Shown in pieces: positions 1 to 64,000 of a DNA stretch of 64,000 nt. The notes beneath the pieces were generated by a model. The model saw only the letters and a list, made by a program, of their open reading frames with translations. It was not told where the DNA came from and ran no database searches. Position numbers and translations under genes: made by a program. Source of the stretch: Sphaerolaimus hirsutus (lineage: Eukaryota > Nematoda > Chromadorea > Monhysterida > Sphaerolaimidae); the NCBI GenBank assembly GCA_964036195.1, contig OZ038455.1, positions 5,783,855 through 5,847,854 on the forward strand. The letters run 5' to 3'. Numbering within the stretch: the first letter of the stretch is position 1; every line of letters starts with the position of its first letter.

Positions 1-920
1 CCCGTGCGTGGCCGAGGCACAAACATGCGCACCAGAGGGCAGGCTGTGCAGAGTTCTCAGCGCGACATTTCCGAGCCGCAGCGCGTGCTTGTCCCCGACA
101 ATCACCTCGCACATTCGTTTGGCAGGGTTTTGTCGCAGGTTTGCTACTTATATTTGTACGGGTTTCTGAACTTTTTCTACACACACAGTTTATTCTTTAT
201 TTGAAATTTGTCTAAATTCAGCTCTAATTTAGCAAACTTCTGTGCTTTTTCGTAAACTCACATTTCATTTGTTTCAACTATGCGGAATTCTCTTTCCACC
301 ATGTCAAAAGTGTACACAATGTTCCTTTTCAGGATTTGTTCGCGAGTCAGGAGTCTCCGGCTGAGCCGGAAGTCCCCGCTGACGGTGACCATTTGGAGGA
401 GCAGGAAAAAGCGCGCGAGGAGGAAAGAGCGCACCAGCAGAAATTTTCGATGGAGGAGCAAAGAAGGCTCAGAAAGTTGGAAAATGACAGAATCGGGGCG
501 AAGCGGCGCAGAGACCACAAGAGGCTGCAATTGAAAGAGAAAAAAATGGTTTGTCTTTTTTTCTTTATTTGAATACGTTCTCTTTCCGGCATTACCTCAC
601 TGTACACTTTCGTGAAAGTTTGCGCAACGTGAACTACTGTTGCTGTTTTCACCACTTATGTAAAAAGTAGATGTAAACTGATGTTGCCATGACAGTGTAA
701 CTTTGCACACTGTGACAGACATACTGTAGCACCTTTTACCCATTATGTAAAATGTAGATGTAAACTGATAGTTTGATCACACACACACTGTCACTTTGCA
801 GCAGGAGCTGCAACGGCAGGCACGTGAGGCAGCCACGAACGTGTACGGTGGTCCCCTTGTGCCGTCTGCAGTGGTTGCACCCGCTGCAAGCACTACGGCT
901 TCCGTGTCCGCGCCCGCGCC

Positions 921-967
<47 letters not shown>

Positions 968-3900
968 AACACGTACCCGCGCCCGTCATACCGCCCGCCA
1001 AGGAATTGCCGGCGCCCGTGCAACAGAAGAAACTGAAAACAAAAACTGTCGTTGTTGGGGGTTCGCGGTCCCCGACGCCGACAGTTTGCCAAGACACTGC
1101 CACAGCTGAGAAAGCAAAGCCCCCGACGCCGACAGTTGGCCAAGACGCTGCCACAGCCGAGAAGCCCAAGCGAAAGTGGCCGCTCTTCATTTGTGACAAG
1201 CCTCAGTGTCACGGTATTTACGTTAGTTTACTTTCAGTAAGAATTATTTCAGTGTTCTTGAGACATGTTTTAGATGTTTCTGAATGTGTTGCAGGATGGG
1301 GAAGCGCGCGCGGCGATGGAGGCCCAGGCTATGCAACTGGCGGAAGAAATGATCCAGTTCTCCACCATGCCCATGATTGTGTTCAAAGACGGAAAGGCCA
1401 GTAGATGTTGGTTTACTGAAATGTATCATTTAATGTTGTTTTTATGTTTGTACGTTTGTAGCAGTGGTTGTGCACTTTACAGCGACCGATTGGCGCCGGG
1501 CAATGCAAGTTTACTGGCACAACGTGTGCCAGGGAAACTTCTACATCATGCTGGGCAAATTGGTAAAAACCACGTTCACGCCGGAGAAAATTGAGCCGCA
1601 AAGTATGGCGGTGCAACTCGTGGATTACCGAGTGAAACAGGCTGCGAGTGCCGTTCCCCCCGCGCCAGGGACGGTGCAAACGGTCGATAGCCCACCGCCG
1701 GAGGACTTTCACGAGGCGCCCGACATGGCGCAGGACAACGCGCCCATCATGGCGCAGGACAACGCGCCCATCATGGCGCAGGACAACAACCAGGTGCGAG
1801 TTGCATGAATGTAACAGGAAAATTGTAAGGAGTGAAGAAAAATGTACTTTGTGTTAACGTTAAAGTGTAATAGTAAATTGTTGTTGTTAAGTGTTACGTT
1901 TTGACCATTTTAGTTTTATTTCCTGTTTTTAATATACACTTTTTTACATTGCCGTAACCACCGCCAGACATGCCGCGTGCACGAGCCGCTGACGAACCCC
2001 CAGTTTCACAGCGTGCTGCAACAGTGTGCGCCCATTATCGACAAGATGGACGTTGCAGCGATCCGTGCAATGCGCCAAAACATGGAAAGTATGCTGTCGC
2101 AGTGCACCCAATCGGTAAACTATTCTTTATTGTCATGTATTCAGTCAATTCTACCATATCTTTCAAATGTGCTAATTTGCAGAGCACAAGCGTGAATGCG
2201 GACAGCGTGAAGCGCAGCAAACTGCCCTGCATTTGCTCGTTCATCAACAACATACGGTTCATCGGCGTGGTGCAGCAGGAAATCGGCGTCATCAACACGC
2301 TGCTGAAAGCCGATCTGAACAAGTTCTGTGACATGATCGAGGACTTCATCATGAACCAGGTTATTTGATTGATAAACATTTTGTGGATGGAGTGTGTGTG
2401 TTTTCGGGACTGTTGCCTTGAACGTATCTCAACGTCACCACTTAAAAGTAGGAAAAAGTAATTTACTTGAAATGTTTCGTAAATGATGTTAACTTTTCGT
2501 AGGAATCGGCCCATACTGGAACGACCGGTTTGCCGATCGTTGCGGCTCCGCCTGCCAATCCGTCTGGCAGTGCGCTGCTCGAACGCCGCCGCCGCAGGAC
2601 CAGCGGGCTCATTGTGTCGCCCCTCGCCGCGCCGCAAAAGAACGCGGAAATGGACTACAACGTCACGCCGGTGCAGGTGAGTATAACGGTGGTGTTTCAT
2701 GATGTACGTAAACAGCATGTAACTAACAACCCTGTACTAACTACTAATGTTACTTACATCAGAAAACAAAGCCGGGCAACTTTGCGTTTCCGCAGCAGGA
2801 GGCGAAAGTTGCCGAACCGGACCAAGATGACAGTCTGGTACAATACCTGGCTGAAATTGTGAGGATTGCACTCTTTCTTTTGTGTCAACAAACTACTTAA
2901 GATGCATCTTTTGGTAAATTGAAAATGTGTAATTTAAAAGATTTACTTCTTGTTACTTTTGATGAAATCCAATTTACACATTCTTATACATATTTCGGTA
3001 AATCAGTGTGCACAGTGGTACTTATTTGTAGTAGTGCATTTCTTTATGATTATGATAAAGTGACATATCTTACTTACAGCCGACGCAACAACTGGACCAA
3101 CTTGCCGGGTCTATGAAAAAAGCCAAGAAATCCGTGCCGACGGAAAAGGGCAAATTGCCCACCGTGCAGAAATTGCCCACTCCGCAACAGCACGTGCAAG
3201 CACCGAGTTTGCCGTACACGTCACCGGTGAATGTGAACACAGCGACGACCATCGCCGCACACTTGATGCAAAGGCAGGCTTCCGAGGTTGCCCTGGCTGC
3301 CAAGCTTCAGGCGACCCGGTTTGAGGTGAAGCACTTGCAGCAAGCCCTGCAAAACGTTAACGTTAGTAAGACATTTCATTACTTCTTCATGTGCAATACC
3401 ATATGCAAATTGAAATTTCTCATGTATATTTGCAGTCGTGCCACCAGGTGGATGCCACTGAAGACGGCATCACGTACTCGTTTGTGGCATCGCAGGCGCC
3501 GCAGCGGCAGCATCAACAGCTGCAGTATGCCGAGGTGACTGACAGTTTCTGTTTTTTTTCCTACTTATAATTCAGTGTTAAGAAGCAAGTAAATTCTATC
3601 CGCTTTTTTACAGCCCGCTGAAATGGACTGCGAGAACGACGATGGCGTCGTGCTGCCGCAAAGTGCCCAGAAACGCACTGGCCAGCGTGTACCGGACACA
3701 GAATGTGCTGCGAAGCGGTACCGCCTGACAGTAAGTTTCTGTCTGCAGTGCTTCTGTTGTACAACTTTGTTGCCATTATAAAATGATAATATAAACTCAG
3801 AATCAGACTGCTGCCAGTTCCCCGGCCAGCGCGCACAAAAGTGCAAAGAAGAACGAGCAAGCGGCTGCCGGGACCGAAACGGTTAGGATAGAAAATTGCT

Positions 3901-4365
3901 TCGATATTTTGCTTCGTACTGTAATCTATGTTTACAGTATGAAAATGTGCAGACAAGCGAACCGCCGCCGACCAGTGAACAGCGCCGTACCGTGCCACAG
4001 CCCATCCGCCAATCGCGCGCCGGTACGACGCCGCACAATTGCCATTTGGATGAGGAGGGCTACGCAAAACGGCTGGCGGTACGTCTTGGGTTCAATTGTG
4101 GTTTTCAGTGTTGTACATGTTTCTATGTGCAGTGTCTACTAGACTTGAGTATTTCTACAGTAATTGATATGTACAGTTCCCCAGTGTGCATATATATATA
4201 TCTGGGAAACAGTTGGAAACTTTTCTATAAGTTTACCATTACAGATGTTCATAGATGTAAACTGTTTACTTCTTTTTAACAAATAGAACGGTATACTAAA
4301 ATTGCACACATTCTCAGGCGATCAATGAAGACTATTATGAGGAACTGGAGGATTTTGATGATTGA
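1..4365 (+). CDS. 3' part of an unrecognised multi-exon protein-coding gene (15 exons visible)
   Basis: I do not recognise the product. Reading frame and GT/AG signals support exons 1-138 (open at the window edge), 333-548, 802-1221, 1295-1400, about 1462-1793, 1968-2114, 2183-2359, 2503-2676, 2763-2858, 3080-3361, 3436-3534, 3614-3730, 3801-3881, 3938-4078 and 4318-4365 (stop TGA). Joined, they give about 857 residues without a stop. Every intron is phase 0 except the one after 1400, which is phase 1. Exons are GC-rich and introns AT-rich. The protein has a charged, coiled-coil-like Lys/Arg/Glu segment (exon 2), an Ala-Pro repeat (exon 3), a compact hydrophobic/aromatic block around VYWHNVCQGNFYIMLGKLV (exon 5), helical Cys-containing exons 6-7, Gln-rich exons 10-11, and an acidic tail ending EELEDFDD. 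Many low-complexity linkers suggest a nuclear or scaffold protein, which is inference. The 5' end is outside the window. Exon 3's donor (GTTAGT at 1222) and exon 5's acceptor are the least certain junctions. Confidence 0.75.
909..967 (+). repeat. GC-rich hexanucleotide repeat encoding Ala-Pro dipeptides
   Basis: Tandem GCGCCC units lie inside exon 3 of the left-end gene and encode about nine Ala-Pro pairs. Repeat length is a multiple of six, so unit gain or loss keeps the frame. In a protein, such Ala-Pro runs usually form stiff extended linkers. Confidence 0.9.
1725..1788 (+). repeat. 24-bp in-frame coding repeat (MAQDNAPI)
   Basis: Units start at 1725, 1749 and 1773. They encode MAQDNAPI twice and then a partial third copy at the end of exon 5. 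The copies look identical at DNA level, which suggests recent slippage or duplication within the exon. Confidence 0.9.
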
Positions 4366-4512
4366 AATGTGTTTTTTTTGGTATTGTGAAAGGGGCGTGT
4401 GCCTCTGTGCATGTTTACCCCATGTGCATGTCAGCGGTATTCTACATGTTGACTTTCCACGATGCTCCAGGGGATTGGGTAGACTCCTCTGGAGCGATTG
4501 ATAGTTCTTAAA

Positions 4513-4518
4513 AATAAA
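4513..4518 (+). promoter_or_regulatory. Candidate polyadenylation signal AATAAA
   Basis: AATAAA lies about 150 bp after the stop codon at 4363-4365, in AT-rich DNA. It is the first canonical hexamer downstream of the gene, so the mRNA probably ends shortly after it. Confidence 0.6.
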
Positions 4519-4912
4519 ACACATGGACTAGTGGTTTCAAAGGTGAAAATAGATAAACAGTTATGGAAATTGTCGAATTTGAGTTAAAATTAGGGTCCAC
4601 ATGCACACTGGGTTTACATGCACAGAAGGCTTCAGTCATGTGAAAGTGCTGAAAGTAGTGAATACGTTTTAATGCAGTTTCTTATCATTTTACGTTTTCA
4701 TACAGTTCCTTTTTTTGTAACATTTCAATCATTCGCAAATTATCACATTTCAAAGTGAAAACGTTATGTACTTATTTAGTTTCTTCCGTATACAATTGTC
4801 AAATTTCGCATTCTGAGATAGGTAAACAAGTTTTAAATTTTGCTCAAAAGTGTAACTCTTGTCAACAGCAATATAGTCTTGTTTTTGTTTTTTCTTAGTT
4901 TTTGTTACAGCG
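4519..4912. other. AT-rich intergenic DNA
   Basis: No open frame, palindrome or mobile-element end was seen. Short A/T runs predominate. Confidence 0.5.
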
Positions 4913-5123
4913 AGAAGGAGAATGATTTCTTTTTACAGTTTTAGATTTAAATTGAAAATTGGCGAGTACAAAGTTTGGATTTTTTTTTGTCGCACTTCCT
5001 TTCTTTTTGTCGAAGCAAGAAGGAGAATGATTTCTTTTTTTACAGTTTTAGATATACATTGAAAATTCGCGAGTACAAAGTTTGGATTTTATTTTGTCGC
5101 ACTTGCATTTCTTTTTGTCGAAC
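4913..5123 (+). repeat. Two-copy tandem duplication with a 105-bp unit
   Basis: The units 4913-5017 and 5018-5123 share AGAAGGAGAATGATTTC, ACAGTTTTAGAT, CGAGTACAAAGTTTGGAT and CTTTTTGTCGAA in the same order, with a few substitutions. No coding signal was seen. Confidence 0.85.
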
Positions 5124-5457
5124 TTCCATACAAATCACGTGTCCATGTAATTTTTAATTTTTCTATCCGTAACAACATGATGAAATCACGCAATAAATCT
5201 GTCAGGTAGATTTCAATTTGTAAATTGAAGTAAAAAGTAACAAAAACGAATTATTAACAGTCACGATAAAAAACGAAATATCAACAGTCACGATAAAGAA
5301 CAAATGTTAGCAGACACACACAAACGTAATTGTCACGTCTAAATTGTCTACGTTTCGCAACAAAGATACGTTAGGGAATTTGAAAAGTCAAAAAAAATTA
5401 GTTTACTGCTCACCTGATAAGTCTCGGGGAATAAATCCTTCCTTATTTTTGGCTGTA
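5124..5457. other. AT-rich spacer with a short degenerate repeat
   Basis: The phrase AACAGTCACGATAAA occurs twice near 5257-5300. Nothing else was recognised. Confidence 0.4.
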
Positions 5458-5510
5458 CGACGCGTCGCGAGTCGCATACGACGCGTCGCGCGACGAAAGC
5501 GACGCGTCGC
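5458..5510. repeat. Three palindromic CGACGCGTCGC boxes at 21-bp spacing
   Basis: The 11-mer CGACGCGTCGC starts at 5458, 5479 and 5500, exactly 21 bp apart. A related GTGCGACACGTCGCAC lies near 5559, and more copies sit in the hairpin at 5641-5703. The spacers between boxes are also similar, so this may be a 21-bp minisatellite. The core GACGCGTC is self-complementary. Confidence 0.8.
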
Positions 5511-5640
5511 ATAATCGTCACTTCCAGTTTACCCAGCTGTGTCACATTCGTGTGTAATCGTGCGACACGTCGCACTTTTGTGACTTGCCGAAACCACTAA
5601 CCCCAGAAAGTGAAACACCAACGTAAACTAAAGTACACAC

Positions 5641-5703
5641 GTCGATCAAAAATGTAAACCGACGCGCGACGCGTCGCGTTTCAGTTTACATTTTTGATCG
5701 ACG
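5641..5703. repeat. Inverted repeat with a GACGCGTCGC-rich loop
   Basis: The left arm GTCGATCAAAAATGTAAAC is matched by its reverse complement at the right end, and the loop is made of GACGCG/CGCGTC. It looks like the core of a small foldback element. Weaker arms containing GTAAACTA/TAGTTTAC lie outside it. Confidence 0.75.
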
Positions 5704-6773
5704 TGCCGTGTTGGTAAACTAGCGTGTACAGCCACAATATCTCCCTCAAGTTTCAGCCTCTGGGGCGCCCTAGAACTGGGGATAGGATGTAAGAAGTAAA
5801 ATCAAAAAATAGGTGCCGGACGTGACCGGGAAGGTGTTTACTTTGAAAAAAGTTCAGTACTTTTAACAACTGTGCTGTAAACACGCTATAAATTGGATAC
5901 GTTGTCGGAAATTTGCCACTGAACGTGACACATTACGAGCAGTGGTGGGGGCAAATTCATCTAGCGGACAAGCGGCAAGCATAGCAAAATATTTGGAAAA
6001 TTGGTGATGAGAACACCCGAGACGTTCAGAACTATGATTCAGGGGTTATTTTCACATTTGGGTTTGTTTGGATTGATGCTCTGACATTGAAATGTTGATA
6101 TGTTTCATTAAAATACCAGGTATGTTCAAAAAATGCGTGAAAAAATAGAATGGCAGCTCCAATAGAATGGCACCTCTAATAGAACGGCAGGTAAAAAAAA
6201 TTACGAAAAAAAATGAAAAATGAGAAATATGGTGATTGCTGTTCTATTGTTTTCATGGATGTTACCTGCATACTTGTGCTCACCCAGTGCCAGTGTACAC
6301 TCGTACTTGCATACCGATATCCAGCAGCCAATTCGCTCTCCTACACTAGCATATGAGAGTTGTGCATTTCCGTAAATATTACTCACAAAAAGCATGCACC
6401 TAAAAGTCCCAAAACAGCTGTGTGAAGGGACGTATTTCATAAATGAATGCCTAAACAAATACCTAAATGTGTAAGAATACCCCAGCTGCACATGGCAGTG
6501 CATTCACGGCTAACTAGCAAACTTACTAGTGTTGGAAATACACCAACTAATGGTGTATAGCTGCGCCTATTGAAATGGGATTGCGCGCGTGCCTAAATAT
6601 TGCGCAAGTGGTTGATGCTGATGTTATGCGATAGGGCGCAATGTAAAATGCAGCAAGATATTGTGGAGCTTTCCAAACACTATGTAAAAAGGGGATGCTA
6701 GTCTTGGTTGAAATGGTACAGTAAGGAATCCATACCTTAATCGTGTCCAATACAGAGTGTTGTCAGCCACAGC
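5704..6773. other. Non-coding DNA with relics of AATAGAACGGCA-type repeats
   Basis: Short phrases such as AATAGAATGGCA and AATAGAACGGCAGG (6148-6192) recur near 11110-11460 and 38360-38480, so this is a dispersed-repeat relic. The segment near 6640-6773 pairs as an inverted arm with about 8148-8350 around the element at 6776-8145. No convincing gene was seen. Confidence 0.5.
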
Positions 6774-6775
6774 TA

Positions 6776-8145
6776 CCGTATTTCCTCGAAATACCCCCCC
6801 CCTTGAAATACCCCCCCCCCTCTCGAGACCACTATGAAACAATCACCCCCCCCCCCCCTCTAAATAGCCCCCCCCCAAATTGAGTGTAAAGGGAACGTAC
6901 ATGACAATAACTGTAGTTTGTGTTCAGTGTAGTGATGGAATGGCGCCATGGCGCTGGCGCCATTTGAGGGCGCCAAAGGGCGCCGCGCCATGGCGCCATT
7001 GGCGCTTGGCGCCCTTTTTCTGTGGCGCCCTTGGCGCCTGGCGCCCACATTCTGAAAGGCGCCATGGCGCCCTTGGCGCTTGGCGCCCTTTTTCCGTGGC
7101 GCCCTTGGCGCCTGGCGCCCTGCTTTTAAAGGGCGCCAAAAAGGCGCCAGCAGGGTTTCAAGGTGAGTGCTGTATAAATGGTAAAAAAGATGAAAAACGC
7201 ATTCATGGATGATCTGAATTCACCAGAAAAATGGACGAAGTGGTGTGAGTGGGTATAAATCGTTTGTGCAACGGTTCATCAGATGTGTCTGACAGATCAG
7301 AAGACGAGAATGATGGAACGTTGAACTTGTAAAATCATAAATCAACGGATTCAAATCGTTGCAATTCCGTTTTTTTGTCCATTTCGAGGAAACATGATTG
7401 GAAAAGTCAAGTGAATGGATTGTTGTCAAATGACAATATCCATTGTGTTTGAATTGTCATATGAATTTTACTCAAATTTTTTTGTTGCTAGTGTTGCCTT
7501 TGTTCAATACACCCTGGAGAATGCAAATTAAGTAGTGAATGCATGTACTAGGGTGCTGTAGAAACACTTTTAGCACACGCAGGGTGTTGTATGCACTTAT
7601 TTATCCTGGCGCCCTTGGCGCCTGGCGCCCTATTTTTCAAATGGCGCCATGGCGCCCTTGGCGCTTGGCGCCCTTTTTCCGTGGCGCCCTTGGCGCCTGG
7701 CGCCCGCTTTCGGAATGGCGCCATGGCGCCCTTGGCGCCTGGCGCCCTTTTTCTGTGGCGCCCTTGGCGCTTGGCGCCCACTTTCTGAATGGCGCCATGG
7801 CGCCATTGGCGCCTGGCGCCCTTTTTTCTGGCGCTTTTCCATCACTAGTTCAGTGTACTGCAGAACACACGTTAAAACAATGTCGGTGTCACGTTAGAAC
7901 AGTGTACATACCATCTACTTACTAATATTAGTCTACAGAACCTTATAAATGGTGGTTTTTGTTGCATTTTTCGACGTCTGTGTACGTTTCAGACGACAAT
8001 TTCGTACTTGGTTTTCAAAAATTTTCTTGTGAAATAATAACCCCCCCCCCCCCTCGAAATACCCCCCCCCTCGTTTAACCCCCCCCCCCCTCTCGGGACC
8101 ACTATGAAACAAACACCCCCCGGGGGGTATTTCGAGGAAATACGG
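6776..8145. mobile_element. TA-flanked CCGTATTT-family element, interrupted by a hAT-like insertion
   Basis: It begins CCGTATTTCCTCGAAATA, ends with the reverse complement, and has TA on both sides. C-rich/G-rich ladders of the type CCCCCTCGAAATACCC lie inside both ends. The interior closely matches the element at 53345-54552, including the phrase GAGTGTAAAG next to the ladder, but here it is split by a 918-bp hAT-like element at 6930-7847. No transposase reading frame was seen. Confidence 0.85.
6930..7847. mobile_element. hAT-like non-autonomous element, GGCGCC family (A)
   Basis: The ends are TAGTGATGGAA and TTTTCCATCACTA, flanked by the perfect 8-bp duplication GTTCAGTG (6922-6929 and 7848-7855). 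Both subterminal regions are dense arrays of GGCGCC, GGCGCT and GGCGCCATGGCGCC. The middle, about 430 bp, is AT-rich with no open frame. The left arm ends in CAAGGTGAGT, a good splice-donor match conserved in other copies. The 8-bp duplication is the hAT hallmark; the assignment rests on that and on the ends, not on a transposase. Confidence 0.92.
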
Positions 8146-8147
8146 TA

Positions 8148-8464
8148 GAACGAATTGAAAGATTCAATTTTTATCATTTTACGTCAGGGAACGAAGTTTA
8201 CATTTCACATCAATGATAGCATGCAACCATTGACGTGAATTGTAAAATTTGTTCCCTGACATTAAATGATGACATAAAATGATAAAAATTGACTGCGGTT
8301 ACAGCTGCGGTGACAAGATTATGTATTGGACACGATTAAGGTATGGATTCATATATTATTGTAGACTGTAGCATGATCCACACTCATGTAATTTATTTTA
8401 TGACATCATTTTACATCGTCATTTTACGTCAAAATCACGCTGAGCTCTAATCTCCACTTGATGG
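8148..8464. repeat. Palindromic repeat DNA with TTTTACGTCA motifs
   Basis: Inverted phrases AAAATTTGTTCCCTGACA and TGTCAGGGAACGAAGTTT-like segments flank about 8190-8260, and the 8290-8350 part pairs with 6720-6773. It reads as the right arm of an older foldback element into which 6776-8145 inserted. Confidence 0.5.
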
Positions 8465-8472
8465 GTGACAAA

Positions 8473-9209
8473 TAACGATGGCAAACCCTCCGAAAAAAAG
8501 TATTTAAATTTTTAAGTGTTTTTCCTAAATGAATTTTCGAATTTTCGAATTTTTCCCCAAATTAATTTTCAAATTTCGAATTTTCGAATTTTCGAATTTC
8601 GAATTTCGAATTTTTGAATCTTTTTAGGCAGTTTTCAAATTTTTTTGGGTAATTTTCGAATTTTTGGGGGAAAATATTGAATAAAGTGCGATTAGCTGTT
8701 AAGAAGCTACCATAAATTCTCGAATAAGTCCCCAGAGGGTGGAGTTAATCGAGGGTGGAGTTGTTTTTTCCCCACGCTCGAAAGAGGGGGGGAGTTATTC
8801 GAGGGGGGAGTTATTTACTGTAAATCCTCCAATAAGTCCCCCTCGAATAAGTCTAGTGGACCCATCCCCTAAAATGCCATCCCCGACGCTATGTGTCTGC
8901 GGTGGATGCCATTTCAACGTTTTTTGACGTTATTTTTCAATTCGAAACTCTTTCAGGCTCAAAACTGAATCGGACCAATTGTCAATCGATTTAGCTGATT
9001 GAACTTAAGAATGTGTTATATTTCACTGAATTCCCTGAAAAATTCGAAAAGTATTTTCGAATTTTCAAATTTTTTGAAAAAAAAATCGATTTTTAAGTGT
9101 TTTTTTTTCAGTAGTGAAATAAAAATTCGAAAATTCCGAAAAAAATTTTTCCCTGCTTTTTCCCTGCCGAAAAAATTTCGAATTTTCGAATCTTTTTTTG
9201 CCATCGTTA
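8473..9209. mobile_element. hAT-like non-autonomous element, TTCGAA family (C)
   Basis: The ends are TAACGATGGCAAA and TTTGCCATCGTTA, with the perfect 8-bp duplication GTGACAAA (8465-8472 and 9210-9217). Subterminal regions are repeated ATTTTCGAATTTTCGAA phrases. An internal piece near 8710-8860 resembles the TA-flanked CCGTAAATCC family and is probably nested. No coding capacity was seen. Confidence 0.9.
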
Positions 9210-9390
9210 GTGACAAAGACGTTCATGTATGAAAGATGTTTTTATGTATGTTATCTTTATAAAAGACATGTATTTTTTTTGCAGGTAATGTTAACTAGTA
9301 TTGATTTCATCACATGAATTATTATAATTCGACCTTATAGAAAAGGTACAACCACGGTCGCGGCACCAGAAAGAGTGCAAAATTGCACTT

Positions 9391-9461
9391 GCCTCAGGCG
9401 GGAATCGAACCCGCACCTCTTGTATAGAACACGAGTGCCCTAACCACTAGACTACAGAGGC
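9391..9461 (-). tRNA. tRNA-Arg (anticodon UCU)-like gene, copy 1
   Basis: On the minus strand a cloverleaf can be drawn, with acceptor GCCTCTG pairing with CTGAGGC (one mismatch). A perfect A box TAGTCTAGTGG, the B box GGTTCGATTCC, and the loop GTTCTAT (anticodon TCT at 9426-9428) are present. The anticodon stem has one C-A mismatch (CTCGT/ACAAG), so this copy is less sound than copy 2. A TTTT run in GTGCAATTTTGCAC just downstream could end Pol III transcription. The unit is duplicated with its flanks, so a tRNA-derived SINE remains possible. Confidence 0.65.
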
Positions 9462-9697
9462 GGCTGGGCTCTTCACTATTAGGGGCTCACATGCTGCGTC
9501 GGCAATGCCCTTAACACCTCGCGGCGTTGCGGAGATGTCATCCCTGACATCGTGCTGATGTAGGGGTAAGCAGCGGATCGCGGTCCGTGCTGTTTAAAGA
9601 CCTGTGTTCGGACCACACTCGGCCAGCCATGTGTTATGGTCAGGCGTCCTCGTATGATCCACGGTCGCGGCACCAGAAAGAGTGCAAAATTGCACTT

Positions 9698-9768
9698 GCC
9701 TCAGGCGGGAATCGAACCCACACCTCTCGTATAGAACACGAGTGCCCTAACCACTAGACTACAGAGGC
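9698..9768 (-). tRNA. tRNA-Arg (anticodon UCU)-like gene, copy 2
   Basis: This has the same structure as copy 1, 307 bp away. The anticodon stem is perfect (CTCGT/ACGAG), the anticodon TCT is at 9733-9735, the T stem has one G-U pair, and both internal Pol III boxes are consensus. No intron is present. It is the better candidate for a functional gene of the pair. Confidence 0.75.
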
Positions 9769-9823
9769 GGCTGGGCTCTTCACTATTAGGGGCTCACATG
9801 CTGCGTCGGCAATGCCCTTAACA

Positions 9824-10395
9824 TTATTCATGCAATATATTGATCATGGATGTAACCTCATACTCTGATGTAAAAATAACTCCCCCCTCGAAAAACTCGA
9901 CCCCCTCGAATAAGTCCCCCCTCAAAAAGCTTTGATGAAAAAATAACTTATTCGAGGATATACGGTATCTACATTTTTATGTCCAAATATATCCAACACA
10001 TTTATTACCTGTTTTGGGTACGATAATGCCTACTATTTACTAGGATCCTTACGAAAATTTCTGACGAAATAATACCCCCCTCGAATAAGCCCCCCCTCAA
10101 ATTTTGCTGGCGAAATAATAAATCCCCATGGGTTTTTTTCGAGACACTACGGTATATTCTTCCGGTTTTTTCCCAACCCTATAGGCATTGTGAAAGGCCG
10201 TATTTGAATAAAAACTTTAAATATTTTTGCAATTTTACATGGCTCATCATGTAAAAAAGTGTTAGATCGGTTGCCATTTTGCAGGGCATTTTCCATGACT
10301 TTTGACATTTTATAGGGCTTGTTACAGCTTCTGGGAGTGGCACCTGGCGACAACACCTGGAAAATAAGCGCCATGGCGCTTTTACATCACTAATT
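9824..10395. repeat. Remnants of TA-flanked C-ladder elements and a lone GGCGCT end
   Basis: CCCCCCTCGAATAA ladders end at GGATATACGGTA (about 9968), with another at 10070-10155. At 10367-10394 a lone end reads GCGCCATGGCGCTTTTACATCACTA-like sequence, a relic of the hAT-like A group without a visible partner. Confidence 0.55.
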
Positions 10396-10499
10396 CAGAA
10401 GTGATATTGACCCGGCGAAAATACATATAAAAGTACTAACAACTTTCTTCCTACGCTTCTTGTAATTATTTTCGCTAACCAAATGGAAAATTGTAAATA

Positions 10500-10970
10500 C
10501 CGTATATCCTTGAATAAGACCCCCCCCCTTGAATAATACCCCCCTTGAACAACACCTCCCTGTTGGCCAGATGAGGAAAAAATAACGCCCCCCTTGAATA
10601 ACTCCCCCCTCTTGAATAAGTCCCCCCTCTGGGTGAAACGATCGGTATACAACACACGACAATGAAAACGACACAAACAGAAAAAAAGCTATGTCTGGGC
10701 TGATTCATCGAATGCAAATGTGGTTTGGTGTGTGAAACGAAAAATACAAAAGGATGTTAGCCTACGGCCGGCATACGTTGTTTTTGTTCTTGTTGAACTG
10801 GTCATTTTCTGCATTGGATGTGTTGACGGAATGCATACAAACAATGAATAAAGTGAAAGTTTTCCTGGAAGTTCTGAGGAAAAAATAACTCCCCCCTTGA
10901 ATAACTCCCCCCCCCAAAAAACCTCTGACGACATAATAACGCCCCTGGTGTCTTATTCAAGGATATACGG
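10500..10970. mobile_element. TA-flanked CCGTATATCC-type element
   Basis: It starts CCGTATATCCTTGAATAA and ends with TTATTCAAGGATATACGG, flanked by TA on both sides, with C-rich ladders inside. The central 250 bp has no convincing coding frame. Confidence 0.8.
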
Positions 10971-11114
10971 TACCTGATACACATTCGCAGCGTGAATGCT
11001 GTTGCTGAAAAGCCGAAACATAGCTGAATAATTTGAAAATAAATCGCCAATCGGTGCGCAGATTCCACTGGGAATTTCAACAGAACGCACAAAGTGAATG
11101 CCGCATTTTTCTAA

Positions 11115-11458
11115 TAGAACGGTATGCCTCCAATAGAAGGGCACCCCCAATAGAACGGCAGGTTTTGGTACGTTTTTACGCTCATGAGAACAATAGTAGG
11201 GCAGAGTGCCAAAAGACCAAAACAAACACAAAAATGGTAAAAATGTATGGAGACAACGTTCAAAGCATGCAAAAATAGAAATGTAATTTCAATTGATACT
11301 CTGATGTAAAATGTTGCTGAAGTTTCATTGAACTTAAAACAATTAATGTGTGAAAAAAGTGGTGAAATATTTAAAACGGTAGCTTCCAATAGAACAGCAG
11401 GGAAAAAAAGTTAACGAAAAAATAGAACGGGGGTGTTTCTAATAGAAGAAATACGGTA
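11115..11458. repeat. AATAGAACGG-type dispersed repeat
   Basis: Phrases TTCTAATAGAACGG, CCAATAGAAGGGCA and AATAGAAGAAATACGG mark both ends of a unit. Similar sequence occurs near 6150, 38360-38480 and 55230-55340. The terminal AATACGGTA links it to the CCGTATTT end type. Confidence 0.55.
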
Positions 11459-11517
11459 TCACTTGAAAACACCCGCCGGTGATGGGAATAAACGGAAATG
11501 CGTGGAAATAAGTGTTA

Positions 11518-11868
11518 CAGTATTTCCTCGAAAAAGCCCCCCTTGAATTTACCCCCCAGGTCTGAGTGAACTGAGAAATGATAACCCGAAAACACCGCAT
11601 TTGAATTTGTATTGGGGACGCAAATATTCTTTTTTGATGTATGAATAGAACTGTGTGATGTGAAATGTACGTACAGCATTTCCTCGAAATCCCTTTTGAA
11701 TAAACACCCCCCCCCCCCCCCCCATGTGTGATCTGAGTGAGCTGAGGAAATAATAACCCCCTCGATATACGCCCCCTGTGTAAAGAGAACGTGGATGTCA
11801 AAAATTATACGTCTGAGTAAATTCGCTGGTAAATGTCAACCATCTGGGGGTATTTCGATGAAATACGG
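11518..11868. mobile_element. TA-flanked CCGTATTT-family element, degraded
   Basis: The left end CAGTATTTCCTCGAAAAA (one change from consensus) and right end TTTCGATGAAATACGG are both next to TA. A second internal copy of the same end lies near 11675, so two copies may be nested or tandem. Confidence 0.65.
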
Positions 11869-11870
11869 TA

Positions 11871-12519
11871 GATAGAAACAGATGACGCAAGCAAAAATTG
11901 GGCTGATTCATACAATATTAGTTGTTTTATGTAGTACTGAATAATTGTCGGAAATCCGTTACTTTTATTCTTCCAGTGGGAACATTTTTTTTACCTGAAA
12001 AATACTCGCCTTTATGCGTACTTCTTAAAAGTACAGAATACGATTTCATGGGGAGTTAAAGCAAGGACAAAAAAGTGAGAAAAGCATGAACAAAAATTGT
12101 GCACGTTTCGCAGAGATATTTTAAACTTTTCAGTGATTTACTTATGTTATGTTTACTTTGAAATAATCCAGAGTGAAAATTGAAAAATACTCACTTTTAC
12201 GTTTTCCGCGAGGGAAATACCTATTCGCTTTTACGTTCTCCACTAAGAAACAGTTTTTCTAATCACCTTTACGTAGTGCAAAAGTAAAAAAAAATACTTT
12301 ACGTTTTCTGTACTCAGGTGTGAGTGAAAAGAAAATACTTCACTGTCAAAATGTATAAGTATGTGTGAGCACATTGGCTGGATATTTTATACTACACCAA
12401 CATATCACAACTTATTATTACACAATAGCATGAACAAATGGAATTTTTCACACTAAAAATGCCTCAAAACCAATGAAAACAACCAATAATGGTAATGTTA
12501 TGTGAAATTGCGAAAGTGC
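11871..12519. other. AT-rich DNA with TACTCACTTTTACG phrases
   Basis: Repeated phrases such as ACTCACTTTTACGTTTTC and ACTTTACGTTTTCTG (12180-12330) resemble the AAACGTAAACG element at 22560-23488 and the 15480-15890 region. No gene was seen. Confidence 0.4.
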
Positions 12520-12955
12520 GGCTCCGGGACCCGGCAAAAAATATTTTTTTTCAAAAATGAATAATTGGCGTGTATGGGTTGTTTGCATGTTAATTAGGTG
12601 AATTATCACCAAATTAGCATGCACAAAATTTTTGCGAGACGGTGACATGCGCTGATGCAAATTTTTTTTGGGGGGTGTATAGTTTTTTTCGATTTGTCTG
12701 AATTTTGGCATGTGTACTCAGTAAACGAAGGAGTACGCACATGCCACATATGAGACAAATCGAAAAAACTATACACCCCCAAAAAAAAATTTGCATCAGC
12801 GCATGTCACCATCTCGCAAAAATTTTGTGCATGCTAATTTGGTGATAATTCACCTAATTAACATGCAAACAACCCATACACACCAATTATTCATTTTTGA
12901 AAAAAATTATTTTTTGCCGGGTCCCGGTCCCCGGCCGGGACCTGTGTAAATAGCC
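12520..12955. mobile_element. Foldback (Mutator-like) element with 9-bp target duplication
   Basis: Nearly the whole element is one palindrome centred near 12727, with about 200-bp arms of very high identity. The arms run from GGGACCCGGCAAAAAATA to its inverse. Flanks repeat CGAAAGTGC (12511-12519 and 12956-12964), and the element starts GGCT and ends AGCC. A 9-bp duplication with G-initial long arms fits Mutator-like foldback elements. No transposase was seen. Confidence 0.8.
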
Positions 12956-12964
12956 CGAAAGTGC

Positions 12965-13383
12965 TGGTGCTAAAAGATTTGGCGTAACAAAAATACCTAG
13001 TGTGTAAGTGCAAAAAAATTTGGCTGAGGTTTTTAATAAAACGGTTTCAATGTCCGTGTTTTAAAAAACAAACAAAGTGTTTTTATTTAAAGACCTTTGA
13101 AAAACAGCGGTCCTAGTTGTTATGAGTATACTACCTGACAAGTAGCAGTACGTTATGATGAAATAGATTTATAGTAATAGACTGCCTGTGGGTCCATGGT
13201 ATAGCATTATAAGTGGTGATTTCAGCCATAATAATTCATTTTTATGTCGACTCATTTTGTATATCGCCTTTTGTCGAACATTCATGACTTCAAGTGAAGT
13301 TGGGCATGGAATAGCGCTGATTTCAGGTTATAGGAGAAGGCTAATACATTGAATGTGATGTTTCATTGAGTGTGATGTGGACC
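12965..13383. other. Unremarkable AT-rich DNA
   Basis: No recognised gene or repeat. The 13190-13300 part (CCATGGTATAGCATTATAAGTGGTGATTT-like) is also found inverted near 45835-45870 in the D-family element, so it may be an old repeat. Confidence 0.35.
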
Positions 13384-13385
13384 TA

Positions 13386-14830
13386 CAGGGTGGGGCAATT
13401 TTGAATAACTTGTCACTGGGTGGTCGGATTAACGTCAAACCTTAGGTCAACATTAACAACTAAATAGGAAAGGAACCCAGAAAATATAGCTGCGATAGCT
13501 CTACTCTTTCTCAAGTTATTCATGCAAACGCGTAATTGTCACTTTACCACCACCCCGTGATAGGTTTCAAACGGGATCCACTTTTCGGGACCCGGATCGG
13601 GATTGGGATTGTTTTTTTCAGTTTTTTTTTCTCTCTTTTTATTCGCAGTGGCATGCCAAAATGCGTACTCGCGCAGCACTATTCCGCATTACCAATAAGA
13701 AAATCTGCAAACGCTTGCATAATTGATTGTAAAGCAAGGTGGCACTAGTGATGGAATGGCGCCATGGCGCTGGCGCCTTTTGAGGGCGCCAAAGGGCGCC
13801 GCGCCATGGCGCCATTGGCGCTTGGCGCCCTTTTGCTGTGGCGCCCTTGGCGCCTGGCGCCCACTTTCTGAAAGGCGCCATGGCGCCCTTGGCGCTTGGC
13901 GCCCTTTTTCCGTGGCGCCCTTGGCGCCTGGCGCCCTGCTTCAAAAGGGCGCCAAAATGGCGCCAGCAGGATTTCAAGGTGAGCGCTGCGAAAACGATAA
14001 AAAAAGAAAAAAGCGCGTCCGTGGATAATCGAAATTCGCTGGAAAAATACACGTGGTGCCAGTGGATTGAAATCGTTCGTCCAATGGTTTTCCAGACACT
14101 TTGGCTGGAATGATGGGCCGTGCAACCTACAAACTTGTCAATCAACGGATTCAAATCGTTTTAATTCCGTTTTTATCCACTTCAAAAAACATCCATTGCA
14201 AAAAATCTATTTGAGGTGAATGCTTTGCGACAATTTTCATTGTGTTTGAATTAAAATTCACGCGTGAGTAAATATGATTTTATGCAAAAATTTTGTTGCT
14301 AGTTTCGTTTTTGTTGATTACATGCTAGAGAACATAATTAAAGAAGTGATTGTGTGAAATATAGTGTTGGAGAACCATTTTAGCACACGCAGGGTATCAT
14401 ACACACTTATTTATCGTGGCGCCCTTGGCGCCTGGCACCCTAATTTTCAAATGGCGCCATGGCGCCCTCTTTCCGTGGCGCCCTTGGCGCCTGGCGCCCA
14501 CTTTCCGAATGGCGCCATGGCGCCCTTGGCGCCTGGCGCCCTTTTTCTGTGGCGCCTTTGGCGCTTGGCGCCCAGTTTCCGAATGGCGCCATGGCGCCAT
14601 TGGCGCCTGGCGCCCTTTTTTCTGGCGCTTTTCCATCACTAGGTGGCACTAAAGCGAAAACTTTTGTGTTTGCATAAATAACTTGAGAACGAGTAGAGCT
14701 ATCGCAGCCATAATTTAAGGAATCCTTTTCTATTTAGTTGTTAATGTGGACTTGAAATTTCACGTCAATCCGACCTCCCAGTGACAAGTTATTTGAAATG
14801 TAGAGCGTAGGTCTAAATTGCCCCACCCTG
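13386..14830. mobile_element. TA-flanked CAGGGTGGGGCAA element (Tc1/mariner-like ends), interrupted
   Basis: Left CAGGGTGGGGCAATTTTGA and right TAAATTGCCCCACCCTG are inverted and each sits next to TA. Inner arms also pair (AACTTGTCACTGGGTGG with its inverse near 14775; AGTTATTCATGCAAA with its inverse). A hAT-like A element (13746-14641) splits it. The TA target and CAGGGTG ends are typical of Tc1/mariner-type non-autonomous elements. Confidence 0.8.
13746..14641. mobile_element. hAT-like non-autonomous element, GGCGCC family (A)
   Basis: TAGTGATGGAA to TTCCATCACTA, with the perfect 8-bp duplication GGTGGCAC (13738-13745 and 14642-14649). It has the same architecture as 6930-7847: GGCGCC arrays at both ends, an AT-rich middle, and the donor-like CAAGGTGAG at about 13976. 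Similarity to the other A copies is high along the whole length. Confidence 0.93.
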
Positions 14831-15771
14831 TATGTAGGAGCACATTACGGCTGGATATTATTTACTACATTATAACATAAATAATAAATCATGCAGCGTG
14901 CACAGTCTCAAATATTCTTCACTGTAGTGAATATATGAACACTTGTGCGCTGAGCTGAGAAAAGTGTTTGTGTTTGAAAGCAATTTGTTTTATTTCTAGA
15001 ACTGATATGCATTCGGTTATGGAACAGAAGTAACGTTTGAAGCGGTATGTTACCTAAAATATCACCAAACTTATACTTAGATTATTCTCTGGAGTGCTTT
15101 GAAACGCATTTCCTACCTTTTGATTTCATTTTTTTACTCTTCTTCGAGAGATAAATGTTTAAGTAAGAAGAACTTCCATATGAAACATTTGAAAACTGGG
15201 TCCACAAATTGGGAACGGAATTGAGAATATTATTTCAGTTTTTGTATCTTTATTCATAGCCCAGAAAAAAGCCACATGTTGGTAGTTGCAGAACTGAAAA
15301 CCATTTTGGTTTGCCTTATTATAAGCTTTCCCAGGTATTGTAAAATTATACAATGTTTCGGTATGAATACTCAAAATTTAAAAAAGGTATTTATTTTTAC
15401 ATTCACACGTTCATAAAATGGCAGTGTTTTTACAACTGATTCCACTACCTACCACAGTTGTTAAAAGTACTGACTTTTTGAAAGTAAACGCAAATGTTCA
15501 GTATTTTATTGATACTCTCCCCTGAGTACGGAAAACGTAAAGTAAAAAAATGTATGCATAAAAGGCGAGTAAACATAAATACAAGTAATTCTACTTGGGG
15601 AAAACGTAAAAGTAAAAATTGTTTTCGATTTTGTACACAGGAAGACATAAAAATGGGTAAAAGTAAAAGCCAGAGTCGTCGCATTTCCCACCTATCGCAA
15701 CTTCTAACATTTCCGCTGCCATTTTTGCAGCCTTTTCATTTCTTTTGAGTGGTTTTTACCTTTTATTCACC
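14831..15771. other. AT-rich DNA with AAAACGTAAA phrases
   Basis: No gene was recognised. From about 15480 phrases such as GAAAACGTAAAGTAAAAA recall the AAACGTAAACG element at 22560-23488. Short open frames here are low-complexity and not supported. Confidence 0.4.
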
Positions 15772-16336
15772 CCAAAATATTTTCACAATTACGTTTTCTG
15801 TACTCACGTACTTTCAAAAAGTACGCGAGTGAGTACAGGTATTTTTTTCTGGAGGAAATGTAAACGTATTTACGCAGTACTCGATTTTCCGTAATTGTCG
15901 AGCAAACCTTAATACGTTTTAACAACTGCTTCCACTACCTATCCAATGAAGAATAGTGAAGGCTTCAATTTTCCTACAATTCTGATTTTATTCCATGCAA
16001 TTTTGAATCAAACTGCCACAGTGAAAGTGATGCATGGCGTAAAGAATTGGCGTGGTTGAATGCATGAATTCTTGGTTTTCCCGGATGGTCATATGTTTGA
16101 TTTGAAAGCTCGGCTAACATATCCAGGTTTCAAAATATTAATGTATGTATAGTAAACCATTGGATTAATCCCCTGGTCGCAGTCCCAGACCGTGTAAAAC
16201 GTCAATTGTCACGTAAAATGCCCGGTAAAATGGCAAAAGAGCATGACCATGATTGCATGAGCAAACAAACGAAAACATTTAAAAAAGAACGTGAATAACA
16301 GCGCCGAAAACCACCGTATACCATCATAATTGTATA

Positions 16337-16452
16337 CCGTCTTTCCTGGAAATACCTCCCCCCCCCACAAAATACCCTTCGTCTCGTAATATCCCCCTCA
16401 AAATTCTCAAGTCGAAAAAATCACCCCCAGGGGGTATTTCGAGCAAATACGG
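16337..16452. mobile_element. Short TA-flanked CCGTCTTTCC-type element
   Basis: A 116-bp palindrome with C-ladder interior, CCGTCTTTCC to GCAAATACGG, with TA on both sides. A matching copy lies at about 46730-46836 in the partner segment, so the insertion predates the duplication. Confidence 0.65.
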
Positions 16453-16892
16453 TAGTTAAGTCTGTTGACTTCGAACGCTTTTTTCTGTGTTCGGGGTGCA
16501 TTAACGAGAAAGCGCTTCTAAGAGTTTGTTTTATCCAAGGGAGTTTTGCATGCGAAAGTTAGCGAGGGGACCTTTTTATTCAAAAGTTTGGCAATTTGTG
16601 AATAGGATACCAATGTAAATTTGAGCGCGCTTAATACTCTCACACAATTTCATTTATTAATAACCGCGGCTGTTTGTCAAGCGTCGACTGCAAATAGTAA
16701 AAAAACACAACAAATAAGAACATTGCGCTCTCCCTCGGCAGCGAGGGATGGCGCTGGCGCGCCCACCCGATACCGCTGACAGCAAAATACGCGAAAAGCG
16801 ATAAGTATTACCTATTTGACTCGGAGTCATTAAAATTACTGAACTTTTTTAAAGTATATGTATATGTAAAATCCTTTTTTGCTCACCACGAG

Positions 16893-17922
16893 CGGGGTTG
16901 GTTTTATAAAAATCATTTGTATACAAATTGTATAAAAATTGTATAAAAATGTATTTTATTTTAATTTTATTCTTGTTTCATTTTATTTTATTTTATTTTA
17001 TTCCAAAATAATAATAAAATAATAAAATGGACCATTATACAAAAATTTTACAAAAATTTTACAGAAATTTTACAAAAAATCAGAATCTTGCATGCAAGGT
17101 CAGAAAAATGTGATAATTAGACCTAAACATGAAAAACGTGTGCCAAATTTTTCCATTACTTTGCAAAAGTTGCATGCAGTAGGTATTGTTAGCTAGTTGC
17201 AAGTGTTTAGTTACAATTATCAATAAGAATGGTTTGCATTTTCAGTAGAAGGATTACTGGAGTGTGCTGGGTGCATTTGTAAAACATCATGCAAAGTGTC
17301 AATTGTCATGACAAATGTAGTAAAGAGTCAATTGGCATCTCAAATGTCAAGCAAAGTATAATTGTCATGACAAATGTCATGCAGAGTGTAAATTGTGTAT
17401 CTGAATCTTATGTTTTGGTATCCAAACCTTATATTTTGGTATCCAAATCTTATGTTTTTGTATCCAAATGTTCACATAAGATTTGGTTACAAAAACAACA
17501 AGATTTGGATACAAAAGATAAGATTAGGATACAATTTGCTTTACAGTTTCCACTTTAATTTATATTTGTCATGGCAATTGACACTTTACTTAACATTTTC
17601 ATGAAAATTGACACTTTATATTCCATTTCATATGACATTTTGACACTTTACATGGCTTGGGACTGCCCCAGCTCCGTGAATGAACAGGTTGAACTATGAA
17701 CAACAGAAATTTTTTTTTACAAAAAATATGAATTTTTATACAATTTTTACAAAAATATGAATTTGTATACAATTTTACAAAAATTTTACAAAAATTTGAA
17801 TTTTTATACAATTTTTATTTTTATTTTGAAATTCTCCATTTTATTTTATTTTATTTTATTCTTCAATTTTCCATTTTATTTTTATTTTATTTTTATTCTT
17901 TTCTGAGATTTTGCCAACCCTG
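16893..17922. mobile_element. hAT-like non-autonomous element, TTTTACAAAAA family (F)
   Basis: The ends are CGGGGTTGG (consensus CAGGGTTGG) and CCAACCCTG, with the perfect duplication ACCACGAG (16885-16892 and 17923-17930). The partner segment has the empty site ACCACGAG once near 47672. Subterminal regions repeat TTTTACAAAAATTTTAC and TTTTATTTTATTTTA. The centre holds nested inverted phrases of TGTCAATTGTCATGACA and GGATACAAAA. Confidence 0.92.
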
Positions 17923-17969
17923 ACCACGAGTACAGAAAGTGTAAAATATTTTTTTCCCGTACTCATGAG

Positions 17970-18117
17970 TAGTGATGGAATGACGCCATTTGAGGGAGCC
18001 AAAGGGCACCGCGCCGTGGCACCCTTGACGCATGACGCTGTTTTTCCGTGGTGCCTCTGGCGCCTGGCACCCAGCCCCAAAATGGCACCAAAATGGCGCC
18101 AGCAGGGTTTTAAGGTG
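17970..18117. mobile_element. One-ended relic of hAT-like A element
   Basis: TAGTGATGGAATGACGCC followed by degraded GGCGCC array and the conserved TTTTAAGGTGAGT. No right end was found. The same relic is at 47717-47867 in the partner segment. Decay of GGCGCC to GGCACC/GACGCC marks it as older than the intact copies. Confidence 0.7.
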
Positions 18118-18416
18118 AGTACAGTATTTCTTCGTGTAAACAGCCCATGTGTTATACAAAATTGAGGCACTTTTCAACGACCTTTTATAAAAACTTGTGT
18201 AACGTCCGGGCATTATTGTGGGGGGTCCTTATACATTTTCCAGGAATTAAAAATAATTTTGCTCACTTTTACACCCCCCTGAGTTACATTTTTTCAAGTT
18301 ATAAAATTGTGAAGAATTATAAGTTATAATTAATCCATCCGATCCTGCATGATATTTACATTTGGGAATGTTTCCGAATGCATTTATCTGTCACCCAGGT
18401 TTTTCATACATAATGT

Positions 18417-18660
18417 GCCTACACACACTAGTTTTCACCGTCACTTCGTGTGAAAACTGAAATTTTTTCAAATGCAAATTAACGAACATGGTTGAATGAT
18501 TTAATTTAATTTAAATTAGAATTTAAATTAATGAAAGTCAAGCTTTGAAAATTTGAAAACTAAAACACCTATAGCATACAAACAGAGTAGGCTGGATGTG
18601 GCTATGTGGCCATTTCAGTTTTCACATCAGTCACGGTGAAAACTAGTGTGTGTAGGGCCA
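18417..18660. repeat. Inverted-repeat element with CTACACACACTAGTTTTCACC arms
   Basis: Arms of about 48 bp at 18417-18465 and 18612-18660 pair with few mismatches. The spacer is AT-rich, and the target duplication is not clear. Confidence 0.65.
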
Positions 18661-18760
18661 TTGTGCGCAAAACTCACGCCGCAGGCGGATTATACGGAAT
18701 CAAGTCTTGATCCGGCGCTTGATCACCACTTCAGAGCGCAGCCGCACTCCGCCCCATCGA

Positions 18761-19612
18761 TAACGATGGCAAAAAAAGATTCGAAAATTCGAAAATATTT
18801 TCGAATTTTTTCATAATTTTCGAATTTTTATTTCACCCCTGGAAATAACACTTAAAAATCGATTTATTTTTTAAAAAATTCGAAAATTCGAAAATTCGAA
18901 AATAGTTTTCAAATTTTTCAGGTAATTCAAGGCTACAAAACGCAGTCTTAAGTTCAGCGTGCTGAATAAAGCGACAATTGATATGCGGTGGGTCTGAAAA
19001 AGTTTCATGTAATGAAAAAATACATTAGAAAAACATTGAAATGGCGTCGATGGCGCAGCGTGGACGCCATCAATACCGTTTAGGAGTGCACGGAGCCGCC
19101 CGAACAAAGAACCGCGGCGCTCTACTTCCGCGTATACAAATGCCGGTTCATCCAAAAAATCGCTCGCGGGTCTTCCGAGGGACTTTCACACAAACGTTTT
19201 TGGAAGGCATTCAGCCCCAAATGGTGCCCCCCCTCATTTAACCCCCTCAAAATTTCCACTCTGAAAAATATACTCCCCAGGGGTAATTCGTGGAAATACG
19301 GTAATTGTTTCTACCATTTGTCATGTTAAAGTGAAGTGAAACTGTCATGTCATGCTTCATTTACAGTGAAATTAAGGTTAAAAGGGGCTCCAAACATGAA
19401 AACAGTCCAAATACTGTGTTTTAAGCTTCAAATTCAATACTTTTCTAAAAAAATTCGAAAATTGCCAAAAAAGATTCGAAAATTCGAAAATTCGAAAATT
19501 AAATTCGAAATTCGAAAATTAATTTGGGAAAAAATTCGAAAATTCGAAAATTCATTTTAGAAAAAACACTTAAAAATTTAAATACTTTTTTCTGGGAGGT
19601 TTGCCATCGTTA
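18761..19612. mobile_element. hAT-like non-autonomous element, TTCGAA family (C)
   Basis: TAACGATGGCAAA to TTTGCCATCGTTA, with the perfect duplication CCCATCGA (18753-18760 and 19613-19620). TTCGAAAATTCGAAAA arrays fill both ends. The middle contains GGTAATTCGTGGAAATACGGTAA, a CCGTATTT-type end, so another small element is nested. Confidence 0.9.
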
Positions 19613-20254
19613 CCCATCGATGCATACCATAATCTTAAATCGACCCTTTTTCCCCCCAGCGCCCCTGAGTTTTTACGTTACGCTCAGGGGGTGAGTAAAA
19701 ACAAAATACTTTATGCTTATATGCATAGGTACTTTGAAAAAGTTTGGAACTTCTAACAACTCTGCAACGAACAACAACTCGAACTTTGCATCCAGCTGGT
19801 GAATTTCCATTGATTTTCCATTGATTTCATAAGCCATTTTCAGAAAAGTAATTTATGTGTGAAAGTGTAGAAAGGGCCAAAGGTCACAGAGAATCTCGCT
19901 AGTCGTCAAACATTTATACGTGTAATCGATACATCAAGGACATAGGGAGTATTTGCATTGAAACTCAAACAATCTGCAGAATCATGTTTGCACTGAGACC
20001 AGACCCGAGCTACCTGATATATCGTGACTGTTAATTTCAGTAATGCAATTGAGGCATCGAATTCTAAAAGTCGATAAGTTCAAAATATGATAATTTTGAG
20101 GCCCAGAAACTGTCATCTGTATTCATGAATATTTCTCTGTAAATATTAACATTTTAAATTATTCACTCTTTCAGCCACAGTTTGGCAGCCCTTTATATTT
20201 ACAAAACAATGGGTGCTAGACCTCGCTTAGAAAGAGTTTTTTGAGGGGGGTTCG

Positions 20255-21299
20255 TAGGGTTGGGAATTTCAAAATTTCCGGGTTCAGGTATCGGGTATCG
20301 GGTCCAAAAATGTTCGGGTCGGGTATTGGGTATCGGTTCCAAAAATTTTGCGGGTATCGGGTTCGGGTTCGGGTATTGACGTCAGGTATCGGGTCGGGTT
20401 TTCAGGTCAAAATGTTGGGTATCGGGTAATAGAATTGTCAGGTATCGGGTAATAGAATTGTTGGGTATCAGGTAATAAAATCATCTGGTATTGGATTAAA
20501 CAGCAAAAATACAGCATGGTGTAGTGTATCTCAGGGGTCTTGTAGATTTTGACCACCGCTGGGGTTCAGATACCAGTAGATAGTAAATCGCTCCTCCGGA
20601 GGGATAGATAGCTGAGAAAAATTTTTTTTTTTTTTTTGGGGGGGGGGGGGGGGTTGGGGTTGTTTTGGCAGGGGGTTCAATATATAGGCTATTTTGATGT
20701 TTAGAAGCTAAAAAAGGGGAAAAATTGCTAAAAATAGGTGAAACATAGCTAAAAATAGGTTAAGAGTAGGTACAAATAGATACATAAGCACATAAATAGC
20801 CAAAAATAGCTGAAAATGTGTGATAAGACATACACATTGATGATTTTGACAGTGAAAATATATAAATAGGTATGAAAAGTAGCAATATGAGTGTAAATTA
20901 GAGTAAATTTCTCAAAAATCACTCCAGGATAGATAGATGGCTGGCGATTTGGGGGGGGGGTTCAGGGGATAGTAGCCAAAAATTTCGCTTCAGGATAGAT
21001 AGATAGCTGAGCGGCCTCCAGGATAGATAGATAGCTGGAGCATTTGGGCGGGGGGGGGGGTAACCCCCCACCCCCCTCCAACCCCCCCCCCCTACCAGAC
21101 CCCTGGGGTATCTATCACAAGGTGCAACTGAGTGCAAATACACATGGAAATGCAGCAGTTTTTCCAAAAACATCATCTTTCTCAAGAAAGAAGCATAAAC
21201 ATTGAATGATGATATACAACATACCTCCATTTGTTGGGGGATACCATCTCACCATGGTGGCTGAGGCCTCCAAACATAGTGATGCATATTACTAGAATA

Positions 21300-21392
<93 letters not shown>

Positions 21393-22069
21393 TAAACCCA
21401 CCAATAATTTCAACAGTGCTTGAAACATTATAGTGAATTTTGGCAGTATTCCAGTAGCCTTCACAGGATCCCAAATAAGTGCAACTGTTGGTGGACTCAG
21501 GCAATGAATTCTGATTGCCTGATTACAATTCAATTGAAAACTCAACTGTGTGGACATTCTGCAGTTGAGCAAATGACTTTTTTAAAATTGCTTTGGCACC
21601 ATGGCTCGCAGTGCACCCAGTCTGACTGTCGACCTCACAGAACCAGTACAACTGACCACACTTTCAGGAGAAAACAGGAGTCAAGTGCACCCAGATATCT
21701 GGCAGCCATGTTGGCCAAGGAAAAGGCAGCTACAACTTCAACTTGATCAAATTTTTTCAAATGTGAATGAAAACATGCAGTACATAATAAACTCAGATCT
21801 GAACTAATAGAAACAAACCAATTAGAAGTGTCTAAATAACTACTACACCAAACAACTGGAAGTTGTATTCACAATGCTTCAAACTGCTTGAAAGATTGAA
21901 CTGTGAGACATTTTTGTGGGTATTTTCAGGTATTGAGTGCGGGTTCGGGTATTGAGGTCGGGTTTCGGGTTCAGGTTCGGGTATCGAGTTTCGGTTCCAA
22001 AAAGTGTGCGGGTATCGGGTATCGGGTTCGGGTCGGGTCGGGTCGGGTCGGGTCGGGTTCGCAACCCTA
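20255..22069. mobile_element. hAT-like element with GGGTATCGGGT arrays (G), copy 1
   Basis: TAGGGTTGGG to CGCAACCCTA. The flanks GGGTTCG and GGGTTCAG are consistent with an 8-bp duplication that lost one base. Both ends carry arrays of CGGGTATCGGGTTCGGGT. The interior has AGGATAGATAGATAGCTG repeats, a poly-G tract (20638-20655) and a long TA run (21302-21391). A short frame at 21601-21745 has ordinary amino-acid composition but no recognised domain. The partner at 50006-51733 shows it predates the duplication. Confidence 0.7.
21302..21391. repeat. Long (TA)n microsatellite
   Basis: About 90 bp of uninterrupted TA. The matching position in the partner (51029-51053) has only about 25 bp of broken TA, so the tract length differs strongly between copies. 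Confidence 0.95.
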
Positions 22070-22559
22070 GGGTTCAGTCAAAAACGGGTTCAAAATAACA
22101 TAGAGAAAAAGGGGTAATTCACATACAGGGAAATACAGCAGTATGGTGCTGAATATTCTGTACTGACGCAAACCTCACAATGGTATCTACCATATTTCAT
22201 CTGAATAAATGACCAATGAATTAATGAAATTTTTCCCATAAAATCACATCTCCCCCACTTTCGGTGAATCGTGTGCAACAACTTTCGGAATTTTTTCCCT
22301 TTTTGCACGAATTTTTCTGCAGCGGGGAAGACGTCAGAGGGGGCAGTCCGACAAATTTGTATTACATTCAAGTTGATAAACTGCTACACTGGGGGGGGGG
22401 GATTCGAGATTACATTACAAGCGGTTTGTTAAATGTATCGTAAATAGTGTGCTGATAGTGGAATGGAAAACTCATTGATAAGTTGGAAGTAAACAGAAAG
22501 TTGTCCAACAGACTTCAATTAGATTCTGTTTTTTCCCATCAAAATGACTGTATTTACAG

Positions 22560-23488
22560 CAGAGTTGTGCAAATACTGGTATTTTTGGAAAACGTAAACG
22601 TAAACGTAAATACCTTTTCCAAATCAAAAGTATAAATACTAAAACGTAAGGTATTTTTAAAATACCAAGGAATACGTAAAAAAAACGTAAACGTAAAAAT
22701 TTTTACACACAGTATTTGCCATTGTGATTTGGGAAATACCATTATTTTCACCTTTAGATGGGTCAATCGCTCCATCTGCACCACTTTCCGTTGTAAGTGT
22801 GGCCAAGTCCAACTACGCTGGTAATTCTAGGGGTGTCCCAGACCCTGTGAAATGCCTTAAAAATGTCAAATGGCGTGCAAAGTGTCTAAAGTCATGCAAA
22901 ATGCCCTGGAAGGTGGCAAATCGTTGCCATTTTGCTGGGCATATAACATGAGTATTGACATTTGCATGAAATTTTACATTTTACAGGGCATCCTACAGAG
23001 TCTGGGATTGGCACCAGAGCTGCACTCGCTCTGCCAGTTTCAAAACGTGTGCTACTCATAGTTGTTGCAAGTGGCGTCGTCGGAATTCATCACAAAAAAA
23101 TTATAAACGCAAGACTCCACAAATAAACAAAAAGGGTTATGTGTTCAGCATTTGAACACATTCATGAATATGTACCAAGTATTCCATGTGTATTAATTGC
23201 AAGCGTGATTCACTTTTTTTATACACCGCTTTTTGTATGTACCTATACAAGTTACTTTTATGCAAAAACATAAGAATATTGTTGACTGCAGGTGGTGCGG
23301 CCCATTTGAACATGTGCACGTGCGAATGATTACAAGTTTTTTACGTTTTCTCTAGTACCCGAGTACTTTGGTCAGGAAAATGTAACAAAACGTAACGGTA
23401 TTTTTGTAAAACGTAAACGTAAACATAAGTATAAATACCCGAATAACCGGGTATTTCGGGTAAACGTAAATACGTTTTTCCAACTCTG
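22560..23488. mobile_element. Insertion with AAACGTAAACG subterminal repeats (I), copy 1 only
   Basis: Ends CAGAGTTGTGCAAATAC and TACGTTTTTCCAACTCTG. The empty site in the partner is CTGTACAG once (52318-52325). The right flank is CTGTACAG and the left flank is CTGTATTTACAG, an 8-bp duplication with 4 extra bases. Both ends carry repeated AAAACGTAAACGTAAA. It is probably hAT-like by layout. Confidence 0.75.
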
Positions 23489-23577
23489 CTGTACAGACAT
23501 AATTTACTTAAATGTGAGCAGACACCTGAGTTTATCCGCATGCTGCTTTGCTTGCGAATCTTTTTACATGTGCAAAT

Positions 23578-24584
23578 CAGGGTTGGTTTTATAAAAATTC
23601 ATTTTAGTAAAATTGTATAAAAATTGTATAAAAATTTTATTTTATTTTTATTTTATTCTTGTTTCATTTTATTTTATTTTATTTTATTCCCAAAAGTCAT
23701 TAATAAAATAAAATGACACCATTTTACAAAAATTTTACAAAAATTGTACAAAAATTTTACAAAAAATCGAAATCATGCATGCAAGGACAGAAAAATGTTA
23801 TAATTAGACCTGTACATGAAAAACCTGTGACAAATTTTTCCTTTACTTTTCAAAAGTTGCATGCAGTAGGTATTGTTAGCTAGCTGTAAGTGTAAAGTTA
23901 CAATTATTGTCAGTAGGACTACTGGAGTGTGCTGGGCACATTTGTAAAATGTCATGCCATGTGTCAATTGTCATGCAAAATATCAAGTGTCATGTCAAAT
24001 TTCAAGCAAAGTGGCAATTGTCATGACAAATGTCATGCAAAGTGTAAATTGTGTATCCGTATCTTGTGTTTTTGTATCCATGGTGTGTCTTGTATCCAAA
24101 TCTTATGTTTTTGTTTCCAAATGTTCACATAAGATTTGGATTCAACAACAACATAATTTGGATACAAAACATAAGATTTAAAAATAAAACATAAGATTTG
24201 GATACAATTTGCTTGACAATTGACAATTTAGTTTATATTTGTCATGCCAATTGACAGTTTACTTAACATTTGTCATGACAATTGACACTTTCCATGACAT
24301 TTGACACTTTACAAACTTTGGGACTGTTCCCAGATTTATGAATAAACAGGTAGAGACTCAAGCAATGAGATAAAATTTTACAAAAAATATATGAATTTTT
24401 ATACAATTTTACAAAAATACGAATTTTTTTACAATTTTACAAAAATTTTACAAAAATTCAAATTTTTATACAATTTTTATTTTTATTCTAAAATTTTCCA
24501 TTTTATTTTATTTTATTTTATTCTTAAATTTTCCATTTTATTTTTATTTTATTTTTATTTTTTTCCGAGATTTTGCCAACCCTG
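23578..24584. mobile_element. hAT-like non-autonomous element, TTTTACAAAAA family (F)
   Basis: CAGGGTTGGTTTTATAAAAA to TTTTGCCAACCCTG, with the perfect duplication GTGCAAAT (23570-23577 and 24585-24592). The partner segment has GTGCAAAT once near 52400. It closely matches 16893-17922, including the TGTCATGACAATTG and ATACAAAAC inverted blocks in the centre. Confidence 0.93.
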
Positions 24585-26339
24585 GTGCAAATGGAAAAAA
24601 ACTGACAACACAACACTGTTAAAAGTACCGACCTTTTACAAAGCATAATTATGTAAACGTAAAGTATCTATTATTAGCTTTTTTCTGCTCTTTTTCCTTT
24701 CTATGCGTTGAAAAACCTACCTTACCTATATAAATGCCTACCTACCGCAAATCCACGAATAAGATCCCCCCTCGAATAACTCCCCCCTGTTGGCGAAGCG
24801 AGGAAAACATACCCCCCCCCCCTCGAATAACTCCCCCCTCTTGAATAACTCCCCCTGTTGCATGACGAAAATTAAAATACAAAAGAATATTAGCCTAAAG
24901 CAGCGACAGTAGATACATGATGTGTATGTAGTGATGGAATGGCGCCATTGCGCTGGCGCCATTTGAGGACGCCAAAGGGCGCCGCGTCATGGCGCCATTG
25001 GCGCTTGGCGCCCTTTTTCTGCGGCGCCCACTTTCTGAAAGGCGCCATGGCGCCTTTGGCGCTTGGCGCCCTTTTTCTGTGGCGCCCTTGGCGCCTGGCG
25101 CCCTGCCCTAAAAGGGCGCCAAAATGGCGCCAGCATAGTTTCAAGGTGATCGTCCGTGGATAATAGAAACTCGCCGTAAAAATGGACGAAGCGGTGTGAG
25201 TGGATGAAATTTTTTTTCGTCCAACGGTTCATCGTATGCGTCTAACTGATCAGAAGCAGAGAACGATGAACCGTCGAACTTGCAAACCCATGAATCAATG
25301 GATTCAAATTGTATTTCCGTTTTTGTTCACTTAAAGAAAACATTTGCGATCAGAAAGCAATAAAACATTATTTGCGCTGTATGAACTGAACGATTCTTTT
25401 TTCAAATGAACAATTTTCATTGTGTTCAAATTGAATGTATTGGGGTATGATTATATGCCAAATTTTTACCTCAGTAGTCTCATTTTTGTTGATTACATGA
25501 ATAAATTCGTGAATGTGCGCGCTAGAGTGCTAGAAAGATCAAATCAAATCAAATAAAGTTTACTCGGCTCAGACCTCTAGAGTCTAATGCAAGTAAATAA
25601 CACAACACACATTGTACACCCATTGATTACTCCTACATTGCGGCCTTACAACGGTGAGTTTTGTACGACGCATAAGCATATGTTTACCAACAACAGGCGA
25701 TATCTAAAGTAACTTTATTTGAACTTGAGAACGGTGGAGATGAAAGTTGAAAACTGTAAGAGTCTAAAACGTCCTAAGTAATAAAAAGGAATGCGGCAGA
25801 CAACATTGCCAATAGCACCAAAATAAACACTCTAGAACCCCACGACCAGGGTTTGAACTGCTCATATAAAAACATTGAGCAACATAATGATTGCATGTTT
25901 TTAAAACACGAAAAAGTAAAAAAGAGAGATACATTCACAAGAGATGAATCATACATGAAAATTGAACCTTGTCCGCATACTCCTTAACCTTTGTTTCTTT
26001 CCATTTTCCGATACATTCCCTACTTTTCCAGAATTTTGTGTACTTGGATTGTCCATGAAAAAAAAGAGAGAAGGTCATCTGTCCACACAAAGTATTGTAA
26101 AAGATTGTTTTCCTTGATTTTGTTTGTACTCTTGCTGGTTTGCGTCTTTCCAAAATTTCCAAAAATTTGCCAAAAGAAATCCGATTTGCATGGTTTGCAG
26201 ACTTTATACACACTCATTGAACATCATTTACAGGAGATCTCCTAAGTTTACCCGTCATTGTCTGTTTCAAACCACATCATGACAACATTGATCAAATCAT
26301 GGAAATTGTGTTGCAAAACTTGTATCCTTCTAAGTGTAT

Positions 26340-29300
26340 CTACAGAATATTGCTACATCTTTGTACATTTCCATGGTGGCTGAGATCTGCTGGCTTATCC
26401 TCGCTGGTGCGGCGTCCCGCTCGCGAACGATAAACTGTCACAGCGTTCTGCCTCCCCAGCAAGGACACCAGACAGTATCTCCAGATGTTCCGATGCTCGG
26501 ATACACATTTTGTGCACACTGCAGCATCAAACACATTACTAGGAATCTGTCTCTCAATATTATGGGGATTTTGTTGTGAATTCAAAGCCGCCGCTGCCTC
26601 GGGTGTAGAGAGCACCTCTCCACACCGTTTGCTGCAGCAGTCTTCACTGAGCGACCTCACCCAAGCTTTGCGCCAGAGTGTCACTGTAGGATGTTGGCAC
26701 TGTCCCAAGTAATGGGAAAGTGTCATCCAAAATGACCACCCTAGTGCTTCGCATAATGGACAGTTAATCCATTGCCTAGTGTTGTTGTGCCTAAAGCGTA
26801 ATAGTTGTATTTTTGGAAGCCACCCATGTCTTCCCGCAAACCATGCGTGTTCATTTGTTTGTAGTGTTTCTGGTGGTAATGGTGTTATCTTGTCTAAAAC
26901 TTGATTTTCTTTTTGCACACTTCGATGTCCTGTTGTCCTAGATTGCGAACCAACTTCCCAGCCGTAGTGTTTGCATGCGGATAGTATTTCATTTTTGTGA
27001 CAGTTTTGTGAGTTTTCTAAGCCTACCTCTCTCTTTGCTCCCATCGCCCGGCCCCGTGGTGAATTTTACCGCATTGAACCCGTGTTCCCCCTTTGACTTT
27101 GTACGCCCCATATTCTTGCTGCTAATTTGGTTGTTTCTGAGTCTTTGTTTGATTCCAGATAATCGTTATATCTGATCACATTATACTTATACCAGCATTC
27201 CATGGTTCTGATGTCCCAGTCCATCCCTAACAGCTTATTTGAAATATTTCTCCCCACCCCACCCAGTCTTCAGTACAGCCCTTATTGTAAGGCTGTCATT
27301 TGTTTCAGCGCCGTTTTTGATATTCCCGTTATTTCACTGCCGTACATCACTGTACTTGCAACATATGCCAAAATGTTCAACGCCCAAATTTGCCGTCTGC
27401 TGTGTTTTCCAACTTTCTTAGCCAGGAATCTGCCTTTTGTAAGCTTTTCCATGTAGCTGTTTTTTGCGCCTGAAAAGGGTCTCGTCCGCTACTCAGCTTT
27501 ATCCCCAGATATTTCGTTTCATCACATTCTTTGATAACTTGTTTGTTCCCATCTTGACCTATCCCCAATTCCCAGTTCCTGTATGGATCTGCTTTTCTCC
27601 TGAAATGCATCACCATACTTTTCTGTTCGCTTATCCCAACTCCCCACTTGTAGCTCCAGTCCGTGAACGTGTCCATTGCGCATTGCAGATCTTGATCGGT
27701 GTTTGCCATCAGTATGACGTCATCCACAAAAAAGCCTGCTGGTATTTTTCTACCCCCTAATTTTGCTCCTATCCCTAGTCGTTCCAGTTTGGTCCACAAG
27801 TCCGCCATGTACAGGACATATAGCGTGGGGCTTAGGCAGCACCCCTGGCGTACCCCTAGTGGATAGTCTAAGTTTTCTGTAGCATTGCAAGTAGCATTGC
27901 TGACCTGTGTACGTGCCTTTTATGGCCGTACATAGTTTCTTGCTGTACCCATAGTCCCTCAGTTTGACCCACAAGCAATCCCTGTTCACTCTATCGAAGG
28001 CTTTGACTGCATCCACGAAGCAGGCTGACAATTTGTTTGTCTCTGCTAGGCAGCCCTGCAGTAGCACGTGGTTGTCAGTTGTTCTTCTGTTCGCTCTAAA
28101 GCCAGCCTGCATATCTCCGAAAGCATTGCTTACTTCGAATGCATTCATTAGCCGCTTATTCAAGATTAAGCAATATAGCTTGAGTATATTGCACTGAATT
28201 CCCACCGTCCGATAGTTGTTCACATCCGACTTCGATCCCTTTTTATGCAGTAGGACGAGTTTGCATGTTTTCGCTTTGTTCAGGATAGCCTCCTGACCGT
28301 CGAACCACCGATTCATTTGATTTGTCAGGGCTGCCAGCAGGTGTCTCCCAGGCATTCTGATCATCTCATGAGATATTCCCGTTGTGCCTGCCAACTTCCC
28401 CAGCTTCATTTTTCTGCACGCCTCCAATGTCTCGAGCTGTGATATTTCCATGTCCATTTGTTCAGATAGATTTCTATCTATCACCCCTTTCATCCCGCGA
28501 TCTGTGTCGAAGCTGGTTTTTTCTATATTTGGAGATTGTATTCGTTGCCAGAATTCCACTAACACTTGTTTCAATTCCTCATCGTCCTTGCACTCTCTTG
28601 ACCCGTTCTTGAGCATCGGATATTTGACATCTGAGTCGCGTAGTTTCGCTGCCAGCTTATACAGATTTGTGTGTTCAATTCCGTATTTTAGCTCATTCTC
28701 TAACACCCTATCCTTCTGTTCTTCTCTCGCTGATCTTTCAATCTGTCTTATATTCTGCAATCCAGCTTTCCGTGCATTTCTGTACTCCGTCAACCCTATT
28801 CTCCCCTCGTGCAGCGCTCTGCGTTTCCTGGTCAAAATCCGCTTTGTTTCTCTTATCTGTTTGATGTGCTTTGACTCTTTCATGTTCCCTTGCCTCACTC
28901 CGAACCACTGCTCCGCCCATTGCTGCAAGAAATCAAGCAGGGCAGAGTAGCTGTCCGGAGCTGTTTTGTGTTCCAGGATTTTCTTGATTTCTGATAGAAA
29001 TTTTGTCAATTTATCTTTTCCTCTGACTGACCATCTTGGTGCCTTTGATTCTCCCTTAATCCCCCACCGCTTGATTCTATCGTGATATCAACGTCCAGTG
29101 CACTATGATCCGATATCAGGGGGCTTCTCCCATGTCCAAGATTTTTCATATCTGCAGACACTGTTGTGGCCTGATTATCGATCATGCAGTAATTGATCCT
29201 TGTTTTTGTCCTGCCTGACTCGAAGGTCCACCATTGTCTGTTAGTGTCATCTAAAACTGACATGTCTGTAGCATCCAGCCATCCTTTCACTAATCTCCCC

Positions 29301-29896
29301 GTGCTGTTAACAGTCTCACTACACCTACCTCTCCCTAATAGTTCAGGTCCTAGCGACGCATTGAAATCACCAACAACAATGGTATCTCTACCCGAGCTTC
29401 GATTGCCTATTATTTGCTCTGATATTGCCTCCAGAATTTTGGCATTTGATTCCTTTTGCTCTTTGTCTCTTTGAAGCCTTCCTTGATCTAGTAAATACAG
29501 TCCTACAATATCCACTTTCCCTGCCAGTGTTGATATTGTCATTGAGACTGTATTACTCTCTAAACCCCTCTCTGTGATGGATCCCTGCATGTATGCCGAG
29601 ATAGATCTTTTTATATACAAGGAAACCCCCATTATTGTTTTTGGGTTTGGGTATGAGTGTGAGATCATACCCAGACATCTCCGTTGTCTCTAGTCGCATT
29701 CTTACATTAGCTTCTCCCGAAATGACAACATCATAGCATTCACTTCTCAGCATTTCTTGTATTTGTTCGTGTTTATTTCGCGCTGATCTCACGTTTTGGT
29801 AGATCAGCTTTAGTTGATTTCCCCATGTCACCCCCTTTTTGTTTTTCCATTCTTTGTTGTCATTACCTAACTTCACGTCCAATTTTTTTTTCCTTA
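26340..29896 (-). pseudogene. LINE ORF2: AP endonuclease + reverse transcriptase + CCHC end
   Basis: Read leftwards, the endonuclease starts with LKLIYQNVRSARNKHEQI (about 29820), has VVGDFNAS (about 29375) and SDHSAL (about 29110). Reverse transcriptase follows from about 29009, with LHKKGS..NNYRTVGIQCN, DMQAGFRANRRTTDNHVLL, the first catalytic Asp in FVDAVKAFDRV (about 28010) and FVDD (27706-27736). A C-terminal CPLC-x12-H-x4-C zinc motif lies near 26755. The frame shifts near 29640 (G run), 27830 and between 27380 and 27050. The enzyme would nick target DNA and copy LINE RNA by target-primed reverse transcription; this copy cannot make it. Confidence 0.88.
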
Positions 29897-30365
29897 GGCG
29901 GTGTTTACACGGATTCTTTGTGACGACAAAAATTGTGATTTTGTCAACCATGTTTTTGGGTGAAAACCAATAAGTAGATAGATCGGACGCCTCAATTGAT
30001 CATTATTTGATCGACCCCATTACATGGAACAATAATTAATTTTTATAGATTACGCAGTAATGCACAACAGATAATGTATTTTTCTTGTGGTCGTAGCTTT
30101 GTTGGAGGGTTTGTTCTACGCGGCCTCGCTAGCAAGGCCGCGTAGAACAAACCCTCCGACAAAGCTACGACAACATGCAAAAAGTGTGATCTAGTGTGCG
30201 TGATAAGGGAAATTATGGAATTTGATGTATGCCCCAGGCAGTGAAGCTGGCACAATCACAATCAATGGAGGTAGCACACATGTAATATATTTCACATTGA
30301 TTCCACAAGAACAGTTTTAAAAATTGCATTTTTTGTCGTCACAGCAAATCCGTGTAAACGCCGCC
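29897..30365. mobile_element. Harbinger-like foldback MITE with TTA duplication
   Basis: Left GGCGGTGTTTACACGGAT and right ATCCGTGTAAACGCCGCC are inverted, continuing into TGTGACGACAAAAA on both sides. TTA flanks both ends (29894-29896 and 30366-30368). A three-base TTA/TAA target with GG-initial ends fits PIF/Harbinger. It interrupts the LINE just upstream of the endonuclease coding region. A long hairpin lies inside (30087-30168). Confidence 0.85.
30087..30168. repeat. Long near-perfect hairpin inside the MITE
   Basis: About 37-bp arms (GTCGTAGCTTTGTTGGAGGG ... to its inverse) with one mismatch surround the 8-base loop CGCTAGCA. It is far more perfect than the rest of the element. Confidence 0.9.
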
Positions 30366-30449
30366 TTAGGATCCCTGTTATCCTACCTATAGCCTTTTGT
30401 TTTTTAGTTCTTGGACCACGAGCAGCGGTGTCCTCACCTGATTGCATTC

Positions 30450-31030
30450 CTACCGTGTCTGTGCTATGTGTTGTTGGTTGGTATGACTCGTCAACATTGT
30501 TGGTCTTAGAATATGTTTTTTTTGGGACCTACCACGGTGCGTGTAAAGTGCCCTTTTCCATATCACCCATAATATTGAGAGATATACCCCTATCCGTTCC
30601 ATAATATCACAAACGCCAGATGAGAATTGCCGCCACACTTTTGTCAACCGCCTACTCCATGTCGCACGCGCCTCCGCACTCCGCCCGATAGCCACTCTGC
30701 ACAGTGATATTACATAGTAATTACCCCGTAACAGATATCCCATCTTACGCCAACCCCTTTCAGATCCAAGCGTTTTGTGTGGTTTTGCTAAATGCTGTTG
30801 TAAAATCCAAAATCCCCCTATCGCAAGCAGTCCTAACAACATACCAGTGCTGCTGGCGCGACGAGCTAGTGCCGAGAGTCGCCGTATGGGCTGCCACGCC
30901 CGCCGCCCACGCCTTGATATTGGGAAAATTCTCCGCGTCGGTACGCACCTTGACCACCTCCCTGCTGGTTCCCGCCGCCGTAACTGTGAAAAACGGTGTT
31001 TGTTCTCAGAAACCCTAAGAAGAATATCCC
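30450..31030 (-). pseudogene. Remnant of LINE coding region between ORF1-like part and endonuclease
   Basis: Minus-strand frames contain protein-like stretches, VKVRTDAENFPNIKAWAAGV (about 30955) and GWRKMGYLLRGNYYVISLCR (about 30750), in different frames. At least one frameshift is therefore present. No domain was recognised. The position, between the two foldback insertions, places it in the LINE. Confidence 0.5.
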
Positions 31031-31145
31031 ATAATGTAAACACCTTCCCGGACAAGTTCACCACCCATTCTTTTATTTCTCTTCATATGCAATATCTCTG
31101 GATATGGGAATCGTACAAGGCTAATATTTGGTTGGTATATGGTCC

Positions 31146-32380
31146 TAACACTCTGCTACTCTGTATTAATGGTGGGAGGCGCGGCAACTCACTACAGGGC
31201 GGGTCGCCCTACATGCAAACATTTTTGTGGCTTTTTCGGTGTCCCAAACAAGTTCACCACCCACTTGATTGGCTACACTACGAGGGCCATATCTCCAGCT
31301 GTGTGGGCGATAGAAAGCTGAAATTTGGGGGATGTCTTGCAAACAACCCCCTCTCACAATTCACCAGTGGGTGCCCCCGATGACCCACTACAGCATGGGT
31401 CGCCGCATATAAAGTTGTTGATTTTTTTTAAACATTCCAAGTCTCCCAAATAAGTTCGCCATCCATCTGCATTATAAAAAAAATGTTGTAAGAACATACC
31501 TGATATAAAACTGAATAAAATTTGAACCCTCGTTATGCTCATAAAAATTTTTTCAGTGGGGCACCCACCCCGTCCCATGAACAGCAGACTGAAAATTTCA
31601 CTTTAAACCAATGTTTTGTTTCACACTTAAAAAGTTGGTTTACAAAGTTCATTAGGGAAGGGTTTAAGGTTCAAAGTTATGTAAAACACAACCTTTAAAA
31701 TGCCTGCATAAGGAAATTTATTTGGGGTGAATTAAAAACTGGAAATTTTGTCAAATTTTGTTCCTGTGATGATGTCATTATGACACCATAATTTTCACCC
31801 CAAATAAATTTCCTTATGGAGGCATTTTAGAGGATATGTTGTTTACGAAACTTTGAACATTGGACCCTTCCCTAGTGAACTTTGTAAACCAACTTTTAAA
31901 GTGTGAAACAAAAACTTTGTTTAAAGTGAAATTTTTGGCTTGCTGTTTATGGGACGGGGTGGGTGCCCTACTGAAAAATTCTTAATGAGCAGAATAAGGG
32001 TTCAAATCTGACTCAATTTTTTATCAGGTATGTTCTCACAAAATTTTTTATAATGCAGTTTGGTGGCCGACTTGTTTGGGATGCTTGGGTTGTTTTGAAA
32101 AAATGAACAACTGTTAATGCAGCAATGCATACTGTAGTGGGTCGCTGGCAGGGACCCCCACTGGTGTATTGTAAGGGTTTTTTTAGCAAGACATCCCCCA
32201 AATTTCAGCGTCGTACCAGCCTCACAGCTGAAGATACGACCCTTGAAGTGTAGCTAATCAAGTGGGTGGTGAACTTGTTTGGGACAGCAAAAAAGCCAAA
32301 AAAATTGTTGCGTATAGGGCAACCCACCCTGCAGTGAGTCGCCCCACCTCCCCCCATTGAAGCAGAGTAGGGGGGTGTTA
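31146..32380. mobile_element. Long-arm foldback element inside the LINE
   Basis: Terminal TAACACTCTGCTACTCTG is matched by the inverse at 32363-32380, and the two halves pair over most of their roughly 580-bp length around a centre near 31765. Examples are AAGTTCACCACCCACTTGAT and AATAAATTTCCTTATG, each with its inverse. Arm identity looks about 75-85%. A third copy of the arm phrase (CAAGTTCACCACCCATTC) lies outside the left edge at 31053-31075, so the true edge may be near 31040. No clear target duplication was seen. Confidence 0.75.
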
Positions 32381-32394
32381 CCAGTCGATTTTGC

Positions 32395-34936
32395 CGCCAC
32401 ACTTTTGGACTTGCTGCGCCGATCTTTCTTCAGCCTCGTCGTAACCGATTGCGCGTGCTTTTGTTCTGCGTGATAATCACCTACTGTTTTCATGTAAGAT
32501 GTATCTTTATAGTATACCTCTCCTTGAAAAGTCAGCAATGCGATTTCTCCATCTTCCAATGGATCACGTCCCCCCCCAAATTTCAACTCGTTTTGCATAA
32601 TTGCTGGTATCAGTTTCTTTTTCAACCTACCCGCAAGCATTTGCTCCGCCCTTGATCTGTGCTTGTCCGTGGCGCCGATTTCCCACATTTTCTCCACCTG
32701 CTCCAGCTCCTTGAATTCAGATTCGTAGGCCTCCAGCTCGCTGTCGACCAGCACCTGTACCAAGTCCGCCGTGTCTCTGACTGTCTGTCGGGCTTCCCCG
32801 TAGGCATTCAGGCATCATTTGTCCTTCGGCAATGTCATGCCATCCCAGAGTGCCTTATTGAACCCGTTTCCCAGGACCCCGTTGTGCAGGCAAGCGTTGA
32901 CGATCTGGCGCGTGCCTGTGAGCATCAAGTAGGCACAGAATCTCTTGTTCTTGCCATAGACCGCTGATAACACACCAATCAGACATTTGGTCAGCTTGCT
33001 GTTTCGCATAGTGTCGGTGTCTGTGTTGGCGTAGTTGTACCATATCTGCATGTTGTCGCAGGATTCTTTGTCGGCCGTGAAGTCCCTCCAGAATTGCATC
33101 CTTGCATCGAACCAGATTGCTTTTGCAGCCGGTGACGCATCTGGGCTCAATGGTTTCCGGTCCTTATTCATCTGCACCGCCTTTTCCCTCATCTCTGTAT
33201 CCATCAGCACCCTGCCTTTTTGCCACAAAAGTGCAAAGGCGGGGCACTTCCAGACAGTGCCATCCGAGGGAAACTCCATTGGCGCGAACATTGAAAACGG
33301 GTCGCTGCTGTCCCCAGTCGAGATCATGAAGAGTGTTGATTTGTCGACCTCCATCTGCCATCCGCATTGCGCCATCATTTCTGGATGTTTGCCAGTGTGT
33401 CTGCATGTCTGTTCAGCACCGCCTTCATTGCATTTGTGTCCACGCGTGCATCCCAGGCATCCTTTTGAGCCACGGCCACTTTGTTGTTGCACTCCACGCG
33501 CATCACATTGATTCTGCACATTAGGTTCACCTCTTCAGCCACCCCAATTTTCGCCGTCAGCGTCTCAAAAATTTGCATTGTCCCTACCGTCTTGCATAGC
33601 GCCTCTGTACAGCACGCCGCATCCGCCTGTGCGAGTTTGTATGAGTCCTGTGTCACAAATATCTCAGCATTGTTAAAAAGGTGTGGCATGCTCTTGACGA
33701 AACAGCGTTCGGTAGTAAAAGATGTTTGATTGAGGTTTGACCTAGGCATGCATGCATTTTCAAACTGTCCTAATTGATCGCAAGTAAAAGTCCCTTCATT
33801 ACCCCCCTGCTCGTGTTGTCGCATTGCGCTCCCCATAATAACCGCATCACCTTTATGCATCTCCTCCTGCAGCATCAGCACCTCGTCCCTAGACTGAACC
33901 AGCGTGTTCCTTCTCTGCTCCATCCAGAGCTGTAATTTTGCCGCGCATTCATCCTGTGTCAGAGCCTCCATTTCGCGCGCAACTACACTCATGTCCGCCA
34001 GAATCGCCATCGGATCTGAACCTTCGCTGACACGCCATCGGATCTGAACCATTGTTTTTGCGCGTTTCGCTTTCTGTGCTGCAGCCTGCGCAATTACCAA
34101 ATTCATAACAAAGGTATTGTCGGTCCCTAGTTTTGCCCCAGATAATAACCCCGCGTCTAGAATATGTATTGTGCATTCATGTGATAGCCCACATATCCCG
34201 CATTCACTAGTAAATCCATCCCCAAGTATCCCTATGTAGAATTTTGTTTTGTCAAATCTTATCACAATTCCTACATTGTCGGGTCTTGAGTATTGATAAT
34301 CGATGCCAAAAGATATGGCTTCACATCCCAAATCCAAGCCGATTCCGGCTCCGCTCAACCATCCTAACTCCGCCCCCTTTTTGCTTGCATCCGCGAACGC
34401 TCTTTTCACGGTCCAAATAACTCCCAGAAAATTGGACTCCCCCCGTGACCTGATCCAACTTATTCGCAGTGTGTCCCTTCTGTTTCGGGTCCCTCCGCAC
34501 CTCCTGGCCCTTCGATCGGCGTCTGGTTCTGCTCGTGACCGCTGGCGTCTCTGTGTTCTGGCTCTCTGCCAACAGAGCCGCTTCTTCACCTTTGGACGGC
34601 GATTTCCCTCCCGGTTGATCACTGCCCAGTCCCGATGCATTTGGTAGCAGTAGGGCTTGATCGCGCGCCGAGTCGTAGCTGTTTAGACAGCTGTCCATCC
34701 ACTGCCTGCATTACGCACCTCCGTCGCATATTTACTCCGGAATCGCGGAAACTTCAAACTCGCGTGATAACTGACCACGTTTTTTGTTGCGCTGCCGCGT
34801 TTTCCCCCGCCGCATTCGCCGCTCGCGTGTTTCCGGGTGTTTTGCCGCTCCGCCGTTCGCATTCCACTGATTTCGAATGACGCTGCAAAGTTTTTTGATA
34901 TTTTTGGCATGTTGACAGCTTTTGGGACGTTGCCAA
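32395..34936 (-). pseudogene. LINE ORF1-like region of unknown family, broken
   Basis: Minus-strand protein-like segments run in order. A first stretch from about 34936 contains NAAGENAAAQQKTWSV. A basic stretch from 34698 contains TSRTRRRSKGQEVRRD. A long stretch to about 33380 contains SFGIDYQYSRPDNVGIVIRF and ECGICGLSHECTIHI. A last stretch, 33380-32395, contains FWRDFTADKESCDNMQIWYN and ends in the basic KKDRRSKSK. Frames change near 34440 (a G6 run) and 33380, and a single in-frame TGA lies at 32815-32817. I recognise no RNA-binding or zinc-knuckle domain. The total is longer than usual LINE ORF1 proteins, and its role is inferred only from position. Confidence 0.55.
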
Positions 34937-35448
34937 TCGCTGGCAAGTTGCCAGCGAACGTGGGCATGTACAAATTGTACATGCCTACGAACGTAACTAT
35001 CAGAATAATTACGTTTGTCCCCATCTGTGATAACTTTAACAGACCATCAATAAGCTTGAAATTCCCATGGCTAGGTGTCCCAGCTTTGAAGTTGCAGACT
35101 TCCGTTTCAGCCGTTTTTGTCCCTTATGACTTCCGTTTGTGTTATGAGCACTCGTCCGCAGTTCGTGCAGGTAGTTTAAAGACACCTTACAAACGCTGAC
35201 GTTTGACCCAGCCCCCTGGGTCAAATCCCTGCTTCGTCGTTGCTGTTTTTGGCACTCTTCCAGGAACAATTAAACGTCCTGTTTAGAGTGTTAAACAGCT
35301 CCCGGCTTCCCTTCCGCCTCCTCGGCACCTGCTTCTGTGCAGCCCCTAAAATGGGGAAGTGCACAGACTGCAAGCAAAGCCTAATTCGACCGCAATCCGA
35401 CAGTTTCGCTCCTTGGAGGGAACTCACCTTTTTCCTTTTTCCGGGAAC
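34937..35448 (-). other. Probable LINE 5' leader
   Basis: About 500 bp between the insertion point and the first protein-like frame. It contains the perfect short palindrome GCATGTACAAATTGTACATGC (34962-34982) and GGGTCAAA/TTTGACCC repeats near 35205-35225. It may contain the internal promoter that LINEs usually carry; no motif proves it. Confidence 0.45.
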
Positions 35449-36963
35449 AAAGTGTTTTAGCACACTTGCGGTGCCGTACGCACTTATTGAGCCTGGCGCT
35501 CTATTTTTTAAATGGCGCCATGGCGCCCTTGGCGCTTGGCGCCCTCTTTCTGTGGCGCCCTTGGCGCCTGGCGCCCACTTTCTGAATGGCGCCATGGCGC
35601 CCTTGGCGCCTGGCGCCCTTTTTCTGTGGCGCCCTTGGCGCGTGGAGCCCAGTTTCCTAATGGCGCCATGGCGCTATTGGCGCCTGGCGCCCTTTTTTCT
35701 GGTGCTTTTCCATCACTATGTGTATGCAGTCTACTATACACACCTTTTTGTTGTTGTTTGACAGTTAAATACATGACTTACATGAGTTTACAGTACATAT
35801 CCATGCAATGAATTAAGTGAAGGTTTCTGAGCAAAAAATAACTCCCCCCCCCCCCTTGAATAACTCCCCCCTTGAATAACACCCCCCTGCAAAACGTCCG
35901 AGCAAAAAAAAACTCCCCTGAGGTCTTATTCGAGGATTTAGGGTATTTAAAATACGTTTTCTGTGCCGGGTTGGGGGGAAAACTGTGCCTGGCATTTTCA
36001 CACACATTTTTTGCCGAAAACTCATGCCACCATCGGATAACAAGGGATTTAGTGATCGTGAATAGCAATCACCGCAAAAGGCAGTTAGGGACTCCGCCTA
36101 ATCGATGCCTACCGTAATATTTAATCGACCCTTAATCGGCCCTGCGTTCGAGTAACACGAGTACCTCTTCATAGAAAACTTAAACGTATTTTTGACTAAA
36201 GATAAATACTTTCTAACAACTATGCAAAATACTGCCTAAGAATACCTCTGTAGACTGCGCTCAATTTCACGCAATTATCTTCTGAATTTTCATCAGACAT
36301 GTAAAAGTATGTAAGAGAACGTGACAAATGCCAGACATCCTGCACTTGACATGCTTAACTACCATAACTTCTCGAATAACCAGATTGCAGAATACGTATT
36401 TATACTTAACAGAAACATCCCATAATTCCACCCAGGTATACTCGGCGGACATGATACTCTGCCCTCGCATTCATTTATGTCTCAGGTTGGAAGCGTGCCA
36501 ATGATGATAAAGCGTGCGATTTTTGTACAAAAGACGAAAAAAATCATTGTTGTGAATAAGTGAATATATAGCGCTATAACAGAGATGACTTCTTTGAACT
36601 TTTTATGAAAATCGCATGGATAAAAAAGTAGTTGGCACCCTTCCAGGGGGAACCACGCGTGCAGGGTGTTAAGTGACTGGACTATATTTAGGTATAAATG
36701 CGTACGTTTTCCTGGCACAATTATCCGGATACAAGAGAAAATGTAAAAGTGAACACCAAACCACATGCTCGAAAAAAATCTCTCTACCTATTACGATGGT
36801 TAGTCGTGTAAAACAAATGCGGGACCTAATAAATACTAATAATGTTTCTTTTGTAATAATGTAATAATGTAAGAAATATGTTAAGAATTCATGCCAAAAT
36901 ATATATTTTTTAACGTTTTTCAATCAGAACACTGACTCGAGGTCAGTTGAGTCGAGTCAAGTT

Positions 36964-37899
36964 TAGTGATGTAAAGGCACCGGGGCACCGGTGCCCCGGT
37001 GCTGGGCACCGAAGGGCACCAGCACCGGTGCTGGTGCGGTGCCATTGCAATCTTCAGGGGTGCCATGCCGGTGCCGGTGCCATTTTTTTCAGAATAGCAC
37101 CGGTGCCGGTGCGGTGCGGTGCCATTTTTTTGCCGGTGCCAAAGGTGCTAGCACCAGGGCCAAAGTAAAAGACACCGGGAAAGGCACCGGCCAAGGCTTC
37201 ATGTGCTGTGCAATTTTGTCCATAGTATGTGCTTATTCATATTAAAAAAACAGCGATATATTTACCCAACCGTTTTTGCCTATTTTGTAAACCTCCCATC
37301 AAATAAATATACCTACTGTGAAATCCATTATACCCGATACGGTATCTGATGAGCGAATCTTAAATTTTGTTGATTTTTAAATCATTTTTATATTTTATAT
37401 TTATCTTATTTGTTTGTTCAAAATTTGTTGTCAGTTTATGACAGATATAGTTCCATTCTCTGTACAGCAACGACTCCGATCAGTAGACAATAGTGGCTAT
37501 GGACATTGCAGTGAATTAAATATTTCATCTTTCATTTGTAATCATTGTAATTGCTTCATAAAAGTGATTGCCACATCATTCTGATCATTTTGAGTGCTCA
37601 ACCATCAAAATCGGTTGAAAATTCATGGAAATATGCACTTCCAAAGGTGAGACCACTGAGAAACTGCCCGATATTTACTTCAGAAATTCCAGCCCGGTGC
37701 GGTGCCTTTCGGTGCTAGCACCGGCAACCCGCCGGTGCCCTTCGGTGCCGGTGCCATTTTTTCCAAAAGCCACCGGTGCCGGTGCGGTGCGGTGCCATTT
37801 TCTGGCCGGTGCCCCAGGGTGCCAGGTGCCCTTTGCATGCGTTGGCAAAGGTGCCGGTGCGGTGCGGTGCCATTTTTCCCGGTGCCTTTAACATCACTA
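36964..37899. mobile_element. hAT-like non-autonomous element, GGCACC/GGTGCC family (B)
   Basis: TAGTGATGTAAAGGCACCGG to TTTAACATCACTA, with the perfect duplication GTCAAGTT (36956-36963 and 37900-37907). The partner has the empty site near 54730. Both ends are arrays of GGTGCCGGTGCC. The AT-rich middle (about 37200-37680) has no open frame of note. Confidence 0.94.
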
Positions 37900-37907
37900 G
37901 TCAAGTT

Positions 37908-38605
37908 GAGTCGTCGAGTTCGAGCCCTACTTCTAGCGCTTGGCGCGATTTTGCTCTGGCGAATCATGCAAATCATTTTATAAAACTGTAATCTTTTAAC
38001 AAAACCGTGAACCAGGCCGGTTTCAAGTTGACACAAAGTTGTCTTGGTGCCTTTTGACACCAATTTATCATTGTCTGCCATGTTATTGGGAACTGTTTTT
38101 ACGATTTTATGTTTAAGAATGCAGCCAGTTTTGCCCTTTATTGGTGGTCTGCCTTTTTTAATCGTCACAATCAAAAAGGCGAAAACAGTACCTTCAATTA
38201 GCGGCTGCCCTTTTATTGGAGGTAGCTTACAATTGGAGATAATACGGTAACAACACTTTCCATTCAACTTCTTTATCCATTCATGCAGTGGGCACTAGTT
38301 CAGTTATAAATAATACAGTCAATCCAGTTAAATATGCACCTATCGTATACACACACTGCCGTATTTTTCCTAATAGAAGGCGGGTCTCCAATAGATGGGC
38401 GTCCTCAATAGAAGTTACACTTTTTAACGTTTTAAGCCACGAAATAAATAGAAGGGAAGTTGCCAATAGAAGGTGCAAAGTACAACTGCTGGAAATGTGC
38501 CAAACCTGTGCCAAGCCTCAAAAAATGGCGGCGGACATTGTCACCTGTCAACCCCGAAACCGCCCGGCTACTTATCTATTCCGGAGGCTGCTTATCTATT
38601 TATCT
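37908..38605. other. Non-coding DNA with AATAGAAGG-type repeat
   Basis: The interval has inverted phrases GCCCTTTATTGGTGG, GCCCTTTTATTGGAGG and TCCAATAGATGGGCG, with ends near TAATACGG (38247) and CCGTATTTTTCC (38362). A similar block is at 54740-55376 in the partner. No gene was seen. Confidence 0.5.
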
Positions 38606-39119
38606 ACCGTAAATCCTCGAAAAAGTCCCCCCCCCCCCCCGAATACCCCCCTCGAATAGCTCCCCCTCGAATAGCTCCCCCCTCGAATAACTCAACTCTG
38701 TTAGCTGACTGAGGAAGAAATAACCCCCCCTCAAAAAACTCCCCTCTGTTAGCTGACTGAGGAAAAAAAAACTCCCCCTCGAATAACTCCCCCCTCGAAT
38801 AACTCCCCTCTGTTAGCTGACTGAGGAAAAAATAACTCCGCCTTGATTAACTCCCACTACTTTATGGATGGAAACGACGTACATGTATAAACACGTTGTA
38901 GATTTATGTGCACTTTACAAAAGAATGTGTCCTTTTGCAGCTGATGTTCACTAGCATTGATTCATTTGCATTAAATATGGATTCATGCATGAATTCATAC
39001 AATTTATTGATCATGCATTTTACTCAATATTCTTCTGACGAAAAAATAACTCCTCCCCTCAAAAAACTCTCCCCTCGAATAGGTCCCCCTCAAAAAATTT
39101 CTGATGAAAAAATAACATA
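38606..39119. mobile_element. TA-flanked CCGTAAATCC-type element, right end decayed
   Basis: It starts CCGTAAATCCTCGAAAAAG after TA, with three near-repeats of CTCTGTTAGCTGACTGAGG and C-ladders. The right end should lie near 39119 but has lost the terminal motif. The partner is at 56410-56881. Confidence 0.65.
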
Positions 39120-39265
39120 CCTGAAATTTACCAAACTTTTTGCTGAAAATTGGTAATTTTCAAATCTGACGTTTACACTGCTTTTGTGCCGACTAAAAAG
39201 GGGTGAAAAAGTTCACCATAATTCCGGAATAAAGTTCCATGTCTGCATCAAAAAGCAGTGATGTA

Positions 39266-40199
39266 TAGTGATGGAAAAGCGCCATGGCGCTGGCGCCTGG
39301 CGCTAGCGCCAAAGCAAAAAGCGCCATAGCGCTTTTGGCGCTTGGCGCTAAAACGCTCTGGCGCCATTGGCGCTTGGCGCTGGGATTTGAGAAAGCGCCA
39401 TGGCGCTTTTGGCGCTTGGCGCCATTTTCTGGTGGCGCTATTGGCGCCTGGCGCCGGCATTTTAAGTGGCGCCAAAAGAGCGCCAACCATGAAAATAAAA
39501 AATTGTTATAATACGGTGAAATCGACACTGCAGTTGATCAATTTTGAGGCAACTGAATAAATATTGATTAATATAAGGGTACACTTTATACAAATAGATG
39601 TGAACATCGAATAAAAGTAGAGGTGTTAAAATCGCGGTAAATTCCCTTTTATGCTTTGCTCCCAATTCTTTCTTGCAGTCTAAATCAGGGGTTCAGTCTG
39701 GCGGGGGTTGGAGGGTTACCCCCAAACAAACGCTCATGATATCTATCTATTTTCGGTGCCGCTCAGCTGTCTATCTAACCTGAGGCTAAATTTTAGGCTA
39801 ATATCGCTCGAGCCCTCCACCCCCCCAAATCCACCAGATATGTTGTATCTCTCCAGAGCGATTATTTGAGAAATTTTGCCCCAATTTAGTGGCTGTTTGA
39901 ATGGGCAAAAGTTGAATAGACTACTATGACTTCAGCGGTACGTCACTCACAGTTATGCACTCATTTTTCTACCATCAAATTGTAGAACAAATTTTTTGGC
40001 GCTGGCGCTATTGGCGCTTGGCGCCATCACCCTCTGGCGCCATTGGCGCTTGGCGCTGAGGTTCAGAAAAGCGCCATGGCGCTTTTGGCGCTTGGCGCCA
40101 TTTTGCTCTGGCGCCATTGGCGCTTGGCGCCAGGGTCAGAAAAGCGCCATGGCGCTTTTGGCGCTTGGCGCCGAAAGCCTGGCGCTTTTTCCATCACTA
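39266..40199. mobile_element. hAT-like non-autonomous element, GGCGCT family (A')
   Basis: TAGTGATGGAAAAGCGCC to GGCGCTTTTTCCATCACTA, with the perfect duplication GTGATGTA (39258-39265 and 40200-40207). The partner is empty near 57020. Subterminal arrays are GGCGCTTTTGGCGCTTGGCGC, distinct from the GGCGCC type. The interior shares nothing obvious with family A beyond the ends. Confidence 0.94.
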
Positions 40200-40530
40200 G
40201 TGATGTATACTCACTGTTTGGGTGTACACAATTTAAGGACCCTTAAGAAAAATACGCTAATCTATTTTTCGGTGACATTGTTACGCTTCACTTTCATGTT
40301 TCGCCAAGCTGTTATGCTGCGATTACAGCTGGGGCGTAAAATTGACTGGGCGTAAAATTAATTTTGGTTGTAAAATTAATTACAGATGAATGGATAAAGA
40401 TACGACATTGTTATTTCAGTCAAAGAAAGCTTAGATGCAGACGTTTCTTGTGTCCAAAGCTCATGAGTTTATTTTAATTGTACTGGGAGTTATGAATTTT
40501 AGCACAATTTTCTCAATTATGCGCTGTAAG

Positions 40531-41875
40531 TAGTGATGTTAAAGGCACCGGGAAAAATGGCACCGCACCGCACCGGCACCTTTGCCAACACATGAAAAGG
40601 GCACCTGGCACCCTGGGGCACCGGCCAGAAAATGGCACCGCACCGCACCGGCACCGGTGCCTTTTGGAAAAAATGGCACCGGCACCGAAGGGCACCAGCG
40701 GGTTGCCGGTGCTAGCACCGAAAGGCACCGCACCGGGCTGGAATCTCTGAAGTGAATATCGGGCAGTTTCTCAGTGGTCTCACTTTTGGAAGCGCATATT
40801 TCCATGAATTTTCAACCGATTTTGATGGTTGAGCACTTAAAATGATCAGAATGATGTGGCAATCATTTTTATGAAGCAATTACAATGATTACAAATGAAA
40901 GATAAAATATTTAATTCACTGCAATGTCCATAGCCACTATTGTCTACTGATCGGAATCGTTGCTGTACAGAGAATGGAACTATCTCTGTCATAAACTGAC
41001 AACAAATTTTGAATAAACAAGTAAGATAAATATAAAAATGATTTAAAATTCAACAAAATTTTAGATTCGTTCATCAGATCACGTATCGGGTATAATGGAT
41101 TTCACAGTAGGTATATTTATTTGATGGGAGGTTTACAAAAAAGGCAAAAACGGTTGGGTAAATATATCGCTGTTTTTTGAAATATGAATACTGTATTACC
41201 TCGAATTACCCCCCCCCCTTGAATTAACCCCCCCCTCGAATAAACCCCCCCCTCAAAATTGGCTGGGGAAATAATAAACCCCCCCTCGAAATACCCCCCT
41301 CCGGAATGATGTACATCATGTATGCAATGTACATGATGTATTTATCACTACTTATTTGCATCGCAGCTACTCTTATACGCTCATTTGTGTACAGATGTAC
41401 ATCTATAGCCCCAATATAACCTATATTCTCACATTTATTACCGTTTTTGTGTAAGAAATAGTGTATTCTTTACTATGAATTCCACGAAATTTTCTGGCGA
41501 AATAATAAACCCCCCCTCGAATAAACCCCCCCCTCGAATTAACCCCCCTCAAATTTTGCTGGCGAAATAATAAACCCCCATGGGGGTATTTCGAGGTAAT
41601 ACGGTACACACATACTATGGACAAAATTGCACAGCACATGAAGCCTTGGCCGGTGCCTTTCCCGGTGCCTTTTACTTTGGCCCGGTGCTAGCACCTTTGG
41701 CACCGGCAAAAAAATGGCACCGCACCGCACCGGCACCAGTGCTATTCTGAAAAAAATGGCACCGGCACCGGCATGGCACCCCTGAAGATTGCAATGGCAC
41801 CGCACCAGCACCGGTGCTGGTGCCCTTCGGTGCCCAGCACCGGGGCACCGGTGCCCCGGTGCCTTTACATCACTA
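40531..41875. mobile_element. hAT-like B element carrying a nested TA element
   Basis: TAGTGATGTTAAAGGCACC to GGTGCCTTTACATCACTA, inverted relative to 36964-37899. Perfect duplication GCTGTAAG (40523-40530 and 41876-41883). A 414-bp CTGTATTACC...GGTAATACGG element at 41191-41604 is inserted inside at TA. Without it the length is about 930 bp, as in other B copies. Confidence 0.94.
41191..41604. mobile_element. TA-flanked CCGTATTACC-type element nested in hAT-like B
   Basis: CTGTATTACCTCGAATTACC to GAGGTAATACGG, with TA on both sides (41189-41190 and 41605-41606). Sister B element 48293-49233 has the unoccupied TA near 48958. C/G ladders lie inside. Confidence 0.85.
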
Positions 41876-42110
41876 GCTGTAAGTTGTGTAAAATAAGGAC
41901 GTAAAATAAAAAAAATTTGTGCCAAAATTCATAACTCCCAGTACGATTGAAATAAACTGATGAGCTTTGGACACAAGCAACATCTGCATGTGCGCTTTCT
42001 TTGACTGAAATTACAACGCCATATCTTTATCCATTCACCTGTAATTAATTTTATGCCCAAAATTAATTTTACGCCCAGTCCATTTTACGCCCGAGCTGTA
42101 ATCGCAGCAT

Positions 42111-43019
42111 TAAGCCGGAATTTGACGTGAAATGATGAACTCGTAAAATTGATAACATCAAAATAGAAATAGGTACAGCGTTGAAATTTCAGAATTTGAT
42201 AGTTCTAGTAATGTTGTATAATGTCCTAAAAAAAATTAAGAAAATAATTATTATGTAATAAGTTATTAATTGTACGTAAAAATTTACACATTCTACGTTA
42301 ACATTTCACGTCAAACATTTTACGTCACCAAACAATTGTGACGTTAAATTAATCGGGTGGGCGCGCCAGCGCCATCCCTCGCTGCCGAGGGAGGGCGCAA
42401 GCGACCCACCCATAATATGGTCAGACACACCAAAATGCGGAAATCGCAAATTTAAAATCGCAATAACTTCGGAACGCAATGAGCTAGTGCAGAACCGACT
42501 GCACCATTAAAAAGCCCGTGTCGAGAAGTACCACCATGCAAATTTTCAGATCCAACGGTTGAGTTCGAAGGAAGTTATTACGGATTTTCTTTTTCAAGTA
42601 GTGTTGTTGTCGTTGTTCTTGTTCTTGTTCTTCTTGTTCTCCCGACAATCTTCAAACTGCAATAACTTCTTTGAAACACGACCGATTTTCATGATTGATG
42701 GCTCATATGAAAGAGCATATGATGCCATTTCTTATTTTCGGGAATTTTTTTCACAGGCTCCGCCCACTTTGGGACGGTATCTGTTTGAAATTTTCAAACC
42801 TCAATAAATTTAAAATTTGAATACAAATGCAGCAATAAAAAAAATTTGTTGATGTGCGCCATGACTAGAGCTTTCAAATGAGCCAATTTTTGGTGATTTT
42901 GGTTGAGATTTACAAAAGTTATTCAAGTTTGCTTGTTTCGTGTAAAATGCGCAAACATGCCTGAACTACTGCCTGATGTGATACTGAGCATGTGACCTTG
43001 CATGGTGATTACTATCAGG
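42111..43019. other. Non-coding DNA, foldback relic and short microsatellite
   Basis: 42113-42350 matches, inverted, the 63265-63405 element (CAGCGTTGAAATTTCAGAAT). A 45-bp block at 42353-42400 is the inverse of 16724-16768. A TTG/TTC-rich microsatellite occupies 42601-42640. No gene was recognised. Confidence 0.5.
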
Positions 43020-44490
43020 TCATAAATGTCTAGTGGTTAATGTCAAGTCAAATGTCAAGTGATAAATGTCAAGTTAAATGTCAAGTGATAATGTCAAGCA
43101 ATAAATGTCAGGCCAAATGTCAAGTGATAAATGTCAAGTGATAGATTTCAAGTGATTAAATATTAAGTGATAAAATATCAAGTCAAATATCAAGTGATAA
43201 ATGTCAAGTGGTAGATTTCAAGTGAAATTTCAAGTGAAAAATGTCAAGTGATTGATGTCAAGTGATAAATGTCAAGTGATAAATTTCAAGTTAAATGTCA
43301 AGTGATGAATGTCAAGACAAATGTCAATTGATAAATGTCAATTGATAAATGTCAAGTGATAAATATCAAGTGATAAATGTCATGTGATAGATGTCAAGTT
43401 ATAAAATATCAAGTGATAAAATATCAAGTCAAATATCAAGTGATAACTTTCAAGTCAAATGTCAACTGATAAATTTCAACTGAAATGTCAAGTTTAATGT
43501 CAAGTGATAAATGTCATGTCAAATGTCAAGTTAAACATCAAGTGATAAATTTCAAGTGAACTGTCAAGTGATAAATGTCATGTCAAATGTCAAGTCAAAT
43601 GTCAAGTTGTAAATGTCAAGTCTAAAGTCAAGTCAAGTCAAATGTCGAGTTTTAGATGTCAAGTGATAAATGTCAAGTGATAAATTTCAAGTGAATGTCA
43701 AGTTAAATGTCAAGTGATGAATGTCAAAAAAAAAAAGTCAATTGATAAATGTCAAGTGTAATCATATGATAAATGTCAAGTGATGGATGTCAAGTTATAA
43801 ACAATCAAGTGATAAAATATCAAGTCAAATATCAAGTGATAACTTTCAAGTCAAATGTCAACTGATAAATTTCAACTGAAATGTCAAGTTTGATGCCAAG
43901 TGATAAATGTCATGTCAAACGTCAAGTCAAATGTCAAGTGATAAATTTCAAGTGAATGTCAAGTTTAATGTCAAGTGATAAATGTCATGTCAAATGTAAA
44001 GTCAAATGTCAAGTTTAATGTCAACTGATAAATGTCATGTCAAGTGTCAAGTGACAAATTTCAAGTCAAGTCAAATAACAAGTCATATGTCAAGTCAAAT
44101 TTCAAGTGGTAAATGTCAAGTCAAATTTCAAGTGGTAAATGTCAAGTCAAATGTCAAGTTAAATGTCAAGTGATCAAATATCAAGTCAAATGTCAAGTTA
44201 TTAATGTCAAGTCAAATGTCAAGTTGTAAATGTCAAGTCTAAAGTCAAGTCAAGTCAAATGTCAAGTGATAAATTTCAAGTGAAATGTCAAGTAATAAAT
44301 TTCAATTGAAATGTCAAGTCAAATGCCAAATGATAAATTTCAAGTGAAATGTCAAGTAATAAATTTCAAGTGAAATGTCAGGTCAAATGTAAAGTTAAGT
44401 GTCAAGTGATCAAATATCAAGTCCAATGTCAAGTTATAAATGTCAAGTCTCAAGTCCAGTCAAATGGCAAGTAAAAAGAGAAGTGAGAAG
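43020..44490 (+). repeat. Minisatellite of AAATGTCAAGTGAT-type units
   Basis: About 1.5 kb of imperfect tandem 13-15-base units (ATGTCAAGTGATAA, ATGTCAAGTC, ATTTCAAGTGAA), with higher-order blocks repeated several hundred bases apart. It runs directly into the N gap, so its true length is unknown. Confidence 0.95.
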
Positions 44491-44690
44491 NNNNNNNNNN
44501 NNNNNNNNNNNNNNNNNNNNNNNNNNNNNNNNNNNNNNNNNNNNNNNNNNNNNNNNNNNNNNNNNNNNNNNNNNNNNNNNNNNNNNNNNNNNNNNNNNNN
44601 NNNNNNNNNNNNNNNNNNNNNNNNNNNNNNNNNNNNNNNNNNNNNNNNNNNNNNNNNNNNNNNNNNNNNNNNNNNNNNNNNNNNNNNNNN
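44491..44690. other. Assembly gap (200 N)
   Basis: Exactly 200 N. Minisatellite lies on the left, and the first base of duplicated segment copy 2 on the right. Confidence 1.
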
Positions 44691-45157
44691 CAAAATATTT
44701 TCACAATTACGTTTTCTGTACTCACGTACTTTCAAAAAGTACGCGAGTGAGTACCGGTATTTTTTTCGGGAAAATGTAAACGTATTTACGCAGTACTCGA
44801 GTATCCGTAATTGTCGAGCAAACCTTAATACGTTTTAACAACTGCTTCCACTACCTATCCAATGAAGAATAGTGAAGGCTTCAATTTTCCTACAATTCTG
44901 ATTTTATTCCATGCAATTTTGAATCAAACTGCCACAGTGAAAGTGATGCATGGCGCAAAGAATTGGCGTGGTTGAATGCATGAATTCTTGGTTTTCCCGG
45001 ATGGTCATATGTTTGATTTGAAAGCTCGGCTAACATATCCAGGTTTCAAAATATTAATGTATGTATAGTAAACCATTGGATTAATCCCCTGGTCGCAGTC
45101 CCAGACAGTGTAAAATGTCAAATGTCACGTAAAATGCCCGGTAAAATAGTAAAAGAG

Positions 45158-46635
45158 GAGTGTGCGTCATTGAGACAAAAGTGCTTTGAGACAACCGTAG
45201 CTTTGGTACAACCAAAATGCCTGTTGAGACAAAAGCTACTATGGTACAACAGTTTGTACATTGGTACAACTATCTGTGCATTGGTACAACTACCTGTGCA
45301 GTGCATTGGTACACCATTTGTCGCTTTGATACAACACTTTCACTTGTAAGCATCCATTATATTGTGAACCACATAATACTTGCAGCTAGGGTTGGCCGAT
45401 GTTTTTTTTAAACGTTTTTTTTTTTTTAAAAACATGATGTCCGAAATGTTTTTTTTTTTTTAAAACATCGGCCAAAATTTTTAGTACTAAGCACTAGGTA
45501 TTTTGCAAAATTTTTGCGCGCAAGTGCGCAATTTCACACACAAATTGACATTGGTGGTTGTTTTCATTGGTTTTGTTGCATTTTTAGTATCAAAACATCC
45601 ATTTCTATGTGCTACCATGGGTGAATAAGCCAACATATGTTGCTGTAATATATAATATTGAGGTAATGTGCTTCCATGTACCTCCACAGTGTGTAACTTC
45701 ACTCCCAAAGTAACAACCTCCTTTTATAACCTTGTTTGATCACCATTCCGTGCCAAACTTTACCTGAAGTCACGAACATTTGACTATAAGGCGATATACA
45801 AACGATATGTCGACGAAAAATGGATATTTTTGACACAAATCACCACTTATAATGCTATCCCATGGCTCCACAGCCATTATATGGTCATATTTAACATCAC
45901 AGAGTATTGCCAGTGTCTGATATACCTATATATGTTGACACTAGGTCATATCTGGGAGCTTTTAAACAAAAACGTTTTTTTTATTTAAAAAACGTTTGTT
46001 TTTTTTAAAACAACGTTTTTTTTATATAAAAAAACATTGAGTTAAAAAAAACGTTTTTTTTCCAACCCTACTTGCAGCAACATAATATTGAGACTTATTG
46101 ACGTTCCCGCACCTGTTTGTAAGATAGCAAAATAGAGCCGGAACATGAAAGCTTTCGGCATGCACAAAGAATTTGAAGTAACATCAAGCATGCAACTAGG
46201 GTCGATTGCCACCGGCACCTGAACATCCACAGATCGCTCCACAGCTTATTGTAGATGACGACGATTTTGTGAGTTGGGAATGACTTGGGTATGTAAATGA
46301 AAAGGTAACTTAACTTACTGCCTACATCTAACTTGCATACGCTGCGACAAGCACATTTCCCCTTGCATCAAAGCGACAAATTATGTAGTTCACATGTGGT
46401 ATTATGTGGTTCACAATATAATGGATGCTTACAAGTGAAAGTGTTGTATCAAAGCGACAAATGGTGTACCAATGCACAGGTAGTTGTACCAATGCACAGG
46501 TAGTTGTACCAATGCACAGATAGTTGTACCAATGCACAAACTGTTGTACCAAAGTAGCTTTTGTCTCAACGGGCATTTTGGTTGTACCAAAGCTACGGTT
46601 GTCTCAAAGCACTTTTGTCCCAATGGGATACCCCC
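45158..46635. mobile_element. Mutator-like foldback element with 9-bp duplication, copy 2 only
   Basis: GTAAAAGAG flanks both sides (45149-45157 and 46636-46644). Copy 1 has the single site GCAAAAGAG at 16233-16241. Long arms containing TTGAGACAAAAGTGC, GACAACCGTAGCTTTGGTAC and repeated ATTGGTACAACTA pair with their inverses. The number of the 21-bp ATTGGTACAACTACCTGTGC unit differs between arms. A D-family hAT-like element sits in the middle. Confidence 0.88.
45387..46070. mobile_element. hAT-like non-autonomous element, AAAAAACG family (D)
   Basis: TAGGGTTGGCC to CCAACCCTA, with the perfect duplication CTTGCAGC (45379-45386 and 46071-46078). Ends are runs of TTTTTTTAAAAACG and AAAAAACGTTTTTTT. 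It is nested in the foldback element. Confidence 0.88.
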
Positions 46636-46988
46636 GTAAAAGAGCATGACCATGATTGCATGAGCAAACAAACTAAAACATTTAAAAAAGAACGTGAATA
46701 ACAGCGCCGAAAACCACCGTATATTTACCATTTACCCCCCCCCCCCCCTCCTCAAAATACCCTTCGTCTCGAAATACCCCCTAAAAATTCTCAAGTCGAA
46801 AAAATTACCCCCAGGGGGTATTTCGAGCAAATACGGTAGTTAAGTCTGTTGACTTCGAACGCTTTTTTCTGTGTTAGGGGTGCATTAACGAGAAAGCGCT
46901 TCTAAGAGTTTGTTTTATCCAACGGAGTTTTGCATGCGAAAGTTAGCGAGGGGACCTTTTTATTCAAAAGTTTGGAAATTTGTGAATA

Positions 46989-47436
46989 CCGTATTTCCTC
47001 GAAATACCCCCGGGGGGTTTATTGTTTCATAGTGAGAATTTTGAGGGGGGGTTAAACGAGGGGGGGGGTATTTCGAGGGGGGGGTTTATTATTTCGCCAG
47101 AAATTTTTTGAAAACCAAGTACTAAATTGTCGTCTGAAACGTACGCAGACGTCGAAAATGCAACAAAAATCGCCATTTATAAGACTCTAAAAGACTTGTA
47201 TAAGTGTGTAGACGTATAATCACTGTTCTCACATAACAGAGTCATCGTTTTTAACGTGTGTTTTGCATTACCCAGATGACAAACCGCAGCCTTTGTCATT
47301 TTCGTGCTCTATACACTAAATTTGGGGGGGGGGTATTTCGAGGGGGGGTTTATAAGTTCATAGTGTCCATTTTGAGGCGGGGTATTTCGAGGGGGGGGGG
47401 TATTTCGAGGGGGGGGGGTATTTCGAGGAAATACGG
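46989..47436. mobile_element. TA-flanked CCGTATTT-family element, copy 2 only
   Basis: CCGTATTTCCTCGAAATACC to its inverse. TA lies at 46987-46988 and 47437-47438, and copy 1 has a single TA at 16603-16604 in identical flanks. This defines the target duplication as TA. The 448-bp interior matches the 7940-8060 region of 6776-8145. Confidence 0.93.
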
Positions 47437-47716
47437 TAGGATACCAATGTAAATTTGAGCGCGCTTAATACTCTCACACAATTTCATTTATTAATAACCG
47501 CGGCTGTTTGTCAAGCGTCGAGGGCAAATAGTAAAAAAAACACAACAAATCGAACATACCGCTGACAGCAAAATACGCGAAAAGCGAAAAGTATTACCTA
47601 TTTGACTCGGAGTTGTTAAAATTACTGAACTTTTTTAAAGTATATGTATATGTAAAATACTTTTTACTCACCACGAGTACAGAAAGTGTAAAATACTTTT
47701 TTCCCATACTCATGAG

Positions 47717-47867
47717 TAGTGATGGAATGACGCCATATGAAGGCGCCAAAGGGCACCGCGCCATGGCACCCTTGACACATGACGCTGTTTTTCCGTGGTG
47801 CCTTTGGCGCCTGGCACCCAGCCCCAAAATGGGCACCAAAATGGCGCCAGCAGGGTTTTAAGGTGAG
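47717..47867. mobile_element. One-ended relic of hAT-like A element (copy 2)
   Basis: Counterpart of 17970-18117. TAGTGATGGAATGACGCC, degraded array, then TTTTAAGGTGAGT. No right end. Confidence 0.7.
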
Positions 47868-48292
47868 TTAGGTATTTCTTTGTGTAAAAGGCCCATGTGT
47901 TATACAAAATTGAGGCACTTTTCAACGACCTTTTATAAAAACTTGTGTAACGTCCGGGCATTATTGTGGGGGGTCCTTATACATTTTCCAGGAATTAAAA
48001 ATAATTTTGTTCACTTTTACACCCTCCTGAGTTTTTACGTTACGTTCAGGGGGTGAGTAAAAACAAAATACTTTATGCTTATATGCATAGGTACTTTGAA
48101 AAAGTTTGGAACTTCTAACAACTCTGCAACGAACAACAACTCGAACTTTGCATCCAGCTGGTGAATTTCCATTGATTTTCCATTGATTTCATAAGCCATT
48201 TAGAAAAGTAATTTACGTGTGAAAGTGTAGAAAGGGCCAAAGGTCACAGAGAATCTCGCTAGTCGTCAAACATTTATACGTGTAATCGATAC

Positions 48293-49233
48293 TAGTGATG
48301 TTAAAGGCACCGGGAAAAATGGCACCGCACCGCACCGGCACCTTTGCCAACGCAAGAAAAGGGCACCTGGCACCCTGGGGCACCGGCCAGAAAATGGCAC
48401 CGCACCGCACCGGCACCGGTGCATTTTGGAAAAAATGGCACCGGCACCGAAGGGCACCGGCGGGTTGCCGGTGCTAGCACCGAAAGGCACCGCACCGGGC
48501 TGGAATTTCTGAAGTAAATATCGGGCAGTTTCTCAGTGGTCTCACCTTTGGAAATGCATATTTCCATGAATTTTCAACCGATTTTGATGGTTGAGCACTT
48601 AAAATGATCAGAATGCTGTGGCAATCACTTTTATGAAGCAATTACAATGATTACAAATGAAATATAAAATATTTAATTCACTGCAATGTCCATAGCCACT
48701 ATTGTCTACTGATCGGAGTTGTTGCTGTACAGAGAATGGAGCTATCTCTGTCATAAACTGACAACAAATTTTGAACAAACAAGTAAGATAAATATAAAAT
48801 ATAAAAATGATTTAAAATTGAACAAAATCTTAGATTCGCTCATCAGATCACGTATCGGGTATAATGGATTTCACAGTAGGTATATTTATTTGATGGGAGG
48901 TTTACAAAGTAGGCAAAAACGGTTGGGTAAATATATCACTGTTTTTCGAAATATGAATAAGCACATATTTACTATGGACAAAATTGCACAGCACATGAAG
49001 CCTTGGCCGGGGCCTTTCCCGGTGCCTTTTACTTTGGCCCCGGTGCTAGCACCTTTGGCACAGGCATAAAAATGGCACCGCACCGCACCGGCACCGGTGC
49101 TATTCTGAAAAAAATGGCACCGGCACCGGCATGGCACCCCTGAAGATTGCAATGGCACCGCACCAGCACTGGTGCTGGTGCCCTTCGGTGCCCAGCACCG
49201 GGGCACCGGTGCCCCGGTGCCTTTACATCACTA
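48293..49233. mobile_element. hAT-like non-autonomous element, family B, copy 2 only
   Basis: TAGTGATGTTAAAGGCACC to GGTGCCTTTACATCACTA, with the perfect duplication ATCGATAC (48285-48292 and 49234-49241). Copy 1 is empty near 19928-19935. It closely matches 40531-41875 in the same orientation. Confidence 0.95.
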
Positions 49234-49396
49234 ATCGATACATCAAGGACATAAGGAGTATTTGCATTGAAACTCAAACAATCTGCAGAATCATGTTTGC
49301 ACTGAGACCAGACCCGAGCTACCTGATATATCGTGACTGTTAATTTCAGTAATGCAATTGAGGCATCGAATTCTAAAAGTCGATAAGTTCAAAATA

Positions 49397-49840
49397 CCGT
49401 ATTACCTCGAAATACCCCCATGGGGGTTTATTATTTCGCCAGCAAAATTTGAGGGGGGGTTAATTCGAGGGGGGTTTATTCGAGGGGGGGGGGTTATTAT
49501 TTCGTCAGAAATTTTCGTAAGGATCGTAGTAAATAGTAGGCATTTGCGTACCCAAAATAGGTAATAAATGTGTCCAAACAGGATATATTTGGACATAAAA
49601 ACGTAGATAGCTACACAAACTACTCTATGTGTAGCTGCAATGCAAATTAACAGTAATATACATCATGTACATTGCATACATGACGTATTTATTATGTACA
49701 TGACGTAAATCATTCCGAAGGGGGGGGGTATTTCGAGGGGGGGGGGGGGGTTTATTATTTCCCCCCATTTTGAGGGGGGGGGGATTAATTCGAGGGGGGG
49801 GGGTTAATTCAAGGGGGGGGGATAATTCGAGGTAATACGG
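49397..49840. mobile_element. TA-flanked CCGTATTACC-type element, copy 2 only
   Basis: CCGTATTACCTCGAAATACC to GAGGTAATACGG. TA lies on both sides (49395-49396 and 49841-49842). Copy 1 has a single TA at 20086-20087. Confidence 0.92.
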
Positions 49841-50005
49841 TATGAAAATTTGGGGCCCAGAAACTGTCATCTGTATTCATGAATATTTCTCTGTAAAAAT
49901 TAACATTTTAAATTATTCACTCTTTCAGCTACAGTTTGGCCCTTTATATTTACAAAACAATGGGTGCTAGACCTCGCTTAGAAAGAGTTTTTTGAGGGGG
50001 GTTCG

Positions 50006-51733
50006 TAGGGTTGGGAATTTCAAAATTTCCGGGTTCAGGTATCTGGTATCGTGTCCAAAAAAGTTCGGGTCGGGTATTGGGTATCGGTTCCAAAAATTTT
50101 GTGGGTATCGGGTTCGGGTTTGGGTATTGAGGTCAGGTATCGGGTCGGGTTTTCAGGTCAAAATGTCGGGTATCGGGTAATAGAATTGTCAGGTATCGGG
50201 TAATAGAATTGTTGGGTATCAGGTAAAAAAATCATCTGGTATTGGATTAAACAGCAAAAATACAGCATGGTGTAGTGTATCTCAGGGGTCTTGTAGATTT
50301 GGACCACCGCAGGGGTTGAGATACCGGTAGATAGTAAATCGCTCCTCCGGAGGGATAGATAGCTGAAAAAAAATTTATTTTTATTTTTTTTGGGGGGTTG
50401 GGGTTGTTTTGGCGGGGGGTTCAATATATAGGCTATTTTGATGTTTAGAAGCTAAAAAAGGGGAAAAAATTGTTTAAAATAGGTGAAACATAGCTAAAAA
50501 TAGGTTAAGAGTAGGTACAAATAGGTACATAAGCACATAAATAGTCAAAAATAGCTGACAATGTGTGATAAGACATAAACATTGATAATTTTGACAGTGA
50601 AAATATATAAATAGGTATGAAAAGTAGCGATATGAGTGGAAATTAGAGTAAATTTCTCAAAAATCGCTCCAGGATAGATAGATGGCTGGCAATTTGGGGG
50701 GGGGGGTGGGTTCAGGGGATAGTAGCCAAAAATTTCGCCTCGGGATAGATAGATAGCTGAGCGGCCTCCGGGATAGATAGATAGCTGGAGCATTTTGGGG
50801 GGGTAACCCCCCCCCCCCCTACCAGACCCCTTGTGTATCTATCACAAGGTGCAACTGAGTGCAAATACACATGGAAATGCAGCAGTTTTTCCAAAAACAT
50901 CATCTTTCTCAAGAAAGAAGCATAAACATTGAATGATGATATACAACATAGCTCCATTTGTTGTGGGATACCATCTCACCATGGTGGGTGAGGCCTCCAA
51001 ACATAGTGAAAAATATTACTAGAATACCTATATATATAAATATATATATATACTAAACCCACCAAAAATTTTCAACAGTGCTTGAAACATTATAGTGAAT
51101 GGTGGTAGTATTCCAGTAGCCTTCACAGGATCCCAAATAAGTGCAACTGTTGGTGGACTCAGGCAATGAATTCTGATTGCCTGATTACAAAACAATTGAA
51201 AACTCAACTGTGTGGACATTCTGCAGTTGAGCAAATGACTTTTTAAAAATTGCTCTGGCACCATGGCTCGCAGTGCACCCACACTGACAGTCTACCTCAC
51301 AGAACCAGTACAACTGAACACACTTTCAGGAGAAAACAGGAATCAAGTGCACCCAGATATCTGGCAGCCATGTTGGCCAAGGAAAAGGCAGCTACAACTT
51401 CAACTTGATCAATTTTTTTCAAATGTGAATGAAAACATGCAGTACATAATAAACTCAGATCTGAACTAATAGAAACAAACCAATTAGAAGTGTCTAAAAA
51501 ACAACTACACCAAACAACTGGAAGTTGTATTCACAATGCTTCAAACTGCTTGAAAGATTGAACTGTGAGACATTTTTGTGGGTATTTTCGGGTATTGAGT
51601 GCGGGTTCTTGTATTGAGGTCAGGTATCGGGTTCGGGTTCGGGTAATAGGTTCGGGTTCGGGTATCGGGTTCCGGTTCCAAAAAGTGTGCGGGTATCGGG
51701 TTCGGGTCGGGTCGGGTCGGGTTCCCAACGCTA
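50006..51733. mobile_element. hAT-like element with GGGTATCGGGT arrays (G), copy 2
   Basis: Counterpart of 20255-22069. TAGGGTTGGG to CAACGCTA (one change in the right end). The same interior is present, but the TA microsatellite is much shorter and the array lengths differ. Confidence 0.7.
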
Positions 51734-52538
51734 GGGTTCAGTCAAAAAAGGGTAAAAATAACAGAGAAAAAGGGGTAATTCACATACAGGGAAATACAGC
51801 AGTATGGTGCTGAATATTCTGTACTGACGCAAACCTCACAATGGTATCTACCATATTTCATCTGAATAAATGACCAATGAATTAATGAAATTTTTCCCAT
51901 AAAATCACATCTCCCCCACTTTCGGTGAATCGTGTGCACAACAGTGCACAACTTTCGGAATTTTTTCCCATTTTGCACGAATTTTTCTGCAGCGGGGAAG
52001 ACGTCAGAGGGGGCAGTCCCAAACCTTGTAAAGTGTAGAGTCAAGTGTGAAATGTCAATCAGAACAAAAAAACTAAAGATTTTTTTAACTGAACTTGGCA
52101 TGACAATCGACAAATTTGTATTACATTCAGGTTGATAAACTGCTACACTGGGGGGGGGGGGGGTGGGGGATTCGAGATTACATTACAAGCGGTTTGTTAA
52201 ATGTATCGTAAATAGTGTGCTGATAGTGGAATGGAAAACTCATAGATAAGTTTGAAGTAAACAGAAAGTTGTCCAACAGACTTCAATTAGATTCTGTTTT
52301 TTTCCCCATCAAAATGACTGTACAGACATAAATTAACTTAAATGTGAGCAGACACCTGAGTTTATCCGCATGCTGCTTTGCTTGCGAATCGTTTTACATG
52401 TGCAAATGGAAAAAAACTGACAACACAACACTGTTAAAAGTACCGACCTTTTACAAAGCATAATTATGTAAACGTAAAGTATCTATTATTAGCTTTTTTC
52501 TGCTCTTTTTCCTTTCTATGCGTTGAAAAACCTACCTA

Positions 52539-52742
52539 CCGCAAATCCTCGAATAAGATCCCCCCTCAAATAACTCCCCCCTGTTGGCGAAGCTAGGAAA
52601 AAATAACCCCCCCCCCTCGAATAACTCCCCCCTCTTGAATACATAAATTACATGAGTTTACAGTACATATCCATGCAATTAATTAAGTGAAGGTTTCTGA
52701 GCAAAAAATTACTCCCCTGGGGTCTTATTCGATGATTTAGGG
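52539..52742. mobile_element. TA-flanked CCGCAAATCC element, short form
   Basis: Counterpart of 24745-35943 without the nested insertions. CCGCAAATCCTCGAATAAGA to GATGATTTAGGG, with TA on both sides. The join near 52639 shows it also lacks about 80 bp of element sequence on the left of the copy-1 nest. Confidence 0.75.
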
Positions 52743-53344
52743 TATTTAAAATACGTTTTCTGTGCCGGGTTGGGGGGAAAACTTTGCCTGGCATTTTCAC
52801 ACACATTTTATGCCCAAAACTCATGCCACCATTGCATAACAAGGGATTTAGTGATCGTGAATAGCAATCACCGCAAAAGGCAGTTAGGGACTCCGCCTAA
52901 TCGATGCCTACCGTAACATTTAATCGACCCTTAATCGGCCCTGCGTTCGAGTAACACAAGTACCTCTTCATAGAAAACTTAAACGTATTTTTTGACTAAA
53001 GATAAATACTTTCTAACAACTATGCAAAATACTGCCTAAGAATACCTCTGTAGACTGCGCTCAATTTCACGCAATTATCTTCTGAATTTTCATCAGACAT
53101 GTAAAAGTATGTAAGAGAACGTGACAAATGCCAGACATCCTGCACTTGACATGCTTAACTACCATAACTTCTCGAATAATCAGATTGGAGAATACGTATT
53201 TATACTTATCAGAAACGTCCGATAATTCCATCCAGGTATTTATAAATACGAACGTTTTCCTGGCACAATTATCCGGATACAAGAGAAAATGTAAAAATTG
53301 TGTAAAAATGAACACCAAACCACATGCTCGAAAAAATCTATCTA

Positions 53345-54552
53345 CCGTATTTCCTCGAAATACCCCCCCCCCAAATTGAGTGTAAAGAGAACGTACATGA
53401 CAAATACTGCAGTTTGTGTTCTGCGTAGTGCAGAACACACGTTATAACAATGTCGGAATCACGTTAGAACAGTGTTTATACCATCTACTTACTAATATTA
53501 GTCTACAGGAGTCTATACATTCAGTTATTGATGCATTTTTCTAAACCAGCGCACATCACAAACACAACGATGGGTAAGTTCTCCAAAAAAAAAACACTTT
53601 CTGTGTTTTGAGTTTTTCAAAAATGAATACCTGTGTTTTGAGTTTTTTTATCGAAAAAAACTTGAGTAACTCTGTTTTTATTTCCGTGTTTTTTTGTTAA
53701 AACTCGAGTTTTTTTAGTTTTTTCCCAAAAAACTTGAGTTTTTGTCCAAAAAACTCGAGTTTTCCCCCCAAAAAATCTGATTTACAGCATTTTGATGTGG
53801 AAACAGCGGTTTTCATATAAAATATTGGTTTTGCACATGTTTTAACCCCACATAACATATGTGTATTCATTTAAGTGTCAAAAAGTCCATAAAAATGTCC
53901 TCAATGAGGACATCCACCCACATCGCAACACCAGCATCAACAAAATGCTCACAAAGGACAATTTAAGCAGTACTCCAAAATTCTTCAATGGATGTGCACT
54001 GTATGGAAGACTACAGAATTGATTTGAACTACAACTATATTTAAACATGTCCACCAGGAGATTTGCATGCCATCGTTAAATTTTTTTTTGTTCCATCATA
54101 AAATTTGAATACATTATGTACATATTTACAAGCTATACATGCATATCTTATCTTGTTTAGTTTAACTGAATTCATGTGCGTTCTGAAATTGTGTTCAACC
54201 ACTTCGCTGAAAAAAACTCAAAAACTCAAAAAACTTTTCTGTGTTTCCGTGTTTCTGTGTTTCTGTGTTCTCCAAAAAAAAACTCATATGAGTTTTGAGT
54301 TTTTCAGAATTTGTGAGTTTCCGTGTTTCTGTGTAAAACAAAAACACAGAAACTCAATGAATTTCTGTGTTCAATTTCTGTGTTTTTTCCATCGTTGCAC
54401 AAACAACGATTTTGTACTAGGATTTCAAAAAAAAATTTCTTACGAAATAATACCCCCCCCCCTCGAAATACCCCCCCCCTCGTTTAACCCACCCCCCTCT
54501 CGGGAGCACTATGAAACAATCACCCCCCGGGGGGTATTTCGAGGAATTACGG
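53345..54552. mobile_element. TA-flanked CCGTATTT-family element, copy 2 only
   Basis: CCGTATTTCCTCGAAATACC to GAGGAATTACGG. TA lies at 53343-53344 and 54553-54554, and copy 1 has a single TA at 36785-36786. The interior matches 6776-8145, but here an E-family element is nested in it. Confidence 0.92.
53565..54397. mobile_element. hAT-like non-autonomous element, CTGTGTTT/GAGTTTTT family (E)
   Basis: CAACGATGGG to TTCCATCGTTG, with the perfect duplication CACAAACA (53557-53564 and 54398-54405). Subterminal DNA is repeated GTGTTTTGAGTTTTT and AACTCGAGTTTTT. No coding capacity was seen. Confidence 0.9.
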
Positions 54553-55376
54553 TACCTATTACGATGGTTAGTTGTGTAAAACAAATGCGGGACCTAATAA
54601 ATACTAATAATGTTTCTTTTGTAATAATGTAATAATGTAAGAAATATGTTAAAAAATTCATGCCAAAATATATATTTTTTAACGTTTTTCAATCAGAACC
54701 CTGACTCGGGGTCAGTTGAGTCGAGTCAAGTTGAGTCGTAGAGTTCGAGCCCTACTTCTAGCGCTTGGCGCCATTTTGCTCTGGCGAATCATGCAAATCA
54801 TATTATAAAACTGTAATCTTTTAACAAAATCGTGAACCAGGGCGGTTTCAAGTTGACACAAAGTTGTCTTGGTGCCTTTTGACACCAATTTATCATTGTC
54901 TGCCATGTTTTTGGGAACTGTTTTTACGATTTTATGTTTAAGAATGCAGCCAGTTTTGCCCTTTATTGGTGGTCTGCCTTTTTTAACCGTCACAATCAAA
55001 AAGGCGAAAACAGTACCTTCAATTAGCGGGTGCCCTTTTATTGGAGGTAGCTTACAATAGGAGGTAATACGGTAACAACACTTTCCATTCAACTTCTTTA
55101 TCCATTCGTGCAGTGGGCACTAGTTCAGTTATAAATAATACAGTGGGCACTAGTTCAGTTATAAATAATACAGTCAATCCAGTTAAATAAATATGTACCT
55201 ATCAGTATTTATACACACACTGCCGTATTTTTCCTAATAGAAGGCGGGTCTCCAATAGATGGGCGTCCTCAACAGAAGTTACACTTTTTAACTTTTTAAG
55301 CCACGAAACTAATAGAAGGGAAGTTGCCAATAGAAGGTGCAAAGTACAACTGCTGGAAATGTGCCAAACCTGTGCC

Positions 55377-56311
55377 TAGTGATGTAAAGGCACCAGAACA
55401 CCGGTGCCCCGGTGCTGGGCACCGAAGGGCACCAGCACCGGTGCTGGTGCGGTGCCATTGCAATCTTCAGGGGTGCCATGCCGGTGCCGGTGCCATTTTT
55501 TTCAGAATAGCACCGGTGCCGGTGCGGTGCGGTGCCATTTTTTTGCCGGTGCCAAAGGTGCTAGCACCAGGGCCAAAGTAAAAGGCACCGGGAAAGGCAC
55601 CGGCCAAGGCTTCATTGCTGTGCAATTTTGTCCATAGTATGTGCTTATTCATATTTCAAAAAACAGCGATATATTGACCCAACTGTTTTTGCCTATTTTG
55701 TAAACCTCCCATCAAATAAATATGCCTACTGTGAAATCCATTATACCCGATACGTGATCTGATTAACGAATCTAAAATTTTGTTGAATTTTAAATCATTT
55801 TTATATTTTATATTTATCTTACTTGTTTGTTCAAAATTTGTTGTCAGTTTATGACAGAGATAGTTCCATTCTCTGTACAGCAACGACTCCTATCAGTAGA
55901 CAATAGTGGCTATGGACATTGCCGTGAATTAAATATTTTATCTTTCATTTGTAATCATTGTAATTGCTTCATAAAAGTGATTGCCACATCATTGTGATCA
56001 TTTTAAGTGCTCAACCATCAAAATCGGTTGAAAATTCATGGAAATATGCACTTCCAAAGTGAGACCACTGAGAAACTGCCCGATATTTACTTCAGAAATT
56101 CCAGCCCGGTGCGGTGCCTTTCGGTGCTAGCACCGGCAACCCGCCGGTGCCCTTCGGTGCCGGTGCCATTTTTTCCAAAAGGCACCGGTGCCGGTGCGGT
56201 GCGGTGCCATTTTCTGGCCGGTGCCCCAGGGTGCCAGGTGCCCTTTTCATGCGTTGGCAAAGGTGCCGGTGCGGTGCGGTGCCATTTTTCCCGGTGCCTT
56301 TAACATCACTA
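55377..56311. mobile_element. hAT-like non-autonomous element, family B, copy 2 only
   Basis: TAGTGATGTAAAGGCACC to TTTAACATCACTA, with the perfect duplication CCTGTGCC (55369-55376 and 56312-56319). Copy 1 is empty near 38508. Orientation and sequence match 36964-37899 closely. Confidence 0.95.
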
Positions 56312-56409
56312 CCTGTGCCAAGCCTCAAAAAATGGCGGCGGACATTGTCACCTGTCAACCCCGAAACCGCCCGGCTACTTATCTATTCCGGAGGCTGCTT
56401 ATCTATCTA

Positions 56410-56881
56410 CCGTAAATCCTCGAAAAAGTCCCCCCCTCGAATACCCCCCCCCCTCGAATAGCTCCCCCCTCGAATAACTCAACTCTGTTTGCTGACTGAG
56501 GAAAAAATAACCCCCCCCCTCAAATAACTCCCCTCTGTTAGCTGACTGAGGTAAAAAAAAACTCCCCCTCGAATAACTCCCCTCTGTTAGCTGACTGAGG
56601 AAAAAAAAACTCCGCCTTGATTAACTCCCACTACTTTATGGGTGGAAACGACGTACATGTATAAACACGTTGTAGATTTATGTGCACATTACAAAAGAAT
56701 GTGTCCTTTTGCAGCTGATGTTCACTAGCATTGATTCCTTTGCCTTAATTATGGATTCATGCATGAATTCATACAATTTATTGATCATGCATTTTATTCA
56801 ATATTCAAAAAACTCCTCCCCTAGAATAACTCCCCCCTCGAATAGGTCCCCCTCAAAAAATTCTGATGAAAAAATAACTTA
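56410..56881. mobile_element. TA-flanked CCGTAAATCC-type element (copy 2)
   Basis: Counterpart of 38606-39119, with fewer of the CTGTTAGCTGACTGAGG units. The right end is decayed in both copies. Confidence 0.6.
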
Positions 56882-57577
56882 CCTGAAATTTACCGAACTT
56901 TTTGCTGAAAATTGGTAATTTTCAAATCTGACGTTTACGCTGCTTTTGTGCCGACTAAAAAGGGGTGAAAAAGTTCCATAATTCCGGAATAAAGTTCCAT
57001 GTCTGCATCAAAAAGCAGTGATGTATACTCACTGTTTGGGTGTACACAATTTAAGGACCCTTAAGAAAAATACGCTAATCTTTTTTTCGGTGACATTGTC
57101 ACGCTTCACTTTCATGTTTCGCCAAGCTGTTATGCTGCGATTACAGCTCAGGCGTAAAATTGACTGGGTGTAAAATTGATTTTGGGGAGTAAATTTAATT
57201 ACAGATGAATGGATAAAGATACGACATTGCTATTTCAGTCAAAGAAAGCTTAGATGCAGATTGCAGACGTTTCTTGTGTCCAAAGCTCATGAGATTTTAA
57301 TCGTACTGGAAGTTATGAATTTTAGCACAATTTTTTCAATTATGAGCTGTAAATTGCGCAAAATTAGGGCGTAAAATTAAAAAAATGTGTACCAAAATTC
57401 ATAACTCCCAGTACGATAAAAAAACTGATGAGCTTTGGACACAAGCAACATTTGCATGTGCACTTTCTTTGACTGAAATTACAACACCATATCTTTATCC
57501 ATTCACCTGTAATTAATTTTACGCCCAAAATTAATTTTACGCCCAGTCAATTTTACGCCCGATCTGTAATCACAGCA

Positions 57578-58168
57578 TAAGCGCGCCCTAAAGACAAACA
57601 GAACACTTCTGCTGAGAACAAGAATGACGGGATATTTGTATAATCTTCTCGAGGATACTTTGCATTTTTATGAACCACATATGTATGCATCATCTAAAAT
57701 GCAAAACAAAAGCATAGTTATACATGTTTGTGTTGTAATGCAACTTGTCATTGGTGAGTATTGACCGCGATATAGAACATGTTGGAAGGAGAACTATCAA
57801 CAATATATTGTGGCCACACAAGCTAGTTTTCAACCGAACCTTTGAAAACTCGTAAACTCGAACGCATTTGAGTTTTCTAGAATGAGTCATTTTTACTCTC
57901 CGTCAACTGTAGATGACGGGAACCTCATTCTAGAAAACTCAAATACGTTCAATGCTGATTTACAAGTTTTCAAAAGTTCAGTTGAAAACTAACTTGTGTG
58001 GCCACAATGTAATCGCAATTATTACTATAAAACAATATGGAAACGCACAAAACAAAAGTGATTCCCAAAAACTCGACATCACCAAAATATTCAAATTTCC
58101 CGCCAATGTGCAATGATTAAATCCAGCGAAAATGTACTAGCAAATGGCAGAGAACAAGCTATCTAAGC
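57578..58168 (+). repeat. Duplicated block, first copy (partner 63411-64000)
   Basis: About 590 bp with only a handful of differences from 63411-64000. It starts at TAAGCGCGCCCTAAAG. It contains a palindromic element, 57808-58007, with ends TTGTGGCCACACAAGCTAG and its inverse. Confidence 0.92.
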
Positions 58169-58244
58169 ATGGAATTCATTGCTTCCGGTTCATTACTATC
58201 AATTCCAATTCCATCTCGGCGCTGGGGAAGTATACAATATTGAA

Positions 58245-58998
58245 TAGTTATGTAAAAAGCGCCAAGACTTTGGCGCCAAGCGTCAAAAGCGCCATGGCGC
58301 TTTTCCGACCCCCAGCACCAAACGCCAATGGCGCCACAGCAGGTTAGCGCCAAGCGCCAAAAGCACCACGTAACGATGACAAACCCTCCAGAAAAAGTAT
58401 TTAAATTTTTAAGTGTTTTTTTCTAAACTGACTTTTCTTCTAAAGTTTTTTTCTAAAATGTTTCCCAGAAATAGTTTTTGAATTTTGTATTTAGTTTTTA
58501 AATTTTCGAATTTTCAAAATTTTTTATAGTAGTTTTCCAATTTTTAGAATGGGATTTAAAGCATTGAATGCAGTATTTTGGTAGTTTTCATGTTCAAATA
58601 ACCTTTGGACCTTTTTTCACAGTTATCACAATCACTCAAAGTATTGGGTGGCCCACGTCGGGCGCCCGGTTGCAATTGGCACCCAACACGTCAATTTTGA
58701 ATGAAACCTGCTCAAATTTGGTATGGAGGTAAATAAATGTACCCCATTTGTTGTGTTAAGTGTACAGTTCACCGTGCATTGTACAAATCACCGAAAAATT
58801 CGAAAAGCTTTTCGAATTTTTGAATTTTTGAATCTTTTCAAAAATAAATCGATTTTTACGTTTTTTTTCACCACGTGCTCAAAAATTCGAAAACGTTTTC
58901 GAATTTTCGAATCTTTTTTTGCCATCGTTAGCACCATGGCGCTTTCTGCCTTGGCGCTAGCGCCAGGCGCAATGCGCCGTGGCGCTTTTACATCACTC
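58245..58998. mobile_element. Old hAT-like A'-type element, split
   Basis: Degraded ends TAGTTATGTAAAAAGCGCC and GGCGCTTTTACATCACT, with decayed GGCGCT arrays. A C-family element (58371-58930) interrupts it. No target duplication is recognisable. Confidence 0.65.
58371..58930. mobile_element. hAT-like non-autonomous element, TTCGAA family (C)
   Basis: TAACGATGACAAAC to TTTGCCATCGTTA. Flanks GCACCACG and GCACCATG match at 7 of 8 bases. Shorter and more diverged than the other two copies. Confidence 0.8.
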
Positions 58999-59032
58999 AT
59001 CCAGATAGTGAAGAGATACTCCCCCTTAAAGT

Positions 59033-59846
59033 GCCGTATATCCTGAAATAAGTACCCATGGGAGTTATTGTTCACTTTTTAACTCTATTGACTAGGGGTT
59101 ATTCAAGGGGAGGTGTCATTTTCTTTTCGGAATATTCAGTAAAATGCGTGATCAAATTTTTGTCAATATTGCGCGTGCACACGCTAGTTTACCGCCAGAT
59201 TTTTGTAAACTCACAAATCGGTTTTTCATGCTTTTGAGTTTCCTGGGATGAGTTATTCGGCATCCCCATCAACTACAGTTGACAGAACCGTCATTCTGGT
59301 AAACTCAAATGCGTTCACAGCTGATTTAAGAGTTTACCAAAATCTGACAGTAAACTAGCGTGAGCTGCGCCAATATGTTCAATAAGTTCCATAAATGTGT
59401 AAGTCAGAATACCATTAATTCAATAATTCAAGCAATCAAATCAATGCTAGAATCAATTAGGTACCTTATGAACATTGTGGCCACAGGAGCTAGTTTCATG
59501 GTTTCAATTTGTAAACTCGTTCAAAAACTGAATGGCCACGCGAACGCTGATAGACGCTTCCACCATCCCGCAACTGAGAACTTGGACTCAGCCACTTGTA
59601 TTGGGAATTTGGGATGCAGTTATCAGTTTACAGAAATGATCTGTCCATCAACTACTGTTTAAGGAGGTGGACAAGATTTCGTTCAAGTTTTCAAATCGTA
59701 AACATGAAAACTGGCTTGTGTGGCGCCATTAGCTGCAGAAGAATATGCGTTTTAAAGAAGAATAACAGAGTTTTTACGTGTGACATCTTCTCCACCCAAA
59801 TAACAGACGGGGGTTATTCAAAGGGGGCTTATTCAAGGATTTATGG
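59033..59846. mobile_element. Old CCGTATATCC-type element with nested palindromes
   Basis: It starts CCGTATATCCTGAAATAAG and ends TTATTCAAGGATTTATGG. A palindrome with CACGCTAGTTTACCG arms lies at 59176-59365, and part of a related CTAGTTTCATGGTTTC repeat lies at 59475-59730. The flanking TA is present only on the right. Confidence 0.5.
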
Positions 59847-59849
59847 TAT

Positions 59850-60387
59850 TTTTATACAGTCAATGCGAGAATATTTTCTGCGCTTTCTGTTCTTGGGGGA
59901 GGCAGCCTCTTAGATCCGTATGGCTTGTATATAATTTGTGCTTGTATTTTATTTATGTGAATGAAATTAGAAAAGTTGAATTCATTGCTGAAATTCACTG
60001 AATGCTTGAACAAAACAAACGATGATGACATTAAAAGACCGTTCACACTCAAAACCCACAAAAACCGTGCATTTCCTAAAATCAGAACTTTTTTATGAGA
60101 GAGCAAACAACGTTCTTTACGTATTTTTTGGCTCAGTGCCAACATTTCTTAAAGTATTTGAACCGGCGTGCGTCTAGGAAAAACGTGCTCCTAGGAAAAA
60201 CGTTTTGTTGGGTTGTTTCATTAATCGTGGAATTAATTAAACGTGGAATTGTATTTAGTTGAAATTGGTCAACAGCTGCAGAAGAATATTCATGCTTTAA
60301 GGGAATAAACAAGGGACCGTATTTGCTTTTATTTGTTTTTTAAAGTATGTACTGTATACACAGATTTTTGTGAATTCAATGGTTGTG
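59850..60387. other. AT-rich DNA, nothing recognised
   Basis: No gene, inverted repeat or element end found. Short phrases GGAAAAACGTGCTCCTAGG-like occur once near 60180-60205. Confidence 0.4.
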
Positions 60388-60395
60388 GTTGAAAC

Positions 60396-61264
60396 TAGTG
60401 ATGGAAAAGCGCCAGAAAAAAGGGCGCCAGGCGCCAATGGCGCCATAGCGCCATTCGGAAACTGGGCGCCAAGCGCCAAGGGCGCCACAGAAAAAGGGCG
60501 CCAAGCGCCAAGGGCGCCATGGCGCCAATTGAAAAGAAGGGCGCCAGGCGCCAATGGCGCCAGAATAAAAAAGGCGAGTAGAATACCCTGCGTGTGCTAA
60601 AAATGCTTCTCCAGCACTGTAGTGCACACATTCACTTCTTTATTCATGTTCTCCAGGATGTAATCAGCAAAAATGAGACTAGCAACAAACTTTTGTGCAA
60701 AAACCGTACTCACACGTGATATTCAATTCAAACACTTTGAAAATTCTCATTCGACAAAACAATGAATGCACATCAAATAGATTTTCCAATATGTTTTCTT
60801 GAAGCTGACGACAACGGAATTCCGATAATTTTAATCCGTCGATTTACGAGTTTGCGAGTTCACCGGTCTATCGTGCTCAGCTTCTGATCCGTTACACGCA
60901 TCTGATAAAAATTGGATGAAACAGACTGGATGGATTGGATCCACTCACACCACTTTGCCTATTTTCCAGTGAATTTTGATCATTCACAGACCCATATTTT
61001 TCTTTTTTATTCATTCACGCGGCACTCACCTTGAAACCATATGCTGGCTCCATTTTGGCGCCCTTTTAGGGCAGGGCGCCAGGCGCCAAGGGCGCCACGG
61101 AGAAAGGGCGCCAAGCGCCAAGGGCGCCATGGCGCTTTTCAGAAAGTGGGCGCCAGGCGCCAAGGGCGCCACAGAAAAAGGGCGCCAGGCGCCAATGGCG
61201 CCATGGCGCGGTGCCCTTTGGCGCCCTCAAATGGCGCCAGCGCCATGGCGCCATTCCATCACTA
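60396..61264. mobile_element. hAT-like non-autonomous element, GGCGCC family (A), inverted
   Basis: TAGTGATGGAAAAGCGCC to GGCGCCATTCCATCACTA, with the perfect duplication GTTGAAAC (60388-60395 and 61265-61272). It is the reverse orientation of 6930-7847 and 13746-14641. The donor-like AAGGTGAGT is present on the minus strand near 61028. Confidence 0.93.
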
Positions 61265-61272
61265 GTTGAAAC

Positions 61273-62421
61273 TAGTCTTAAAAACTCAACATGAAAACGA
61301 ATGCACCAAAAAAACAACAACAACAAATGGAAGTCACACTTGTGTAATGATGGCAAACCCTCTCGAAAAAGTGTTTAAATTTTTCAGTGTTTTTTTTGTA
61401 AAATAATTTTTTTCCAAAAATAGTTTTCAAATTTAGTTTTTAAATTTTTTGGGAATACTTGTTTGAATTTTCAATCTTTTCCACTAAATTATAACATTTT
61501 TGGATTGCTAATCTGAATTTTTTTGTGTAGATCTGTACACTTTTTTGCTGGGCCAATACAAATTTATCAATGTGTAATAACTTAACCCATGTCAACTTCT
61601 CCCTTTTAAGTGCATTTAAAGTCAGTTACACTTGACAAGTATCCAAATGTGTATTGGATTCTCAGAAACATGTCTTTGCAAAATCACATTCAGAACTAGA
61701 CTCTTAAGTCTACTGGGAACCATTGAGGCTCATGGTGGCTGAGTTTTTGGTTTCTTCCACCTGTCAGTATACTTGGGAGGCATTTCTGGGAATTTGGACT
61801 TTTTGGCAGAGTGCCAAGTAGGAATGCAGAATGCAGAAAGCACCTAGAAACCTTCTCAGACCTCTGATAATATTTCCCACCTCATAAAATACGATCCTAA
61901 ATAAAATTAAGCCAAGAATGTGAATTGATAGTGGTCATGAACAGAACAGCATACTTCATACTTGCAAACTGTGTTTTTGGTGTCTGGTCTCCAGCTGATC
62001 TACCGGGGCACCAGTAATGTGTGCAATTTCAGGTGCCCCTGTGGCTACTCGCTAGCACTCACAAAGGTGTGGAAATTCTCATTTCATGCTTACACATTTG
62101 TTGTTGTTTTCGAGTGACCAAAGAGTTATGAATGCAGACTAGTTCAGACAGTTATGCCTTTTGAACGTGTTTCTTGATATCTTCTTGAGTCATCAATTGC
62201 CATTTTTACCAAGGGATATAACTTGTCTGCACACTCTGGCACTTTGTTCTTTGGCCACAATGGCAGGTACTTTCAGTGTCTTATTTACGTTGGCATAGTT
62301 CCAACAGCAGCTTTGGCTTGAATAGACACCCAGGAGTATCGGAAACGACGCGCATGGCTTCAATCAATTTGCATTGGCTGTATATAGCTTGTCTGTAATG
62401 TTACCACTGGCCACACAAAAG
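61273..62421. other. Non-coding DNA up to the second gap
   Basis: 61346 onward begins TAATGATGGCAAACCC, a C-family left end, but no right end is seen before the gap. The remainder (61500-62421) is unremarkable, with no supported gene. Confidence 0.45.
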
Positions 62422-62621
62422 NNNNNNNNNNNNNNNNNNNNNNNNNNNNNNNNNNNNNNNNNNNNNNNNNNNNNNNNNNNNNNNNNNNNNNNNNNNNNNN
62501 NNNNNNNNNNNNNNNNNNNNNNNNNNNNNNNNNNNNNNNNNNNNNNNNNNNNNNNNNNNNNNNNNNNNNNNNNNNNNNNNNNNNNNNNNNNNNNNNNNNN
62601 NNNNNNNNNNNNNNNNNNNNN
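62422..62621. other. Assembly gap (200 N)
   Basis: Exactly 200 N, the same length as the first gap, so probably a placeholder size. Confidence 1.
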
Positions 62622-62913
62622 TTTATTCAATAGTTTTCAAGGCAGATTACAGTGTTAGACGTACACATCCATGTAAAAAAAGTTTCACACCCTTCAACTA
62701 TCTGAGACAAAAAGGAAAAAAATTCACTCAAGTTTATCATAGCAGCGTGAGCTTTTTGGTTTTAAACACACACATAGCACAGCTCACGCAGCTGTGATAA
62801 ACTTGAGTGAATTTTTTCCTTTTTGTCTCAGATAGTTGAAGGGTGTGAAACTTTGTTTACATGGATGTGTACGTCTAACACTGTAATCTGCCTTGAAAAC
62901 TATTGAATAAATA
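62622..62913. repeat. Near-perfect palindrome abutting the gap
   Basis: Arms of about 125 bp (TTTATTCAATAGTTTTCAAG ... GTTTATCATAGC) pair almost perfectly with 62785-62913 around a short spacer. It begins at the first base after the gap. Confidence 0.9.
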
Positions 62914-63410
62914 AAAGTCTGGGTTCCATGTGAGACATTTCTCACAATGCAGATGTAATGATATATTGCTTTTGTGCATTTAACAGTCAATACATGTAAC
63001 TCTTGTGATGTAATACAAATAGTTTTTTTAATCAGGTGGGATATGTAACCACAGTAAAGTGTGTTATCAGTGAAGTGTATGCCATTTTCTAAGCAATGAT
63101 ACATTGCTTTTGTGCATCCAATATATATTAATGTCCATTTGAGGGATGCACTTCATGTCCATTTGAGAGACACACTTCATGTCTATTTGCTGTGGAGGCA
63201 GCGTCCACTTTTTGTTTGGCTTCAGCCATTTTTTTACTGATAACTACTTAAATAATGATTTTTTGATAAAAAAATTGTTGGGCCATTACACACAATTACT
63301 AGAACTATCAAATTCTGAAATTTCAACGCTGTACCTTTGTCTATTTTGATGTAATAAATTTTACGACGTCATCATTTCACGTCAAACGCCGCTGAGCTGT
63401 AATTCAGGCT
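62914..63410. other. Non-coding DNA with a TTA-type element end
   Basis: Short near-repeats of TGTCCATTTGAGGGATGCACTT lie at 63130-63190. 63265-63405 ends GCTGTAATTCAGGC before TTA and matches, inverted, 42113-42220. No gene was seen. Confidence 0.45.
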
Positions 63411-64000
63411 TAAGCGCGCCCTAAAGACAAACAGAACACTTCTGCTGAGAACAAGAATGACGGGATATTTGTATAATCTTCTCGAGGATACTTTGCATTT
63501 TTATGAACCACATATGTATGCATCATCTAAAATGCAAAACAAAAGCATAGTTATACATGTTTGTGTTGTAATGCAACTTGTCATTGGTGAGTATTGACCG
63601 CGATATAGAACATGTTGGAAGGAGAACTATCAACAATATATTGTGGCCACACAAGCTAGTTTTCAACCGAACCTTTGAAAACTCGTAAACTGGAACGCAT
63701 TTGAGTTTTCTAGAATGAGTCATTTTTACTCTCCGTCAACTGTAGATGACGGGCACCTCATTCTAGAAAACTCAAATGCGTTCAATGCTGATTTACAAGT
63801 TTTCAAAAGTTCAGTTGAAAACTAACTTGTGTGGCCACAATGTAATCGCAATTATTACTATAAAACAATATGGAAACGCACAAAACAAAAATGATTCCCA
63901 AAAACTCGACATCACCAAAATATTCAAATTTCCCGCCAATGTGCAATGATTAAATCCAGCGAAAATGTACTAGCAAATGGCAGAGAACAAGCTATCTAAG
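63411..64000 (+). repeat. Duplicated block, second copy (partner 57578-58168)
   Basis: Same order and near-identical sequence, continuing past the window edge. By eye only four or five differences, for example CTCGAACGC versus CTGGAACGC. Confidence 0.92.

Follow-up and report, generated by a model that had tools for sequence, protein, structure and literature searches.

How can mobile elements with the same tips carry different arrays of short words just inside those tips, and what moved them? In a scan of the 64-kb window (the whole stretch of DNA analyzed), we found nine pairs of the tips TAGTGATG and CATCACTA with exact 8-bp target site duplications (TSDs), and these nine of nine bear out the claim of the initial annotation that at least nine insertions have common tips and exact 8-bp duplications. 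The elements, each with its array type (A, A' or B), and the associated features are as follows.

6930..7847, + strand: A element, TSD GTTCAGTG, word TGGCGC; weak empty site at 53353-53541
13746..14641, + strand: A element, TSD GGTGGCAC
17970..18110, + strand: decayed A left end without a detected right end; GGCGCC mixed with GGCACC/GGTGCC
24929..35718, + strand: A element, TSD TGTGTATG, split by an insertion of about 9.9 kb at about 25535-35437
25535..35437, - strand: LINE-like insertion within the A element at 24929..35718, boundaries approximate, with no TSD recognized as its own
36964..37899, + strand: B element, TSD GTCAAGTT, word CGGTGC; empty site at 54582-54882
39266..40199, + strand: A' element, TSD GTGATGTA, TGGCGC with a GGCGCT flank; empty site at 56880-57175
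40531..41875, - strand: B element, TSD GCTGTAAG, with an extra C-rich insertion of about 0.4 kb; empty site at 57200-57501
47717..47860, + strand: decayed A left end with five A words and one B word
48293..49233, - strand: B element, TSD ATCGATAC; empty site at 19781-20082
55377..56311, + strand: B element, TSD CCTGTGCC; empty site at 38363-38666
60396..61264, - strand: A element in reverse orientation, TSD GTTGAAAC

The decayed end at 47717 has the same flanking sequence as that at 17970 and is a copy made by duplication rather than a second insertion event.

The 8-bp repeats were found with the real tips and not with shuffled ones. In 300.5 kb (the window and 236.5 kb of sequence surrounding hAT matches), an exact TSD flanked 16 of 24 exact-tip pairs; 40 shuffled versions of the tips gave 17 pairs in total in the same sequence, none with a TSD. 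Five insertions had paralogous empty sites inside the window, at which the joined flanks matched at 58 (36964), 60 (39266), 52 (40531), 59 (48293) and 60 (55377) of 60 bases. Four of the five empty sites had a single TSD word, and one TSD base differed at the site for 40531. A sixth empty site, for 6930, was weak (87% over 190 bp, in a repetitive flank). Together, the shuffled tips and the empty sites count against the possibility that the 8-bp repeats are coincidental. Among 19 elements in the wider sample, the TSD was exact in 18 and had one mismatch in the remaining one.

The array word was uniform within each element of this sample. The 19 elements in the 300.5 kb comprised 11 of A type, 8 of B type and none that was mixed, with the same word at both ends of each, in agreement with the earlier suggestion that the word differs array-wide on fixed tips. 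The scan paired tips up to 3.5 kb and leaves out the 10.8-kb copy, and the sample is not random because the sequence outside the window was chosen around hAT matches (with loci L001-L009 excluded). With L001-L009 again left out, a single tip (L029 9115) was mixed, and in three word clusters at least two B words stood beside A words. The A and B codes appear to be discrete.

A and A' have one word in common. This word, TGGCGC/GCGCCA, was present 23-24 times per 230-bp end (6930, 13746 and 39266), and GGCGCC was present 17 times per end in 6930 and 13746 and 6 times in A' (39266). The B word, CGGTGC/GCACCG, is two transitions away from TGGCGC and was present 15-17 times per end. Based on these results, we conclude that there are two codes and not three, and that the separate A' code in the initial annotation is not supported.

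The positions of the words were conserved between A and A'. In the left ends, 19 of 23 sites were at an identical tip distance and on the same strand, compared to a maximum of 7 in 2,000 null trials. Identical columns made up 124 of 137 in sites and 44 of 85 in spacers, where a site is a word in either sequence, a definition that favors sites. Between A and B, the geometries agreed only at a tolerance of 3 bp, and then for like ends alone; agreement was not significant at the exact position and at 1 bp was significant for one end only. No correction for multiple testing was applied to the thirty tests of geometry, and those of A against B used a single copy each of A, A' and B. The words were biased to one strand along the element.

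Both families are abundant, and the middles are homologous within each. The 18-bp left end of A had 3,522 exact copies genome-wide and that of B had 1,560, and the reversed control gave 0 for each. In the window, the middles of A copies were 79-81% identical over 864-940 bp and those of B copies were 95.5-97.2% identical, so the earlier description of the middles as unrelated fails within families. One A' copy and several B copies were inserted after duplications that are now 1.3-9.4% diverged, and the two sets were therefore active over the same period.

We read 25 of the 28 PF05699 (hAT dimerization domain) matches in the genome, at 23 loci, and found no autonomous element with TAGTGATG tips. 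The domain was within an element with other tips at 14 of the 23 loci, and at the remaining 9 no TAGTGATG element demonstrably owned it. None of the eight BED finger matches in the genome, which include those at C1:7.466-7.489 Mb, C1:7.680 Mb and C6:14.237 Mb, was near a PF05699 match, and the A and B copies that we read had no hAT domain match of their own. We rejected several candidates. The 10.8-kb copy at 24929-35718 is an A element holding the LINE-like insertion, which has matches to reverse transcriptase (PF00078, 5.7e-9 and 2.2e-15) and an endonuclease-like match just below the cut-off (PF03372, 5.2e-5). In L023 and L029, the hAT domains inside B elements come from TAGGGTGTCA elements nested there; the nested element of L029 has its own exact TSD, and the L023 case is based on reading of the sequence. 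The L018 domain upstream of a CATCACTA tip is, by our reading, part of a tandem unit that has ATATCGATAT repeats and is also present in L017 and L019. Lastly, L018 3083, which is of A' type, and L020 6820, which is of B type, have a 434-bp stretch in common (86%), which we read not as evidence of an A'/B hybrid but as a probable third, C-rich repeat nested in both.

Because no transposase was found with these tips, we infer hAT membership from anatomy. The TAG tips, inverted repeats of 9-13 bp, 8-bp TSDs and subterminal word arrays support the hAT-like character that was first proposed. The inverted repeats matched for 9 bases before the first mismatch in B and for 11-13 in A and A', and B is thus one base below the 10-25 bp given for hAT elements in the available part of PMC3942097. 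Of 20 TSDs, 14 had T at position 2, against about 6 expected for a T content of 30%; A was at position 7 in 9 of 20, and both were present in 7 of 20. The consensus used for the Ac-group element hobo is nTnnnnAn (PMC8961557, in the part available). Only 5 of 13 TSDs of the hAT-domain families had T at position 2. The anatomical plan is common to families in the same genome that have the hAT dimerization domain, with different words. The TAGGGTGTCA, TAACGATGG and TAGGGTTGGG families have 8-bp TSDs, are mostly 1.1-1.2 kb, and each have an array of one CpG-bearing word (CGGAAA with AAACGG, TTCGAA and ACCCGA, respectively), but differ from A and B in their tips and words and in having hAT domain matches inside. 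The words are on a single strand in the TAGGGTGTCA and TAGGGTTGGG families and, without exception, in nine hAT-domain-bearing elements in the genome.

We believe that A, A' and B are probably short non-autonomous hAT elements in two dialects on one chassis, most likely moved by two related transposases. They would move by cut-and-paste, with a cut staggered by 8 bp, and the 8-bp tip common to all of the elements would be the cleavage signal. The array of about 200 bp behind each tip, with about 16 to 24 copies of one 6-bp word in full copies, would most likely be where a multimeric transposase docks with its zinc fingers, and two related transposases, the finger of each tuned to its own word, would have moved A/A' and B, whose arrays may descend from a common ancestor. 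A bolder version of this proposal is conceivable, although we lean against it: an array-wide switch from TGGCGC to CGGTGC at the 30-47 predicted finger sites per element within one hAT lineage, with the tips and approximate geometry kept, such that the transposase ignores the old dialect (an escape from non-autonomous parasites) and two insulated systems were active in the same span.

Known hAT transposases bind family-specific subterminal words (available parts of PMC10368747, PMC3260210 and PMC3143072). Ac/Ds of maize, as described in the accessible text of PMC3260210, is similar in having 8-bp TSDs, 11-bp inverted repeats, transposase-bound subterminal hexamers, and non-autonomous elements with common tips and different interiors. 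It differs in that the transposase is known, the single hexamer (AAACGG) is far sparser than the arrays here, and that text mentions no other set of hexamers behind identical tips. Hermes of the housefly has subterminal repeats bound by BED fingers, strand asymmetry between the ends, and a critical tip-relative position, but only a handful of sites per end compared to 16-24 here, and a heading in the accessible text calls help from transposase bound further inside unlikely (PMC10368747). Herves of Anopheles gambiae has a short motif at both ends that is necessary and sufficient for transposase binding, in a single family with the motif CG/AATTCAT; subterminal motifs vary between hAT elements (PMC3143072, in part). 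The piggyBac-like CMITEs of Acropora corals likewise comprise related MITE families that coexist in a genome and vary in a recognition part, but represent the reverse case, with a conserved interior, varied inverted repeats and TTAA duplications (PMC2872659, in part). No published description of the set analyzed here was among the matches listed, a search of weak scope.

It is unlikely, in our judgment, that one transposase moves A and B through their common tips and that the arrays are passive, made uniform by repeat turnover from two founder words. The 8-bp tips of A and B are identical, and the A array repeats with a period of 74 bp, as expected under turnover by duplication. In addition, some Ds1 elements that have no Ac hexamers still move and three hexamers are enough for Ac (PMC3260210, in part), indicating that arrays need not be essential. 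However, turnover alone does not predict that A and A' would retain their sites and tip distances as the spacers diverged, and the same word at both ends in 19 of 19 elements also argues against it.

We consider it improbable that the arrays are bound by host factors or serve in methylation-dependent control, instead of being transposase sites. There is a CpG in the A and B words and in the words of three other hAT families in this genome. However, in their strand bias and in a first site that stands at a fixed distance from the tip, the arrays resemble the transposase sites of Hermes (PMC10368747, in part). CpG observed/expected in the window was 0.89, which gives no sign of strong decay through methylation.

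The P and KDZ/Zisupton superfamilies also make 8-bp duplications, and the lack of a transposase with these tips would fit an origin in such a superfamily. We regard this as very improbable, given the TAG tips, the plan in common with the hAT-domain families here, and the finding that one of these families has TAATGATGG/TAACGATGG tips, 1-2 bases from TAGTGATGG. Finally, decay of CpG in an A array (GGCGCC to GGTGCC or GGCACC) would produce the mixtures seen in the decayed ends at 17970 and 47717 but almost certainly did not produce B, as the B word has its own, differently placed CpG, each B end keeps 31-33 CpGs (about two thirds outside pentamers), and the B copies are young and nearly pure.

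If the arrays are passive, then the set is an ordinary hAT MITE group. If the words are instead finger sites of transposases, then thousands of copies record a shift in specificity in which dozens of sites changed together. With two dialects on a common chassis, both active over the same period, this change in protein-DNA specificity would be open to binding and excision assays, and the set would also show how non-autonomous elements are retained or shed.

The nine units in the window are insertions and not chance matches, because empty sites (related flank copies without the element) match the joined flanks with the target site duplication (TSD). Each unit has TAGTGATG at its start, CATCACTA at its end, and exact 8-bp repeats on both sides. 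For five of the nine, a flank copy without the element was found within the window, and 58/60, 60/60, 52/60, 59/60 and 60/60 flank bases matched across one TSD copy. The TSD word was present once at four of the five empty sites; that of the element at 40531 differs by one TSD base. In 300.5 kb, the real tip gave 24 pairs, 16 with a TSD, and 40 shuffled tips gave 17 pairs in total, none with a TSD. Genome-wide (348 Mb, 762 contigs), there were 3,522 copies of the 18-bp A left end and 1,560 of the 18-bp B left end, with none for either reversed control. The proposal in the initial annotation of nine insertions with shared tips and 8-bp duplications was thus borne out by the empty sites and the shuffled-tip control.

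Diverged duplications and other features of the window (strand where called)
35897-42110 with 52696-57580, and 15773-22349 with 44691-52019: duplications, now diverged, that supply the empty sites for several insertions
57555-58167 and 63386-64000: ~0.6-kb direct repeat, 98% identical, reaching the window end
12524-12927: inverted repeat, arms 165 nt, 98% complementary, spacing 74 nt
43005-44472: tandem array of short units like AATGTCAAGT
10517-10605, 24744-24832, 38655-38855, 41190-41606, 52538-52626, 56442-56629: recurring C-rich repeat of CCCCCCTCGAATAAC units, found too as an insertion within the B element at 40531
9390-9461 and 9697-9768, minus strand: two tRNA-like calls (one called tRNA-Pyl), possibly false or SINE-derived

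The composition of the TSDs leans toward the Ac group and does not single out hAT. Of 20 TSDs, 14 have T at position 2 and nine have A at position 7; G at position 1 and C at position 8 are each present in 11. A passage of one source gives nTnnnnAn as the Ac-group consensus (PMC8961557). It fails to single out hAT because the families carrying a hAT domain have T at position 2 in only 5/13.

In the sample, two discrete word codes occur on one tip. Words were found by counting hexamers and not by a palindrome search. TGGCGC/GCGCCA is common to A and A', with 23-24 per 230-bp end in the elements at 6930, 13746 and 39266 and 18-22 per end in the two remaining A copies. The B word, CGGTGC/GCACCG, occurs 15-17 times per end (four window copies) and differs from the A word at two positions, both transitions. 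Word number was lower in smaller or more diverged copies outside the window. Arrays had been typed as GGCGCC (A), GGCGCT (A') and B. Each end of 6930 and 13746 has 17 copies of GGCGCC, against only 6 for A', but with TGGCGC common to both, A' does not stand as a separate code and two codes are left.

Among 19 elements, drawn from the window and from 236.5 kb surrounding hAT matches, the ends of 11 carried the A word, joined in one element by a single stray B word, and eight carried the B word alone. Of 56 clusters of six or more words, 32 were pure A, 16 pure B and eight mixed, five of these with a single stray B word each. Behind 56 exact tips, words were A in 32, B in 15, both in one and neither in eight. 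Very short A-type elements (111-268 bp; L029:543-653, L030:5706-5922 and L013:3041-3308) are nearly all tips and array.

Other mixed clusters (L numbers, loci fetched around hAT-domain matches)
L012: A22B6, B block beside A array
L029: A5B2
Window 1609: A4B2

Array geometry suggests that the A and B arrays probably descend from a common ancestor. In a gapless comparison of the A and A' left ends (222 bp; control, 2,000 gap permutations), 19/23 sites shared position and strand (control maximum 7). Identical columns were 124/137 under sites and 44/85 in spacers, where site columns have a word in either sequence, a definition that favours sites. At the right ends, 18/24 sites agreed at 1 bp tolerance (control maximum 12) and four at exact position (p 0.10, not significant; all p values are uncorrected, from thirty tests). 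Within 3 bp, A and B agreed at 12/17 sites left-left (p 0.0025) and 13/16 right-right (p 0.02), and A' and B at 12/17 (p 0.0005) and 14/16 (0 of 2,000 controls). None of these four like-end comparisons was significant at exact position, only A-right versus B-right was at 1 bp (10/16, p 0.01), and four unlike-end comparisons were not significant at any tolerance. In A, A' and most B copies a word begins at 14 bp from the left tip, and at the right tip the distance is 14-15 bp; one of these two tip-proximal words is missing in a few copies. Words run mostly in the same direction along the element in A and B: in B 36964, 11/17 point inward on the left and 15/16 outward on the right, and in A 6930, 15/23 and 21/25 have the favoured direction. 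The A word frequently lies within a palindrome, blurring the strand bias.

Both dialects were active within the same span, as A' and B elements inserted after duplications whose halves are 1.3-9.4% apart. The halves of the duplication preceding A' 39266 are now 3.0% apart; those preceding B insertions differ by 3.0% (36964), 1.3% (48293), 5.8% (55377) and 9.4% (40531). Identity among window copies was 95.5-97.2% for B and 79-81% for A.

The 10.8-kb copy was ruled out as an autonomous A element by a LINE-like inside between A-matching ends. Its ends and outer middle align with other A copies to ~25534 and from ~35438. The inside reads as a probable minus-strand LINE, with a reverse transcriptase match (PF00078, 2.2e-15) and an endonuclease match (PF03372, 5.2e-5) that is one bit under cut-off. 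An open frame in this insertion (32815-33534) has a weak NADAR-domain match (E 0.017, under cut-off).

Three other families carry the hAT dimerisation domain, PF05699. The genome has 28 profile matches, and we read the surroundings of 25 (23 loci). At 14 loci the domain lies within an element that has short inverted repeats and is flanked by a TSD, exact at 13 loci and with a single mismatch at one. Eight of these elements are TAGGGTGTCA, five are TAACGATGG and one is TAGGGTTGGG. At the other nine, no TAGTGATG element was shown to own the domain.

Domain-bearing hAT family loci
L010, L011, L013-L015, L021, L022, L024, L025, L027-L029, L032, L033

Each of the three families has its own CpG-bearing subterminal word. 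In 11 elements with ends counted, arrays were CGGAAA and AAACGG for TAGGGTGTCA, TTCGAA for TAACGATGG (one end of L021 has no clear word) and ACCCGA for TAGGGTTGGG; maize Ac has the same AAACGG word. In two of the three families words are strictly one-stranded, without exception (TAGGGTGTCA, n=8; TAGGGTTGGG, n=1).

Eight BED-finger matches were found genome-wide, none near a PF05699 match; six lie in one 23-kb cluster (G000 C1:7466186-7488779), far from hAT dimerisation domains and possibly a tandem gene family. No TAGTGATG element was shown to own a PF05699 match in the 23 loci read, and both searches score best candidates only; the transposase that moved A and B may be extinct, divergent or intron-split. 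Among the papers listed by literature searches, none describes this element set, which is weak evidence of absence.

Passages of published work describe hAT transposases binding subterminal words particular to each family: AAACGG for Ac (PMC3260210) and CG/AATTCAT for Herves (PMC3143072). Hermes binds short subterminal repeats, which are largely antisense at the left end and sense at the right end, and whose position relative to the tip is critical (PMC10368747). A heading there judges that transposase bound deeper in the element is unlikely to help, and for some Ds1 elements transposition without hexamers is described (PMC3260210); together these argue, as far as those passages go, against dense arrays being essential. 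Less probably, the arrays may be host-factor sites or may be passive. On balance, we believe that A and B are likely non-autonomous hAT-type elements, that their arrays would be two sets of predicted finger sites for two related transposases, and that a switch of word code by descent is plausible.
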